NCBI RefSeq assembly: GCF_900109785.1
Contig: NZ_FOBH01000002.1
Location: forward strand, 62,001 to 126,000
Source of the DNA: Nitrosovibrio tenuis
Lineage (GTDB): Bacteria; Pseudomonadota; Gammaproteobacteria; Burkholderiales; Nitrosomonadaceae
DNA length: 64,000 nucleotides
Reading direction: 5' to 3'
The notes under the pieces are model-generated. The model did no database searches. It saw only the letters and a list, made by a program, of their open reading frames with translations, and had not been told where the DNA came from. Of the stretch, positions 1-64,000 are shown piece after piece. Each line of letters opens with the position of its first letter. Position 1 is the first letter of the stretch. The position numbers and the translations under genes were made by a program.

Positions 1-1222
1 GCGCCGTGGGCTTGACCGACTCAACCGCTGTTTCAATCAGACTGACGGCATCCAATTGCTGCATGTCCAGCCTCACTTTACCTGAAATGATACTGCTCAT
101 TTCAAGAAGATCCTCAATCAGTTTATTTTGGGCACGGGCATTTCTTTCGATGGTTTCCAGACCTTTTTGGATGTCCTCCTTTTTCATGTTCCCGCTCAGG
201 ATGAGCTGCGACCAGCCCAGGATTGCATTCAGCGGAGTCCGAAGTTCATGGGATAGCGTAGCCAGAAACTCGTCCTTGAGCTGGCTGGCACGCTCGGCTT
301 CTGTTCTCGCAATACGCTCATTTTCAAGAAGTTGCCTTTTGTCGGCGTCAGCCACCGCTAATGCTTCGCTCAGTTTGGCTACCTCATTGCGGGGGCCTGT
401 ACCGTAGCGGCTGGGATAGGTGCCGCGCGTAACTCCCGCCACCTGGCGGCCAAGCTCGGCCAGAGGCTGCAATATACCCATGCGGGTGTAAAAAAGAATG
501 CCCATCGTAATGAGCAGCGCAGCAAAAATCAGCCCCATCGCGATAAGACTTTGACGTTCAAGCTGGGCCAGCCTTCTATTCAACTCATTTTGCATGCGTA
601 CATTATATAAATCCATGAATTTCTGGATCGGTTCCATGATGTCAGCTTTACGGGTAATGTAGCGCTCACCGTACAGCAAGCTAATGGCGCGTTCCCGGTC
701 GGGCTTTACCTTTACTGTAAAACTACCCCTTCCGTCGTCTTTAAAACCTTCCGCGGCCGCGAATGCCTGTTTTTCAAGTTCGACTAACGCCTCGGAATTC
801 TCCAGGGCTTTTCGCAGCAGCGCATATTCCTCGTCGCTAAATCCTGCGCGCTGGAGCATCTCCAGCATCGAAACGCGTTCACCTGGTTCGAAGGTGGGTG
901 CTCTCCCCGCTGCCATGAGATGCCAGTAGGCAAGCGTATAGTTCAACGGGCGTGGCCGTTCGCCCCTGCGAATATCACATACCTCCATGAAATAGCGCTT
1001 GTAGTTGCGGTCCCCGGTGATCACATAAGTCCGAGCCATGCGCGTCAGGTCATCTGAGCTTTGCAGCAACTCATCCGCTAGCATAAGGGCGTGATAACGA
1101 CGACGTTCGCCGCTGTTTATTTCCTCTCGAATGGACAGTTCATGGAAGAAGAGCGAGCCAATGATAACCAGCAGCAGGGCAAGGGCAACATTGGAAAATT
1201 TGGTAACGCTTTTAATGTTCAC
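1..1222 (-). CDS. Sensor histidine kinase, HisKA type, cut by the window start
   Basis: Membrane sensor kinase whose C-terminal part lies outside the window; about 407 residues are visible. The start is GTG at 1220-1222, because an in-frame TAA lies seven codons upstream. Seen in order: an N-terminal membrane segment (about 10-27), a periplasmic-type sensor region (about 30-225) with the motifs RTYVITGD and RRGERPRP, a second membrane segment (about 227-247), a HAMP-like region, a short coiled coil, and a HisKA dimerisation helix with SHELRTPLN, phosphoacceptor His325. The ATPase domain and any receiver domain are not visible. The sensor region resembles, over its whole length, that of the NarX-like kinase at 35689-37671, so the two are paralogues in their input half only. 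This HisKA sequence style is common in hybrid kinases, but that cannot be checked here. Signal and partner are unknown. Confidence 0.85.
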   Translation of the reverse strand, partial: MNIKSVTKFSNVALALLLVIIGSLFFHELSIREEINSGERRRYHALMLADELLQSSDDLTRMARTYVITGDRNYKRYFMEVCDIRRGERPRPLNYTLAYWHLMAAGRAPTFEPGERVSMLEMLQRAGFSDEEYALLRKALENSEALVELEKQAFAAAEGFKDDGRGSFTVKVKPDRERAISLLYGERYITRKADIMEPIQKFMDLYNVRMQNELNRRLAQLERQSLIAMGLIFAALLITMGILFYTRMGILQPLAELGRQVAGVTRGTYPSRYGTGPRNEVAKLSEALAVADADKRQLLENERIARTEAERASQLKDEFLATLSHELRTPLNAILGWSQLILSGNMKKEDIQKGLETIERNARAQNKLIEDLLEMSSIISGKVRLDMQQLDAVSLIETAVESVKPTA

Positions 1223-1391
1223 GAGAGTCCCCGTCCACTCTTAATATCAAGGTTCAGCATGAAATTGTATACATGCCGACCCTGAATGGCGACTTATTCC
1301 TAAGCTACTCAATCTCTTAATATTTACGCAACGTGGCTGAAATATACCAATGTTAAATTTTCGCGTGATTCATATCACAGGAGAAAATGAA

Positions 1392-2417
1392 ATGCGCACA
1401 TACCCTATTCGTTCCGTATTTGCCGGTCTTGCTATCCTGCTGAGTTTAAGCGCGGCATTTGCTGCCCTGCATGGCATCTCAACGAGCATCAGCGCTGATC
1501 CCTCCCTCGCTATGTACGACGATTTCAACAAGGCGTTTGTCAGGCACTGGAAGGCGCGATCAGGCGTGGATGTTGTGGTTAAGCCTGCCCGGAGTAAATC
1601 GGGTGAACCCATACGTGCCAAGGTGGACGGACTGGATGTCGTCACGCTTGCTTTGTCCTACGACGCGGACGCACTGAAAAAAAACAGGACATTCATGTTA
1701 CCTGATCGACAGAAACCCTTACCGCAAAAGTCGCCTTATACTTCGACCATTGTATTTCTGGTGCGCGCAGGCAACCCGAAGAATTTGCGGGATTGGGGGG
1801 ATCTCACCCGGCCCGATGTCCAGGTGATCACATCCAATCCGAAGACCACCCAAACCGGTCGCTGGAGTTATCTCGCAGCTTGGGGTTATGCGTTCAAGCA
1901 ATCGGGCGGCAATGAAGCGCTCGCTTTCGAATTCGTCAGGAATCTTTTCACCAATGCCGAGCGGGCGGATTCGGAGCCAGGGGGGGCCATCACGGCTTTT
2001 ATCGATCGCGGCGTGGGAGACATACTGCTGGCGTGGGAAAATGAGGCTCACCTGCTGGCGAGAGCGCGGGGAAGTGACAGGCTTGAGGTGGTTACGCCGA
2101 CAATGTCAATCCTGGCGGAGCCGATAGTGAACGTGGTGAATGAGGTCTCCGATCAGAATGGGGCGCGTGATGTAGCCAATGCCTATATCGATTTTCTTTA
2201 TACCGCGCAAGCTCAGGACATTGCCGGCAAGCACTACTACCGTCCCCGTGATGAAAAGGCGGCTGCAAAATTTGCAAGGCAATTTCCGCCGATGGATTTA
2301 TTCAGCATTGATGAGGTCTTCGGAGGCTGGAAAGAAGCACAGAATACGCATTTTGACTATGGTGGCCTGTTAGACCAGATCCAGAGAAAGCAGCGCCTGT
2401 CTGCATCAAAGCCATGA
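1392..2417 (+). CDS. sbp: Sulfate-binding periplasmic protein (Sbp/CysP family)
   Basis: Periplasmic substrate-binding protein of the sulfate/thiosulfate ABC importer family, 341 residues. The start at 1392 follows AGGAG at good spacing and gives a clear Sec signal peptide (MRTYPIRS then a hydrophobic run ending about residue 30); the frame is open upstream to 1350 but that adds only a poor leader. Family features seen: SKSGEPIRAKVDGLDVVTLA near the start of the mature protein, SPYTSTIVFLVRAGNPK in the middle, then a TSNPKTTQTGRWSYLAAWGYA-like segment and an EPGGAITAFIDRGVGD segment. The usual partners cysT, cysW and cysA are not beside it, so it either works with permeases encoded elsewhere or is a lone paralogue. 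Family assignment is firm; sulfate versus thiosulfate preference cannot be read from the sequence. Confidence 0.88.
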   Translation: MRTYPIRSVFAGLAILLSLSAAFAALHGISTSISADPSLAMYDDFNKAFVRHWKARSGVDVVVKPARSKSGEPIRAKVDGLDVVTLALSYDADALKKNRTFMLPDRQKPLPQKSPYTSTIVFLVRAGNPKNLRDWGDLTRPDVQVITSNPKTTQTGRWSYLAAWGYAFKQSGGNEALAFEFVRNLFTNAERADSEPGGAITAFIDRGVGDILLAWENEAHLLARARGSDRLEVVTPTMSILAEPIVNVVNEVSDQNGARDVANAYIDFLYTAQAQDIAGKHYYRPRDEKAAAKFARQFPPMDLFSIDEVFGGWKEAQNTHFDYGGLLDQIQRKQRLSASKP

Positions 2418-3002
2418 GAAATGCAGAATGCATCACTCCCGACTGGGCGTTTACCCGGTCGCCCGCTGAGGCCCGCTGAGGCCCGCTGAGACGTCAACCC
2501 AGATCGATTTCGCCACGGTGCATTCGGCAACCGCGCCTTTGACTTAAGCTCCTGTAATCTTTCATTTTGTCCGGCCCGCAGGCCAGCGAGAAAACTGGTC
2601 AGTGGGGCCGCTGCGCTTTCTTCCCGCTACATCGCCAACTCGCCCGTCTTCAAGCGAAACTGTGTTTTTACAATTTATGTGCGCCAGCGCACTGAGCCAT
2701 TGGCGTAGAAGCGGGATGATGGAACCGTAGAAAGGCTAATGTGGAAGCAGAGCGCGCATGCCTGTAGCAAGTCTCCGTATAGGTTCCACATTAATCAGCT
2801 CAGATGCGAGCCGCGTCGAACTCATAACAGGCACTTCCATTAGATTAGAGTTCCGCGGATGCAAGGCCTAGCTACCAACTTCGTCGTGGCTCGTCATCAA
2901 TTAATTTGCCAGCTCAGGCGCCAACCCAGCGCTGCAGGGGAATACTCAGAAGTCGGTTAGCTGCAAGCACCTTTAATTCAATTCTACTATGGAGAAAAAA
3001 GC
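2418..3002. other. 585-base gap without a gene
   Basis: No coding frame here looks like a protein. It holds a threefold 10-base tandem repeat (2461-2490), and its end carries the ribosome binding site GGAG of the BON-domain gene at 3003. No terminator is clear after the sulfate-binding protein gene. Confidence 0.5.
2461..2490. repeat. Tandem repeat, 3 x GCCCGCTGAG
   Basis: Three perfect, adjoining copies of the 10-mer GCCCGCTGAG start 43 bases after the stop codon of the sulfate-binding protein gene. The unit is short and has no spacers, so it is a slippage-type microsatellite rather than a CRISPR. Function unknown; copy number could vary between strains. Confidence 0.9.
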
Positions 3003-3590
3003 ATGAATATCAAAAATAAATTCCTTGTTCTGACCATATCGCTCGTCGGCGCCCTGTCCCTAGCAGGCTGCGGAAAAAGCGAGGAAAAAGGACCTAAACC
3101 GGAAGGCCCCAAACCTGAAGCTAAAACTACGGTGGGGACCGAGGTTGATGACGCCGCCATTACCACAAAAGTGAAATCCGCATTGCTCGCCGATCCGGAT
3201 GTCAAGAGTCTCGACATCAAAGTCGAGACACGCAAGGGTGAAGTTCAACTGAGCGGGTTTGTCGATAACCAGGGTCAAATTGATCGAGCCATAGCTGTTG
3301 CCAAGGGTGTGGAGGGCGTAAAGAAGGTAGATAACAAGATGAGCCTGAAAACGACCAGCACTTCGGTAGGCGAGAAAATCGACGATGCAGTTATCACAAC
3401 GAAGGTCAAAGCCGCACTGCTCGCAGATCCGGGCGTAAAAAGCTCGGATATTGCCGTCGTAACACGCGATGGCGAAGTGCAGCTCAGCGGGTTCGTGGAT
3501 AGTCAATCCCAAATTGACCGGGCTACCGAGGTTGCAAAGGGCGTCGAGGGTGTCAAGAGTGTCATCAATGAAATGAGCGTTAAGAAGTAA
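3003..3590 (+). CDS. BON-domain lipoprotein (OsmY-like)
   Basis: Envelope stress protein of 195 residues. The N-terminus has a lipoprotein signal peptide with lipobox LAGC (Cys23), followed by a charged linker (about 24-48) and two BON domains, about 49-118 and 123-195. The two domains are near copies of each other: each has an ITTKVK-ALLADP helix, a GEVQLSGFVD strand pair and a VAKGVEGVK end. BON domains are thought to bind phospholipid or attach to the envelope. The start ATG is preceded by GGAGAAAAAAGC. It opens a same-strand group with csbD (3700), a Cys-repeat protein (3992) and a small membrane protein (4525), a set often found in osmotic or desiccation stress islands. Domain call firm, exact role inferred. 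Confidence 0.9.
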   Translation: MNIKNKFLVLTISLVGALSLAGCGKSEEKGPKPEGPKPEAKTTVGTEVDDAAITTKVKSALLADPDVKSLDIKVETRKGEVQLSGFVDNQGQIDRAIAVAKGVEGVKKVDNKMSLKTTSTSVGEKIDDAVITTKVKAALLADPGVKSSDIAVVTRDGEVQLSGFVDSQSQIDRATEVAKGVEGVKSVINEMSVKK

Positions 3591-3699
3591 TCAGGGTAAT
3601 CGGCAAATGCGAGTAACCCGGAGCAACGCGAACCAGGGGCCTAGCGAGATATGCTGGCTGGTGATTGCTTAATCAACTGTACTGATAACGGAGTCTAAA

Positions 3700-3924
3700 A
3701 TGAACTGGGATCAAATCGAAGGTAACTGGAAACAATTCAAGGGCAAGATCAAGGAACAGTGGGGCAAGCTGACGGACGATCACCTAGACATGATTGCTGG
3801 CAGGCGAGATCAGCTTTCCGGAAAAATCCAGGAATCATACGGTGTCACCAAGGAAGAGGCGGAAAAGCAAATTTCCGATTGGGAAACAAAACAGAAAGAG
3901 GGATATCCGCCGAAGTCATGCTAG
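3700..3924 (+). CDS. CsbD family stress-response protein
   Basis: Small soluble hydrophilic protein of 74 residues belonging to the CsbD family. The family pattern is clear: MNWDQIEGNWKQFKGKIKE at the start, then WGKLTDDHLDMIAGRRDQLSGKIQ and YGVTKEEAEKQISDW. The length is typical. CsbD proteins are made under general stress in many bacteria, but their molecular action is not known. A weak binding site (ACGGAG) precedes the ATG by 8 bases. It lies 109 bases after the BON lipoprotein gene and just before the Cys-repeat protein, suggesting co-regulation. The last residue is Cys, which is unusual for the family and may have no meaning. Confidence 0.9.
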   Translation: MNWDQIEGNWKQFKGKIKEQWGKLTDDHLDMIAGRRDQLSGKIQESYGVTKEEAEKQISDWETKQKEGYPPKSC

Positions 3925-3991
3925 AGCGAGCAGCATATCGTCATGCGATATGCTGAAAACATACAACTACTACATCAGGCACTCACATCAC

Positions 3992-4396
3992 ATGAGCAAA
4001 TTCAGCATTATTCCAATAACAATTGGCCTTTCATTCAGCTTGGGTGCAATGGCGGAGCAGAATATGTCGCACGACGTTTACAAAGCTGAAAAGAGTCGCA
4101 TTGAAAATGAGTATAAGGTCGATAAGGCGCGCTGCGACTCACTTGCCGGAAATGCCAAGGACATTTGCATGGCTGAAGTGAAGGGAAAGGAAGAAGTCGC
4201 AGAGGCCGAGCTCGAAGCCAGATATAAACCCTCAAAAGAAAACCATTACAAAGCACGGTTGGCCAAGGTAGAAGCTGACTATAAGGTGGCTAAGGAAAGG
4301 TGTGATGATCTGGCGGGTAATGCGAAAGAGGTATGTTTGAAAGAAGCGAAAGCTGCGGAAGCAGCTGCGAAAGCTGATGCGAAGAGAGAGAACTAG
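3992..4396 (+). CDS. Exported two-repeat Cys-pair protein, function unknown
   Basis: 134 residues if started at ATG 3992, which gives a good Sec signal peptide (about residues 1-21, cleavage after AMA). The frame is open further upstream and ATG 3950 is an alternative. The mature part is two imperfect copies of about 50 residues, each with a YKV-KxRCDxLAGNAKxxC core; every copy holds one Cys pair ten residues apart inside a highly charged, Lys/Glu/Ala-rich helix. The pattern suggests a helical hairpin held by a disulfide in the periplasm. I do not recognise a named family with a known role. The position inside a BON/CsbD stress cluster suggests an envelope stress function, which is inference only. 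Confidence 0.75.
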   Translation: MSKFSIIPITIGLSFSLGAMAEQNMSHDVYKAEKSRIENEYKVDKARCDSLAGNAKDICMAEVKGKEEVAEAELEARYKPSKENHYKARLAKVEADYKVAKERCDDLAGNAKEVCLKEAKAAEAAAKADAKREN

Positions 4397-4524
4397 GAGC
4401 GGAGGGAACCAGGAGAGACTAGGCAGGCAGTGGAGCGACCGGAGGTACGGCGCGGCAGCCCATCTTCGCAACATTCCAGCCAACCTGCGACACTTGTCGA
4501 TAACCTACCATAGAGAGGACTACC

Positions 4525-4674
4525 ATGCTCTACACAATCGCTGTTGTCTTGATCATTTTATGGCTGCTCGGTTTGGTAAGTTCTTACACGTTAGGCGGCT
4601 TCATACACATTCTCCTGGTAATCGCTATTGTGATCATCCTTCTTAGAATCATCAGCGGCCAGAGACCATTGTGA
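4525..4674 (+). CDS. Small membrane protein, lmo0937/DUF5670 type
   Basis: A 49-residue gene preceded by AGAGAGGA five bases before the ATG. The product is nearly all membrane: a first hydrophobic helix (about 4-19, AVVLIILWLLGLV), a short turn with SSYTLGGFIH, a second helix (about 25-41) and a short basic end (RIISGQRPL). The pattern LWLLGL, then YTLGG and IHILLVIAIVIILLRI is that of the small lmo0937-type membrane proteins (DUF5670). They often lie next to csbD and BON genes, as here. No biochemical role is known. Confidence 0.85.
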   Translation: MLYTIAVVLIILWLLGLVSSYTLGGFIHILLVIAIVIILLRIISGQRPL

Positions 4675-5048
4675 TCGTTGCACGTGCTGTCCCCCGGATT
4701 TGCAGGGAAGAAGGTGATATGCAGAAAATGAGTGAGTGATGAGCCCAGACATGCAAACCATCAGTTCATATGCCCACGATTGAAGAGGCCGCCCGATAAA
4801 TGCTGGAGGGTGATGTTGGGCGAATGAAGATGACTCCAGGGAGGGTGCGGCCTGGACCATGAGCGATTCCTAGTCCGGAGTCTATCGTGGATTGGACCAT
4901 CGATCAGGAATTTATTGCTTGGCGATTTTGCCATCGATAATTCGGATATCGGGCCAATAGTGAAAACACTTTGGATAGATCGAGTCCTTCCTGAGCGTTC
5001 CTGCCGGTGCACTCAAGCATCAGAGGAGCCTCCTGCGCCTGCGGCGCT
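4675..5048. other. 374-base gap between the stress cluster and guaA
   Basis: Convergent gap between a plus-strand and a minus-strand gene. I find no protein-like frame. Just after the guaA stop (minus strand) lie two small stem-loops in a row, GCGCC/GGCGC and AGGA/TCCT (about 5025-5045), which may slow or end transcription but lack a T run. Confidence 0.4.
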
Positions 5049-6611
5049 TCACTCCCACTCAATCGTTGCGGGTGGTTTTCCGGAAATATCGTAGACTACC
5101 CGGTTGATACCGCGAACTTCGTTCACAATGCGGTTGGAAATCTTTGCCAACAGCGTGTAAGGAAGCTCTGCCCAGTGGGCAGTCATGAAATCCTCAGTGT
5201 GTACGGCCCTTAATGCTACAACGTAGTCATAAGTGCGTCCGTCTCCCATTACACCGACCGATTTTACGGGAAGGAATACCGCAAAGGCCTGGGAGGTTTT
5301 TTCGTACCAGCCGGAGATGCGCAGTTCTTCAGTAAAAATCGCATCGGCGCGCCGTAATAATTCTGCATATTCATGCCTGACCTCGCCAAGTATGCGGACT
5401 CCCAGGCCGGGACCAGGGAAGGGATGGCGAAAAACCATGTCATGCGGCAGACCCAGCGCCAATCCGAGTTCACGCACTTCATCCTTGAACAATTCGCGCA
5501 AGGGTTCGAGCAGCTTTAAATGCAGGGTATCGGGCAGGCCGCCGACATTATGGTGCGATTTGATCGTCTGCGCTTTCTTGGTCTTGCCCCCAGCGGATTC
5601 GATGACGTCGGGATAAATCGTCCCTTGGGCAAGCCAGCGGGCATTGGCAATTTTAGCTGCTTCACGCTGAAAGATTTCGATAAATTCACGCCCGATAATG
5701 CGGCGCTTTGTTTCCGGGTCTGCTACGCCTTGCAATTGATCGAGGAACGCTTTTCCGGCATCGATATGGATGACTTTGACGCCCAGATTTCTGCTGAACG
5801 TGTCCATGACCTGTTGCGCTTCGCCAAGCCGCAGCAGGCCATTGTCAACAAACACGCAGGTAAGCTGCTTTCCGATTGCGCGGTGAATAAGTGCTGCCGC
5901 CACCGATGAATCCACGCCACCGGAAAGGCCCAGAATCACCTCGTCTCTGCCCACTTCGGACCGGATTCTGCCTATTGACTCTTCCATATAATCAGGCATA
6001 TTCCAGTCATAACCCGCGCCGCAAATTTCATGCACGAACCGCTCGAGAATGGCCTTGCCTTGCAGGGTATGAGTGACTTCCGGATGGAACTGTATCCCAT
6101 AGAATTTTCGCTCCTCATCCGCCATGCCCGCTATGGGCGTGGCTGCATTGCCCAGCATGACCTGAAATTTTGGAGGAAGCACATTTACGGTGTCTCCGTG
6201 GCTCATCCATACATCGAGAATTCCTTCCCCCTTCTCGTCAGTGCGGTCGTGAATGTCGCGCAGCAGGCTGCTCTGGACTTTAGTTGCCACTTCGGCATAA
6301 CCGAACTCGCGCGTTTTGGCGTTTTCAACGGAACCTCCGAGTTGCGCGGCCATAGTCTGCATGCCGTAACAGATTCCCAGTGTCGGGATGCCCAGTTCAA
6401 AAATGATTTGCGGTGCCCGCGGCGTTTCATCTTCTGCAACAGAGGCCGGTCCGCCCGAAAGGATAATTCCAATCGGCGCGAACTCTTCAATAAAGCGGCG
6501 ACTTGCATCACACGGATGGACCTCGCAATAAACATTGGTTTCCCGGATACGCCGGGCAATTAGCTGCGTATATTGTGAGCCGAAGTCGAGGATGAGTATT
6601 TTTTGGTGCAT
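5049..6611 (-). CDS. guaA: GMP synthase (glutamine-hydrolysing)
   Basis: Converts XMP to GMP with ATP and glutamine, the last step of GMP synthesis in the cytoplasm; 520 residues, the usual length. Domains: class I glutamine amidotransferase (1-200) with nucleophile Cys81 in GICYGMQ and His176/Glu178 in FHPE; ATP-pyrophosphatase (about 205-395) with the PP-loop SGGVDSS at 230-236; and the C-terminal dimerisation domain ending PPATIEWE. All key residues are present. It lies 184 bases downstream of guaB on the same strand, so a guaBA operon is likely. Confidence 0.98.
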
Positions 6612-6795
6612 AGGCTAGTGCCTTGGAGATACCGGAAGGTGAAAAATTAAGACCTTTAAAACCTCTAAAACAACTTTAACAGTTTTGAGTTCGATCGCAG
6701 GCTCGCCCGCCGGTTGAGCGCCCAACCTGGAGGATCTGGAGGATGTTATTCGGGAATTCTTATCTGGGCGAACTGCCGGGGACTATGCCAAACAC

Positions 6796-8256
6796 CTATT
6801 CAACGTGGTAATTGGGTGCTTCCTTGGTTATCTGCACGTTATGGACGTGGGATTCGCGAATCCCGGCTGAGGTAATTTCGATAAACTCGGCTTTCGCGTG
6901 CATTTCGTCAATTGTCTCGCAGCCAACATAGCCCATGCCCGAGCGTAATCCCCCGATGAGTTGGTGGATGACCGCAATAACGCTTCCCTTGAAAGGAACC
7001 CGGCCTTCGACACCCTCGGGTACCAGCTTTTTGGTATCGGGCTCGGCCTGCTGAAAATAGCGGTCACTCGACCCTTGCTGCATGGCGGAGAGCGAGCCCA
7101 TGCCCCGGTACGTTTTGTAGGAACGCCCCTGAAAAAGTTCGATATCGCCGGGCGATTCCTCGGTTCCTGCGAACAGCCCGCCCAGCATGACGGAGCTTGC
7201 CCCGGCGGCAATCGCCTTGGCAATATCGCCTGAATAGCGAATGCCGCCATCGGCAATCAGAGGCACACCCGTACCGGCCAATGCCGCGGATACATTCTTG
7301 ATTGCAGTGATTTGCGGTACGCCCACCCCGGCGACCATGCGGGTGGTGCAGATTGAACCGGGGCCTATGCCCACCTTTACTGCATCAGCTCCGCGATCTA
7401 CCAGAGCCCGGGCGGCCGCGGCGGTAGCGATATTGCCGCCGATAACCTGAATATCCGGAAATCGTTTCCGTACCCACTCTACACGGTCGAGTACACTCTG
7501 AGAATGACCATGCGCGGTATCCACCACCATTACGTCCACACCAGCTTCGGCCAGGGCTTCCGCCCGCTCGTCGCTGCCCTCGCCAACACCAATGGCTGCG
7601 CCTACTCGCAACCGGCCCTGCTCATCCTTGCAGGCATTGGGATGTTCCGAGGTCTTGATGATATCCTTAACCGTAATCAGACCGCGCAACTCAAAATCGC
7701 TGTTTACTACCAGAACCCTCTCCAGGCGATGTTTGTGAAGCAACGCCATGGCTTCTTCCCGGGTGGTGCCTTCGCTCACTGTCACCAGCCGTTCTTTCAG
7801 TGTCATGATATTCTTGATCGGTTGATCAAGATTCGTTTCGAAGCGAAGGTCACGATTGGTGACGATACCGACGACTTTCGAGCCTTCCACTACAGGTAGT
7901 CCGGATATCCTGTACTTGCGGATGAGATTGAGCACCTCGCGCACGGTCATTTCCGGCGGAATGGTAATCGGTTCTTTTACGACACCGCTTTCGAAGCGTT
8001 TTACACTGGCAACCTGAGCCGCCTGGGATTCCACCGGCATATTCTTGTGGATGATGCCGATGCCGCCTTCCTGAGCCAGGGCAATGGCAAGCCGCGCTTC
8101 GGTAACGGTATCCATGGCAGCCGATACGAGCGGAACATTGAGAGAAATGGCACGGGTGAGCCGCGTTGCCAAACTTACATTACGGGGTAAAACATCCGAG
8201 TGGGCGGGAAGCAGCAAAACATCGTCAAAGGTTAGAGCTTTCTCAACCAATCGCAT
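6796..8256 (-). CDS. guaB: IMP dehydrogenase
   Basis: Oxidises IMP to XMP with NAD, the committed step to guanine nucleotides; 486 residues. The TIM-barrel is split by two CBS domains (about 95-205), as usual. The catalytic loop [11 protein letters not shown] places the nucleophile Cys at 303, and the mobile flap segment with GMGSLSAM follows. The protein starts [20 protein letters not shown], typical of the family. First gene of a probable guaB-guaA operon. Confidence 0.98.
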
Positions 8257-8354
8257 GGTATTGTCCTTCGCAAACCGGCATTATAGCGAAACCGGGATAT
8301 GTAGTGAATCCTGCAGTACTATGGAATCACTCAAGCCATGGCTACCTGGGATTA

Positions 8355-8684
8355 TTAACGGCCATCCGGAACAGTCGTTGTAATCGATGCGCCACGCTGA
8401 AGTCTTGCGCGTTTTCTGCGGTTGTCTTTTGGATCAAGAATCAACGGACGGTATATCTCCACGCGATCTCCTTCACGCAGGGTTCGATCGGGTTTGACCA
8501 GCTTGCCGAATATGCCCAGCTTGTGTCGCGAAAGATCAATTTGCGGAAACAAATGGTTAATTCCCGAGAGGTTCACAGCCTGCTCCGCTGTTGCTCCGGG
8601 CGGGAGGCGCAACTGACGCATGACCTGATGGTCCGGCAGTGCGTAAACTACCTCGATTTGAATAGCTGGGTCACGAGTCTCCAT
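8355..8684 (-). CDS. RnfH/RatB family ubiquitin-fold protein
   Basis: Small beta-grasp protein of 109 residues if started at ATG 8684. The frame is open up to 8732, but the ATG inside the end of ratA gives METRDPAIQIEVVYALPD, which fits the family start. Family marks: LPPGATAEQAV, FGKLVKPDRTLREGDRVEIYRPL and DPKDNRRKRA at the end. RnfH proteins are found either with rnf genes or, as here, directly after ratA; their role is unsettled. It overlaps ratA by 14 bases, so the two are probably co-translated. Confidence 0.9.
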   Translation of the reverse strand: METRDPAIQIEVVYALPDHQVMRQLRLPPGATAEQAVNLSGINHLFPQIDLSRHKLGIFGKLVKPDRTLREGDRVEIYRPLILDPKDNRRKRARLQRGASITTTVPDGR

Positions 8685-9108
8685 AGACTTCTTCCGCCCG
8701 CTGAATGAATGCTTCCACAAAACTATTCGCAATCATAAAAAAAACTGGACCTACCAGTTTTTCCAGAAATATATGTGAGAATGTGTAGTGTAAACGAAAT
8801 TCAATCTTGCAGGCGTTTTCCGCCAAGGGAATGAAACGCCAGTGTCCGTCGAGATTCTGAAAGGGCCCATTCAGCAGCGTCATCGTAATCAGTTCAGGAG
8901 GCTTTCGGATGTTCTCGGTAGTGAAGCTGTGCTTGATATGATGGTAGTCGATCAGGATGGTCGCATGGGTAATGCTTTCACCCTGTCGAATCACAGATGA
9001 GCCACCACACCACGGCAGGAACTTGGGATATTCTTCAACTGCATCCACCAATGCGAACATCCGGCTCGCAGAATAACCGATCAAAACCGACTTTTCGATT
9101 TCAGCCAT
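8671..9108 (-). CDS. ratA: RatA/COQ10-like START-domain protein
   Basis: 145-residue protein of the polyketide-cyclase/START family. In E. coli RatA was described as blocking 70S ribosome assembly; the mitochondrial relative COQ10 binds ubiquinone. Start chosen at ATG 9108 (MAEIEKSVLIGYSA), since the longer open frame adds a stretch not seen in the family. Seen: MFALVDAVEEYPKFLPWC near the start, then a hydrophobic-pocket sheet with DGHWRFIPL and the C-terminal helix FVEAFIQRAEEVYG. It is divergent from smpB (9199), a very common arrangement in proteobacteria, and followed by the overlapping ratB. Whether it acts as a toxin or a quinone chaperone here cannot be told. Confidence 0.92.
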   Translation of the reverse strand: MAEIEKSVLIGYSASRMFALVDAVEEYPKFLPWCGGSSVIRQGESITHATILIDYHHIKHSFTTENIRKPPELITMTLLNGPFQNLDGHWRFIPLAENACKIEFRLHYTFSHIFLEKLVGPVFFMIANSFVEAFIQRAEEVYGDS

Positions 9109-9198
9109 AAGATAAACTGCTTGATCCAGCGGGACAGCGGAGAAAGCTGCTAAAATACACGAAACCTGCGTGGAACTCACCCTTTTTCTTCCTTTTAC

Positions 9199-9642
9199 AT
9201 GAGTATTGTCCAGAATAAGAAAGCCTTTCACGACTATTTTATCGAGGAAAAATACGAAACGGGCGTGGTGTTTGAAGGTTGGGAGGTCAAGGCGATTCGA
9301 GCGGGCCGGGTGCAGTTGAAAGAAGCTTACGTCATCATCCGTAACAGCGAATTATTTCTCATTGGCTGCCATATCAGCCCGCTGCTGGCCGCTTCCACTC
9401 ATATCAAACCGGATCCGGTCCGGACCCGCAAACTATTGTTGCACGCTGAAGAAATAAAGCGACTCATCGGGAAAGCCGAGCGCGCCGGCTATACGTTGGT
9501 ACCCCTGGATATGCATTATAAAGCGGGCAGAATCAAGCTTGAAATCGGCTTGGCCAAGGGAAAGAAACAACACGACAAGCGTGAATCCGAGAAACAGAAA
9601 GAGTGGGAACGCGACAGGCAGCGCCTGATGCGCGCCAAGTAG
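9199..9642 (+). CDS. smpB: SsrA-binding protein SmpB
   Basis: RNA-binding partner of tmRNA in rescue of stalled ribosomes; 147 residues, usual length. Family marks: [26 protein letters not shown] in the oligonucleotide-binding barrel (shown in pieces: [25 protein letters not shown]), [13 protein letters not shown], and the basic tail with [14 protein letters not shown] that enters the decoding centre. Divergent from ratA with a 90-base gap that must hold both promoters. The tmRNA gene is not in this window. Confidence 0.97.
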
Positions 9643-9867
9643 CTCATGGAACAATTATCCTAAAACCGGAGTTGACTGCTCATTTTTCAGTTTATCGCTA
9701 TTGTCTACAAAGACCTCCTGGATACCTGACCTTCACCTCCCATCGTGCCGGAAACTGTATCTCCACCCCGTCCAGTTGGCGGATTCAGGATTATCTGTTC
9801 GATAATCGTTTGATATGGGCTTATTCCACTTCCTTAAATCGGTTTATCGTTAATTCCTATTATTATC

Positions 9868-10884
9868 ATGCAGAAATCCATTGCGGTCTGGTTGCTGGCT
9901 TGCTGTGCTCTGGTATTTGCCATGGTGGTTGTCGGTGGCGTGACGCGCCTTACCGAGTCGGGTCTTTCGATTGTTGAATGGCAACCTATCGTCGGGACGA
10001 TGCCGCCGCTTAGCCAGAAAGACTGGGATGAGCTTTTTGAAAAATACCATCAGAGTCCTCAATATAAAAAGGTGAATCTTGGCATGAGCCTGGATGAATT
10101 CAAGGGGATTTTCTGGTGGGAATATTTCCACCGATTGCTGGGGCGCGTCATCGGATTGGCGTTTTTTATTCCATTTCTATATTTTATGGCTAAAAAGGCG
10201 ATCGACCGGCCGTTGGGCCTAAGGCTGACGGGAATTTTCATACTGGGCGGCCTGCAGGGGGCAATGGGATGGTATATGGTAAAGAGCGGTCTGGTCGATA
10301 ATCCGCATGTCAGCCAATACCGTCTGACAGCACATTTGGGGCTTGCCTTTATTATCTATGCCACAATGTTCTGGGTAGCATTGGAATTGCTTTCGCCCAC
10401 CCGCGCATCCCACGGAAATATCAGATTGCGACGTATCCGCCGTTTTTCCGTCATCATTACGACCTTGATATTCATAATGATTTTGTCCGGTGGTTTCGTG
10501 GCGGGTATTCGGGCGGGTTTGGCTTACAATACCTTCCCCCTCATGAACGGTCATTTCATACCGCCCGAAATATTCATATTGGAGCCGTGGTATCGAAACT
10601 TCTTCGATAATATGGCAACCGTACAATTCGATCATCGGATGATTGCGTGGACACTGGCAATCCTGATTCCCATTTTCTGGTATAAATCCAGGGGCTTGCC
10701 ACTTTCCGGACCAGCTCGTTTTTCGTGCAGTCTGCTGCTGGTTATGCTGGCGATACAGATAAGCTTGGGTATTTCCACATTATTGCTCGTGGTTCCGCTG
10801 CCGCTTGCCGCGGCGCACCAAGCGGGCGCCGTGCTGCTGTTTACCGCCGCCCTGTGGGTTAATCATCAATTGCGTCGCCAGTAA
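9868..10884 (+). CDS. ctaA: Heme A synthase, COX15/CtaA family
   Basis: Inner-membrane enzyme that oxidises the C8 methyl of heme O to give heme A for aa3-type cytochrome oxidase; 338 residues with about eight membrane helices. Seen: [18 protein letters not shown] with the conserved Glu, and four likely heme-ligand His in [24 protein letters not shown] and [10 protein letters not shown]. The [12 protein letters not shown] and [18 protein letters not shown] segments match the COX15 branch. No ctaB or oxidase gene is nearby. 225 bases separate it from smpB, so it is probably transcribed on its own. Confidence 0.93.
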
Positions 10885-11346
10885 TCGTAAGGCGGGCTAG
10901 GTCGGGCATGGTTGCCAGGGGAATGCCCCATCGCCTCGAACTTGACGGGGTGCAATATGCTGCGCTTATTAACGCCCTACCATGTGCGTAGCCGACATCT
11001 TATATGTGATGGTTCAGAAGTGCTCCAGCCCGGATTGCGGAATGACGGCGAGGCGTTTGGAGTGGATTTTGCGCCTCCCGGGAACCAGCCAATAGCGAGA
11101 GCTATTGAGCGAACCGGGGGCGCGAAGAGGGGACGCAAGGATCCCGCAAAACACACGTCAGCGCCGGCTAAGGCGGGGATGGCACAAATTGGATTTCAGC
11201 CCTAGTGACTTCAACCCGCCTGGTGTGGAGCACTTAAGGTGGAGCGGTAACCTTCATAAGAAGGCACGATCCCGCAGCGGGGATGCAGGCGCCCCATTGT
11301 TGATGTCACCTTTCACAAATCCGGGGCGGTTTGGCGCATATCCCGG
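10885..11346. other. 462-base gap with a dispersed-repeat copy
   Basis: Convergent gap between ctaA and ccmI. No believable gene on either strand. It holds one copy of a 29-base sequence (10952-10980) that recurs at 19189-19217. Confidence 0.5.
10952..10980. repeat. Dispersed intergenic repeat, copy 1
   Basis: Shares the pattern GCAAT, two or three variable bases, CTGCGCTTATT, two variable bases, CGCCCTAC with 19189-19217. Both copies are intergenic. Likely a small dispersed or REP-like element; its genome-wide number is unknown. Confidence 0.5.
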
Positions 11347-12666
11347 CTAGGGTAGCTGCTGATCAATTACAACATTGATTCCTGCTGCGCCAATTCTGAC
11401 CGGTTGACTAAGGCCCTGCAGGTCGCCGCTTTGTGGCATGGGGGACCCTGATTTTGAAACTCGGGCGCCCACAATGACCTCATCGGGGAAAGTGGATAGC
11501 TGCACGCCAGACCTCGCCATGGAATCGTTCAGGGAAAAGTTCGCCGGCAAATCCTTGACCTGCAGGCGCAGCGTCGCCAGCGGTGCCTTTGGCCCTGATT
11601 TAGCCCGGGCAAAGATGTACAGGCTGTCATTTGGAGAGATTTTGCCAGCCAGCGCAGGGCTTAGTGTCACTTTACCGGCCAGTGTGCCTGATGTGGCTGC
11701 TCCCGCTGCGGCCATCGATCCGGGCTTGCTCTCAGCAGGCGGAGGAACCTGTCCGCCGGATGGCTGAGCGGGCGCTCTTGCCACCGTACTGCCTTTGCCT
11801 GATGCCAGTGATTTTGCCTCCGCGATGCTGTTCTTTACGGATTCCACCAGTTCGGATTCCGTCGGAGGGATGAGTGCCAATAATTTTTCCCAATATGCGG
11901 CGGCATCCTTATATCTTCTTCGCTCAAATTCGGCTGTTCCCGCCAGCGCCAGCGCCTTGGGATTTTGCGGATCCAGACGCAGTGCCTTATTGATCAGCTC
12001 GATCGGCTTTCCGATCAGGCTGCCATTGTTTGTCATCGCGACGATATCGGCATAATCCGTAATGACTTCCGGATTTTCAGGAGCCAGGGCCAGTACTTTT
12101 TCGTAGGCTTCCTTCGCCTCATTGAAACGTTGCATCATGGCGTAGGTTCGTCCCAGCATGAGCCAGCCTTCCATATCATCCGGCTGATTTTTCAACCGCG
12201 CCATGAGATTTTCCAGCACCGATGAAAAATCGGAATGGCCTCCTTCCGCTGACAGCGGGGCCTGTTCCCCTACTGCGGGCTGCGGCAGCAGAGCTTTCGT
12301 GTTACCCAGCCACAGATAAAGGGAAACCGCCAGTACCGGTACTGCAAGGGTCGTTAATGTAATGGTGGCTACATTACTTTTATTGCTGATTATTCCGACA
12401 GGGACGGCAGGCGCCGTTTCTCCGTCAGGAAGATCTTGCAGCATGCGTTGCTGCAGTTCCCGTTTGCTCTGTTCGTATTGCTCGCGAGTCAGAATGTCGC
12501 TGCGCAAGTCGCTATCGAGCTCCGCAAGCTGATCCCGATAGATATTCACGTTGGTGGCGTCACGCTCCGCACCCGCCTGACGCTCCCTCTTGCTCCATAA
12601 CGTTGGAAGAACGAATAGCAAGGCACCGACAATGAATATGCCGGCAACAACCCAGAATACTGTCAT
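11347..12666 (-). CDS. ccmI: Cytochrome c maturation protein CcmI
   Basis: Membrane chaperone that presents apocytochrome c to the heme-ligation complex; 439 residues. Seen: N-terminal membrane helix (about 4-22), the cytoplasmic loop with YRDQLAELDSDLRSDILT, a second helix (about 100-120), then TPR repeats (about 150-290, for example DDMEGWLMLGRTYAMMQRF) and a C-terminal periplasmic domain after a Pro/Gly/Ala linker. Its start overlaps the ccmH stop by four bases (ATGA). Last gene of the ccmABCDEFGHI operon. Confidence 0.93.
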   Translation of the reverse strand: MTVFWVVAGIFIVGALLFVLPTLWSKRERQAGAERDATNVNIYRDQLAELDSDLRSDILTREQYEQSKRELQQRMLQDLPDGETAPAVPVGIISNKSNVATITLTTLAVPVLAVSLYLWLGNTKALLPQPAVGEQAPLSAEGGHSDFSSVLENLMARLKNQPDDMEGWLMLGRTYAMMQRFNEAKEAYEKVLALAPENPEVITDYADIVAMTNNGSLIGKPIELINKALRLDPQNPKALALAGTAEFERRRYKDAAAYWEKLLALIPPTESELVESVKNSIAEAKSLASGKGSTVARAPAQPSGGQVPPPAESKPGSMAAAGAATSGTLAGKVTLSPALAGKISPNDSLYIFARAKSGPKAPLATLRLQVKDLPANFSLNDSMARSGVQLSTFPDEVIVGARVSKSGSPMPQSGDLQGLSQPVRIGAAGINVVIDQQLP

Positions 12667-13157
12667 GCGCTATTACCTTTGCCTTCCTTTAGCAGAGCCT
12701 CAGCTTGCTTGAGCTGCTGTTCGCTCAGGATGGGTTCTTCAATCCGCTTGCGGCGGCGCTTGAGGTAGATGACCAGCACTATCGCTCCCGCCAGAAGAAG
12801 GATAAACGGACCAAACCATAAGAACATGGTGGAGGATTTGACTGGCGGACGATAAAGCACGAAATCGCCATAACGGGCCACCAGAAAATCGATAATCTCT
12901 TTATCGCTTTTATCTGCACTCATCTGTTCGCGGATTTCGCGCCGCAGATCATTGGCAAAATCCGCTCGCGAGGCGGCGATCGTTTCGTTCTGGCATACGA
13001 GGCACCGCAACTCCTCGGATAACGCAATCATGCGCTCTTCAAGTTCCGGATTCTCGGCAACCGGAACCGCTTCCTTGGCCCAAGAAACCGATAATAAAGG
13101 GGGCAACGAAAGGGGCAACAGAAGCATCAAAGCCAGCAACAATCCAAATTTTTTCAT
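12663..13157 (-). CDS. ccmH: Cytochrome c maturation thiol reductase CcmH
   Basis: Membrane-anchored periplasmic thiol-disulfide protein that keeps apocytochrome CXXCH cysteines reduced; 164 residues with ATG 13157 as start (TTG and GTG codons lie a few codons upstream in frame). Signal peptide of about 24 residues, then the signature LRCLVCQNETIAASRA, the EQMSADKSDKEIIDFLVARYG segment with DFVLYRPP, a single C-terminal membrane helix and a basic tail. Overlaps ccmI by four bases. Confidence 0.95.
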   Translation of the reverse strand: MKKFGLLLALMLLLPLSLPPLLSVSWAKEAVPVAENPELEERMIALSEELRCLVCQNETIAASRADFANDLRREIREQMSADKSDKEIIDFLVARYGDFVLYRPPVKSSTMFLWFGPFILLLAGAIVLVIYLKRRRKRIEEPILSEQQLKQAEALLKEGKGNSA

Positions 13158-13235
13158 ACTGAAAGAATGCACCCGCAATCCGTTAGTTGTGCCGTTAGAT
13201 TTGGTTACAGCAAGATCTGAACAAAATGGTCAGAT

Positions 13236-13760
13236 TCATCCTTGCAACTCCTTCACCAGCGGCAGAATTTTCGTCTGTAGCGCGTCTACCGTTACGGGAC
13301 CGATTTGTTTGTACCGGATAACTCCATTCTTGTCGATGACATAGGTCTCGGGAACCCCGTACACGCCGTAATCGATGCCTGTCCTGCCTTCGGGATCAAC
13401 AATGCTAACGGTGTATGGGTCCCCGAACTGCTTCAGCCATCGCAATGCATCCTCACGCTGATCCTTATAGTTGAGGCCGTAGACTGGAACGATGCCGGAT
13501 TTAGCCAACTGAACCAGCAACGGATGCTCTTCACGGCAGGAAACACACCACGAGGCCCATACGTTAAGAAGCCAAACCTTGCCCAGATTGTCCTTGGACG
13601 TCAGCGTTTTTTCAGATTGATGCAACTGCTGCAACTGGAATTCGGGTGCAGGTTTTCCGATCAGCGGGGAAGGCACCTGCCTGGGGTTAAGGCCCAGGCC
13701 TACAACCAGAAACCCGACAAGAACAACAAAAGCCGCCAGCGGGATCAGGAACCGCGTCAT
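13236..13760 (-). CDS. ccmG: Thiol:disulfide protein CcmG/DsbE
   Basis: Membrane-tethered thioredoxin-fold reductase of the cytochrome c maturation path; 174 residues. N-terminal membrane anchor (about 4-24), then thioredoxin fold with active site WASWCVSCREEHP and the cis-Pro loop GVYGVPETYVID. Typical acidic active-site surroundings of CcmG (GIDYGVYGVPET). The start ATG overlaps the ccmF stop (ATGA). Confidence 0.96.
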   Translation of the reverse strand: MTRFLIPLAAFVVLVGFLVVGLGLNPRQVPSPLIGKPAPEFQLQQLHQSEKTLTSKDNLGKVWLLNVWASWCVSCREEHPLLVQLAKSGIVPVYGLNYKDQREDALRWLKQFGDPYTVSIVDPEGRTGIDYGVYGVPETYVIDKNGVIRYKQIGPVTVDALQTKILPLVKELQG

Positions 13761-15784
13761 GCCTTTTTGCTCCTCGCAATCAGAGGTGCCGCCGGAGCTT
13801 TGCCGGGCTTGCCGGCGGCTTTCTTTTCTTCAACGGGTTCACGTTGCTTGCCCGAGGAGAGGCGATAACGGCGATCCGTTACTGCCAGGAAACCTCCAAA
13901 GGCCATCAACATGCATCCAAACCAGATCCAGTCCACAAACGGTTTGTGATAGACCCGTATTATCCATGCTCCATTTTCCAGTGGCTCCCCCAAAGCGACG
14001 TAGAGATCGCGCAGGATGCCGGTATCGATTGCGGCTTCCGTCATGGCCATTCCGGATGCGTTATAAGTTCGCTTTTCCGGTTCCAGGACGTTGACCTTTT
14101 CCCCATTGCGCAACACATCGACATTGCCGATGTCCGCCATGTAATTGGGACCGGGCGCCTTCGTTGCACCGTTGAAACGGAATGAATAACCGCCCACCGC
14201 GACGGTATCGCCGATTTCCATGCGCACATCTTTTTCAGTTTCATATCCGCCCACCAGCGTTACGCCGATAATGAACACCGCTATGCCCAGGTGCGCGGCA
14301 TGCATGCCGTAATAGCTGCGCGATTGGGCAGCAAGCTTCGCGAACAAGCCTTCCCTGCCACTGCTGCGCAGGCGATGAATCAGGCTGACGATGACACTGG
14401 CGATGACCCAGAACGCCATGAGTAAACCGAAACTCACAAACGGTTTCCATTCGCCCATGACGAACGGCATCAACAAGGCTGTCACGAGGCTCACGACGAA
14501 CGCCCAGCGCAAGCGTATCGCCAGTTCAGGCAAGTTTGCCTGTTTCCAGCGCGCAAGGGGGCCCAGGCCTATCAGAAAAACCGCGGGTGTCATCAGCGGC
14601 ACGAATACAGCCTCGAAGTAGGGCGGGCCCACCGATATTTTGCCGAGATCAAGCGCATCCATGAACAGCGGATAAAGGGTACCCAGCAGAACGCTGCCTG
14701 CAGCCACCATCATCAATAAATTATTGGCAAGCAGCATCGATTCCCTCGACACCAGTTCAAACTTGCCACCCAATCCGATTTTCGGAGCGCGCCATGCGAA
14801 AAGTAGCAGGGAGCCGCCGACGATGATCACCAAGAAGCTCAGGATGAAAATGCCTCGCTTGGGATCGGTCGCGAAAGCGTGGACCGATGTCAACACGCCC
14901 GAGCGCACCAGGAATGTGCCCAGAAGACTCAGGGAGAATGCGCAGATCGCCAGCAGCACTGTCCAGCTTTTGAAGCTGCCGCGTTTTTCCGTCACGGCAA
15001 GGGAATGAACGAGCGCGGTGCCCACCAGCCATGGCATGAATGACGCATTCTCTACAGGGTCCCAGAACCACCAGCCGCCCCAGCCCAGCTCATAATAGGC
15101 CCACCAGCTTCCCATCATGATGCCTATGGTGAGGAACAACCATGCAACCGTTGTCCACGGGCGCGACCAGCGTGCCCAGGTCGCATCCATTCGCCCGCTG
15201 AGCAGCGCCGAAATGGCAAAAGCAAATGCGACGGAAAAGCCCACGTAACCCATGTATAGCATTGGGGGATGAAACACCATCCCCGGGTCCTGAAGTAACG
15301 GGTTCAGATCGCTTCCTTCCACTGCACCCGGCAGCATGCGCTCGAACGGGTTGGAAGTGAAAAGCATGAATATCAGAAAACCCACGCTCACCAGGCCCAT
15401 GACCCCCAGAACACGCGCGACCATGTCGTTCGGCAGGTGGCGGCTGAATATGCTGACCGCAACCGACCAGGTGGCCAGCATCATTGTCCACAGCAGCAAC
15501 GAGCCTTCATGAGAACCCCACGTTGCGGCGAAGCGGTATTGCAGCGGCAGCTTCGAATTGGAGTTCTGGACAACATTTATCACTGAAAAATCGCTGGTGA
15601 CAAACGAATAGGCCAGACAGAAGAAGGCGATGGCGACAAACACAAACTGTCCCTGAACCACCGGGCGGGCCAGCGCCATCCAGGAGGGAATGCCGCGTGC
15701 AGCGCCAATAATGGGCAAGGTGCCTTGTATAAGCGCCAGCAGCAACGCAAGGATCAGAGCAAAATTACCGAGTTCTGGGATCAT
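13757..15784 (-). CDS. ccmF: Heme lyase subunit CcmF
   Basis: Large polytopic membrane protein that joins heme to apocytochrome c; 675 residues starting MIPELGNFALILALLLA at 15784. The frame is open for 80 codons upstream, but that leader is not protein-like for this family. Seen: the tryptophan-rich WWD motif GWGGWWFWDPVENASFMPWL, conserved periplasmic His in HEGSLLLW, GMVFHPPMLYMGYVG and TALVHSLAV, and the large C-terminal soluble loop before the last helix. Overlaps ccmG by four bases; ccmE ends 113 bases upstream. Confidence 0.97.
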   Translation of the reverse strand: MIPELGNFALILALLLALIQGTLPIIGAARGIPSWMALARPVVQGQFVFVAIAFFCLAYSFVTSDFSVINVVQNSNSKLPLQYRFAATWGSHEGSLLLWTMMLATWSVAVSIFSRHLPNDMVARVLGVMGLVSVGFLIFMLFTSNPFERMLPGAVEGSDLNPLLQDPGMVFHPPMLYMGYVGFSVAFAFAISALLSGRMDATWARWSRPWTTVAWLFLTIGIMMGSWWAYYELGWGGWWFWDPVENASFMPWLVGTALVHSLAVTEKRGSFKSWTVLLAICAFSLSLLGTFLVRSGVLTSVHAFATDPKRGIFILSFLVIIVGGSLLLFAWRAPKIGLGGKFELVSRESMLLANNLLMMVAAGSVLLGTLYPLFMDALDLGKISVGPPYFEAVFVPLMTPAVFLIGLGPLARWKQANLPELAIRLRWAFVVSLVTALLMPFVMGEWKPFVSFGLLMAFWVIASVIVSLIHRLRSSGREGLFAKLAAQSRSYYGMHAAHLGIAVFIIGVTLVGGYETEKDVRMEIGDTVAVGGYSFRFNGATKAPGPNYMADIGNVDVLRNGEKVNVLEPEKRTYNASGMAMTEAAIDTGILRDLYVALGEPLENGAWIIRVYHKPFVDWIWFGCMLMAFGGFLAVTDRRYRLSSGKQREPVEEKKAAGKPGKAPAAPLIARSKKA

Positions 15785-15896
15785 GGTCGGGGACTTGGAT
15801 AGAGAATGGAAAGAAGGAAAGAGACTTGCAGTGTCACGGTTGAGCTTGGAAGGATCCACCTGATCCTCTGGTTCTTTCAGGTCTGCGCACTGTCTG

Positions 15897-16346
15897 CTAT
15901 TGAACCAGTACTGTTTTACGTGCCTTATCCGCCTGGTCGAGAGCGGTCGCTGCCTCAGGTGGCATGTAATTCTCGTCGTGTTTCGCGAGCACCTCGTCTG
16001 CGCGGAAAACACCGTCCCCGGCAAGTTTTCCTTGAGCCACCACGCCCTTGCCTTCCTTGAACAGGTCGGGAAGAATGCCTTTATATACCACAGGAATGAC
16101 TTTGGCAGTATCCGTCACCACAAAATTCACTGTTACCCCATCAGTCTGGCGCTTGACGCTTCCTTCTTCCACCAGGCCGCCAATTCGAAAGCTCTTGCCC
16201 AGAGGGGCTTCATTATTAGCTACCTGCGTGGGGCTGAAGAAGAACACAAGATTGCTCTGGAAGGCATTCAGAACCAGCACGGAAGCAACACCCAACGCGG
16301 TTACACTCGAAGCGATGATAGCCAGTTTTTTATGACGAGGTTTCAT
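15897..16346 (-). CDS. ccmE: Heme chaperone CcmE
   Basis: Periplasmic heme carrier anchored by one N-terminal helix (about 8-28); 149 residues. The OB-fold follows ([37 protein letters not shown]) and the heme-binding motif is HDENYMPP, whose His forms the covalent bond to heme, with Tyr four residues later. The N-terminus overlaps ccmD by 17 bases. Confidence 0.97.
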
Positions 16347-16527
16347 TTCTCTTCTCTTGTTTGGTTGACTGGTGAATCAGACTGAGATGCTTGAGCAAAG
16401 TTCGCTTACGGTTGGAAACCAGAATAATTTCGCCGGCAATGCAAATAAGGAAAACCAGATAGGAACCCCAGACATAAAATCCGTAGCCGCCCATGTCCAG
16501 AAAATCGGACAAACTCGTCCAGATCAT
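16330..16527 (-). CDS. ccmD: Heme exporter subunit CcmD
   Basis: Tiny membrane protein that helps release holo-CcmE from CcmABC; 65 residues. Seen: [19 protein letters not shown] leading into one membrane helix and a basic tail beginning [10 protein letters not shown]. The ATG at 16527 sits in a TGATG overlap with the ccmC stop; a GTG directly before it is an equal alternative. The tail overlaps ccmE by 17 bases. Confidence 0.92.
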
Positions 16528-17264
16528 CACGCGGCTCCCTGCAATTCACCCACCCAGGCAGTGTGGCGCTCGCGTTCCAGAATAACGGCGCGGGTGCGTA
16601 TCAGTACCATGGCAATGGCATACATCCAGCACGCTAGCGACATGATCAGCATGCCGGTCAGCATGGTGGTGGCCATTTTCGGTGATTGCGTCAGGCTGAC
16701 GGAGGCTCCCTGGTGCAGGGTATTCCACCATTTCACCGAGAAATAGATGATGGGAACGTTGACCACGCCTACCAGTGCAATCATTGCACCGGCCTTGTCG
16801 GCGCGGCGGGGATCGTCTATCGCGGCCTGCAACGACATGAAGCCAATGTAAAGGAACAACAGAATCAGCTCGGAGGTGAGACGCGCATCCCATACCCACC
16901 ACGTCCCCCACATGGGTTTGCCCCACAGCGCCCCGGTCCATAGCGCGAGAAAGGTAAACATTGCGCCTGTTGGCGCGATGGCCGTCGCTACCATTGAGGA
17001 AAGCCGGGTATTGAATGCAAGACCGATACCGGACCACATCGCCATCACCACGTAAAGAAACATGGACATCCAAGCGGCGGGGACATGAATGAAGATGATG
17101 CGATAAGCCTCACCCTGTTGAAAATCGGTGGGGGCGACGAAAAAGCCGATATAGAGCCCCGCTAAACACAATATCACCGCGGCGATGGAAAAAAAAGGGA
17201 TCATTTTGCCGGCAAGGAAGTAGAAACTTGCCGGGGAAGAGTATTTAAACCAGTTAATCGCCAT
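16527..17264 (-). CDS. ccmC: Heme handling protein CcmC
   Basis: Polytopic membrane protein that loads heme on CcmE; 245 residues with six membrane helices. The WWD heme-binding motif WGTWWVWDARLTSELILL is present, flanked by the heme-ligand His of FIHVPAAWMSMF and of WNTLHQG. Distance to ccmB upstream is 209 bases without a gene, so either a long operon spacer or a second promoter is present. Confidence 0.97.
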   Translation of the reverse strand: MAINWFKYSSPASFYFLAGKMIPFFSIAAVILCLAGLYIGFFVAPTDFQQGEAYRIIFIHVPAAWMSMFLYVVMAMWSGIGLAFNTRLSSMVATAIAPTGAMFTFLALWTGALWGKPMWGTWWVWDARLTSELILLFLYIGFMSLQAAIDDPRRADKAGAMIALVGVVNVPIIYFSVKWWNTLHQGASVSLTQSPKMATTMLTGMLIMSLACWMYAIAMVLIRTRAVILERERHTAWVGELQGAA

Positions 17265-17473
17265 GTTTAAAGATACCGAATTTCATATTCGAGGCGTATT
17301 CAAGCTTGACGCTCCAACGCGTAACTCATAATTTTAAACCAAAAACCTTAAATTCAGAATTGGTTTCTTTGGGAATCTCTGATTAAGCTCCGCGCATCCC
17401 TTCCCCAAAACTGCCGTCGCGTCCATGAAGACCTGTTCAGAGGGGGTTCTTACCCCGCGGAAAGATAGAGCTT

Positions 17474-18133
17474 TTACTCCATCGAGATCCGTAACGATAC
17501 CGCGGCCGTCCACGGTGCCAATACCAGGGAAGCGAGCAGGAACGCCCCCAGCAACGACATATGCGCTCCCGCTCCCAGGCCCGCTGTGCTTGCTTCCACC
17601 GCACCCGCACCGAAAATTAGTATCGGGATATATAACGGTAACACCAATAGAGAAACCAGGACTCCACCCCCGCGTAACCCCAGGGTCAGCGCGGCGCCAA
17701 TAGCGCCAATCAGACTCAAAACCGGCGTTCCCAGCAATAGGGAGGCGGTCAACACCAGCAGCGCGTCCGCCGGCAGGTCATATTGGATACCCAGGACGGG
17801 GGCCATCAGCACCAGCGGTACCCCGGTTACCAGCCAGTGGGCCAGCGCCTTTCCCAGCACCAGCAAGGAGAGGGATTGGGGAGAGATCAGCATCTGTTCC
17901 AGCGTGCCGTCCAGATGATCGCCGGAAAACATCCGCCCCAGCGACAACATCGAAGCCAGCAGCGCGGCCACCCATACCACACCGGGCGCCATGATCCGGA
18001 GCATATTCATTTCCGGTCCCACCCCAAGAGGAAACAGACTGACGACGATGATGAAAAAGAAAAGCGTCGTCAAGACATCCGCCCGCCGACGCATCGCGAG
18101 CAGAAGGTCGCGCTGGATTATCCAGAGAAACAT
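17474..18133 (-). CDS. ccmB: Heme exporter membrane subunit CcmB
   Basis: Permease-like partner of CcmA; 219 residues, six membrane helices. Seen: the N-terminal RDLLLAMRRRADVLTTLFFF and PLGVGPEMNMLRIMAPGVVWVAALLA (here given in part), DGTLEQMLISPQSLSLLVLGK, typical of the family. It starts one base after the ccmA stop, so the two are translated together. CcmAB uses ATP to free heme-loaded CcmE, rather than exporting heme itself. Confidence 0.95.
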   Translation of the reverse strand: MFLWIIQRDLLLAMRRRADVLTTLFFFIIVVSLFPLGVGPEMNMLRIMAPGVVWVAALLASMLSLGRMFSGDHLDGTLEQMLISPQSLSLLVLGKALAHWLVTGVPLVLMAPVLGIQYDLPADALLVLTASLLLGTPVLSLIGAIGAALTLGLRGGGVLVSLLVLPLYIPILIFGAGAVEASTAGLGAGAHMSLLGAFLLASLVLAPWTAAVSLRISME

Positions 18134-18134
18134 A

Positions 18135-18755
18135 TCAGGCGAGTTGCAACCGCTGGGTCGCGACGGCAGCTATCTCGATCTCCTGATGCGTGGTCATCAC
18201 GATCATGCCACCCTGTTTCAGATGCTGTTCCATTACGCCCTGTACCAGTTTCACGGCGGTGGTGTCCAGCGCCGTCAATGGTTCGTCCAATATCCACAAC
18301 ACGGTACCGCATACCAATAGACGTGCCAGCGTCACCCTGCGCCGCTGGCCCTGCGACAATACTTTGGCCGGCAATAGTTCACGGCCTCCCAATCCCATGT
18401 GCTGCAAGGCCTCATGGGCTTTTTCTCCGTCGATTTCGGCGCCTGCCAGCGCACTGGAAATACGCAGATTTTCGATGGCGGTCAAGTCGTCCTTGACGCC
18501 GCTTGAATGGCCGAGATAAGTCATCGCTCCGAAGTAGGCTCCGCCGAGGGAGCGAATTTCAGAACCATCCCAGCGAATTTCACCCTGGGCGGGCGTTGCG
18601 AGTCCGCAGAGCATGCGCAGAAGGCTGGTTTTACCGCTGCCGTTGGGCCCTTGTACCTGCATGAGTCCGCCAGTTTCGAGAGAGAAATTGACGTGTTTGA
18701 ATAGCTGGCGATCGCCGCGCACACAGGCCAGGTCGCTTCCTTGCAGAGTTGGCAT
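18135..18755 (-). CDS. ccmA: Heme exporter ATPase CcmA
   Basis: ABC ATPase of the CcmABCD complex; 206 residues from ATG 18755, which gives MPTLQGSDLACVRGDRQLF, the usual family start; an ATG eight codons upstream is possible. Walker A is GPNGSGKTS, the signature motif LSQGQRRRV and Walker B LWILDEPLTALD. First gene of the minus-strand ccmABCDEFGHI operon, so its promoter must lie in the gap 18756-19339. Confidence 0.96.
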   Translation of the reverse strand: MPTLQGSDLACVRGDRQLFKHVNFSLETGGLMQVQGPNGSGKTSLLRMLCGLATPAQGEIRWDGSEIRSLGGAYFGAMTYLGHSSGVKDDLTAIENLRISSALAGAEIDGEKAHEALQHMGLGGRELLPAKVLSQGQRRRVTLARLLVCGTVLWILDEPLTALDTTAVKLVQGVMEQHLKQGGMIVMTTHQEIEIAAVATQRLQLA

Positions 18756-19339
18756 TATCGAGGCCAAAAAAGCAGGCATTATAGCGCATCGGCTATACCG
18801 ATGGCCTTGATGGTTGCAGGTAATTGAACCGGCAGGATACTTAGGACGGACGGGCGCCGGTTAAACCCGAACGCGGCGCTACGTTATTACAAAGCGCAAC
18901 GCATAAAGACGCAGGATGCAAATAAGCGCAGCTGCATAGCGCAGTACGTCAACCCTCATAAGTTCCTGTCTGGCAGTTCAATGATTTAATGAAATGCTCT
19001 GGCAGAACCATTCAGTATGAATGATGAAGGGATAACGTTGCTGTGCCGCCACCTTGCTCACTCATGCAGCAAGTCTACATGGCGAGCCGCAGGTCATTAT
19101 CCCTTGCAGCAGGTTGAGGGTGAAGAAATATGCGCTTACAGGATCCAGGCACGACGACGGACGGGTATTGAAGGAGCTTGCATTCGGCGCAATGCGCTGC
19201 GCTTATTGTCGCCCTACGTTTTACTGAACATCCTGCGCCCGCAGCGTAGGACAAAGCGCTCTACCAAGCGAGGATCGGGCAGCGGAGGGGATGCCTCGAC
19301 TGCGTTTATAGTGCGCCTTGGGTGCGTGCCTGCATCCCG
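18756..19339. other. 584-base gap upstream of ccmA
   Basis: Must hold the promoter of the ccm operon (minus strand), though I cannot point to a convincing -35/-10 pair. It also holds a dispersed-repeat copy at 19189-19217. Plus-strand frames here are not protein-like. Confidence 0.4.
19189..19217. repeat. Dispersed intergenic repeat, copy 2
   Basis: Second copy of the CTGCGCTTATT-NN-CGCCCTAC element also seen at 10952-10980, in the same orientation. The two differ only at a few bases. Confidence 0.5.
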
Positions 19340-19792
19340 CTACGCGGTCGCCCGCTTTTTGATTTCATCCGGCGAGAGATCTTCCTTATGCGTTGCAATA
19401 AACCAGATATGCCCGAAGGGGTCTTCCAGTGCGCCCGTCCGGTCCCCATAAAACTGATCTTGAACCGGCTTGATAACCCTGGCGCCCGCATTAACGGCCT
19501 GGGCAAACAGCTTGTCCACATCGTCGACGTATAAATAAAGGCCAACAGGCGAACTGCCCGACGACTGGGGACTGCGGAACGGGCTTTCTTTACCGCAATC
19601 ATCAGCCATCATAACGCGGGAGTCGCCGATCAGAATTTCGGCGTGTCCGATCTTGTCGCCAGGCGCACCCATTTTGAACATTTCCTTTGCGCCAAACGCC
19701 CGCTTGTAAAATTCGATGGCCCCGGCTGCGCCATTAATCATCAGGTAGGGCGTTATGGAATGATAGCCATCAGGTATGGGTTTGATAGGCAT
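19340..19792 (-). CDS. VOC family (PhnB-like glyoxalase-fold) protein
   Basis: 150-residue protein of the vicinal-oxygen-chelate fold, closest in style to the PhnB/DUF1428-like group. Start at ATG 19792 (MPIKPIPDGYHSITPYLMI); the frame is open upstream. Seen: two beta-alpha-beta-beta modules, with AIEFYKRAFGAKEMFKMG, HAEILIGDSRVMMADD, VGLYLYVDDVDKLFAQAV and DRTGALEDPFGHIWFIATH. Such proteins are often annotated as glyoxalase or bleomycin-resistance-like; the substrate cannot be predicted. Monocistronic by position. Confidence 0.85.
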   Translation of the reverse strand: MPIKPIPDGYHSITPYLMINGAAGAIEFYKRAFGAKEMFKMGAPGDKIGHAEILIGDSRVMMADDCGKESPFRSPQSSGSSPVGLYLYVDDVDKLFAQAVNAGARVIKPVQDQFYGDRTGALEDPFGHIWFIATHKEDLSPDEIKKRATA

Positions 19793-19961
19793 GTTAATTT
19801 CCCTAGAAGGGTCCGAACGGGTGACCCGGTGGATCAGACGCACCCCGGATTATTTCCCGCAGCGTATTCCCGCCAGGCTATTCATCAGGTAATCGTCGAT
19901 TCGCAATTATTCGATTGGATTGGCCCCGAGGCTAAGAGATATGGCTAGCAGCCAGCTTGTA

Positions 19962-20903
19962 TCACGTATGCATGATGTTGCGTTCCAGTGCGCGCCGGTC
20001 CCAATTCGCCAGCGTCGCGGCCGCTTCATAAGTCGTCTGGAGAAATGACAGCAGCGTTCCGTCCGGATTTTCTGCAGTTCGCACGGCCTCGTAGGGCAGA
20101 ATGAAGAGGCCTAGCTTATCGTGGTAAAACACCGCTTCTGGCTGAACAGGATATTTGTTGAAGCCCTCCGGAACCGGGTAGGCATAAGCATAGAACGCGG
20201 TTTCCCCCAAGCCTGTTCCCGACCAGAATCCCGCGCTCGCTACTTCATGGGAATACGCTTCTTCCATTATCCGAACAGCGACATTCGGCGCGCCGCCCGG
20301 ATGCTTGGGTGCGGTCCGCCCGGAAAATCGGGTAACAGCCAGATCGAACCCGCCCCAGAAGAAGTGCACCGGGCTTACCTTGCCGATGAAGCGGGCCCGG
20401 AAATCCTTGAAGACGCGATCAGCCTGCACGAGGGCATGCCAGAAACGCGTGACCGCGTAGGCGTCATAGCTCGAATGCTGCTCATCCTTTTCAAATGGTA
20501 TAGCCACTTCCACCTCGACCGGCCGGGTAAATATCTTGACCTCGATGCCCAGTTCGCCGAACGCCTGCATGGTCTTGCGATAGAATTCGGCGACCGTCAT
20601 GGGTTGCAGAGCAAACGAGCGCTCAGCGCCTTCCGAAGTCGAAATACGCAGCGCGTGGGCGATAAAGTCGAAGTCGATGGCGAAAGTAAAACTTCCATAC
20701 GGAATGGGCGAAGTCGTCAGGCCGCGCGTGCTGACGTAGAGCGTGCTGCCCCAACAGTGGTTGACATCGGGAGAAAGCCCAAGCCGGATTTTGCCCGCAA
20801 CCTGCGTCCACATGTGGAGGGTAGTGCAAGTGTCTTGCCACTCCTGCAGTGATGGCAGCTTGGGCCAACCGTTGCCGCCCGCGGTGAAATGACGTTCTGT
20901 CAT
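19962..20903 (-). CDS. DUF5996 family protein
   Basis: 313-residue cytosolic protein of the DUF5996 family. Marks: WPKLPSLQEWQDTCTTLHMW at the start, GKIRLGLSPDVNHCWGSTLYV, FTRPVEVEVAIPFEKD and VSPVHFFWGGFDLAVTRFSGR, and a long conserved EAYSHEVASAGFWSG block. No enzymatic activity is known. It has its own gap on each side and no functional link to the neighbouring VOC and methyltransferase genes can be seen. Confidence 0.85.
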   Translation of the reverse strand: MTERHFTAGGNGWPKLPSLQEWQDTCTTLHMWTQVAGKIRLGLSPDVNHCWGSTLYVSTRGLTTSPIPYGSFTFAIDFDFIAHALRISTSEGAERSFALQPMTVAEFYRKTMQAFGELGIEVKIFTRPVEVEVAIPFEKDEQHSSYDAYAVTRFWHALVQADRVFKDFRARFIGKVSPVHFFWGGFDLAVTRFSGRTAPKHPGGAPNVAVRIMEEAYSHEVASAGFWSGTGLGETAFYAYAYPVPEGFNKYPVQPEAVFYHDKLGLFILPYEAVRTAENPDGTLLSFLQTTYEAAATLANWDRRALERNIMHT

Positions 20904-21016
20904 GTTTGTTTCCTCTGGCTGGGGCGAACACGACTATAAACCCAGTCATACGCTCGTGCGATCAGCGGCACAGCGGAGTGCGACTGATGCTACAAAGTAG
21001 AGACGCCGAACATCCG

Positions 21017-21739
21017 TTACTGACTGACTTTCCTTTCGCAAACCAACGCCCCGTGATATGTAAAAAGCTCTGTTGCGAGGCGAGGTAGCATGCGTCTTAG
21101 CACTTCTTTGGTGTAATAATTGATCAGCCCCTTGCGGCCCTTTTCATAAGTATAGGCTCTCCTCGGGGGGTTCGTGGTTATTTGACCGAGCACCCGAAGG
21201 TTACATGACTGAACCAATCTACGAATTGTCTTCGGGGAATAGAAATTGATATGTCCCACCCTATCGAAGACAAAATCGCTTGATAATCGGATCGTGTCTT
21301 CCAGAGGCACTTCTATGAAAACGTATCTTGCAACCCGCGACGCTTCATAAAGCAATTGGCGAGGATATTCGACATGTTCGATGACGTGGCTCATAATCGC
21401 AATATCGAACCTGTCGTTATCGTATGGGACATGATAACCATCGAAGATTTTACACTCGGCCAACTGAGGGATTTCTTTGGCCTTTATCGTTTCAATTCCA
21501 GACGACGATATCTCCAGAGCATAAAGCTCATCACCAAAATGCAGTTCGGACAGCCTCTTCAAAATGGAACCCTCCCCCGCCCCGATTTCGAGAATAGTAC
21601 TTCGAGGCAGATTACTACAGAGGGAAACAATATTATCGGTTTTGCCGAGGGCGCCTAATCGACGCCACTCGGAATCTCCCTCTTCATAATAATCCTCGTA
21701 ATTGTCTTTCAGGTAGTCACTGATTTTGATCTCATTCAT
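21017..21739 (-). CDS. Class I SAM-dependent methyltransferase
   Basis: 240 residues from ATG 21739, which follows GAGGGAACAG at good spacing; the frame is open further upstream without a better start. SAM-binding motif I is ILEIGAGEGSILKRL, motif II ends YALEISSSGIE, and the acidic/post II region FDIAIMSHVIEHVEYPRQLLYEAS is typical of the Methyltransf_11/23 type seen in cell-surface sugar and lipid pathways. The substrate is unknown. Its base composition looks lower in GC than the flanking genes, which could mean later acquisition, but this was judged by eye. Confidence 0.85.
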   Translation of the reverse strand: MNEIKISDYLKDNYEDYYEEGDSEWRRLGALGKTDNIVSLCSNLPRSTILEIGAGEGSILKRLSELHFGDELYALEISSSGIETIKAKEIPQLAECKIFDGYHVPYDNDRFDIAIMSHVIEHVEYPRQLLYEASRVARYVFIEVPLEDTIRLSSDFVFDRVGHINFYSPKTIRRLVQSCNLRVLGQITTNPPRRAYTYEKGRKGLINYYTKEVLRRMLPRLATELFTYHGALVCERKVSQ

Positions 21740-23149
<1,410 letters not shown>

Positions 23150-23316
23150 ATTTTGTTAACGTATCGTTTGACCAAAATCGGACGGCCAAATCGAGGCAGC
23201 GTGCGTAGTCATCTACGAGGCCAATTGCGCCTGATGATGCCGGCCAATCTTCTCGCCTAAAAAGCCATATCCTCATTCCGGTTATTTGTCGGAGCAGGCC
23301 TTTTCCGGTATCATAA

Positions 23317-25002
<1,686 letters not shown>

Positions 25003-25119
25003 CATCAATTTATAGCAACTTATCTCCGGAATTTATTTCGCGAGACCAGCCTGGATCGTCCTCGATATTTTGACTGAAGAATAACCACTTGAGCATCTGC
25101 AATAGGGCCTCGGCAATAG

Positions 25120-26496
<1,377 letters not shown>

Positions 26497-26578
26497 CAGC
26501 AGAGGGCGGCTTGCCGCAAAACCAGCCAGGGCACACCGACATGCGCTTGATCGTGGGAACGGTATTTCAGCATATCCA

Positions 26579-26872
26579 GTGAAAATACTGACCCTGATCC
26601 TTGTCGGCCTCATTGTTCTGCTGCAATACCCTTTGTGGCTGGGCAAAGGGGGGTGGCTTAGAGTGAGGGAAGTCGATCAGCAGATTACAACGCAACATGA
26701 AACCAACAGGAAACTACAGGCGCGCAATGCTGCGCTGGACGCCGAAGTGCGGGATCTCAAGCAGGGCCATGAGGCCATCGAAGAGCGTGCCCGCAGCGAA
26801 CTGGGCATGATCAAGCAAGACGAGATTTTCTTTCACGTACTGGAAGAGAACGACAAGAATACATCCCGTTAG
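26579..26872 (+). CDS. ftsB: Cell division protein FtsB
   Basis: Bitopic septum protein that forms a complex with FtsL and FtsQ; 97 residues from a GTG start at 26579 (no ATG gives a full helix). Seen: membrane helix about 3-21, then a coiled coil (about 28-70) with [18 protein letters not shown], and the conserved end [20 protein letters not shown]. The position right after eno is the classical one. Confidence 0.95.
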
Positions 26873-26975
26873 CGTTTCTGTTTCGCATTGAGTCCCATCC
26901 ACTTGAGTTAGCTGCTTTGTTTAGTCAGTCCGCTTTGTGCCCCTGTTTGTTTCTGCGGCTTCCTTCTCCAGCCCA

Positions 26976-27256
26976 TTCAATAGCGGCAACCAGTTTAATT
27001 GTGCCACTTTTTGGGATCCGGCTGATCAGTGGTGCCCCGGGCAGGCTTGCGCCAGCGCCAGCATAAGAATTGGGATTGAGCCTGAAAGCCACCGCCGCGC
27101 CGCCGAAGGCAGCCTGCGACAATTCATGCGGGCCCAGTTCATGCAGCGCAGTATCATACCTTCACCAGCCACCCGCACGACATTGCCCGCCATCAGGGCT
27201 GCCAGCAGCCTGTGCCGAACAAACTCATACTCCAGTGATTCAAGAAAAAAATTTAT
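26976..27256 (-). pseudogene. Decayed metal ABC permease (locus A)
   Basis: A frameshifted, truncated copy of the permease whose intact form is at 47763-48620. From 27256 downward one frame reads NFFLESLEYEFVRHRLLAA, matching EFLLEPLEYEFFRHGLLAA of the intact gene. After a shift near 27120-27140 another frame reads SQAAFGGAAVAFRLN and then SRIPKSGTIKLVAAIE, matching SHAAFGGAVVGFMLN and NRITKNGEIKLDAAIG. Homology ends near 26976, about a third of the way through the protein. The ATG has become ATA. It overlaps the end of the ATPase gene, as expected of an operon binding protein-ATPase-permease. The gene cannot make a working permease. Confidence 0.88.
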
Positions 27257-28079
27257 CGCGGGTTTTTCGCCGTGGGATGAGCGGTGTGCTATTGGCAATC
27301 AGGAGGTGGTCTTCATGTCTGACTATGGCGATATCCCCACCGTAGGTTTTCTTCAGGATGTCGGGGGTAAAAATATCGTGGGGATGGCCTTGCGCCACCA
27401 CTCCATTATTGAAACAGATTATCCAGGGAAGATGTGAAGCGACGGTGTTGAGGTCATGGGTGGTGAGTAAAACGGTAATCCCCTGACTGTTGATATCATT
27501 AAGCAGATGCAATACCTCATGCTGAGTCTTGATGTCGACACCCGAAGTCGGTTCATCCAGCACCAGTAACGCCGGATTGTTCACCAATGCTCTCGCGAGG
27601 AAGGCGCGTTGCCGCTGACCACCTGAAGTATTCGATATGTGTTTATGCAAGCAGGGATAGATACCCAACCTGTTAGCCAATTCACGAACAAGCGCACGCT
27701 CTTTTTTATTGGGCCAGGGCCAGATTCGTTTGTTGGTGTAGAAGCCCATCATGATGACTTCTTCAACGGTAACTGGAAAATTCCAATCCACCGTCTCCAA
27801 CTGCGGCACGTAACCAATCGTACCTGCCGGAATCGCGTCCACAGCCTGACCGTTTAGAAACACCTTGCCAGCCAGGACGGGCTGGGTACCTAGAATGGTT
27901 CTCAGGAGTGTGGTTTTGCCACATCCCGTGGGTCCCACGATACCTACGAACTTGCCACCGTCGATGTCCAGTGACAGATCGGAGAAAACGATATGATGAC
28001 CGTAGCCAGCGGTGACCTCATTCAAGCTGACCGCGGAGTGCGCCTGGAACTCAAGGCTTGATATTGCTGGCGTCGACAT
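27240..28079 (-). CDS. Metal ABC transporter ATPase (ZnuC/MntB type, locus A)
   Basis: ATPase of a cluster-9 metal importer (zinc, manganese, iron or possibly nickel); 279 residues. Walker A GPTGCGKTT (49-57), Q-loop VPQLETVDW, signature SGGQRQRAF (152-160), Walker B LLVLDEPTSG (171-180) and H-loop LLTTHDL are intact. The start overlaps the binding-protein gene by 29 bases. The tail beyond about residue 265, RRKTRDKFFS, reads into what was the start of the permease gene. Because the adjacent permease is ruined, this subunit has no partner here; the intact paralogous permease at 47763 is a likely one. Confidence 0.92.
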   Translation of the reverse strand: MSTPAISSLEFQAHSAVSLNEVTAGYGHHIVFSDLSLDIDGGKFVGIVGPTGCGKTTLLRTILGTQPVLAGKVFLNGQAVDAIPAGTIGYVPQLETVDWNFPVTVEEVIMMGFYTNKRIWPWPNKKERALVRELANRLGIYPCLHKHISNTSGGQRQRAFLARALVNNPALLVLDEPTSGVDIKTQHEVLHLLNDINSQGITVLLTTHDLNTVASHLPWIICFNNGVVAQGHPHDIFTPDILKKTYGGDIAIVRHEDHLLIANSTPLIPRRKTRDKFFS

Positions 28080-29016
28080 TTGTCATACAACTGGAGTTGC
28101 CGCCCAGCGCCCCGGTCATGACAACCAGGTTATTTTCCATCATCCCAATGAATGAATGCTTAGGTGGGGCGGGTAATTCGTCATCCGAAAGTTGATCGAT
28201 AAACCTGACGCCGGTTTCGCGAGCGATCTGTTCCATCACCTTGCTGGGAAAAACGTCGGAACCGAAAATTGCGGGCACCTTTTCTCGTTTTATCTGTTTG
28301 ATGATACGTATGACTTCCTGGGGCCTGGGTTCGGAAAAATTCGATGGCTGAATCGCGGCAATCACCGTCATGCCATAACGGGGGGCGAAATATGCGAAGG
28401 AATCGTGATAAGTGACCAGCTTGCGGTTCTTCTCCGGGATGGATTTGACGCAATCAAAGACAGCGTTGTCCAGTCTGCGCAACTTGTCCACATACAACTT
28501 CATATTGGCACCATACCCCTCCTGGTGTGCCGGATCAAGTGCGACGAGACTATCGTGGATAATCTCCGCATAGCGCATCGCCAATGCAATGTTGGGCCAC
28601 AGGTGCGGGTTGGGGTGGCCAAGCTCACGGGGAAAGCTGTTGTCATATCGCCAATCTTCCCTGCGCAATGCAAGGTTTCCGAGCTGCACAATCGGAGTAT
28701 TGGTCGTTTTAACTTTTTCCGCCAATTTAACGGTAGGCAGCTCAAGATCCAGGCCATTGACAATAATGATGTCGCTGGCCCCCAATAATCTGGCAATGGC
28801 TGGGGTTGGCTCAAACGTATGAGAATCGGTTCCATTAGGAACGATTCCAGTTACATTGACATAGCCCATGCCTATATTCTGAACAATATCGGTGATGGGT
28901 GCTACGGTGGTTACAACATTAATTTTTTTGTCAATGTGCGTGGATTGGGCTACGCTGGAAATAGACAGGGTTATCAGCAGAAATACAGACTTGAGGGCAA
29001 ATAGGACTGATTTCAC
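28051..29016 (-). CDS. Metal ABC transporter substrate-binding protein (ZnuA family, locus A)
   Basis: Periplasmic metal-binding protein of the cluster A-I type; 321 residues, GTG start at 29016 after AAGAA. Sec signal peptide about 1-24 without lipobox. Three His at ligand positions of the family: His66 in TDSHTFEPTPA, His138 in NPHLWPN and His204 in YHDSFAYF; an acidic fourth ligand is expected in the ...QLSDDELP region. The His-rich loop usual in strict zinc-binders is missing. Metal is not certain: nikR and a TonB receptor lie next door and urease needs nickel, but zinc or manganese remain possible. A truncated, deleted copy of this gene is at 47486. Confidence 0.9.
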   Translation of the reverse strand: MKSVLFALKSVFLLITLSISSVAQSTHIDKKINVVTTVAPITDIVQNIGMGYVNVTGIVPNGTDSHTFEPTPAIARLLGASDIIIVNGLDLELPTVKLAEKVKTTNTPIVQLGNLALRREDWRYDNSFPRELGHPNPHLWPNIALAMRYAEIIHDSLVALDPAHQEGYGANMKLYVDKLRRLDNAVFDCVKSIPEKNRKLVTYHDSFAYFAPRYGMTVIAAIQPSNFSEPRPQEVIRIIKQIKREKVPAIFGSDVFPSKVMEQIARETGVRFIDQLSDDELPAPPKHSFIGMMENNLVVMTGALGGNSSCMTNVDASNIKP

Positions 29017-29033
29017 GATTCTTTCTGTTTAAA

Positions 29034-29058
29034 TATTATTTCACGAAGTATAAATATG
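29034..29058. promoter_or_regulatory. Candidate metal-regulator operator, locus A
   Basis: Reads TATTATT, eleven bases with TCACGAA, then AAATATG. A related string (TATTG, TCACGAA, then ATAAAAT) lies upstream of nikR at 31711-31732. The layout TATTATT-N11-AAATATG partly follows the Helicobacter NikR box. It ends 18 bases from the GTG of the binding-protein gene. Tentative. Confidence 0.35.
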
Positions 29059-29305
29059 CCTGGATATGACCGGGTACGTTCACTTTTCCATAACCGGCAA
29101 TGCCATAATCGACAATGGAAACGGCTTTCCCTCGGCTACCCGTCAGCTGTTATTTCGCGCAGCAATGTTATGTAAATCTGCTGGCCGCTTAAGCTGCTGG
29201 ATTTGCCCGCTGGACTTCACCGCTGAATTTCACCATACCAACCCATCACTCTTTCCCGACGCTTCATAAATCCAGGAAAGCCTATCATTAAACCCGATGG
29301 CGAGG

Positions 29306-29346
29306 ATGTAGGGGATTCCTGACGGGATCTTCACTTATCCCTACAT
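29306..29346. promoter_or_regulatory. Inverted repeat upstream of the TonB receptor
   Basis: Perfect arms ATGTAGGG (29306-29313) and CCCTACAT (29339-29346) with a 25-base spacer. It may be a protein-binding pair or a long-loop hairpin. It does not match a regulator site known to me. Confidence 0.35.
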
Positions 29347-29601
29347 TATGTTTCGGCATTACCCGACAGATATTCCGGTTATCTGTGTCGTATTCTTGCC
29401 CAAATTGCAAACCACACAACAACAAGGGTTTTTTTGCGAAAGGGGTATGAAAAATTGGTAATTCTTCTTATTTCTACGGGTTTCCAAAACTCATCCAGAA
29501 ATTTATCCTTAAATCAGTGAAATGGCTTGAGGCAGGATCACATCTTGAATCAAGCCGCACGATTCCGGGCGCGTTACGGCGCTTGTTCAATTCGCACAGA
29601 T

Positions 29602-31650
29602 ATGCTGCGAATAATATTGATACTCGCCGGGATGATTTTGCCGCCGGCGACCCAGGCGGCGGGTATTCCGACACTTAATGAAGTGATTGTGCGGGCTGAC
29701 GGGGACAGGATTAATAAACTGATCGGAATGGCGAATTCCGCCAATGAGGGCACTGTTCTCAAGCAACAGCTCAAACAGCGCACTGTTTACCGTCCTGGAG
29801 AATTACTGGAAACTGTACCAGGATTGATCGTCACCCAGCACAGCGGTGAGGGCAAGGCTAATCAGTATTTCGCGCGCGGCTTTAACCTGGATCATGGAAC
29901 CGATTTGAGAATAACCGTGGATGGCATGCTGGTTAACCAGCGTTCGCACGGGCATGGACAGGGTTACTCCGACCTCAATTTTTTGATACCCGAGCTTGCT
30001 TCCAGCCTCCAGTACCTTAAAGGTCCGTACTACGCGGATCAGGGCGACTTTTCATCAGCGGGCTCGATCAATATGGGCTATGTAAATAAGCTGCCAGCCG
30101 GGATCGCCAGCTTTGGTGTGGGTAATCAGGGATTCCTCCGGGGGCTTGTTGCCAATTCACACGATCTGGGAGCGGGTACCGTCCTGTATGCCGCTGAATT
30201 GAACACCAAGGACGGTCCGTGGATCACCGCGGAAAATTTCAAAAAATTCAATGCAGTATTGCGCTATAGCCAGAACACCGGCGATACCCGGTTCAACATC
30301 ACTGCGATGGGCTATGGTGCGAGATGGAACTCCACCGATCAGATTCCCCTGCGCGCCGTGGCGAGCGGCCTGATTTCACCTCTTGGCGCAATTGATCCAA
30401 GCGATGGCGGTAAATCGCACCGTTTCAGCTTGTCCGGAGCGTTGCAGCACGCGAGTGGCTACGGGATTACCAAGGTCAATCTTTATACGATGCATTCCGA
30501 TCTCGCCCTATTTTCCAATTTCACCTATTTCCTCGATGACCCGATCAACGGAGACCAATTTTCGCAGGTCGACAAGCGCTTCCAGTCCGCGATGAATCTC
30601 AGCCACGCATGGGTAAACACCTTTGCCGGCTTTGCAGTTGAGAATACCGTCGGTGCCCAGTTCCAGAATGATGTGATCGATAATGGCCTGCTGAATACCA
30701 AACAACGCCAGACATTGTCGATCACACGCAAGGATCACGTGGTCGAAAACAGCGTGGGATTTTATTACCAGAACAGCGTGCAATGGATGGAAAAATTTCG
30801 TAGCGTAGCCGGAGTACGCACCGATCTTTATTGGTTCGATGTCAATAGCGACAATAGCGCCAACTCCGGCAAACGATACGACGATATAACCAACCCCAAG
30901 CTCAGCCTGATCTTCGGACCATGGGCCAAAACTGAATACTATCTTAACTACGGCGGCGGGTTTCATAGCAACGACGCGCGAGGCACCACTACCACCATCG
31001 ATCCGAAATCCGGCGAGCCGGTAGGCAGGGTGAATCCGCTCGTGCGTTCCACGGGATATGAAGCCGGGCTGCGTACCGCCATCATCCCCGGCCTGCAGGC
31101 ATCGCTCGCATTTTTTCGCCTTGACCTTGCTTCCGAGCTGCTATTCGTTGGGGATGCCGGGACGACTGAACCCAGCCGTCCCAGCAAACGCGAGGGTGTG
31201 GAAATTTCCGCCTTCTATATGCCGAATAGCTGGCTGACGGTGGACGTGGATTACGCGCTGGCGAAGGCACGCTTTACCGGCTCGGATCCCGCTGGAAACC
31301 ACATTCCAGGCGCTATCCAGGGCGTGGGCAAGCTGGCCATTGCCATAGACAATCTCGGTCCCTTCTTCGGCAGTATGCAGCTTCGCTATTTTGGTAAACG
31401 CCCGCTGGTGGAAGATAATAGAGTTCAGTCGGATAACACCGTGACACTTAACGGCCAGTTCGGGATCAAGGTTGGGAAAAAACTGCAAGTGGTGTTGCAG
31501 GGGTTTAATCTGCTGAATACAAAAGCACATGCGATCGATTATTTTTATACATCGAGACTGCCAGGAGAGCCGGCTTCGGGTGTGGCCGACAAGCATTTCC
31601 ACCCGATTGAAAGCCGCTCATTCCGGGTCAATCTGGTAGCCAATTTTTAG
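29602..31650 (+). CDS. TonB-dependent outer-membrane receptor
   Basis: Outer-membrane active transporter of 682 residues from ATG 29602, chosen because it gives a clean signal peptide ending ATQA; the frame is open upstream to 29527 but without a clear ribosome site. Plug domain about 20-160 with RPGELLETVPGLIVTQHSG, YFARGFNLDHGTDL and VDGMLVNQRSHGHGQGY, whose His could bind a metal; then the 22-strand barrel, ending in the terminal Phe of RVNLVANF. Directly followed (98 bases) by nikR, and divergent from the metal-binding protein, so it probably takes up a metal or metal complex. Nickel is the leading guess, given nikR and urease, but no ligand can be proven from sequence. Confidence 0.88.
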   Translation: MLRIILILAGMILPPATQAAGIPTLNEVIVRADGDRINKLIGMANSANEGTVLKQQLKQRTVYRPGELLETVPGLIVTQHSGEGKANQYFARGFNLDHGTDLRITVDGMLVNQRSHGHGQGYSDLNFLIPELASSLQYLKGPYYADQGDFSSAGSINMGYVNKLPAGIASFGVGNQGFLRGLVANSHDLGAGTVLYAAELNTKDGPWITAENFKKFNAVLRYSQNTGDTRFNITAMGYGARWNSTDQIPLRAVASGLISPLGAIDPSDGGKSHRFSLSGALQHASGYGITKVNLYTMHSDLALFSNFTYFLDDPINGDQFSQVDKRFQSAMNLSHAWVNTFAGFAVENTVGAQFQNDVIDNGLLNTKQRQTLSITRKDHVVENSVGFYYQNSVQWMEKFRSVAGVRTDLYWFDVNSDNSANSGKRYDDITNPKLSLIFGPWAKTEYYLNYGGGFHSNDARGTTTTIDPKSGEPVGRVNPLVRSTGYEAGLRTAIIPGLQASLAFFRLDLASELLFVGDAGTTEPSRPSKREGVEISAFYMPNSWLTVDVDYALAKARFTGSDPAGNHIPGAIQGVGKLAIAIDNLGPFFGSMQLRYFGKRPLVEDNRVQSDNTVTLNGQFGIKVGKKLQVVLQGFNLLNTKAHAIDYFYTSRLPGEPASGVADKHFHPIESRSFRVNLVANF

Positions 31651-31710
31651 GCCCTGGCGCAATTTGTAAAAATGATAATGAGCTGCGAAACGGATCCTGA
31701 TCAATATAAA

Positions 31711-31732
31711 TATTGTCACGAACGAATAAAAT
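31711..31732. promoter_or_regulatory. Candidate operator before nikR
   Basis: Shares TCACGAA with AT-rich flanks with the site before the locus A binding-protein gene (29034-29058). It ends 16 bases before the nikR start, a good place for repression. A GATAATGAG string at 31673-31682 a little further up resembles half a Fur box. Tentative. Confidence 0.3.
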
Positions 31733-31748
31733 CTAGGAGCAGGTAAAC

Positions 31749-32210
31749 ATGGAACGACTCACCATATCGCTTAATGATCAGCTCGCCAAGCAGTTTGACG
31801 GTGTCATACATAAGCGCGGTTATTTCAATCGGTCCGAAGCCATGCGTGATTTGATACGGGATCTGCTTGAAACCGTCCGCCTGGAAGAACACGGGGAAGG
31901 TCACTGTATTGCCACGCTCAGCTATATATACAATCATCATGAAAGTGAACTGGCCAGCTCCCTTACTTCGGCGCAGCACGATCATCATGACCTTACGCTA
32001 TCCAGTATGCATGTCCATATGGATCATGATAATTGCCTGGAAGTAACCATCCTGAGGGGCTCTATCAAGGATGTAAAAAATTTTGCCAATCATATTATTG
32101 CCACGCGTGGGGTACGGCATGGCAAGCTGCATCTGTTGCCCGTGGAGATCGTACAAGAGCGGCACTCGCCTGATTCTACGCCGCATGTTCATAGCAATCC
32201 CCTTTCGTGA
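31749..32210 (+). CDS. nikR: Nickel-responsive regulator NikR
   Basis: Ribbon-helix-helix repressor that binds DNA when loaded with Ni(II); 153 residues. The N-terminal RHH domain is MERLTISLNDQLAKQFD and NRSEAMRDLIRDLL; the ACT-like metal domain holds His77, His88, His90 and Cys96 (SMHVHMDHDNC), each exactly one position after the E. coli ligands His76, His87, His89, Cys95. The protein is somewhat longer than usual, with a His-rich tail (HSPDSTPHVHS). Lies 98 bases after the TonB receptor on the same strand. Likely targets in the window: itself, locus A and locus B, where an E. coli-like operator occurs. Confidence 0.95.
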   Translation: MERLTISLNDQLAKQFDGVIHKRGYFNRSEAMRDLIRDLLETVRLEEHGEGHCIATLSYIYNHHESELASSLTSAQHDHHDLTLSSMHVHMDHDNCLEVTILRGSIKDVKNFANHIIATRGVRHGKLHLLPVEIVQERHSPDSTPHVHSNPLS

Positions 32211-32419
32211 CGTATGCAAGTACGCAACGCCAGCACGACGTGGTGGTCTTTTAACTCGTTATTGCACCGAAAAATGAGGGTGCCCCAAAATTAGAGTGAG
32301 CATTTCGCACTTTATGGAAGTACTTCTGTCCGTGTCGGTTTGGCATATACGTTCACGGTGCTCCATGGCAGTTGTTGCATCCAACAGTTACGACCCCAAA
32401 ATGGACACTGCATGATCAT

Positions 32420-33784
32420 TCAGCTCTGCGATTCATTATCTGTCCTGGAGAGCCGTTCACGCACGAAATCGATGTGCTGGCGCAAGACATAGGTTTCGTC
32501 AGCGAACGATCCCGGGATTTTCCCGGTGATGATGGATTTTTCGATTTTGTCCAGGCGGGCTAGCAGGGCTGCGCGTTTTTCGGCCGACATTGGCGTGAGC
32601 GCGGCTCGTTCGAGCGCCATGAGTTCGCTGTAGCGGCGGTAGATGCGTGCCCTGACGCGCCATCCATACAGGGACGGAAGGAGGCGCAAGCCGGGAATCA
32701 GAACTATGATAATCGGCACGAGCATCACCGCTATTCGATCCGTCAGGCTTGCCAACCAGAACGGCAGGTGCCGGTAGGCAAAGCTCTTCCCCGATTTGTA
32801 GTATCGAGCGGCGTCTCTGCTAATGGGGTATTCATGCTCCAGGGGAGCAGGGAATTCGCCGGCGCGTTGCAGCAGGGTAGGGCGACCATGCACTTCCTGC
32901 GCCGCCTCGATCAGAAGATCAGACAGTGCCGGATGCAGGTGCGTGCGCGCGACCAGTTCGACGGTGGGCGCCAGCATGACCAGCGGCTTGGGCGGCAGAT
33001 TTGTGCCGAGATCAAAGGAGCCCGGCGGCAATTCCAGCTTGTTGAGATAGTGGAAGCGGCGTACGTAGGCGTCGGCCTGCGGAAAATCGAACAGGCGAAA
33101 GCCCTTGGTATGCAGCATCTGCCTGATGGTCTCCGGTGCCGCGGAATCACCCATTAGGAAGGCTGCGTCGATCTGGTGCCTGAGCAGGGCCTCCCTTGCT
33201 GCCTCGCCCGCCAAGTCGACCAGCTTGGTTGGACCATGCGGCTGGATTTCGTTGGCTTTAAGCAACGCCAGGGCAAGGAACCTGGTACCGCTCCCCTCGG
33301 GGCCGATGGCGATGCGCTTTCCTCTCAGTTCAGAAAGCCGTTGTATCGGTCGTGGATTTCGGTAAACAATCGCAAGCGGTTCGTGGAATACACTTCCGAG
33401 AGACACGACGTTGCTGATATCGCTGCCGGTCGCAACGCCACCCTGCACGAATCCGGCGTCGACGCGGGTGTTCACGTCGGTCAGGCGCCCGAGGTTATCC
33501 AGCGAGCCCTCGGACGGCAGGATCTCAAGCGTGATGCCGTTGCGCGCCAATATCGGACGGTACTTCTCAGCGACCGAGCGGAAGATGCTTCCGTCAGGTC
33601 CGCTGCTAAGGGTGATGGTGCTCGGCGGAGCCGGTTGTACAAAGTGAAATGCAACCGCGATTGCAAGGATGCTTGCCAGCACCACAGGGGCTAGCGTAGC
33701 AATAAGGTCGTGCCATGAAATCCTCCTGATTGGGGATAGTAGGCTTGATGAGCCTGATTTGTCCTGAGCTGCGTCCTGCGCCAT
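32420..33784 (-). CDS. TAXI-family TRAP transporter solute-binding protein
   Basis: 454 residues. Seen: short cytoplasmic N-terminus, a membrane helix (about 28-48), a TAXI periplasmic domain (about 55-330) with TITLSSGPDGSIFRSVAEKY, ILPSEGSLDNLGRL, GKRIAIGPEGSGTRFLALALL and DAAFLMGDSAAPE, then a second membrane helix (about 350-375) and a cytoplasmic coiled tail. Double anchoring is found in one TAXI subgroup but is unlike a free periplasmic binder. The TRAP membrane subunit dctQM is not nearby, so this is an orphan. Substrate unknown; for the family, dicarboxylates or glutamate-like ligands have been suggested. Confidence 0.87.
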   Translation of the reverse strand: MAQDAAQDKSGSSSLLSPIRRISWHDLIATLAPVVLASILAIAVAFHFVQPAPPSTITLSSGPDGSIFRSVAEKYRPILARNGITLEILPSEGSLDNLGRLTDVNTRVDAGFVQGGVATGSDISNVVSLGSVFHEPLAIVYRNPRPIQRLSELRGKRIAIGPEGSGTRFLALALLKANEIQPHGPTKLVDLAGEAAREALLRHQIDAAFLMGDSAAPETIRQMLHTKGFRLFDFPQADAYVRRFHYLNKLELPPGSFDLGTNLPPKPLVMLAPTVELVARTHLHPALSDLLIEAAQEVHGRPTLLQRAGEFPAPLEHEYPISRDAARYYKSGKSFAYRHLPFWLASLTDRIAVMLVPIIIVLIPGLRLLPSLYGWRVRARIYRRYSELMALERAALTPMSAEKRAALLARLDKIEKSIITGKIPGSFADETYVLRQHIDFVRERLSRTDNESQS

Positions 33785-34125
33785 CGAAGTATTCCCCTGC
33801 GAAGATAAAAATATTCTTCGCCCCGATCAGGGGCATTCAAGCTGTCGGGACGCCAACGCCACCCGCTCGGGCGCTCCTGTATTCAGATAGCTTTGCGGCG
33901 ATAGATCGAGGATATGAATGTTGAACGGGAGGCTGAGCGTCAGGAAAATACCGGTGACCCGAGGGGTAATAAAGGTCAGTGTACCCAGGGGGCATCTGAA
34001 TCTGAGTCAGATTAAAAAACACGGGTCATGGCACTTCTACCTTCACCTTCGCCCTAGTTCAGTTACTCATCAGCGTCGCGAAAAGGTGATATGCGAATTG
34101 GCTCTCAGCCGTTTATTTTTTTCAA
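33785..34125. other. 341-base gap with two inverted repeats
   Basis: No gene. Holds CGAAGA-N9-TCTTCG at 33800-33820, 16 bases before the start of the TAXI gene, and a 15-base palindrome at 33999-34013. Either may be an operator. Confidence 0.4.
33999..34013. promoter_or_regulatory. 15-base palindrome AATCTGA-G-TCAGATT
   Basis: Perfect seven-base arms around one central base, with six A directly after it. About 215 bases upstream of the TAXI gene start. Looks like a binding site for a dimeric regulator; which one is not known. Read on the minus strand, a T run lies before, not after, the arms, so it is not a terminator for that strand. Confidence 0.4.
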
Positions 34126-34315
34126 TTACGTGCCTTTGTGCATCGCAACATGGCCAGTTTTGTCGCGCTTGATTTCCTATTGCGGCTCATGCTCGATCGC
34201 GTGATGTGTAGCCCTTGTAAACAACTTCGTTATGTGAACCTTGGTATCTTTTATCGATGTACCCAGCCTTCGAGTTCCAGCTCACGTGATCACCAACTTC
34301 GAACTTGTGCGCCAT
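34126..34315 (-). pseudogene. Broken DUF2945 (HVA1/Tudor-like) gene
   Basis: From ATG 34315 the minus strand reads MAHKFEVGDHVSWNSKAG then EVVYKGYTSRD before a stop. In another frame it goes on EHEPQ, stop, EIKRDKTGHVAMHKGT, stop. Intact DUF2945 proteins read FKVGDKVxWNSEAG, then a xxxYKGYT and end DEPQYEIKSDKTDHxAxHKG, so the match runs over the whole length. There is one frameshift near the TSRD, a TAG in place of the usual Tyr codon, and loss of part of the middle. Function of intact relatives unknown. Confidence 0.85.
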
Positions 34316-34888
34316 GATCTTCTTTGGCTATGGTTTGTATAGAAGAGCGATGATGTCGCGCATAGCCTTGGAATACAGACTTAAGCTTGGCCAATGGTTT
34401 ACAAGGCATTCTGCTCGAACCATCGCTCGCTCTTTTTTGGGCGATTGTCCGCTCGAAGTCGACTTCCCAGACCTTTGGAGTCCAGGTGAATCATAGCGGC
34501 TGCCAACTCCTGTCGCGCGATGGCCGCACGCGGTTGTACGGCCCGGTTTATCCAATTGTCTGTCGATTTATTTGGCCGAATCGTTCAGCGTGACCCGCCA
34601 TACATTTCTTCTGGACCGAGCAATACAATTTTGCGAAATTTCCGCCTAGCTTGTGCCATCATGCTGGTCTTAGATGACGGCCATTATCTGTACGCTCCCG
34701 CACATTCCGTCTGATTTTTGTGACCCCGAAGGCCAATTCCTTTGGAAGTCGACCAGTTATGGCGGTCTGAAAAAATGGGGGCCGATATTTCGGTAAATAA
34801 GGAAGCGAAGGACGAATTCAGGTAGACCAGCACACTATCCGTGCTGATCTCGCCTACCAGAACCGGTCATGCCGAACGCATGCATTGG
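34316..34888. other. 573-base gap, probably decayed DNA
   Basis: Lies between a pseudogene and the response regulator gene. Open frames on both strands of 60-75 codons show no family features. A nested stem-loop sits next to the response-regulator stop (34821-34858). Confidence 0.4.
34821..34858 (-). terminator. Nested stem-loop after the response regulator gene
   Basis: Inner arms CAGCAC (34828-34833) and GTGCTG (34841-34846), outer arms GGTAG (34821-34825) and CTACC (34854-34858). It begins 31 bases after the stop of the minus-strand response regulator. There is no T run, so it is a weak terminator or an mRNA-end stabiliser. Confidence 0.4.
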
Positions 34889-35524
34889 CTATTCCAGCAA
34901 CTTGTGTTCGGCTACGTAGCGGACTAACTGAGCATTGTTCTGCATGTTCATTTTTTCCAAGATGCGCGCACGGTAGGTACTCACGGTTTTCGCGCTTAAC
35001 GCCAATTTTTGCGAGATCTCCGTTAAAGATATTCCAACGGCGATAAGCTTGAGGACATCGAGCTCCCGATCGGAAAGCGTGGAATGTAGGGATATTGTCG
35101 ATGTTGGACCGAGATCGAACAGAAGTTTCTCGGCCAGTTTTGCATCTATATATTTTCCGCCATTCGCTAAGCGCCGTATTACAGATATCAGCAGATCGGT
35201 TGGGCTGTTCTTGGTGAGATAAGCGGACGCGCCCGCGCGTATTGTCCTGATAGCATATTCATCCTCATGATAGGTGCTCAACATCAGCACTTGACGTTTT
35301 GCATCATCGTTCATTACTCGCTTTAATACTTCCAGCCCATTCATACCTGGCATGTTGACATCCAGCAATGCCACATCCCATCCGCCGCGGCGCATTTTTT
35401 CCAAAGCATCCGGCCCGTCTGTCGCTTCGCCAACGACTACGATGTCGGCTGTTTCGGCCAGAATTCGTTTCAGGCCGTCGCGGAAAAGCCTATGGTCATC
35501 AGCGATGAGTACCTTGATTATCAA
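34889..35524 (-). CDS. NarL/FixJ-type response regulator
   Basis: Two-domain DNA-binding regulator, 211 residues. Receiver domain 1-118 with acidic pair ADDH, phosphoacceptor Asp55 in ALLDVNMPG, Thr/Ser in MLSTYHEDE and Lys105 in YLTKNS. LuxR-type helix-turn-helix about 145-205 with LSDRELDVLKLIAVG, LTEISQKLALSAKTVSTYR. An in-frame TAA lies two codons upstream, so the TTG at 35524 is the start. 164 bases after the sensor kinase (35689-37671) on the same strand, surely its partner. Targets unknown. Confidence 0.93.
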   Translation of the reverse strand: MIIKVLIADDHRLFRDGLKRILAETADIVVVGEATDGPDALEKMRRGGWDVALLDVNMPGMNGLEVLKRVMNDDAKRQVLMLSTYHEDEYAIRTIRAGASAYLTKNSPTDLLISVIRRLANGGKYIDAKLAEKLLFDLGPTSTISLHSTLSDRELDVLKLIAVGISLTEISQKLALSAKTVSTYRARILEKMNMQNNAQLVRYVAEHKLLE

Positions 35525-35688
35525 TTCTTATCCAGCTGAGATTGGTTGATTGAAGGGTCCAGCCAACTTGTCAACGTGGCTGAAAAGTATCCAGCAGCGG
35601 GCGAAAAATATACAAGAGTGTAAATATCATGTTCAGCAAAGCGCGGTTGCGTCCCTGTTTTCCCCCGCGATCTCTTACCCTCCGGTCT

Positions 35689-37671
35689 TTAACTGTTCTC
35701 TTCATTGCGTTTCAGGGGGATACATACGCTGACCACGGTTCCTTGCTGCCACATGCTGGTAATATCAATATCGCCCCCCAGTACGGCTGCCCGCTCACGC
35801 ATTCCGAGCAAGCCGAACGACTTTCCCTTGATGGCGCCCTTGGGATCAAATCCCTTACCGTTGTCGCGCACCTCAACAATGAGATCATCTGCAGTTTGCG
35901 ACAGGTGGATTTCGACACAACTGGCTTCGGCATGTCGTGTCACGTTGGTCAGGGATTCCTGCACAATGCGGAATATCGCCACAGTCTGATCTTCATCCAG
36001 ATCAATCGATTCCTCCGCCAACTGCAATACGCAATTTACGCCGCTATGTTTCCTGAATTCATCGGCCAATTTTTTAAGGGCCGATGTGATCCCCAACCCC
36101 AGTGAGGCGGGACGCAAATGTTCGGCAACATTATGAACACTCTGATCTGCCTTGGTCACCAGTTCCGACATGTTGCGCCGGATGATTTCCAGTCGTTCAT
36201 TTCTATTATCTTCTCGATCCACTCCACTCTTCAATAACGAGATTTCCAGATGCAATGCCGCCAGGAGTTGACCCAGTTCATCATGAATTTCGCGGGCAAT
36301 GTATTTGCGATCTTCTTCCCGCATCCGCTCCACATGCGCCGCAAGTTCCCGTATGGCTGCATCGCGCACCCGAAGCTCCTGCTCTACAAGAATTCGTGCC
36401 TCCGCTTGCCTGTGTTCCAACCACTTTCCCAAATCATCTCCCACGACATCGATCAGATTCTGTTCCTCGGGCAGCAGGAAGGGTTGGTCTTCACTGTAAG
36501 ATACCACTATCCAGCCGTGAGCCTCCCCGTAGACCATAATCTGCTTTCGTAATTCGCGTATATGATTCTTATCATATTGATCGGAAACAAACAGCCTTCC
36601 ATCCAATTCGATTTGGATAGCGGTAATAGTTGAAAACTTCATTGCCGCGATCAGTTGCTTAAAAATAGTCCTGCAAACCTCCTCCAGCGATTCTGAGTCC
36701 ATGCCGCGGCGGATCGCGTAGAAACAGTTGATTTCCTTTAATCGCTCGCGTAACGATTCCTCAACCTGTTTGAGTTTTGTGATTTCATGCTCAATGGCTT
36801 CCGCCATGGTATTGAAGTCGGCACCGAGTTCAGCGATTTCATTGTGGGTGGAGATGTCGCAGCGGGTGGAATAGCTGCCCTGTGCAATGCTGCTCGCCTG
36901 GCGGCTGAGATGATCGAGCGGACGCAGGATATTGCGGCGCATATATAAAGTGGCGACCGCTACAACGAGCAGCGCAGTGCAGAGCACTGACAGTATCAGC
37001 AGGATTTGCTGCTCGAATTTGGACTGTAAATTGCTCAACCTGCTTTGGGTGCGGTTATCCAGCTCCAGCATGAACTGGCTGATGGGTGCCATGATCATTG
37101 CTTTCTCGGCTTTATAACGCTCGCCAAACAACAAGTTTATGGCGGAATCGCGGCCAGATGCGCACGGTATGGTGAAATTTCCGTATCGGTCGCCACATAA
37201 TCCTTTTGTGGCAGCGAACGCTTGCTTTTCCAGGTTTACCAGATTATCGGAATTCTTTTGCGATTGTTGCAGCAGATCAAGTTCACGTTCACTAAAACCC
37301 TCGCGACGCATCAAATCCATCAATGAGATGGCATTACCCAGTGCGCTGGCGGCGGGAGGTCCGTTTACGTTCCAATAAGTAATTGAGTAATCCTTGGGGC
37401 GCGGCCGTTTGCCGTTGCGGATGTCGAGAGTCTCAAAAAAGAAATGCTCGTAAATCGCGTCGCCGGTGATCACATAGCTGCGGGCCGCCTTGGTGAGGTC
37501 TTCCGAACTCTGAAATAACTCGTTTGCAAGCTGCAGCGATCTGTATTTTTGGCGCTCAGCTTTGGTGATATCGTCCAGAGTGCCCAGCGCCTGAGAGGAA
37601 AGCAATATCAGCAAGCTGAGTACTGAGACAATGAAAATAAAATAAAAATTGGTAAAAAGACCGATCCTCAT
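35689..37671 (-). CDS. NarX-like sensor histidine kinase
   Basis: Membrane kinase of 660 residues. Seen in order: membrane helix (about 8-28), a sensor region (about 35-220) with RSYVITGD and RNGKRPRPKDY, second membrane helix (about 225-245), HAMP domain (about 248-300), a GAF-like or signalling region (about 310-430), a HisKA_3 helix with EIHDELGQLLAALHLE (phosphoacceptor His463), and an ATPase domain with DNGKGFDP and GLLGMRERA. The sensor region resembles that of the kinase at 1-1222 along its full length, so the input module was combined with two different kinase types. Forms a two-component pair with 34889-35524. Ligand unknown; the sensor lacks the P-box known from nitrate sensors. Confidence 0.93.
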   Translation of the reverse strand: MRIGLFTNFYFIFIVSVLSLLILLSSQALGTLDDITKAERQKYRSLQLANELFQSSEDLTKAARSYVITGDAIYEHFFFETLDIRNGKRPRPKDYSITYWNVNGPPAASALGNAISLMDLMRREGFSERELDLLQQSQKNSDNLVNLEKQAFAATKGLCGDRYGNFTIPCASGRDSAINLLFGERYKAEKAMIMAPISQFMLELDNRTQSRLSNLQSKFEQQILLILSVLCTALLVVAVATLYMRRNILRPLDHLSRQASSIAQGSYSTRCDISTHNEIAELGADFNTMAEAIEHEITKLKQVEESLRERLKEINCFYAIRRGMDSESLEEVCRTIFKQLIAAMKFSTITAIQIELDGRLFVSDQYDKNHIRELRKQIMVYGEAHGWIVVSYSEDQPFLLPEEQNLIDVVGDDLGKWLEHRQAEARILVEQELRVRDAAIRELAAHVERMREEDRKYIAREIHDELGQLLAALHLEISLLKSGVDREDNRNERLEIIRRNMSELVTKADQSVHNVAEHLRPASLGLGITSALKKLADEFRKHSGVNCVLQLAEESIDLDEDQTVAIFRIVQESLTNVTRHAEASCVEIHLSQTADDLIVEVRDNGKGFDPKGAIKGKSFGLLGMRERAAVLGGDIDITSMWQQGTVVSVCIPLKRNEENS

Positions 37672-38291
37672 GTTTTCCCTTAATGCCTTGTCCGGTTGTT
37701 CCTGTTGTTCCTCTTGCTCGCTTATCCTGTTAAATCAGAGCCGCTTTTCCTGCTGTAATCCTGTTTCCCAATCACGATCATTCTGAATCCGGTAGCTGGA
37801 CAGGTGGCGTGTGCCGCTTTTGACCGCAGAGCAGGGCGCAAGGATACCGAATGTTCGCGAATTCAAGGCAGAGAACAGCTGGATCAAGCACATGTATGCA
37901 CTATCCAGGAGCGCGGCAGTATCACATTTCATGCGTCAGGAAGGTTTTGGGGTGGTCGCGCAGCCTGGTTGCCGGAATTTGACAGGATCATCCTGCAGCT
38001 AGGCATTCAAGGCTCATAGCAATCGGTCAATATTTTCGCGCCATTATGCCGTTGGGCTATATCCCGCAGACCACCGACGTCGCCTTCTTTATTGTTCCCT
38101 CTGGCAGGCGCCCGGAATTTTCCCAAAGCAAAGTAGCGGGTTGCAGCCCATCTCCAATCATCGTTCGTAATACATATGGACAAATCTTCTTATACAAAAT
38201 TTTCAAACTGTGGATATTTTCTAGTGACTCACATCGCAAACCCCTGCATGATTATCCCACTCGACTTACGAACTTAAAAAAGAAATTAGCG
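37672..38291. other. 620-base gap between the sensor kinase and the porin
   Basis: Divergent control region. A plus-strand frame (37811-38002) reads TAEQGARIPNVREFKAENSW and then IKHMYALSRSAAVSHFMRQEGF, which recalls the C-terminal helices of glutathione S-transferases; if real, it is a fragment without a thioredoxin domain. No promoter can be assigned with confidence. Confidence 0.35.
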
Positions 38292-39638
38292 ATGAATAAT
38301 TTGGGCAAAAAGATGGATAAGGTGGCCAGCTACGAATCAATGGCGGCTCATATTTCACAAAAAAATGACTTCGGTAAGCAAGGGAAAAATTTCTTTGCCC
38401 GCGTAGCGTTGGGTGCCACACTGATAGCCGGTTGTGCGTCTTTATCACCTATGGCAAGGGCAGCGGAGCCGGACTTCAAGGTTCCGAATGGGCCTAAGTA
38501 TGCAATCGATGACACCGTGTGGGTGAAGGTGGGCATGGGTTTCCGCGGTTCGGGCCGATGGGCGGAGAACAAGGCGGCGGATCGGTTCGATGGGCGATTC
38601 CTCATCGACAATGCCCGTCTCTACGTCAACGGGCAAGTCCATAAATATGTCAAGTTCGAACTCAATACCGAATGTTTTTTCTGCGACAACACTCATCCCG
38701 GCGATAACCCCAGGATGTCGTATAACATCCTCGACGCAATTGGGAAATTGGAGTTTAACAGGTACTTCAACGTCTGGGGCGGACGCATGTTGGTGCCTAC
38801 AGAGCGGGGCGAACTGAGTGGTCCTTTTTACCAGGCCACACATGATGCCTTCAAGACACCCTTCTTTTCGCAGGACTTCAGCGTCAAGTTTGGCAACGGC
38901 GGAGCCGGCCGCTACGGCCGTGACGATGGCGGCACTTTCTGGGGAAGTGTTGAACCGGGCTTCATCAAGGGCACGCTGGGTTATGCGGTGGGCGTATACC
39001 AAGGATTGCAATCCAGCCAGGGATTCGGACCCAATCAAGGCAATAATGTTCTCTGGGCGGGCCGCTTCACCTACAATTTTTTGAATCCCGAGAAAAATCC
39101 GGGCTATTACACCAGCAGTACCTACTTTGGAAAGGCCGGCGATATCCTGGCGCTGGCGTTCGGCGCCTCATATCAGAAAGACGGCGCCGGTTCGTTTGCT
39201 CATCGAAGTGACTTTCTCGGGCTCGTCGGCGATGCGCTTTTCGAAAAAGTGTTGCCCAGAAATTTAGGGGTGGCCACGGTCAACGCTGAGTACAAGCAGT
39301 TTTACGCCAATTACTCCACAGCCGCGTTTGCCAATTCCGACTGTTTTTGCATGTTTGACGGAAAATCATGGACAGTCACCGGGCTGTATCTGATACCGGT
39401 CAAAGTCGGAATTGGAAAGTTCCAGCCCTATGGGAGATTTACCAGCGTTCAACCCAATCACAGCAGTAATCGGGAAGAAATCGAGGGTGGCGTGAACTAT
39501 ATCATCGACGGCTTTAATGCCCGTATCTCGGCGTACTACCAACACGGGGATCTTTTTACCAAGGGTTTGAATTACGCACCCACGGTAACGGGAGACAAGG
39601 TCGACGTTTTCAAGTTGTCCTTCCAGTTGCAAATGTAA
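38292..39638 (+). CDS. Outer-membrane porin with Cys pairs
   Basis: 448 residues from ATG 38292; the frame is open upstream to 38046, and the next ATG (38313) is possible. A long N-terminus precedes a hydrophobic stretch with cleavage after ARA (about residue 57). The rest has the alternating pattern and aromatic girdle of a 16-18 strand porin, ending in FQLQM. Features: a GRFLIDNARLYVNGQVHKYVKF strand pair as in phosphate-type (OprO/P) porins, and two odd Cys pairs, ECFFCDN and DCFCMFD. Placed 92 bases upstream of ureD on the same strand, it may help urea or short amides cross the outer membrane, as was shown for FmdC of Methylophilus. That link is inference. Confidence 0.8.
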   Translation: MNNLGKKMDKVASYESMAAHISQKNDFGKQGKNFFARVALGATLIAGCASLSPMARAAEPDFKVPNGPKYAIDDTVWVKVGMGFRGSGRWAENKAADRFDGRFLIDNARLYVNGQVHKYVKFELNTECFFCDNTHPGDNPRMSYNILDAIGKLEFNRYFNVWGGRMLVPTERGELSGPFYQATHDAFKTPFFSQDFSVKFGNGGAGRYGRDDGGTFWGSVEPGFIKGTLGYAVGVYQGLQSSQGFGPNQGNNVLWAGRFTYNFLNPEKNPGYYTSSTYFGKAGDILALAFGASYQKDGAGSFAHRSDFLGLVGDALFEKVLPRNLGVATVNAEYKQFYANYSTAAFANSDCFCMFDGKSWTVTGLYLIPVKVGIGKFQPYGRFTSVQPNHSSNREEIEGGVNYIIDGFNARISAYYQHGDLFTKGLNYAPTVTGDKVDVFKLSFQLQM

Positions 39639-39730
39639 TTAATTTGCATTCCATTGCCTGATCGATATGCAGCACTCCTTCAGGTTGCGGCAATGACTCG
39701 AGTATTGAGTGAAACAAAAGACAACACATA

Positions 39731-40669
39731 ATGTATCTGATTCCTCGTTCTGAAGACGCACTGATAATGCGGGATACCGCCTCGGTTCATCACCTATACC
39801 CTGCGCAGCATTCATCGGTTCCCGCTCCGGGCCAACCGCATACCCCGCTGCAGGCGCGCCTTTCCCTGAAATTCGTGGAGGATGGTGGCGCGACCCGGTT
39901 GACGGAGCGCGACCATTTTGGCCCTCTGATCGTGCAAAAACCGCTTTATCCGGAAGGGCGAGAGATTTGCCAGGTAGTCATCGTACATCCTCCGGGCGGA
40001 GTCGTGGGTGGGGATCAGATGGAAATCGCAGCCAAGGTTGGCGTGGCGGGAAAAGCGCAACTCACCACTCCGGGTGCTGCCAAATGGTATAAGGCCAACG
40101 GCAATATTTCACGTCAGAACATAACCCTGGACGTGGGTTCAGGCGGTTCGCTTGAGTGGCTTCCCCAGGAAACCATTTTTTTCGATAACGCACATGTCGA
40201 GCTGGAACATAGCGTAACGCTGGGTAAAGAAGCAAGCTATATCGGCTGCGAGATTTTATGCTTCGGCCGTACCGCATCGGGGGAATCGTTCAATGGCGGT
40301 CAGATCTGCCAGCGTATCGGCATCCGCCGCGATGGTAAATTGATCTGGTACGAACAATTAAGGTTATCGGGCGGCAGCCCGGCAATGCGAAATCCGCTTT
40401 TGCTCGCCGGTCGCACGGTTTGCGCCACGTTGATTGCCGCGGGCCCAACCGTTTCCGCAGCAGTACTGGAGGCAGCACGCGAAGGTGCAGCCGGAATTGC
40501 AGTTGACGGAGGTGAAGCCCGTATTTCCCAGTTAAAAGGGCTAGTGGTCGCGCGTTACCTGGGTAATTCAAGCCAAACGGCGCGGCGAGTAATGCTGGAT
40601 GTCTGGAGCCATCTCCGGCCGGAGATGCTGGGCCGCAAGGCGGTGGTGCCGCGCATTTGGAATACATGA
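39731..40669 (+). CDS. ureD: Urease accessory protein UreD
   Basis: Part of the UreDFG complex that inserts nickel in urease; 312 residues. Marks: PLQARLSLKFVEDGGATRLTER, the block VVIVHPPGGVVGGDQMEI, TTPGAAKWYKANG, WLPQETIFFDNAHVE and GRTASGESF. The start used gives some 30 residues more than most UreD; ATG 39767 is an alternative. No strong ribosome site is seen before either. First gene of the urease operon in transcription order ureD-ureA-ureB-ureC-ureE-ureF-ureG. Confidence 0.95.
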   Translation: MYLIPRSEDALIMRDTASVHHLYPAQHSSVPAPGQPHTPLQARLSLKFVEDGGATRLTERDHFGPLIVQKPLYPEGREICQVVIVHPPGGVVGGDQMEIAAKVGVAGKAQLTTPGAAKWYKANGNISRQNITLDVGSGGSLEWLPQETIFFDNAHVELEHSVTLGKEASYIGCEILCFGRTASGESFNGGQICQRIGIRRDGKLIWYEQLRLSGGSPAMRNPLLLAGRTVCATLIAAGPTVSAAVLEAAREGAAGIAVDGGEARISQLKGLVVARYLGNSSQTARRVMLDVWSHLRPEMLGRKAVVPRIWNT

Positions 40670-40812
40670 TGTTGCGTGCCGGCATCATGCGAAAGAGGTA
40701 CCGCTTTGAAAGAGGTACCGCTTTATATATATGGATGTATTTATCACCTACTGGCCACCCGAAATGGCCACCCGAAACCGAACAATCATCTAATTATTGA
40801 GGAGGGAAGCAA

Positions 40813-41115
40813 ATGGACCTTACACCAAGAGAAAAAGACAAGCTCCATATATTTACCGCTGGGTTACTGGCGGAAAGACGCAAGGCGCGCGGCTTGCGGC
40901 TCAATTATCCGGAAGCGGTCGCGTTGATTACCTGCGCAGTGCTTGAAGGTGCGCGTGACGGCCATACCGTGGCCGAGCTCATGGCGGATGGGAGGAAGGT
41001 GCTGACCCGTTCCGATGTGATGGAAGGCATTCCGGAGATGATCCCCGACATCCAGGTCGAAGCGACGTTCCCCGATGGAACCAAGCTTGTGACCGTGCAC
41101 AATCCTATTCCTTAA
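40813..41115 (+). CDS. ureA: Urease gamma subunit
   Basis: 100 residues, the usual length for a separate gamma chain. Starts [20 protein letters not shown] after a strong GAGGAGGG site. Conserved [21 protein letters not shown] and [21 protein letters not shown]. Forms the (alpha-beta-gamma)3 enzyme with ureB and ureC. Confidence 0.98.
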
Positions 41116-41131
41116 ACACCAGGAGATTACG

Positions 41132-41455
41132 ATGGCCAGAATACCAATGATACCAGGAGAAATATTCGCGCAACCCGGCGATATCGAGCTCAATGCTGGG
41201 AGAAAAACCAGGACACTGACTGTTTCCAATGGCGGTGACCGTCCCATACAGATCGGTTCGCATTTTCATTTTTATGAAGTCAATTCCGCGATGAAATTCG
41301 ACCGGGAGGCCGCATATGGCATGCGCCTGAATATTATGGCGGGTACCGCCGTACGCTTCGAACCGGGCCAGGAACGCACTGTTGAACTCGTCGAGCTTGC
41401 GGGAAACCGGGTGGTTTACGGATTCAATCAGAAAGTGATGGGCAAACTGAAGTAA
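41132..41455 (+). CDS. ureB: Urease beta subunit
   Basis: 107 residues. Marks: [18 protein letters not shown], the conserved [11 protein letters not shown], and [19 protein letters not shown]. Only 16 bases after ureA, with AGGAG before the ATG. Separate gamma and beta chains are the usual bacterial arrangement, unlike the fused form of Helicobacter. Confidence 0.98.
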
Positions 41456-41497
41456 TAAGATCATGACAATGTCCCAATCTGATAAAGGAGCAGAAAA

Positions 41498-43204
41498 ATG
41501 AGTTTAAATATTTCCCGCCAGGCCTACGTTGAAATGGTGGGCCCCACGACCGGTGATCGCATTCGCCTGGCTGATACGGAACTTATTATCGAAATCGAAA
41601 AGGATTTCACGACTTATGGGGAAGAAGTGAAATTCGGTGGGGGCAAGGTGATCCGCGATGGCATGGGCCAGTCCCAGGGTAATCACGCGGATGTAATGGA
41701 TACCGTCATTACCAACGCGGTGATCGTAGACCACTGGGGTATTGTAAAAGCCGACGTGGGCTTGAAGGGCGGCAAAATCGCTGCAGTCGGTAAAGCCGGA
41801 AATCCGGATATCCAGCCCAATGTCACGATGTTGATCGGGGCGGCAACCGAAATTATTGCCGGTGAAAACATGATTCTTACCGCTGGCGGTATCGACAGCC
41901 ACATCCACTTCATTTGTCCCCAGCAGGCGGAGGACGCAATGATGAACGGCATCACCACCATGCTGGGTGGTGGCACGGGACCGGCGGTTGGCACGGCCGC
42001 CACTACATGTACCCCCGGCCCCTGGCATATCCATTCGATGCTGCGGGCGTCGGATGGCATGGTGATGAATACCGGCTTCTTCGGCAAGGGCAACGTCAGC
42101 CTGCCGGTTCCGCTGGAAGAGCAAATTCTTGCCGGCGCTTGTGGCCTCAAGCTGCACGAAGACTGGGGCACGACCTATGCAGCCATCGACAATTGCCTGA
42201 ACGTTGCCGATAAATACGATATACAGGTGGCGATTCATACCGATACCATCAATGAAGGCGGCTACCTGGAAAACACGATTGCCGCGATGAGGGACCGGAC
42301 CATACATACTTTCCATACGGAAGGTGCCGGGGGTGGGCACGCGCCGGACATCATTGCGGTCGTGGGTCAGGAAAATGTCCTCCCGTCTTCCACCAACCCG
42401 ACCCGGCCCTATACCGTCAATACCCTGGATGAGCACCTGGATATGCTGATGGTGTGTCACCACCTGCACGCCAACATAGCCGAGGATCTTGCGTTCGCGG
42501 AATCGCGCATCCGCAAGGAAACCATTGCGGCTGAGGATATCCTGCACGATATGGGTGCCATTTCGATGATGTCATCGGATTCTCAGGCAATGGGCCGTAT
42601 TGGGGAAGTGGTCATACGTACCTGGCAGACTGCCCACAAGATGAAGATACAGCGCGGCACGCTGCAGGAGGACACATCCAAAAACGATAATTTCCGCATC
42701 AAGCGTTATATCGCCAAGTACACGATCAATCCGGCCATTACCCACGGGGTGTCTCACGCAATTGGCTCCGTCGAGGTGGGCAAATACGCTGACCTCGTCT
42801 TGTGGCGCCCCGCCTTTTTCGGTGTCAAGCCGTCGATGATCCTGAAAGGTGGAATGATTGCGGCATCGTTGATGGGAGATCCCAACGCTTCCATTCCGAC
42901 TCCGCAGCCGGTACATTACCGCTACATGTTCGGCGGATACGGTGGGGGTATCAAAACATCCTGTTTCACGTTTACCTCGCAGGCGGCAATCAACGCGGGC
43001 CTGGTCGATAACCTCAAGCTGGACAAGAACCTGATTGCGATCAAGGACACGCGCAATTTACGCAAGAAGGACATGATACACAACGGTGCCACGCCCAAGA
43101 TGGAAGTCGATCCCGAAACCTATGAGGTGCGGGCCGATGGGCAGCTTCTGACGTGCGGGGCAGAAGATGTCCTGCCCATGGCACAGCGGTATTTCCTGTT
43201 TTAA
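41498..43204 (+). CDS. ureC: Urease alpha (catalytic) subunit
   Basis: Cytoplasmic nickel enzyme that splits urea into ammonia and carbamate; 568 residues. The binuclear nickel centre ligands are present: His135 and His137 in [12 protein letters not shown], the Lys218 to be carbamylated in GLKLHEDWG, His247 in AIHTDT and His273 in [10 protein letters not shown]. The mobile flap [10 protein letters not shown] has Cys320 and His321. The catalytic Asp lies in [11 protein letters not shown]. All known active-site residues are intact, so the enzyme should be active once nickel is supplied. Confidence 0.99.
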
Positions 43205-43211
43205 AGCCGCC

Positions 43212-43742
43212 ATGCTTACCTTGAATACGAAAGTAGCGCATGCAGACGTGGTTTCCGCGCAGCTTGTTTTACCCTATGAGCTGCGCGAAAACAGCCGCCT
43301 GCGTACGAGGCTCGCGTCAGGGGAAGAAGTCGCGATTTTTACTGCCCGAGGTACGGTATTGCGCAACAATGATCTGCTCAAGGGCGACGATGGGCGGGTG
43401 GTAAAAATTGTGGCGGCGGAAGAGCCCACTTATAGGATTACTTGCCATTCGCCGCACGATTTGCTGCGCTGCGCATTTCATCTGGGTAACCGCCATACTC
43501 AGACGCAGGTGGGCGACGGATTTCTACGAATTTACCAGGATAGCGTGCTGAAGGAAATGCTTGAAGGATTGGGAGCGACCGTGGTGGAAGAAAGTGCGCA
43601 ATTCGAACCGGAAGCGGGTGCCTACAGCAGTGGAGGCCATCATCATGGTGGCGATGATCACGGCTACTCCCATTCCCATGGTCCCTTGGCCCCGATACCG
43701 GTGCATCAGAAAATCCATCGTCCTTCTGACCCTAAACCTTAA
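43212..43742 (+). CDS. ureE: Urease accessory metallochaperone UreE
   Basis: Delivers nickel to urease; 176 residues from ATG 43212, seven bases after the ureC stop. N-terminal domain with LVLPYELRENSRLRTRLASG, then the metal-binding domain with the conserved His in CAFHLGNRHTQTQVG. The C-terminal tail is His-rich (SGGHHHGGDDHGYSHSHG), able to hold several nickel ions, as in the Klebsiella protein. Confidence 0.96.
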   Translation: MLTLNTKVAHADVVSAQLVLPYELRENSRLRTRLASGEEVAIFTARGTVLRNNDLLKGDDGRVVKIVAAEEPTYRITCHSPHDLLRCAFHLGNRHTQTQVGDGFLRIYQDSVLKEMLEGLGATVVEESAQFEPEAGAYSSGGHHHGGDDHGYSHSHGPLAPIPVHQKIHRPSDPKP

Positions 43743-43751
43743 TCAATCGCA

Positions 43752-44429
43752 ATGCAATCGACCGCGCTCCTTCGCTTATTGCAATTGGCAAGCCCGTCGC
43801 TGCCCGTCGGCGCTTATACGTATTCGCAGGGCCTCGAGGCTGCCATCGAGGCAGGTATGGTCAAGGACGAAGATTCGGCGCGGGGCTGGATAGTCGAATG
43901 GCTGGGAGTGGCTGCGGATTTCGAGGCCCCGATCCTCTGGCGGCTGCTGAAAGCCTTTTCAGCGCGAGATTTGGAAGCGGTGACGTTCTGGACCGAACGC
44001 CTGGTCGCGGGTCGGGATACTGCCGAATTTCGCGCGGAAACCCTGCAGATGGGTTATTCGCTGGGCAAGCTGGTGGTGGATCTCAAGATCGCGGACGACG
44101 CATTGCTGGAGATCCTTGCCAGGCAAGTGGAAATTCCATTGCCGACCGCGTTTGCGTGCGCCGCGGAGGCGCTGGGCGTCCCACATGAAAACGCGCTATT
44201 GGGGATGTTGTTCTCATCGGCCGAGAATCAAGTGCTCGCATGCGTCAAATCCGTTCCGCTTGGGCAGTTATCCGGTCAACGCGTTCTGCTTTCCCTGCAT
44301 TCCACTATCGAACGGGCGGCTTTGCAAGCGCGGAGCCTGATGGATGATGAATTATCCAACTGGGCGCCGGGGTTGTCGTTGTTCTCGATGCGCCACGAAA
44401 CACAATATAGCCGCATCTATCGATCTTGA
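43752..44429 (+). CDS. ureF: Urease accessory protein UreF
   Basis: 225 residues, all helical; brings UreD and UreG together and keeps the nickel-insertion step faithful. Marks: LLQLASPSLPVGAYTYSQGLE at the start (in pieces SPSLPVGAYTYSQGLE), ARGWIVEWL, ETLQMGYSLGKL and the C-terminal LFSMRHETQYSRIYRS. Nine bases after ureE. Confidence 0.96.
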   Translation: MQSTALLRLLQLASPSLPVGAYTYSQGLEAAIEAGMVKDEDSARGWIVEWLGVAADFEAPILWRLLKAFSARDLEAVTFWTERLVAGRDTAEFRAETLQMGYSLGKLVVDLKIADDALLEILARQVEIPLPTAFACAAEALGVPHENALLGMLFSSAENQVLACVKSVPLGQLSGQRVLLSLHSTIERAALQARSLMDDELSNWAPGLSLFSMRHETQYSRIYRS

Positions 44430-44449
44430 ATTGACTGGAGTTGAAAACG

Positions 44450-45109
44450 ATGAATAAACAATCGAATCCCTCGAATCCTTTAAGAGTCGGAATCGGCGGA
44501 CCCGTCGGTTCGGGCAAGACGGCGCTATGTGAAGCATTGAGCAAAAAGATGCGCGACCGCTACGAAATGGCTGTGATCACCAACGATATCTATACCAAAG
44601 AAGACATGGAAATTCTGTTGCGCGCCAATGCGCTGCCCGCCGAACGCCTCATGGGGGTGGAAACCGGCGGGTGCCCGCATACGGCAATCAGGGAAGACGC
44701 GTCGATCAACCTGGAGGCGATCGCGCGTATGACAGCGGATTTTCCTGATCTTGATCTCATCCTGGTCGAGTCCGGGGGGGACAATCTTGCCTCGACTTTC
44801 AGCCCCGAACTTTCCGATCTCACCATTTATGTGATTGATGTTGCTGCCGGTGAAAAAATACCCCGGAAGGGCGGGCCCGGCATTACGCGCTCAGCGCTGC
44901 TGGTCATCAACAAGATCGATCTCGCGCCGTACGTAGGAGCAAGTCTGGAGGTAATGGCACGCGACGCAAAGAAGATGAGAGGAGAACGGCCGTTCGTATT
45001 TACCAATCTGCATACCGGGGAAGGCGTTGACCAGATCGTCGATTTCATCGTGAAACAGGGATTATTGGACGAAGTAAAAAAGAAAAAGGCGGAGGAGGCG
45101 TCACAGTGA
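44450..45109 (+). CDS. ureG: Urease accessory GTPase UreG
   Basis: SIMIBI-class GTPase that powers nickel insertion; 219 residues from ATG 44450, with GGAG ten bases upstream (a TTG three codons earlier is possible). P-loop [11 protein letters not shown], the nickel-binding CPH in [36 protein letters not shown] and G4 motif INKIDLAP. Ends the ureDABCEFG run; no terminator is clear before the urea transporter gene 114 bases on. Confidence 0.98.
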
Positions 45110-45223
45110 CTGCATCGGGGGTAAACCCAGGATTTGGTTTCTGCCATGGATAGGCGAGTAATTTACTTGTGCTGCCGCTAAGAAAAGAAAGCGTTACATA
45201 ACAAACTTTTGGAGCCAACCACC

Positions 45224-46183
45224 ATGGACTGGTCGTTGAAAATCGATGAAGCACTTCCCCGTCCTCTGCGCACGATCCTGAGGGGCGTGGGCCAGGTATT
45301 TTTTTGTTGTAATGCGGTGACGGGTTTCATCTTCCTGGTAGCGCTTTACATCGGTGGCCTTACTGCGGGGGCCGCGGCAACCGTGGGGGTTATCAGTAGT
45401 ACCGTTGCAGCCTATCTTCTCGGCTTCTCAGAAGATGACATCGATGCGGGTTTATATGGTTTCAACGGGACGCTGGTTGGGCCTTGCCTGTTCCTGTTTC
45501 TCGAGCATTCTCCGCAGCTCTGGTTATATGTCGTGCTAGCCTCGATATTGTCGAGCATCGTGTTGGCGGCCTTCATGAGAATTCTTGCGCCCTACAAAAT
45601 TCCCGCCTCCACATCCCCATTCGTATTAACCAGCTGGATGTTTCTGGTCGCGGTATATGCTTTCGACAGCTTTTCGCGCGGCCCCGTTTTGCCCCCACCC
45701 GGGCTACCTTCGGCGGTAACAGGTGCAGGACCCGTTCCGGCTGATATGTGGTTTACTGCCCTTACAAAGGGCGTCGCTGAGGTGATGTTTGCGGACAGTG
45801 TTATCGTCGGTATTTTGTTTTTGACCGGCATTGCGATCGTTTCCTTGCGCGGTGCGCTCATGGCGGCTTGTGGCGCCATTGTGGGAGTGGTTATACCGAT
45901 CCTGCTGGGTGCGAATCAAAACCTGATCGAAATGGGGTTATACGCGTTCAACCCGGTTTTAACGATGATGGCGGTCGGTTGGGTTTTCCTCAAACCGAGC
46001 GGAAGGAGTGCTGCGCTGGCGCTTCTGGCGGGTATTTTAACTGTGGTGTGTCAGGCTGGTCTGGCGAATTTTCTCGCGCCGATAGGTTTGCCGACCCTTA
46101 CCTTTCCGTTCGTCCTCACGATGTGGATGTTCCTGTTCGCGGCAAGCATGTCCAAATACTGGTCCGATCCCTCCGTCAAATAA
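45224..46183 (+). CDS. Urea transporter (UT family channel)
   Basis: Inner-membrane urea channel of 319 residues from ATG 45224 (GGAG eight bases upstream; TTG 45209 is an alternative). About ten helices in two homologous halves. The selectivity motifs are readable: YGFNGTLVGPCLFLF in the first half and YAFNPVLTMMAVGWVF in the second, each with an LPxxxxPF-like loop (ASTSPFVL and LTFPFVL). UT channels move urea passively, so uptake would follow hydrolysis by the urease encoded just upstream. Clearly part of the urea-use locus. Confidence 0.93.
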   Translation: MDWSLKIDEALPRPLRTILRGVGQVFFCCNAVTGFIFLVALYIGGLTAGAAATVGVISSTVAAYLLGFSEDDIDAGLYGFNGTLVGPCLFLFLEHSPQLWLYVVLASILSSIVLAAFMRILAPYKIPASTSPFVLTSWMFLVAVYAFDSFSRGPVLPPPGLPSAVTGAGPVPADMWFTALTKGVAEVMFADSVIVGILFLTGIAIVSLRGALMAACGAIVGVVIPILLGANQNLIEMGLYAFNPVLTMMAVGWVFLKPSGRSAALALLAGILTVVCQAGLANFLAPIGLPTLTFPFVLTMWMFLFAASMSKYWSDPSVK

Positions 46184-46315
46184 AACAGATCTCTCTACCG
46201 GATGCCGCGCTGTGATAGTGTTTAGCGTTTTCGCCCAGCACTAGCGAATTTCAACGCGGTATTCCGGCAGTCTGACGGAGTCATTAACTCCAGATGAGTG
46301 CAGGCATCGCCCGAA

Positions 46316-47080
46316 TCAGGCGACCAGATCGACCTTCCCCGTTTTGAGGCTATATACTCCCCCGACTATGCGAATTTTCTTGTCTGACACCAATCTGCTC
46401 AGAATAGGGGGTTGGTTCCTCAGCTTATCCACATTGCGGATGACGTTCATTTTGACCACGTTCCCAAAACGTTCGCCCGGCATCGCTTTAGCAGCCCTGA
46501 CTGCTGGCGCGAGCGCGCTCGCCAGAGCCTGAATATGCCCCGGAAACTGTTCATTTTTGTCAACGGCATCAATGGCCGCTGCCACAGCACCACAGCTTTC
46601 GTGCCCCAATACCATGATCAGCGGCGTATGCAATAGGGCAGCGGCATATTCGAGCGTGGCCACAAAGTCCGTGGTTAAATAATTGCCCGCCACGCGGGCA
46701 ACAAACAGATCACCGCGTTGCTCGTCAAAGCAGAATTCGGGGCCCACTCGCGAATCCGAGCAACTCAAAATACTGGCATATGGGTTCTGTCCCTGTACCA
46801 GGGCGGTTCGATCTTCAGCGAAATTCAATGGCCTGGACTGGCCGCTGACATAGCGCTGGTTCCCCGTCATCAGCCTTTCCAGAGCTTCGTCAGCCGTCAT
46901 CACATTTTCGGGCAGAGGCGGTATTTTCATTTTTGCGGCAGAAGCCGTCCTTCCGACCATTCCGGCGATACCCATGCCAAGAGCAGAGCCTGCGGCAAGC
47001 CTCAAAAACAGGCGTCTACTGCTGGATTTCCCATGCGGTCTTTCGTTTTCCCTGTCGTCCTCAACGCGTATGTTGCACAT
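46316..47080 (-). CDS. Tat-exported beta-class carbonic anhydrase
   Basis: Zinc enzyme interconverting CO2 and bicarbonate; 254 residues. The N-terminus has a twin-arginine signal (SSRRLFLRLAAGSALGMG, Arg22-Arg23, ending about residue 48), so it is folded in the cytoplasm and moved to the periplasm. Zinc ligands and dyad: Cys107, Asp109, Arg111 in LSCSDSRVGPE and His160, Cys163 in LGHESCGAVAAAI. Convergent with the urea transporter. In an autotroph that obtains CO2 from urea, a periplasmic enzyme could trap CO2 that leaks out or help bicarbonate/CO2 supply and acid balance; this role is inferred. Confidence 0.93.
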   Translation of the reverse strand: MCNIRVEDDRENERPHGKSSSRRLFLRLAAGSALGMGIAGMVGRTASAAKMKIPPLPENVMTADEALERLMTGNQRYVSGQSRPLNFAEDRTALVQGQNPYASILSCSDSRVGPEFCFDEQRGDLFVARVAGNYLTTDFVATLEYAAALLHTPLIMVLGHESCGAVAAAIDAVDKNEQFPGHIQALASALAPAVRAAKAMPGERFGNVVKMNVIRNVDKLRNQPPILSRLVSDKKIRIVGGVYSLKTGKVDLVA

Positions 47081-47485
47081 GGCCGAATCAAGTCATTGGT
47101 TTTACTATGAGGATGCTGAGTAGAGGCATGCTGCGTCCAGTTGGTCTCATATCAGATCGCGTCGGAGCGATTGATACAGTCGCGCACATAAACTCGTCAA
47201 ACTGGTGGCAGAGCCGATTGTCCAGCGATATGGCGTTCCCTATTTGAACGATGGCAAGGGACTGAGACCTTTGTAAAACACGATTATATACGTCTCATTC
47301 CCGGGTTATTCAATATTCCTCAATATACCGCTACCCCATGCCAGCATTTTGATTTCACGGACGCCGTGAGGCGAAAAGATAGGTATCTGCGGACATAACG
47401 CCGCCCATGCGAAAACCGCCAGAAAGAGGAGTATGGATGTCTACTGCTGTATAGTATGAGATACTTTAAGCTCTTCATACTCATC
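47081..47485. other. 405-base gap upstream of locus B
   Basis: Between the carbonic anhydrase start (minus) and the locus B fossil gene. One plus frame (47192-47398) stays open for 68 codons and reads protein-like in part, but has no start codon and no family I know. The 3' end carries the NikR-like operator (47454-47480). Confidence 0.4.
47454..47480. promoter_or_regulatory. NikR-like operator before locus B
   Basis: Inverted repeat GTATGA (47454-47459), 15 bases, TCATAC (47475-47480), extended one base on each side (A and T). The E. coli nik operator is GTATGA-N16-TCATAC, and even the spacer here has a similar ATACTTTAA core. The spacer is one base shorter than the E. coli site. It lies five bases before ATG 47486, ideal for repression. 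nikR itself is in the window at 31749. Confidence 0.65.
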
Positions 47486-47752
47486 ATGAAAACGATGAGA
47501 TCAATCCGGCTTTTCATCAGGTTTTCGTTGTTGCTGTTAGCCCTGTTTTTGTGGGAGCCGGCTTATTCTACCGGTTCAGGCGAAAAGGTTGTCGTCGTTA
47601 CCTCAGCCGCTCCAATTACTAATATTGTCCAGAATGTGGGTGGCGAATACGCCGACGTGACAGGGATCATCGCGAACGGCCTTGGGCTTGACGTGCCCAC
47701 CATGGGTCACTTCCTGATTGCCAATAGCAGGCCCTTGGCATCGCACGGGTAA
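47486..47752 (+). pseudogene. Fossil of a metal-binding protein fused to the end of an ATPase (locus B)
   Basis: An 88-residue open frame from ATG 47486. It starts with a signal peptide (about 1-25) and GEKVVVVTSAAPITNIVQNV, matching KINVVTTVAPITDIVQNI of the locus A binding protein. After VTGIIANG it jumps to LGLDVPT, where locus A has 26 more codons between two NG sites (PNG...VNGLDLELPT). After VPTMG it continues HFLIANSRPLASHG, matching not the binding protein but the tail of the locus A ATPase (HLLIANSTPLIPR). So two deletions are readable: an in-frame loss of 78 bases, and one that removed the rest of the binding protein and nearly all the ATPase gene. The product may still be made, but cannot bind metal. 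Confidence 0.87.
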
Positions 47753-47762
47753 TCAATCGTAA

Positions 47763-48620
47763 ATGGAATTTTTGCTTGAACCCCTGGAGTATGAGTTTTT
47801 CCGGCACGGCTTGCTGGCGGCCTTGATGGTGGGGTCGTTATGCGGGTTAATCGGCATGTTCGTAGTACTGCGGGGCATGAGCTACGTTGGCCACGGATTG
47901 TCCCATGCGGCGTTCGGCGGGGCAGTGGTAGGGTTTATGCTAAATCTGGATTTTTATTCGAGTGCTGGCGCGATGGGTCTGCTGGCTGCAATACTGATCA
48001 ACCGGATTACGAAAAATGGTGAGATCAAACTGGACGCCGCCATTGGTGTGGTTACGACCGCCATGTTCGCCTTGGGTGTGGCGATCATCAGCCAGGTTCG
48101 CACTTTTAACCAGAACTTTGAAGCGGCCCTGTTCGGCAATATCCTGGGTATTACCAACGAGGATTTGCTGATTATCGGTCTGGTCACTGCCTGTGCCATC
48201 GTTTCCATATTATTGTTGTATCGACCACTGCTCTTTTCCACTTTTGATAATGAGGCGGCGCGGATATTTGGCATCAGGACGGAAATGGTACAGTTCACGT
48301 TCTCATTTCTTCTCACGCTTTCCATTATCGCTTCGATGAATGTGGTGGGCGTGACCATGATTGCCGCCACGCTTATTACGCCTGCATTGACCGCCCGCAC
48401 GATGACGGACAGCTTCGGCCGCATGCTGATTTATTCTTTCATCATAGGCGCGGTAACAGGCGTTGGGGGCATGTATCTGAGCTATGTCTTTAACGCCGCT
48501 TCAGGCGCAACCATCGTATTATTCGGCGCGATATTGTTCTGCCTGTCAGTATTGATTAAACGCTGCAGGACGTTGTTGGGCAATCAGGCAGCCAGGCCAC
48601 ATCGACAGGACCTTCGTTGA
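47763..48620 (+). CDS. Metal ABC transporter permease (ZnuB/MntB type, locus B)
   Basis: Intact permease of 285 residues with eight or nine membrane helices. Starts MEFLLEPLEYEFFRHGLLAA ten bases after the fossil gene. Conserved ABC-3 features: GLIGMFVVLRGMSYVGHGLSHA (in part), GVVTTAMFALGVAI, the loop near FGNILGIT and VGVTMIAATLITPALTARTM. The paralogue at 26976-27256 is ruined, so this is the only working permease of the type in the window. Its own ATPase and binding-protein genes were lost by deletion; the complete set needs 27240-29016. Translation may be coupled to the short frame upstream. Confidence 0.93.
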   Translation: MEFLLEPLEYEFFRHGLLAALMVGSLCGLIGMFVVLRGMSYVGHGLSHAAFGGAVVGFMLNLDFYSSAGAMGLLAAILINRITKNGEIKLDAAIGVVTTAMFALGVAIISQVRTFNQNFEAALFGNILGITNEDLLIIGLVTACAIVSILLLYRPLLFSTFDNEAARIFGIRTEMVQFTFSFLLTLSIIASMNVVGVTMIAATLITPALTARTMTDSFGRMLIYSFIIGAVTGVGGMYLSYVFNAASGATIVLFGAILFCLSVLIKRCRTLLGNQAARPHRQDLR

Positions 48621-48792
48621 AACAGTTGTCGCTTTCATATATGGGCTGTCGAGCGGTGTGGGGCGGGAAGTTGAAGCGGTTTGCCTCCCGCTCTTTGCGG
48701 AGACTACAAGCATCAGATTTGAGACGCCTCTTCTGCAATTCAAAGAGCTGGCCTTGCCCTGCCGTTGTTCCAGATCAAACCTTCAATAAGGG

Positions 48793-48824
48793 TGGAGCCC
48801 AGAGCGCTGGGCTTCTGGGCTCCA
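48793..48824. terminator. Strong stem-loop between permease and hsp20
   Basis: Perfect 11-base arms TGGAGCCCAGA (48793-48803) and TCTGGGCTCCA (48814-48824) with a 10-base loop, followed by TTTACCTT. It sits between convergent genes, so it may end transcription from both sides. Confidence 0.75.
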
Positions 48825-48885
48825 TTTACCTTCGTGAATGACCTATCACATTACATTACGGGAGCTATTCAATGTTTCTCGGCAT

Positions 48886-49323
48886 TCACGCAGCCGCAGT
48901 GACATTGATTCGCTTGGGCTGAACGGCCTCCCGCTTGGGAATGACGATCTCAAGTACGCCTTGATTCATTTTTGCCGATATCGCCTCTGGATTGGCGGTA
49001 TCCGGCAAACTGAAGCGTCTGTAAAAGGAGCCGTAAGTCCGCTCGACCCGCTTATAACCTTCTTTCTCAGTTTTTGCCTCGGTCTTCTTTTCGCCCCGGA
49101 TGGTCAGCACGCCATCTTCCATACTGATATCGACTTCCTCGGGCTTCACTCCCGGCAGGTCCGCCTGAAGAACGAATTTATCCGGTTCCTCCTTGATGTC
49201 GACTGCCGGCGCCCATTCCGCAGTTACAGCCGATCCTTCTCCGTTTCCACCTTCGCGACCGCGGTCCAGTTCTCTGTGTAATTGATGCAATAGACTCCAG
49301 GGTTCATAACGAGCAATAGCCAT
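48886..49323 (-). CDS. Small heat-shock protein Hsp20
   Basis: ATP-independent chaperone of 145 residues from ATG 49323, with a strong AGGAGG site just upstream (the frame stays open to 49458). Starts MAIARYEPWSLLHQLHRELDR. Alpha-crystallin domain about 40-130 with VDIKEEPDKFVLQADLPGVK, DGVLTIRGEK, YGSFYRRFSLP and MNQGVLEIVIPKRE, and a C-terminal tail PKRINV carrying an IxV-like motif for oligomer contacts. A sigma-32 promoter is not evident. Confidence 0.95.
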   Translation of the reverse strand: MAIARYEPWSLLHQLHRELDRGREGGNGEGSAVTAEWAPAVDIKEEPDKFVLQADLPGVKPEEVDISMEDGVLTIRGEKKTEAKTEKEGYKRVERTYGSFYRRFSLPDTANPEAISAKMNQGVLEIVIPKREAVQPKRINVTAAA

Positions 49324-49617
49324 AAATCCTCCTGTAAAAAAATCCATGTTGATAGACAATACGACTTCAGTTGGCGCTAATATCAATATAAGGCGCATGA
49401 ACGTTTTTTCAAGCTCTCCATCCTGAAAGATAAAGATTCGGCTAAGGAGCGGGTTCACAAGAAAAATTTAGGTGGAGAAGAGATTTAGGTGAGGTTCGCA
49501 GGATAAGTGTGGAAAAGAGGTCGGAGGGGAGGTGGGAGCTTCGGAGGAGAGGTCCCAGCGTTCATGTGGGCCCGACAATACAGTGAAGCCATTACGGACG
49601 AGCCGGATTCGGCGTAA

Positions 49618-50667
49618 TTATCCCAGCGGCAATATGCCGCTACGGATTCCGATGCCCGATATTTTTTGCACCGCATCTACGAAGCCTGCGGTTTCATGCA
49701 GTTTTACCATGGATAGAGGATGAGGCCGACCGCGCACGCGGGCCAGGCGGGCAAGGCTGATGGCCGGCATATCCCAACGCAATTCCGACAGCAGGGTGTC
49801 GGTTGCTTCGGGATCGTTGCATACGAGCACCATGTCACACCCGGCGTTCAACGCGGCTTTCGCGCGATTCACTATATCCCCCGCAACCGCCGCGCCTTCC
49901 ATACTCAAATCATCGCTGAAAATGCAGCCTTCAAAGCCCAGTTTTCCGCGAAGAACATCCTTCAGCCAAATCTTTGAAAATCCCGCGGGATGACTATCGA
50001 CCTGCGGGTAAATGATATGTGCCGGCATGATGCCGGGCAACCCGAAGCTGATCATTTTTCGAAACGGGATGAGGTCATTCGATTCGATATGGTGATAAGA
50101 GCGCTGGTCGACCGGCAGTTCGGTATGAGAATCTGCCTGAATATAACCGTGTCCCGGAAAGTGTTTTCCGACTGCGGCCATGCCGCCCAGCTTCAGCCCG
50201 GACATGAGGCTGCGAGCCAGGTCGATGATGACCTGGGGTTTGTGATGAAAGGCACGATCACCAATGACGCTGCTGCGTCCGTAATCCACGTCCAGCACGG
50301 GGGTAAAGCTGAAATCGATGCCCGCCGCCCTCAGTTCCGCAGCTAACACATAGCCACTGGCCTGCGCCAGATGCCGTGCCTTGCCGGAGTGTTCATCCCA
50401 GATCCTGCCCAGTTCGCGCATGGCGGGCAGTCTGGTGAACCCTTCGCGAAAGCGTTGTACCCTGCCGCCTTCGTGATCGACAGCGATCAATAGGGGGGGA
50501 GTTCGGAGAGCATGAATCTCGGCGGTTAGCCGGGTAAGTTGCTCGAAAGACGCGTAATTGCGCGTGAACAGAATGACGCCGCCGACCAACGGGTGCCGGA
50601 GCTTTTCTTTCTCGGCCGCGGTAAGCTGCCCGCCGCCGATGTCGAGCATGACAGGCCCGAGCGACAT
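49618..50667 (-). CDS. nagZ: Beta-N-acetylhexosaminidase NagZ
   Basis: Cytoplasmic family 3 glycosidase that trims anhydro-muropeptides in peptidoglycan recycling; 349 residues. Marks: [47 protein letters not shown] (catalytic loop) and the nucleophile Asp region [11 protein letters not shown]. Last gene of the run pdxJ-acpS-nagZ, ten bases from acpS. Confidence 0.96.
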
Positions 50668-50677
50668 TAACTATCCG

Positions 50678-51055
50678 TCATTTTTCGAGAACAACGAAAG
50701 CGCAGGCGAGGTTTAATTCATCGCTGATGGATAGATGATGGCCGGTTATGCCTTCGTTCCTGACGAGCGTACTCAATTCAGGGTGGAAAGAGAAATACGG
50801 CTTACCCCGGCTATCGTGATTTATACCGATGTGGTTCAGGCTTACCGGATAGCGCATACCTGTACCAATTGCTTTGGAAAGCGCTTCCTTGGCAGCAAAG
50901 CGCTTGGCCAGAAACATGGCTGGCTGAGTGCTTCGAACATATTCAGGCCACTCCTCATCTGTCAATAGACGCTTGGCGAAGCGATCACCATATTTTTCCA
51001 ATAGCCGTGCAATACGCGCGGGCTCGACCAGATCAGTTCCGATTCCATAGATCAT
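50678..51055 (-). CDS. acpS: Holo-[acyl-carrier-protein] synthase
   Basis: Transfers 4'-phosphopantetheine from CoA to the acyl carrier protein; 125 residues. Metal-binding Asp in [11 protein letters not shown] and Glu in [15 protein letters not shown]. Its start overlaps the pdxJ stop by four bases, the classical pdxJ-acpS arrangement. Confidence 0.96.
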
Positions 51056-51777
51056 TTGCGCGCTTCCACCATCAGCGTTTTCATTTCCCGCACAGCCTGT
51101 TCAAAACCGACGAATAGCGCGTGCGCGACTATTGCATGGCCGATATTGAGCTCGGAAACGCCGCTTATGGCCGCTATGGGCTGGACGTTATGATAATGCA
51201 ACCCATGCCCCGCATTGACCTGCAGCCCGTTGCCAATGCCTAGCGTGACGGCCGTGCGAATCCGCTCCAGTTCGATTTCCTGCTCGCTATCGGTGTGAGC
51301 GTCCGCGTAGTGACCTGTATGAATCTCGATAGCCGGCGCACCGGCCTCCGCCGCTGCATCGATCTGAGCCGGTTCGGCGTCAATGAACAGCGATACGTGG
51401 ATGCCTGCTTCAGCCAATCGGCGGCAAGCGTACTGGACCTGTTTAAAATACCGCAGCACATCGAGCCCCCCTTCGGTAGTCAATTCCTCGCGCCGCTCAG
51501 GAACCAGGCATACGTCGTGGGGTTTGATGCGCAGCGCAAAATTGATCATTTCGTCGGTGACAGCGCTCTCCAGGTTCATGCGGGTATTGAGCAAATCCCG
51601 GAGGACTTCCACATCCCTGTCCTGGATATGGCGTCGGTCTTCGCGCAAATGCAGGGTGATGGCGTCGGCTCCAGCCGATTCCGCGATCAACGCGGCCTCT
51701 ACAGGGCTGGGATAAGTGGTGCCGCGCGCCTGCCGCAATGTGGCGATGTGATCGATATTGACGCCCAGTTTGATCAT
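51052..51777 (-). CDS. pdxJ: Pyridoxine 5'-phosphate synthase PdxJ
   Basis: Joins 1-deoxyxylulose 5-phosphate with 3-amino-2-oxopropyl phosphate in vitamin B6 synthesis; 241 residues, TIM barrel. Marks: [37 protein letters not shown], catalytic Glu in [25 protein letters not shown] and [11 protein letters not shown]. Usually follows recO directly; here two unrelated genes lie between them. Confidence 0.97.
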
Positions 51778-51993
51778 AATGGTTGCAAATCTTCCAGTAT
51801 TGCAGCGTGCATATTGTCGATATGGTGATCAGCCCCGGCAGCCGGTCCGGCAGACTGAGCAATTACACTGGAGCAAGTTAAAACCTACTATACTATAAGA
51901 AATCGGGAGAGGAGAACAGTCTCGCTAATATAAGGGTCAGCCTCGGAAGGGGAAGAATGCATGGGCTGAGGAGGAGAAGGTCAACAACGAAAA

Positions 51994-52371
51994 ATGCCGG
52001 ACCCACGCGTTTTTTTCGCCGCCGAGCGCACACTGCTCGCCTGGGTGCGAACGGGGCTGACCGTCATGGCGCTCGGTTTTGTGGTGGCCAGGTTCGGCTT
52101 TTTTCTGACACTCGTGGCGACTTCAAGTGGAGTTCAGGGAGCGGTAAATCATGCTTCCCACCTCCATTGGCCCTCTGGCTTACTCGGTACCATTCTTGTG
52201 CTCGCCGGTTCCGCGATAATTCTGGGGGCACTGCATAATCACCGGTCTTACGTGCGTTCGCTTTCTCCAGAAGATGTTCCCGAGCTCGCCATACCATGGC
52301 TGACATCGCTTCTATCTTTAACTGTGGCCACGGTGGGGGTGTTGCTGGCCGTATATCTCATCGTATCCTGA
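51994..52371 (+). CDS. DUF202 (YidH-like) membrane protein
   Basis: 125 residues, three membrane helices. Marks of DUF202: FFAAERTLLAWVRTGLTVMALGFVVARFG (in part), and a last helix pair. Starts at ATG 51994; GAGGAG lies about 20 bases before, rather far for a ribosome site. Placed against the direction of the neighbours, between pdxJ and the persulfide-dioxygenase-like gene, so it interrupts the usual recO-pdxJ order. Function unknown. Confidence 0.85.
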   Translation: MPDPRVFFAAERTLLAWVRTGLTVMALGFVVARFGFFLTLVATSSGVQGAVNHASHLHWPSGLLGTILVLAGSAIILGALHNHRSYVRSLSPEDVPELAIPWLTSLLSLTVATVGVLLAVYLIVS

Positions 52372-52484
52372 AGGCTTACAGATATCCCAGCCATTCATAT
52401 CAGCCGTCCGTATCAGTGATTTTCAGCGTAGGGGCAGGGGCTTGTGGGTAGGAGCTTTTGTAAGCAAGGGCTTTGCAAGCACCA

Positions 52485-53345
52485 TTACATCAAATCCAGC
52501 GGTATTTTAAGGTACGAGACACCGTTCTCTTCCGGTGAGGGCATTTGTCCTGCCCGCATGTTAATCTGAACCGAGGGAAATAATAGCGTTGGCATACCCA
52601 GTGTCGCATCACGCACCTCACGCATGGAGACAAACTGGTCTTCACCAGTGCCTTCGCGGACATGGATGTTATGTGCGCATTGCTCAGCTACTGTGCTTTC
52701 CCATCGGGATTGGCGGCTTGAGGGGGGATAATCATGGCACATAAACAACCGCGTTTCGGCGGGATTTTCCAGCAAAAGTTTTATTGAACGGAATAGCTGG
52801 CGCGCATCGCCGCCGGGAAAATCGGCGCGCGCTGTACCCAGGTCCGGCATGAATAGGGTGTCGCCCACAAAGATGGCGTTATCGAACTGATACGACACAT
52901 CGGCAGGTGTATGGCCCGGCGTAAAAATTACTTTTGCATACAATTTGCCGACGTTGAAGGTCTCGGTATCAGTAAACAGGTAATCGAAGTGTCGCCCATC
53001 CGGTATGAACTCCGGCCCAAGATTGAATATTTTTTTGAAGATTTGTTGCACTCTGGGAACCTCGCATCCGATGCCGGTCTTGCCTCCCAGCTGACCCTTG
53101 AGATAGTGCGCTGAGGTAAGGTGGTCGGCATGCACGTGTGTTTCGAGTATCCATTCCACCGTTAGCCGCTGTTTGTTTACAAACCCCATCAGTTTATCCG
53201 CGGACGAGGTACTGGTTCTGCCGGACTTGGGATCATAATCCAGCACGGGATCGATGATCGCGCAGGCGCCGCCAGGCTCGTCGTAAACGACATAGCTCAC
53301 TGTGCCGGTCACAGGATCGAAAAACGGTTCAGTGTTCGGCCTCAT
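52485..53345 (-). CDS. Persulfide dioxygenase-like metallo-hydrolase (Blh/ETHE1 type)
   Basis: 286-residue beta-lactamase-fold protein. Metal-binding motif THVHADHLTSAHYLK, then PGHTPADVSYQ, FVGDTLFMPDLGTARADFPGG and the C-terminal MCHDYPPSSR. The segment IDPVLDYDPKSGRTSTSSADKL is typical of the Blh/persulfide dioxygenase group, which oxidises glutathione persulfide to sulfite. This would remove sulfide, but no rhodanese or bigR regulator lies nearby. The 14-base gap to recO (53360) suggests it could be read from the era-recO transcript. Confidence 0.88.
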   Translation of the reverse strand: MRPNTEPFFDPVTGTVSYVVYDEPGGACAIIDPVLDYDPKSGRTSTSSADKLMGFVNKQRLTVEWILETHVHADHLTSAHYLKGQLGGKTGIGCEVPRVQQIFKKIFNLGPEFIPDGRHFDYLFTDTETFNVGKLYAKVIFTPGHTPADVSYQFDNAIFVGDTLFMPDLGTARADFPGGDARQLFRSIKLLLENPAETRLFMCHDYPPSSRQSRWESTVAEQCAHNIHVREGTGEDQFVSMREVRDATLGMPTLLFPSVQINMRAGQMPSPEENGVSYLKIPLDLM

Positions 53346-53359
53346 CTAATTTATGACAT

Positions 53360-54085
53360 TTATAATTGTTGGAGATCTTTCAATAGCTGCCGCGTATGTA
53401 AAGGCTGGTCGCCGAGATAATGATTGAGTACGTAGCGCATCAATATTTTGCTCTGTACCCGTGTTGCAGCACTTGAATAATCGCCTCGCCCCATGTCGAG
53501 GAGCGTTGTCCCGCTTAATCGCAAGCCCTGGCTACAGTCATTTTCTTCCAATTTTACCGGCCCGCGCCCGATTTCGTAGCAGTAATCGCTGGGGGAATTG
53601 ATGGGTTTGCCGGTGACATCATGATCCAGGGTCAACGCATAACCGAGCTCCTGTAACAGCCGTAGTTCAAAGCCGCGCAGTATGGGCATGTAATCCTCAT
53701 GCGTGCTCAATGCAGCCAGCGTATCCTGATAATAGACGAATAATTGTTCATGAGGATCATTGCGATGCAGCAGCCGCATCAGCAATTCGTTGAGGTAAAA
53801 CCCACAAATCAGGCTCGTACCCTGCAGGGGAGGCAGGCCGCCCTGCCATTCCGCTTTATACAATACGCGTAACTCCGACTTTCCCCCCCAACTGAGCTGC
53901 AATGGCTGAAATGCGCGTAATAATCCTCTTAGCGCTGATTTCGGGCGTTTTGCGCCTTTTGCCAAAAGCGGCACCCTCCCTGAATTGAGAGTGAAGGCCT
54001 CGACCACCAGGCTGGTCTCCCGATAGGGATAGGTATGCAGTACAAACGCGGGTTGGGCCTCTTGCCGTTGCTTGTCCACAATCAT
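53360..54085 (-). CDS. recO: DNA repair protein RecO
   Basis: Loads RecA on gapped DNA with RecR; 241 residues. N-terminal OB fold (PAFVLHTYPYRETSLVVEAFT), LLAKGAKRPKSALRGLLRAF, then the helical domain with GFYLNELLMRLLHRNDPHEQLF and FELRLLQELGYALTLD. 18 bases after era on the same strand, the classic era-recO pair. Confidence 0.95.
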   Translation of the reverse strand: MIVDKQRQEAQPAFVLHTYPYRETSLVVEAFTLNSGRVPLLAKGAKRPKSALRGLLRAFQPLQLSWGGKSELRVLYKAEWQGGLPPLQGTSLICGFYLNELLMRLLHRNDPHEQLFVYYQDTLAALSTHEDYMPILRGFELRLLQELGYALTLDHDVTGKPINSPSDYCYEIGRGPVKLEENDCSQGLRLSGTTLLDMGRGDYSSAATRVQSKILMRYVLNHYLGDQPLHTRQLLKDLQQL

Positions 54086-54103
54086 CAGCTGCGCCGCCCG
54101 GAA

Positions 54104-55015
54104 CTACTCGTACCCGAGTGTTCTCAATGCTCGGGCATTATCGGCCCAGCCGCTTTTCACTTTTACCCAGACCTTGAGATATACCTTGCCGCCAAAACTT
54201 TCTTCCATATCCTTGCGCGCCTGGGTGGCGATCAGCTTGAGTTTTTCACCGTTGTGGCCGATGACGATGCCCTTCTGATTAGGCTTGTCTACAATGATCG
54301 TCGCATGTATTTTCCTAAGCCCTCCTTCGGCCGCGAAATGATCAATGAGCACGCAGGTGGAATAGGGAAGTTCTTCACCGAGAAGGCGAAAGAGTTTTTC
54401 GCGAACCAGTTCAGCGGCAAGGAATCGCTCGCTACGGTCGGTAACTTCATCTTCATCGAATAAGGGAGGTCTTTGGGGCAGAAGCGGGCTGATGGTGTCC
54501 TTCAAGTCCGATAATTGTGTGCCCTGTTGCGCGCTTACAGGAATGATTGCTGCGAAAGCGAATTCATTTGCGAGTTTTTGGATGAACGGGAGAAGCTGTG
54601 ATTTATCCGCCAGTCGGTCAATTTTATTGATGGCGAGAATTACGGGTTTTCCCACGGGCAGTAGTTTGATCACCCGTTTGTCGCGCTCATCAAAATGCAT
54701 TGCTTCAATTACCAGGATCACCATATCCACATCACGAATGCTTTGGGCTACCGCACGGTTCATTGCGCTATTCAGGCGACTTCCATACTGTGCTTGAAAA
54801 CCGGGGGTATCCACAAAAATAAACTGGGATTGTTCATTCGTCACAATGCCATTAATGCGATCACGTGTGGTCTGGGATTTTCTTGAAGTGATACTGATCT
54901 TTTGTCCGACCAGGTTATTCAGCAACGTCGATTTGCCGACGTTGGGGCGTCCTACTATGGCGATGTATCCGCTACGATAGCCGGGGCTGGGAATGTGGTC
55001 TGGATGCGCGGTCAT
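54104..55015 (-). CDS. era: GTPase Era
   Basis: GTPase that matures the 30S subunit by binding the 3' end of 16S rRNA; 303 residues. G1 [13 protein letters not shown]3 DTPGFQ, G4 NKIDRL, and the C-terminal KH domain with [23 protein letters not shown]. Downstream of rnc with a 69-base gap. Confidence 0.97.
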
Positions 55016-55084
55016 GGCTGAGGGCAGACTACGGTGGATGGACAGCCGGTGTCCATGCGAGCGATCAATGCTCTGGCAGATTTT

Positions 55085-55759
55085 TTAATCAAGTGGATGA
55101 AGGCGTTCATAGGCTTGCCTCGCCGCTTCCTGTTCAGCGCTCCGCCGGGAAGTGCCTTCCCCTATCGTGCGGATATCGGGCTTCGGAATTACGCACTCTA
55201 CTTTAAAATGCTGCTGGTGAGCCTCGCCCGTGGTGGCGATAACGGCATACTGCGGAAGCGCCAGCCTGCGGCTCTGGAGATATTCCTGCAAGAGCGTTTT
55301 GGGATCTTTACCCAGAGTCCCTGTGTCCAGTTCCTGGAGCAGCGGAGCAAAAAGGGTTGTGACGACCTTCTCGGCCATTGGGAACCCGCCATCGAGATAA
55401 ATTGCTCCAAGCACGGCCTCCAGCGCGTCGGCGAGAATCGATGGACGCCGTTCTCCGCCGCTTTTGAGTTCTCCGCCGCCGAACCGGACCAGCTTGCCCA
55501 ATTCAAGCCCTTGCGCCACTTCGGCAAGCGCCTGCTGATTGACCAGATTGGCCCGCACCCGCGATAAGTTGCCTTCGGTAAGATGGGGGAAGCGACTGAA
55601 AAGCAATCCGGAAACCGCACAGTTAAGCACACTGTCGCCAAGAAACTCCAGGCGCTCGTTGTGAGGCAGACTATGGCTGCGATGAGTCAATGCCTGACGC
55701 AGCAGCTCCGGCCGGTTGAAGACGTAGCCAATCTTTCGGCAAAATGTATCACTGTTCAT
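55085..55759 (-). CDS. rnc: Ribonuclease III
   Basis: Double-strand-specific endonuclease that processes rRNA; 224 residues. Catalytic signature [14 protein letters not shown], metal-binding [15 protein letters not shown], and the dsRNA-binding domain (about 155-224) with [13 protein letters not shown] and [18 protein letters not shown]. Follows lepB with 86 bases between; the lepA-lepB-rnc-era order is standard in proteobacteria. Confidence 0.97.
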
Positions 55760-55845
55760 ATGCGGATAATTTACAGCCTTATCCGGTTTGGACAGCTTTT
55801 ATCCCGGCATTATCCGAACTCAGCGCTACCCTCAATTTGCCCGGA

Positions 55846-56649
55846 TCAGTCAATAGACAGTCCGATCCGCTTGAGGTCACTGAAATTCCACCAGATCATG
55901 AATGCCTTTCCGACGATATTCCGTTCCGGAACGAACCCCCAATACCGGCTGTCGCTGCTGCTATCGCGATTATCGCCCACCATGAAGTAATTTCCAGCCG
56001 GGACCTTACACGTTAAGCCGCTGTCATCGTACGTGCAATTTTCCCGGTGAGGGAAGGGATGCACTCCGGCAAGCAGAATGTCGGGAAGTTCGGGGTTGAT
56101 CAATATCTTGTGGTCGTGGCCATCCAGTGATTCCCTGAAACGCCGGCTATAGACATAATTCAGACCGGATTCCACGTAGGTGTATTCTCCGTCCGGCTCC
56201 GTTTTCACGGGAACATTATTGATAAACAGCCGTTTGTCACGGTAGGTGATCAAGTCACCCGGTACCCCAATGATGCGTTTGATGTAATCCATCGAAGGAT
56301 TCTCCGGGTAGCGGAACACCATGACTTCGCCGCGCTGCGGCTCTTTGATATCCATTATCTTGACATTGACAACCGGCAGCCGTATGCCGTAGGTATATTT
56401 ATTCACCAGGATGAAATCCCCGACGAGCAAGGTTGGGATCATCGAACCCGATGGGATCTTGAAGGGTTCCACAAGGAAGGAACGCAGGCAGAAGACAACA
56501 AGGATGACGGGGAAAAAACTCTTGGGATACTCCACCCACCAGGGCCCCTCGGCTTCGGGCCCACGTTGACGTTGCAGCACCAGGCGATCGAGCAACGCAA
56601 TTCCGCCGGTAACCACCAGCAGAATGAGCATGATGAGCGGAAAATTCAT
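55846..56649 (-). CDS. lepB: Signal peptidase I
   Basis: Inner-membrane protease that removes Sec signal peptides; 267 residues. Two N-terminal membrane segments (about 3-20 and 42-60), the catalytic Ser in KIPSGSMIPTLLVGDFILV, the catalytic Lys in YIKRIIGVPGD, and box E VPAGNYFMVGDNRDSSSDSRYWG (given in part). Active site faces the periplasm. Follows lepA with an 84-base gap. Confidence 0.96.
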   Translation of the reverse strand: MNFPLIMLILLVVTGGIALLDRLVLQRQRGPEAEGPWWVEYPKSFFPVILVVFCLRSFLVEPFKIPSGSMIPTLLVGDFILVNKYTYGIRLPVVNVKIMDIKEPQRGEVMVFRYPENPSMDYIKRIIGVPGDLITYRDKRLFINNVPVKTEPDGEYTYVESGLNYVYSRRFRESLDGHDHKILINPELPDILLAGVHPFPHRENCTYDDSGLTCKVPAGNYFMVGDNRDSSSDSRYWGFVPERNIVGKAFMIWWNFSDLKRIGLSID

Positions 56650-56733
56650 TCCGTACCCCTTGAGTGGATGTCCTGCAACGGACTGGGAATGGGAATTTGC
56701 GGATATATTTTCGATATCATGGCTCGATATCCC

Positions 56734-58527
56734 TTATTTATCACCAACCCGTAAAATCGCAAGAAACGCTTCCTGTGGAATCTCGACATTACCGACCTGC
56801 TTCATCCGTTTCTTTCCCGCTTTTTGTTTTTCCAGCAGCTTTCGTTTGCGTGAAATGTCTCCGCCATAGCACTTGGCGAGCACATTCTTGCGCAAGGCCT
56901 TGATGCTTTCTCTGGCGATAATGTGAGAGCCGATGGCGGCTTGCACCGCGATATCGAACATTTGTCGGGGAATCAGTTCGCGCATTTTTTCCGCCAGCTC
57001 GCGTCCGCGGTATTGGCTATTGGCGCGGTGCACAATCAGCGAAAGTGCGTCAACTTTCTCGCCATTGATGAGTATGTCCAACTTGACCAGGTCGGAAGCG
57101 CGGAATTCCTTGAATTCGTAGTCGAGCGAAGCATAGCCCCGGCTGGCCGATTTCAACCTGTCGAAGAAATCCATCACGACCTCGTTGAGCGGCATCTCAT
57201 ACGTGAGCATGACCTGCCTGCCCATGTATTGCATATTTTTCTGCGTTCCCCTTTTGCTGATGCAAAGCGTAATGACCGTTCCGACATACTCCTGTGGAAC
57301 GAGTATGGTGGCGATAATGATGGGCTCGCGGATTTCCTCTATTTTCGAAAGGTCCGGCATTTTTGATGGGTTCTCGATTTCAATGATCGAGCCATCGCGC
57401 ATCAAGATTTGATACACGACTGTCGGGGCGGTCGTGATGAGATCCATGTCATATTCACGTTCCAGCCGCTCCTGCACGATATCGAGATGCAACAGGCCGA
57501 GAAAACCGCAGCGGAAACCAAAACCCAGGGCCTGCGATGTTTCAGGTTCGTAATGCAATGACGAATCGTTGAGCTTCAATTTCTCCAGCGCATCGCGCAG
57601 GGCGTCGTACTGATTGGATTCAACCGGGTAAAGTCCGGCAAATACCTGGGGTTTTATTTCCTTGAAGCCGAGCAGCGGCTGGGCAGCGGGACGATCCGCC
57701 AGCGTCACGGTATCGCCAACCTTAGCCGATTTTAATTCCTTGATACCGGAGATAATGAAGCCCACTTCCCCGGCGCTGAGTGATTCCCGGTTTTTGGATT
57801 TGGGCGTGAAAACGCCGACCTGCTCGCATAGATGTATGGCTTTGCTGGCCATGAGCAATATCCGGTCTCGCGGCCTGAGTACCCCATCCATTACACGCAC
57901 CAGCATCACCACGCCGACATAGTTATCAAACCACGAATCGATGATCAAAGCCTTAAGCGGCGCCGCAAGATCTCCCTTGGGAGGAGGGATGCGTGAAATC
58001 ACCGCTTCCATAATTTCCTGAATACCCTGGCCGGTCTTCGCACTGGCGAAAAGTGCATCCTGGGCGTCGATGCCGATAATATCTTCGATTTCCTTGATCA
58101 CACGTTCCGGTTCGGCTGCGGGTAGATCGATCTTGTTCAGCACCGGCACAACCTCCACGCCCTGCTCGATAGCCGTGTAGCAATTGGCGACGGTCTGGGC
58201 CTCCACGCCTTGTGATGCATCTACCACCAGAAGCGCGCCTTCACAAGCGGCCAGAGAACGCGATACTTCATAGGAAAAATCGACGTGGCCGGGCGTGTCG
58301 ATAAGGTTCAGTAAATAGCTATTACCATCGCGCGCCCTATACTCCAGGGCGGCCGTCTGGGCCTTGATGGTAATGCCGCGCTCGCGCTCCAGATCCATCG
58401 AATCCAGCACCTGCGCCTCCATCTCGCGGTCAGATAAGCCGCCGCACATCTGAATGATCCGATCCGCCAGCGTGGATTTGCCGTGGTCGATATGAGCAAT
58501 GATGGAAAAATTACGAATATGCTGCAT
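56734..58527 (-). CDS. lepA: Elongation factor 4 (LepA)
   Basis: Ribosome-bound GTPase that can back-translocate stalled ribosomes; 597 residues from ATG 58527 (a TTG seven codons upstream is possible but gives a less usual start). G1 AHIDHGKST, switch region with [17 protein letters not shown]3 [10 protein letters not shown]4 [11 protein letters not shown], and the LepA-specific C-terminus ending [19 protein letters not shown]. First gene of the lepA-lepB-rnc-era-recO run; a terminator lies just upstream (58586-58610). Confidence 0.98.
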
Positions 58528-58585
58528 CAGGGGATGAGAGAGGGGCAATCGAGCGGGTGGTTATCGGAGGCGTCGCAACAACTAA

Positions 58586-58610
58586 AAGGGGCACATGCTG
58601 TGTGCCCCTT
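58586..58610 (-). terminator. Rho-independent terminator after the rpoE-mucD operon
   Basis: Perfect ten-base arms AAGGGGCACA (58586-58595) and TGTGCCCCTT (58601-58610), five-base loop. Read on the minus strand it is followed by TTTTAGTTG. It separates the rpoE-rseA-rseB-mucD-glutaredoxin transcript from lepA. Confidence 0.85.
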
Positions 58611-58679
58611 GAAATATGATGGAGGGCGCGGACGCCGATTCCGCGCAGATCCCTTGCCCTTATTCAAGAACTCCGCATT

Positions 58680-58955
58680 TTAGCGAATTTTTGAGAAATA
58701 AGCATCTAGCGCGACATGGTCCAGATAATAATGGCAAATTTCTTTGCCTCCCGCCTCCAGTACTGGAACGCGCTCGCCGTAACGCGACTTCAGGACGTCA
58801 TCGCTGTCCACATCGACTACTTCGAGATGAAAACAAACACGCTCCTGCCACTCCCGCAGAGCGGCAAGCATATTCTGACAAAGATGGCAATTCTCCCGGC
58901 CGTATACAACCAGCACGGGAGAATCAGGGGCGGCCGATTTACTTGCTATCGCCAC
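58680..58955 (-). CDS. Glutaredoxin-like thioredoxin-fold protein
   Basis: 91 residues from GTG 58955. Seen: VLVVYGRENCHLCQNMLAAL with the redox pair CHLC, then the strand VCFHLEVVDVDSDDVL and cis-Pro segment GERVPVLEAGGKEIC. It is of the DUF836 (glutaredoxin-like) type. It overlaps the mucD end by 17 bases and is the last gene of the rpoE operon before the terminator. Partner unknown. Confidence 0.9.
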   Translation of the reverse strand: MAIASKSAAPDSPVLVVYGRENCHLCQNMLAALREWQERVCFHLEVVDVDSDDVLKSRYGERVPVLEAGGKEICHYYLDHVALDAYFSKIR

Positions 58956-60342
58956 CGTTCACTTTCATGGTAATAAAGGTCGTGGTATCGCCACGCCTGA
59001 TCAGTAAGGCGATGTTGCGCCCTTTCGGTATCTTGTTAAGCAACTGGTTGAATTGCTCAACAGTTTTTACATCCTGGTTGTTAATGCTGAGAATCACGTC
59101 CCCGGGGCGAACGCCGGCGCGACTGGCGATGCCCGGTATCATGTCTTCCACCAGCAAACCATTCTCAGTTTCCAGTTGTTTCTTTTGATCGGCGGTCAGT
59201 TCGCCTAGAACCAGTCCGATACGATTGGCCGTGTCGGGTGCTTTGCCCCGCTTGCCGGTCGCAGGTTTCTCGTCCGGCGGAAGTTCGTCCACTGTCACCG
59301 TAAAGTCCTTGGTGGCGCCATTCCGCCACACCTGCACCTGAACTTTCGACCCAGGCTTGGTAGCTCCCACGATCCGCGGCAAATCACCTGAAGATGTAAC
59401 GGTCTTTCCGTCGAATTTCAGAATGACATCCCGTGGTTCGATCCCTGCTTTCTCCGCGGGACCGCCCTTTTGAACGGAGGCGACGAGCGCGCCGGTTGGC
59501 TTCGGTAACCCGAAGGATTCCGCGAGCTCCTTGGTCACTTCCTGAATCAGTACGCCGATTCTGCCACGACTCACCTTGCCGCTGGCAATCAACTGATTTG
59601 AAATATCCATCGCCACATCGATGGGGATGGCGAACGACAATCCCATGAACCCACCGGTACGGCTATAAATTTGCGAGTTGATGCCTATCACTTCACCCTT
59701 CAGGTTGAATAAGGGGCCGCCGGAATTGCCCGGATTGATAGCCACGTCCGTCTGAATGAAAGGAACGAAATTTTCCTGGGCCAGGGAGCGTCCCTTGGCG
59801 CTGACGATGCCCGCCGTCACGCTATTTTCAAAGCCGAAAGGTGCGCCGATCGCTACCACCCATTCACCCACCTTCGTTTTGCCCGGATCACCTTGAGTCA
59901 CCTTGGGCAAACCGCTGGCCTCGATCTTGAGGAGCGCGATGTCGGTTTTGCGGTCCGCACCGATCAGCTTGGCGCGGAACTCCCGTTTGTCGGTCAGTTT
60001 CACATTGATTTCATCGGCAGAGTCCACCAGGTGCGCGTTGGTCAGGATATAGCCGTCGGAACTGATAACAAAGCCCGAACCAAGCGATTTCGATTCAAAA
60101 TCCCTCGGCGCCCCTCCGTGAGGCGGCATGTAGCGGCGGAAAAACTCAAAAAACGGATCATCCTCTGGAATATTGGGCATTCCGGGAAAAGCCCGGTTGC
60201 CGGCAGCGCTCGGAGCTTGCACCGTGCTGATATTGACCACCGCATGCCCCTGTTTTTCCACCAGTTCAGTAAAATCAGGCAACTGCGCTGAGACAGCAGT
60301 AGAAAATGCCAATAGCACCACGAAAATAGATTTAGCTATCAT
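58939..60342 (-). CDS. mucD: Periplasmic serine protease, Do/MucD family
   Basis: HtrA-type protease and chaperone for misfolded envelope proteins; 467 residues from ATG 60342, after an AGAAGG site (the frame is open upstream). Signal peptide about 1-19. Triad His104 (TNAHLVDSADE), Asp134 (TDIALLKI), Ser207 (NPGNSGGPLF). Two PDZ domains (about 265-350 and 375-460) with GALVASVQKGGPAEKAGIEP and GLLVEDMIPGIASRAGVRPGD. Lies 154 bases after rseB in the same direction as rpoE, as in Pseudomonas mucD operons. Confidence 0.96.
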   Translation of the reverse strand: MIAKSIFVVLLAFSTAVSAQLPDFTELVEKQGHAVVNISTVQAPSAAGNRAFPGMPNIPEDDPFFEFFRRYMPPHGGAPRDFESKSLGSGFVISSDGYILTNAHLVDSADEINVKLTDKREFRAKLIGADRKTDIALLKIEASGLPKVTQGDPGKTKVGEWVVAIGAPFGFENSVTAGIVSAKGRSLAQENFVPFIQTDVAINPGNSGGPLFNLKGEVIGINSQIYSRTGGFMGLSFAIPIDVAMDISNQLIASGKVSRGRIGVLIQEVTKELAESFGLPKPTGALVASVQKGGPAEKAGIEPRDVILKFDGKTVTSSGDLPRIVGATKPGSKVQVQVWRNGATKDFTVTVDELPPDEKPATGKRGKAPDTANRIGLVLGELTADQKKQLETENGLLVEDMIPGIASRAGVRPGDVILSINNQDVKTVEQFNQLLNKIPKGRNIALLIRRGDTTTFITMKVNGGDSK

Positions 60343-60496
60343 TCTTTGCCTTCTGTAAAAGATAAATAAATAGTTAATAGGTTTCGAGTCCTGGTTGATC
60401 AAGGTAAATGGGAGAAACAATCTGGGTAAACGCTAAATCTGGTAAACGCTCAGGCGGATCCGCGTAAGGATTCCGCTTAGCGTCCTGATGAATTCT

Positions 60497-61492
60497 TCAA
60501 TTGGCTTTATCGCTAGCGACCGAGTTTCCGATTTGCAGCACCGTGGCCGGCGGCACTTCCCCTACCGTTGTCACGATGTTATCCGAAACCGTGCGGGTAT
60601 ATATATTGATGGCTCCACGGCCATGATACAGCCCTTCCGGTGGGGAGGTATGTTTGGATATCGGTTCAATGAAAACCGATACGGCAGCAAGACCATCCGA
60701 CAGGGCGATATGGCTCACCGGTGTGGATTTTCCAGAAAGATTACGCTTCATTTCGATAATCTTTTTGAACCCCGGCGGTGCATCCTTGACCTGCCAGCCA
60801 AGCTTACCACTTCCCATGGTGGAAGACACCAGGTTGGTCGTACGCCACTCGGCGGCTTGTGGGGCATATTTGGATTTCAGTAATGCCTTGTCTATGTGTC
60901 CGCCTATTTTCAACTGGGTGAAGACAAATTGTTCCACTACACGACCCTTGTCCATTACAGCGGCTTTCAGTATCAAGCCGGTATCCTGGTCGACCCATAG
61001 CTTCTGGCCATAGCGGTTCTCGTCCCTGGGTTCCAGGTCTATTACCTGACACATGTAATCGCTGACGCGCTCCTGCCCGCCCTTCCTGATAATATAGTTA
61101 TCGTCGAGGTTATTCGGATTACTGAGCGGCTGGGGCAGAAGCGCGGGAAAAACCTTTCTCAGCCAGCGTTTTTCGGTAACAATGGTCTTGCTCTCAGGCA
61201 AGTAACATCTCATCTCATCATTGTTTCGGATGATTTCCCGCGGTGCGCCATCCAGCACTTCACTTTTTTCATGCTCCCCTTCTTCATCCACCAGGTGGAT
61301 GATACGTGAGGTCTCGATATCGCCGTTGGACGAATAGACGAAAGTGCCGACATAGTTATGTCGGCGCGGTGCAGATGCGATCTTTTGCAGCCAGCTTAGC
61401 GCATCTGGAGAGGAACTCGACGGATTTTGGGCGAACGCAGGCTGAACGTTAGCTGCCATCAGCAACCAGGCAGCCAGTGCAATACGCATCAT
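60497..61492 (-). CDS. rseB: Sigma-E regulatory protein RseB/MucB
   Basis: Periplasmic sensor that guards the anti-sigma factor from cleavage and releases it on sensing mislocalised lipids; 331 residues. Signal peptide ends FAQ (about residue 22). MucB/RseB N-terminal domain with RRHNYVGTFVYSSNGDIETSRI and the ESKTIVTEKRW strand, C-terminal domain from about 225 (KLGWQVKDAPPGFKKI, VSHIALSDGLAAVSVFIEP). The start overlaps the rseA stop (second ATG at 61489 possible). Confidence 0.95.
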   Translation of the reverse strand: MMRIALAAWLLMAANVQPAFAQNPSSSSPDALSWLQKIASAPRRHNYVGTFVYSSNGDIETSRIIHLVDEEGEHEKSEVLDGAPREIIRNNDEMRCYLPESKTIVTEKRWLRKVFPALLPQPLSNPNNLDDNYIIRKGGQERVSDYMCQVIDLEPRDENRYGQKLWVDQDTGLILKAAVMDKGRVVEQFVFTQLKIGGHIDKALLKSKYAPQAAEWRTTNLVSSTMGSGKLGWQVKDAPPGFKKIIEMKRNLSGKSTPVSHIALSDGLAAVSVFIEPISKHTSPPEGLYHGRGAINIYTRTVSDNIVTTVGEVPPATVLQIGNSVASDKAN

Positions 61493-62037
61493 CTGGCGAA
61501 GTTTTGGCGCGATTCCGCAACCGTACGTATATAGGAGGGCGCCATTCCATGCATGGCGGCGCCGGGTGAAAATTCGCGGTGTGCCATCAGGTAATCGTTA
61601 ATTTGCGCGGGAGCTGAGTTGGGAACGGAGGGTGCGGCGGAAACGGAAGCGGTGGTCGTTACGGGTACTGTCGCTGCGGGGGATGGCCTGTTGTCGGCCA
61701 GATTTGCCTGTAATCGATCCGTCGGTTGCGTAGTATGCAGGCTCATCCATCCCGCCACAGCCATCGCCGCTATCGAAGCGGCAGCGGCGAATGCGACGGG
61801 CTTATGCTTTGCAGACGGACGAGGAGCAAGCACGGTTGGTTCCGCGGCCAGTCTCGCACTGACACGCCGGGTAACGTCAACATGTGTTCCCTCCGGCTGC
61901 GCCAGAATGTCGCTGATCAGATGGTAAACCGCCCACTGATCGCGCAACTCATCTGTTTTCTTGAATCGTGCGATGGTGCCCGCCGCATCGTCCGCATCCA
62001 GTTCGCCATCCATCAATGCCGATATTTTTTCTTCCAT
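61489..62037 (-). CDS. rseA: Anti-sigma-E factor RseA/MucA
   Basis: Single-pass inner-membrane anti-sigma factor of 182 residues. N-terminal sigma-binding domain with MEEKISALMDGELDADDA and LRDQWAVYHLISDILAQ; a membrane helix at about 82-101 (VAFAAAASIAAMAVAGW); a periplasmic part rich in Pro/Ser/Thr that ends with the RseB-binding region FSPGAAMHGMAPSYIRTVAE. One base after rpoE. Confidence 0.93.
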   Translation of the reverse strand: MEEKISALMDGELDADDAAGTIARFKKTDELRDQWAVYHLISDILAQPEGTHVDVTRRVSARLAAEPTVLAPRPSAKHKPVAFAAAASIAAMAVAGWMSLHTTQPTDRLQANLADNRPSPAATVPVTTTASVSAAPSVPNSAPAQINDYLMAHREFSPGAAMHGMAPSYIRTVAESRQNFAR

Positions 62038-62038
62038 G

Positions 62039-62644
62039 CTACCACCTCTTATCTTTGCCGGTCCCTAGCAAGGGCCGTAGTTTTTCCGCTATTGCTTCAC
62101 GGGCACGAAATATCCGTGAGCGCACTGTACCAATGGGGCAATTCATGATGGCTGCAATTTCCTCATAGCTCAGCCCCTCGATTTCTCTTAATGTAATTGC
62201 CGTGCGCAATTCCTCAGGCAATTCCTCCAGGGTCTGATTTACCGTTTGAGCGATCTGTTTACTCGTCAGTTCGCTTTCCGGAGTATTCATCTCCCGTAAA
62301 TGGCTGGCCTCCTCGAAGCCCTCGGCATCCTCACTATCGAATCCCGCATTTGTGGTGGTGGGCGCCCGCCGCCCTTGGGCCACAAGAAAATTCTTCGCGG
62401 TGTTGATGCCTATCCTGTACAGCCAGGTATAAAACGCGCTATCACCACGGAAAGACGGCAACGCGCGGTAGGCCTTGATAAAAGCTTCCTGGGTTACATC
62501 TTCAACTTCTGTCGAATCGCGTATAAACTGTGATAGCAATCGTGCGAGCTTGCGCTGATACTTGACCACCAGCAAATCGAACGCATGCTTATCGCCATGT
62601 TGCGCGCGCTCCACCAGTTGCTGATCAATTTCACGGTCACTCAT
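62039..62644 (-). CDS. rpoE: RNA polymerase sigma-E factor (RpoE/AlgU)
   Basis: Extracytoplasmic-function sigma factor of 201 residues, ATG 62644. Region 2 with DVTQEAFIKAYRALPSFRGD and AFYTWLYRIGINTAKNFL; region 4 with LPEELRTAITLREIEGLSYE and IAAIMNCPIGTVRSRIFRAR. It is held by RseA (next gene) and drives envelope stress genes; mucD in the same operon is a usual target. A sigma-E-like promoter lies upstream (62769-62798), so the operon is probably self-activated. Confidence 0.97.
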   Translation of the reverse strand: MSDREIDQQLVERAQHGDKHAFDLLVVKYQRKLARLLSQFIRDSTEVEDVTQEAFIKAYRALPSFRGDSAFYTWLYRIGINTAKNFLVAQGRRAPTTTNAGFDSEDAEGFEEASHLREMNTPESELTSKQIAQTVNQTLEELPEELRTAITLREIEGLSYEEIAAIMNCPIGTVRSRIFRAREAIAEKLRPLLGTGKDKRW

Positions 62645-62768
62645 GCCGCCCAATCCCTGAATTTGTGATTTTTACTTGTAACTGCTGCGTTGAGGCATCA
62701 GCCAAGTATACCCGTTCAGGGGTGCATCGGGGAATCACGCGCACGCTCGCGATCCGTGACCTGAGTGA

Positions 62769-62798
62769 ACAGACAACGCACAGTATAAATTAGTTCAC
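62769..62798 (-). promoter_or_regulatory. Sigma-E-type promoter of the rpoE operon
   Basis: On the minus strand: GTGAACTA (62791-62798), 16 bases, GTCTGT (62769-62774). Consensus is GGAACTT-N15/16-GTCTAA. Both boxes deviate at two positions. It lies about 125 bases before the rpoE start. Confidence 0.45.
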
Positions 62799-62879
62799 TT
62801 GAAAACGTGGTTATTGAACAAAGATGAGATGAGTGGCAGAAATCCATGGTGTTCGTTATAAGCGAATTAACGCGGCGTC

Positions 62880-62893
62880 GGGGCTATAGCCCC
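62880..62893. promoter_or_regulatory. 14-base palindrome GGGGCTATAGCCCC
   Basis: Perfectly symmetric site between rpoE and the Cys-rich protein gene. Could be an operator of a dimeric regulator; not matched to a known one. Confidence 0.35.
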
Positions 62894-63335
62894 AAGCCAG
62901 GCTTCGGCAGGGCGTATGCCAGGGGTTCATTTTTATGGGAAGCGGCTATGTCCAACATTCTGTTCCACGCGCTAGCCGGGCCAAACATGCTTGAAACATG
63001 GATGGGCAACAGACAAAACAGCTGAGGAGAGCCGGGCATGCCCACTGTTGCTCACCGCGCCACCCGCTTCCGTAACCCAGCGCCAGCAGGCTGCTTGATG
63101 GATATGCTGGCGATTGAGGCGCGTACCCAGCTGCGGGGTTCGGGGTGGGCCTGGCTGGCGAATAGGGCAGGCTGACCGCGCCGGCAAAGGGCTGGCAGAG
63201 CCACGACAACCTGGGGCAACGCAATTCCAAGTCATCGGCGTGCCTCCTCAGGGAGAACCGAGGGAGAACCGAGAGGGGGGAGCGGCGGCCTGCCCGGAGT
63301 GTCCTCAAGTGTACATTCAGCTCAGGTGCCGCACT

Positions 63336-63671
63336 CTACATACTACGGCAATTTCTGGCACATTCACGACAGACTTTGGCACAATCTTCCATGCCGTCCA
63401 ACTGATCACAACTTTCCGCACAAGCGTCACAAATTTCAGCGCATACCGCGCAGATCTGTTCGCTGAACTCGGAATTGCTTAGCATGAAATTAAGCGACGT
63501 CTGGCAGATCTCCGCACAATTCATCATGAGGCGGAAATGACCTGGCTCAACATGTTTGCCGCCTGATTCGAGGCACTGGGTCATGGCGGACTGCAAGCAG
63601 ATCCGGTGACACTGATCGCATGCATCGATGCATGCCTCCATGTTTTGAGTGGTGGTAGTAAACATGAACAT
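63336..63671 (-). CDS. Cys-rich four-helix-bundle copper-binding protein (Csp/DUF326)
   Basis: 111 residues from ATG 63671, seven bases after AGGAG; a second ATG two codons in is possible, and the frame is open upstream. Sixteen Cys are spread over four helices, in pairs such as ACIDACDQCHRIC, NCAEICQTS and CAVCAEICDACAESC, ending CRECARNC. This is the pattern of the cytosolic/exported copper-storage proteins Csp, which hold many Cu(I) in the core of a four-helix bundle. No signal peptide, so it is of the cytosolic (Csp3) type. An ammonia oxidiser needs much copper, so a store or buffer would make sense; this role is inference. Confidence 0.9.
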   Translation of the reverse strand: MFMFTTTTQNMEACIDACDQCHRICLQSAMTQCLESGGKHVEPGHFRLMMNCAEICQTSLNFMLSNSEFSEQICAVCAEICDACAESCDQLDGMEDCAKVCRECARNCRSM

Positions 63672-64000
63672 GAGATGTCTCCTTTGTTTCAGGATTAATA
63701 AGGATCCGAAATTTGCCACGGGATCCGAAATTCTCCAGGCAAAAATCAGCACAACAAATAAGGTGCGCTCATATCGCTGCAGATTCTGTACGGCAACAGA
63801 CATAATCTTTTCAGCACTGGTGAATAAATCCCTTATCGAAATCCTTCTCGGACGCTCAGCCACAGCAGTGTTGGGCTAGACGGGAATCAAGCCGGGCCAC
63901 GATATCTCCCCAACCGCAGAGTCAGAGTGTGAGAGGAAATTATCACAACCATGAGCAGGATCCGCGTGGCCTGGCTTTGAAGGCGGAACCCGGCAGTCGC

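Follow-up and report, generated by a model that had tools for sequence, protein, structure and literature searches.

A probable nickel importer shared between two half-lost operons in Nitrosovibrio tenuis

Two half-lost operons in Nitrosovibrio tenuis probably provide one nickel importer, to which locus A would contribute the binding protein and the ATPase, and locus B the permease. Judging from gene content, the two halves most likely act together as one transporter, because the genome holds a single permease of this family and a single intact binding protein, no close second ATPase, and because the genes lie together in all 17 relatives whose permease is full-length. The window, by which we mean the whole stretch of 64,000 nucleotides that was analysed, comes from a soil ammonia-oxidising bacterium.

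Surviving and fossil genes at the two loci

At locus A the binding protein and the ATPase are intact, as the original prediction had proposed, and are followed by the remains of a permease:

28051..29016, minus strand: intact periplasmic metal-binding protein (PF01297), GTG start; Pfam score 225.2 bits, cut-off 29
27240..28079, minus strand: intact ABC ATPase (PF00005, 98.7 bits)
26976..27257, minus strand: fossil of a permease, truncated to about its first third and with a broken frame; detected by tblastn in two frames, codon constraint lost

The two intact genes are under purifying selection. In a comparison with genome G021, the binding protein gave a dN of 0.168 and a dS of 1.28, with 63, 43 and 141 changes at codon positions 1, 2 and 3, and the ATPase a dN of 0.177 and a dS of 2.19, with 51, 33 and 139 changes. 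The locus A permease, on the other hand, is long dead. What is left of it aligns with the locus B permease in two frames (27250-27134, 54%, and 27128-26979, 61%; E 1e-11). The alignment spans some 95 codons from the start, out of 285, and the sequence beyond is unrelated, so that the frameshift and truncation claimed for it are both present. When the remnant was compared with the intact permease of the window and those of five relatives, 23-26 of 94 second codon positions differed, versus 4-7 of 95 in a baseline of six pairs of intact genes. It is therefore a true fossil, and a read or assembly error at the frameshift (26976-27256) is excluded by this decay together with the truncation. A dead permease beside constrained partners is what would be expected if a permease elsewhere serves those partners.

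Locus B holds an intact permease gene, preceded by an open fossil frame:

47486..47752, plus strand: open fossil ORF of 88 aa, composed of binding-protein residues 1-61 and about 84-95, then ATPase residues about 258-267
47763..48620, plus strand: permease (PF00950), intact and the sole full-length member in this genome; 228.5 bits, cut-off 20.1

The permease is under purifying selection (dN 0.106 and dS 1.34 relative to G021; 40, 19 and 129 changes at codon positions 1, 2 and 3), and only 2 of 105 invariant sites are altered. Its predicted fold resembles that of PsaC (Foldseek match to 7kyp, E 4e-18, TM 0.84/0.87; model pLDDT 79.9). It lies on a long branch, 0.61 versus a median end branch of 0.11, which indicates fast evolution; the segment FDNEAARIFGI, which we take to be the coupling loop, is nearly unchanged among relatives at both positions. 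A rearrangement junction is found immediately 3' of the gene.

Locus B thus corresponds to its first description, an intact permease and a binding-protein fossil with no ATPase gene, except that a piece of the ATPase tail is also present, 11 of whose 11 residues are identical to those of one relative. The stop codon of the fossil ORF lies 10 nt upstream of the permease ATG. In its binding-protein part, changes still fall mostly at third codon positions, a pattern that gives no sign of decay but is no proof of constraint today either. It is possible, but doubtful, that two things hold jointly: that a nickel importer of the PF00950 type works as a hybrid of two diverged operons, with the A ATPase and the B permease, and that the fossil frame, kept open by two in-frame deletions and ending just before the permease start, has been retained as a leader that would feed ribosomes to the permease.

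The similar segments reported to join the two loci were matched at all three places, namely the binding-protein start, the ATPase tail and the permease start. Each locus has lost what the other kept, and the fossils at both are complementary, as had been supposed. The split cannot result from a simple inversion or translocation, because each locus contains fossils of the genes kept by the other.

A second complete set of genes was looked for in the genome, which is listed as 100% complete and carries both loci on one contig of 441,940 bases; permease, binding-protein and ATPase searches found none. Above cut-offs, profile searches of the whole genome returned a single permease (PF00950) and a single binding protein (PF01297), and using the latter as query added just the locus B fossil. 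ABC ATPases are numerous in the genome, with 47 stretches that match, and any of them might in principle serve the B permease while the A proteins pair with some other permease. Such an arrangement is very improbable, however, since the next-best match to the locus A ATPase is only 34% identical, the PF00950 permease is single, and the presumed coupling-loop segment of the B permease is near-constant in relatives at both positions. It is also unlikely that both halves are decaying and no longer cooperate, the intact genes being merely those that have not yet decayed. Decay does occur among relatives: strain Nsp11 (G010) has scraps only, and the binding protein has been lost in 5 of 23 genomes. 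The long branch of the B permease agrees with this reading, as do the weak expression signals at locus B, where a promoter scan matched no sigma-70-type promoter on the plus strand before the locus and no ribosome-binding site was seen by eye before 47486 or 47763. Against it, the A permease fossil has lost codon constraint whereas the ATPase, the binding protein and the B permease have retained theirs, and urease is full-length here, whereas the genomes without the module had lost it.

The operon in relatives and the history of the two copies

Undamaged copies were sought in related genomes. Each of the 17 other Nitrosospira genomes whose permease is full-length has the binding-protein, ATPase and permease genes together as a whole operon, and a scan of named genomes, whose 27 loci overlap with those 17 genomes, found the operon intact at 26, the last being the scrap in strain Nsp11. 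This usual single-operon layout is absent in N. tenuis, where the surviving halves are about 18.5 kb apart on opposite strands. Across the genus, two NikR-marked positions flank the urease cluster, inverted relative to each other. Position A adjoins ftsB, position B lies on the far side of the genes for the urea transporter and carbonic anhydrase, and either can hold the operon. Consequently, of the original view that both loci come from one duplicated operon, the order binding protein-ATPase-permease stands, but a single recent local duplication need not be assumed.

In the course of events that we favour, both positions would once have held the operon and then shed different parts, position A retaining NikR, the TonB receptor, the binding protein and the ATPase, and position B the permease. 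The alternative, to which we give somewhat less than an even chance, is that A is no ancient sister copy of B: the binding-protein and ATPase genes would have come to position A by transfer from a relative resembling Nsp2 or N. multiformis, or by copying from B, and would then have displaced the B genes. In its favour, the ATPase groups with those of six position-A genomes plus G016 (96/96); a nine-gene tree places this genome among carriers of a position-B operon (SH-aLRT 98); and no operon remnant was found between ftsB and NikR in operon-at-B genomes, in five intervals examined whole and in parts of those of G018 and G006. On the other side, no topology was rejected by tests, which gave p 0.19 for the ATPase, 0.066 for the permease and 0.37-0.47 for the binding protein; the outgroup of the nine-gene tree is poorly filled and does not stay together; and a three-gene tree does not place this genome. 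Moreover, NikR forms two deep clades (100/99), which indicates that the two positions are old; the NikR of locus A belongs to the position-A clade. The permease of the window falls outside the position-A operons, though without decisive backing from the topology tests. A tree of the TonB receptor (20 rows, 3 of them another receptor) leaves that of the window unplaced. In G016, a binding-protein fragment lies at a contig end near an exact NikR-type box and an operon lies at the start of another contig; these may be one gene or two. A history of transfer or copying yields the same present split; only the past differs.

Nickel, NikR and urease

The transported metal is very probably nickel, as suggested by the NikR, TonB receptor and urease neighbours, by co-loss with urease, and by an exact NikR-type box at locus B. 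The features concerned are:

29445..29471, no strand assigned: weak NikR-type box at locus A, 10/12 match, spacing 15
29527..31650, plus strand: TonB-dependent receptor of the outer membrane, oriented divergently to the binding-protein gene (PF00593, PF07715)
31749..32210, plus strand: NikR, nickel-responsive repressor (PF08753; NCBIfam NF002815, 198.9 bits, cut-off 83)
39731..45109, plus strand: urease cluster between loci A and B (ureD, ureC, neighbouring accessory ORFs), identified by UreD and UreC, in conserved order
45209..46183, plus strand: urea transporter (PF03253)
47181..47231 (about), minus strand: probable scrap of a second NikR, with the place and orientation of NikR in relatives
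47454..47480, no strand assigned: exact NikR-type box GTATGA-N15-TCATAC, just upstream of the fossil ORF

A NikR gene thus lies beside the importer genes at locus A. In relatives NikR is the usual neighbour of the operon; a TonB receptor often accompanies them, adjoining the operon in many genomes, and urease is often near. The receptor at locus A reached no NCBIfam cut-off. At locus B, a newly recognised scrap (tblastn, 17 aa, 71%, E 3e-4, with 13 short stretches searched), found by four NikR queries, is probably the remnant of a second NikR gene. The nearby box is the only exact NikR-type site in the 3.1-Mb genome. Nineteen exact sites occur across 12 of 23 genomes, and 14 of them adjoin the binding-protein gene or its fossil. 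The published NikR operator reads GTATGAT-N13/14-ATCATAC, and the locus B box falls inside that spacing range (PMC545781). The locus A box is near chance expectation, since 64 kb contain eight sites of equal or better quality; relatives with the operon at position A also carry 10/12 boxes.

UreC exceeds its NCBIfam cut-off in this genome. The binding protein is present in 18 of 23 genomes, and full-length UreC in 17 of these 18 but in none of the other five; in G014, only a 40-aa UreC piece was found, and there are contig ends at the expected site of the cluster. Module and urease were lost together in five separate losses, all concordant, although with five pairs the lowest reachable p is 0.0625, which puts significance out of reach. 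As the two are often neighbours, one deletion could take both. Searches of the genome for importers of the NiCoT, HupE/UreJ and CbiM types (PF03824, PF04955, PF01891) found none.

A transporter split as described but moving zinc or manganese is distinctly unlikely. For the binding protein and for the permease, every solved relative listed is named for manganese, iron, zinc or an unspecified metal, and alignments place a His in the binding protein where the Mn/Fe proteins YfeA and MntA carry Glu, presumably a resemblance to zinc binders. However, NikR, the NikR-type boxes and the co-loss with urease argue against these metals, and no cut-off of a zinc or manganese NCBIfam subfamily was reached (AztC, 169.4 against 350; MntA, 200.8 against 400; AztB, 187.9 against 280).

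In its working form, the nickel importer would comprise the TonB receptor in the outer membrane, the periplasmic binding protein, two B permeases and two A ATPases. It would feed urease, and NikR would repress both loci. From sequence we infer the assembly of this complex, the expression of locus B and nickel as substrate.

Relation to known importers and significance

All three subunits belong to the same families (PF01297, PF00005, PF00950) as those of PsaBCA, YfeABCD and ZnuABC, importers of manganese, iron and zinc. Unlike these, the present module is linked to NikR and urease, probably carries nickel, and has its genes at two loci. NikABCDE, NikMNQO, NiCoT and NiuBDE likewise supply nickel enzymes, but their protein families differ from those of this module. 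The niu genes are dispersed in H. pylori. Helicobacter NiuBDE is a dispersed ABC importer as well. Its niuB and niuD genes once shared an operon, but the consulted part of that report does not describe paired fossils from reciprocal loss between two operon copies (PMC5140060). Several nickel importers are under NikR control (PMC545781, PMC5140060). TonB-dependent receptors such as FrpB4 and FecA3 are listed for nickel (PMC11247825), and the putative receptor here adjoins the importer and NikR. In the literature searched, partly as excerpts, we met no report of this module or its split; the most relevant paper, Rodionov et al. 2006, was outside that search, and we make no claim that the module is unreported.

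With both fossil sets still readable, the window offers a snapshot of how the operon of a multi-subunit machine can break apart while the machine survives, its copies losing complementary parts. The system would allow testing of ATPase and permease exchange between diverged operons, and of how the same metal switch goes on controlling a lone permease. A further indication is that ammonia oxidisers carry a Zn/Mn-type ABC module for nickel uptake, tied to urea use, which automatic annotation would read as zinc or manganese.

Complementary content of the two loci

The transporter genes are firmly split over two loci, between which lie the urease cluster and the urea transporter. The contig is 441,940 bases long, in a 3.1 Mb genome listed as 100% complete; the genus is Nitrosospira by the labels of the named loci.

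Features of locus A, locus B and the interval between them
about 27257-26976, minus strand: permease fossil, locus A
27240-28079, minus strand: intact ATPase, locus A
28051-29016, minus strand: intact binding protein, locus A
29527-31650: TonB receptor, locus A, divergent from the three preceding features
31749-32210: NikR, locus A, divergent like the TonB receptor
38046-39638: open reading frame 5' of ureD
about 47181-47231, minus strand: NikR scrap of 17 aa, locus B (E 3e-4, small search)
47486-47752: open frame of 88 aa, a three-piece fossil 5' of the locus B permease
47763-48620: intact permease, locus B

The three pieces of the 47486-47752 fossil correspond to residues 1-61 and about 84-95 of the binding protein and about 258-267 of the ATPase, and the NikR scrap occupies the same place as the NikR of kin. 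The frame 5' of ureD is conserved across the genus; it has no Pfam match, and its porin-like NCBIfam match is weak, below cut-off.

The fossils are genuine. Compared with the window's intact permease and with five kin, the locus A permease fossil is changed at 23-26 of 94 second codon positions, versus 4-7 of 95 among six pairs of intact genes, and similarity ends after about 95 of 285 codons. The original prediction, which assigned intact genes and fossils to each locus, was borne out. Unlike in the fossil, the third codon position carries most of the change in all three surviving genes (positions 1/2/3 against the congener G021: permease 40/19/129, ATPase 51/33/139, binding protein 63/43/141). 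The dN/dS ratios against the same genome, near 0.08, 0.08 and 0.13, respectively, are rough because dS exceeds 1 and is saturated in places. Where the other 24 sequences are invariant, the window departed at 2 of 105 sites (permease), 3 of 114 (ATPase) and 3 of 114 (binding protein), other members showing 0-11, 0-4 and 0-8 departures in the same comparison. The model of the locus B permease (pLDDT 79.9) matched PsaC of 7kyp. This permease forms a long branch in the tree, and its end (48572-48620) is without the His-rich C-terminal tail present in several kin.

A search for a second complete set found none. Above cut-offs, the genome has one PF00950 permease and one PF01297 binding protein; the only other binding-protein match is the locus B fossil, and the next-best match to the locus A ATPase reaches 34%. 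Among the 22 other genomes of the genus, a full-length permease is present in 17, scraps remain in G010, and none was found in G001, G002, G009 and G020. The three genes are adjacent in all 17 (the G016 binding protein being cut by a contig end) and stand together at 26 of 27 loci from named genomes, partly the same genomes. The absence of spare parts, this constant association and the third-position bias of the survivors support the proposal that the two halves work as one transporter.

In G010 (strain Nsp11; loci L057 and L085), which is without UreC, just scraps of permease and NikR remain. In G016 (L141, L051), a binding-protein fragment and an exact NikR-type box end contig C57 beside urease, and the operon starts contig C28; these may belong to one gene or to two.

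Operon positions and history

The operon lies beside ftsB, like locus A, in six genomes (G003, G007, G008, G012, G015, G022). In others, including Nitrosomonas, its place is beyond the urea transporter or carbonic anhydrase and its orientation is reversed, like that of locus B. Two full NikR genes, one of them on the locus A side of urease, occur in each of seven genomes (G004, G006, G011, G014, G017, G018, G021). The NikR tree has two clades (support 100/99): one contains the window NikR together with the seven second copies and the NikRs from the six position-A genomes, the other the operon NikRs of the remaining genomes.

In the ATPase tree, the window joined G016 and the six position-A genomes (96/96, bootstrap incompletely settled); the permease tree placed the window permease outside the position-A group (95/92), and the binding-protein tree left its placement undecided; topology tests of alternative subunit trees rejected none. 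A nine-gene tree put the window among the operon-at-B genomes (SH-aLRT 98), although its outgroup was sparsely filled and did not stay together, and a three-gene tree left it unplaced. The two copies could be old sisters, or one of them could have been acquired by transfer or made by copying. Five intervals from ftsB to NikR were examined in full and showed no trace of the operon, which favours its having come to position A later.

A rearrangement junction lies at 48620-48886, and the conserved block hsp20-nagZ-acpS-pdxJ comes after the locus B permease. None of the 17 other full-permease genomes has the two side by side: on the same contig, they are 19 kb apart in G017 and about 0.6 Mb or more in 7 others, and they lie on separate contigs in the rest. 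The TonB receptors by the operon in G005, G006 and G012 (L042, L043, L047) are clearly different (41-43% to the window's) and form a deep branch of their own.

Probable nickel import and its proposed regulation

Nickel is the probable metal, as judged from the NikR and TonB neighbours, the boxes and co-loss with urease. The binding protein occurs in 18 of 23 genomes of the genus; of these, 17 also have full-length UreC, as against 0 of the 5 genomes that lack the binding protein. The remaining one of the 18, G014, has a 40-aa UreC piece, with contig ends at the expected cluster site. On the three-gene tree the module was lost with urease in five separate events, all concordant, five pairs for which p cannot fall below 0.0625; a single deletion could have taken both, as they are neighbours. 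The exact box GTATGA-N15-TCATAC has one site in the window genome (47454-47480) and 19 in the genus (12 of 23 genomes), 14 of which adjoin a binding-protein gene or its fossil. No genome lacking urease has one, and reversing the pattern as a control gave 1 site in 1 genome. Enterobacterial NikR boxes described in PMC545781 share these half-sites and this spacing range. Where Mn/Fe binders have Glu, the locus A binding protein has His. A search limited to the nickel importer types PF03824, PF04955 and PF01891 found none of them in the window genome.

In the most likely scheme as a whole, nickel would enter via the TonB receptor, be captured by the binding protein of locus A and be passed to a locus B permease dimer powered by the locus A ATPase, for use by urease; with ample nickel, NikR would shut both loci. 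The permease coupling-loop segment is almost identical in kin at both positions, so that the ATPase of the other copy should fit.

The weakest step is locus B expression. The box lies 5 nt 5' of the fossil ATG, versus about 200 nt in kin, and is overlapped by a TATAGT present in 5 of 6 aligned kin. A promoter scan found no sigma-70-type match on the permease strand at locus B, and by eye no clear ribosome site was seen at the fossil or permease start. The fossil frame has remained open despite two in-frame deletions; it stops 10 nt 5' of the permease ATG and may thus act as a leader.

The protein families and the evolutionary process are already known, and the state seen here is unusually clear. 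The probable nickel role goes beyond what automatic family models give.
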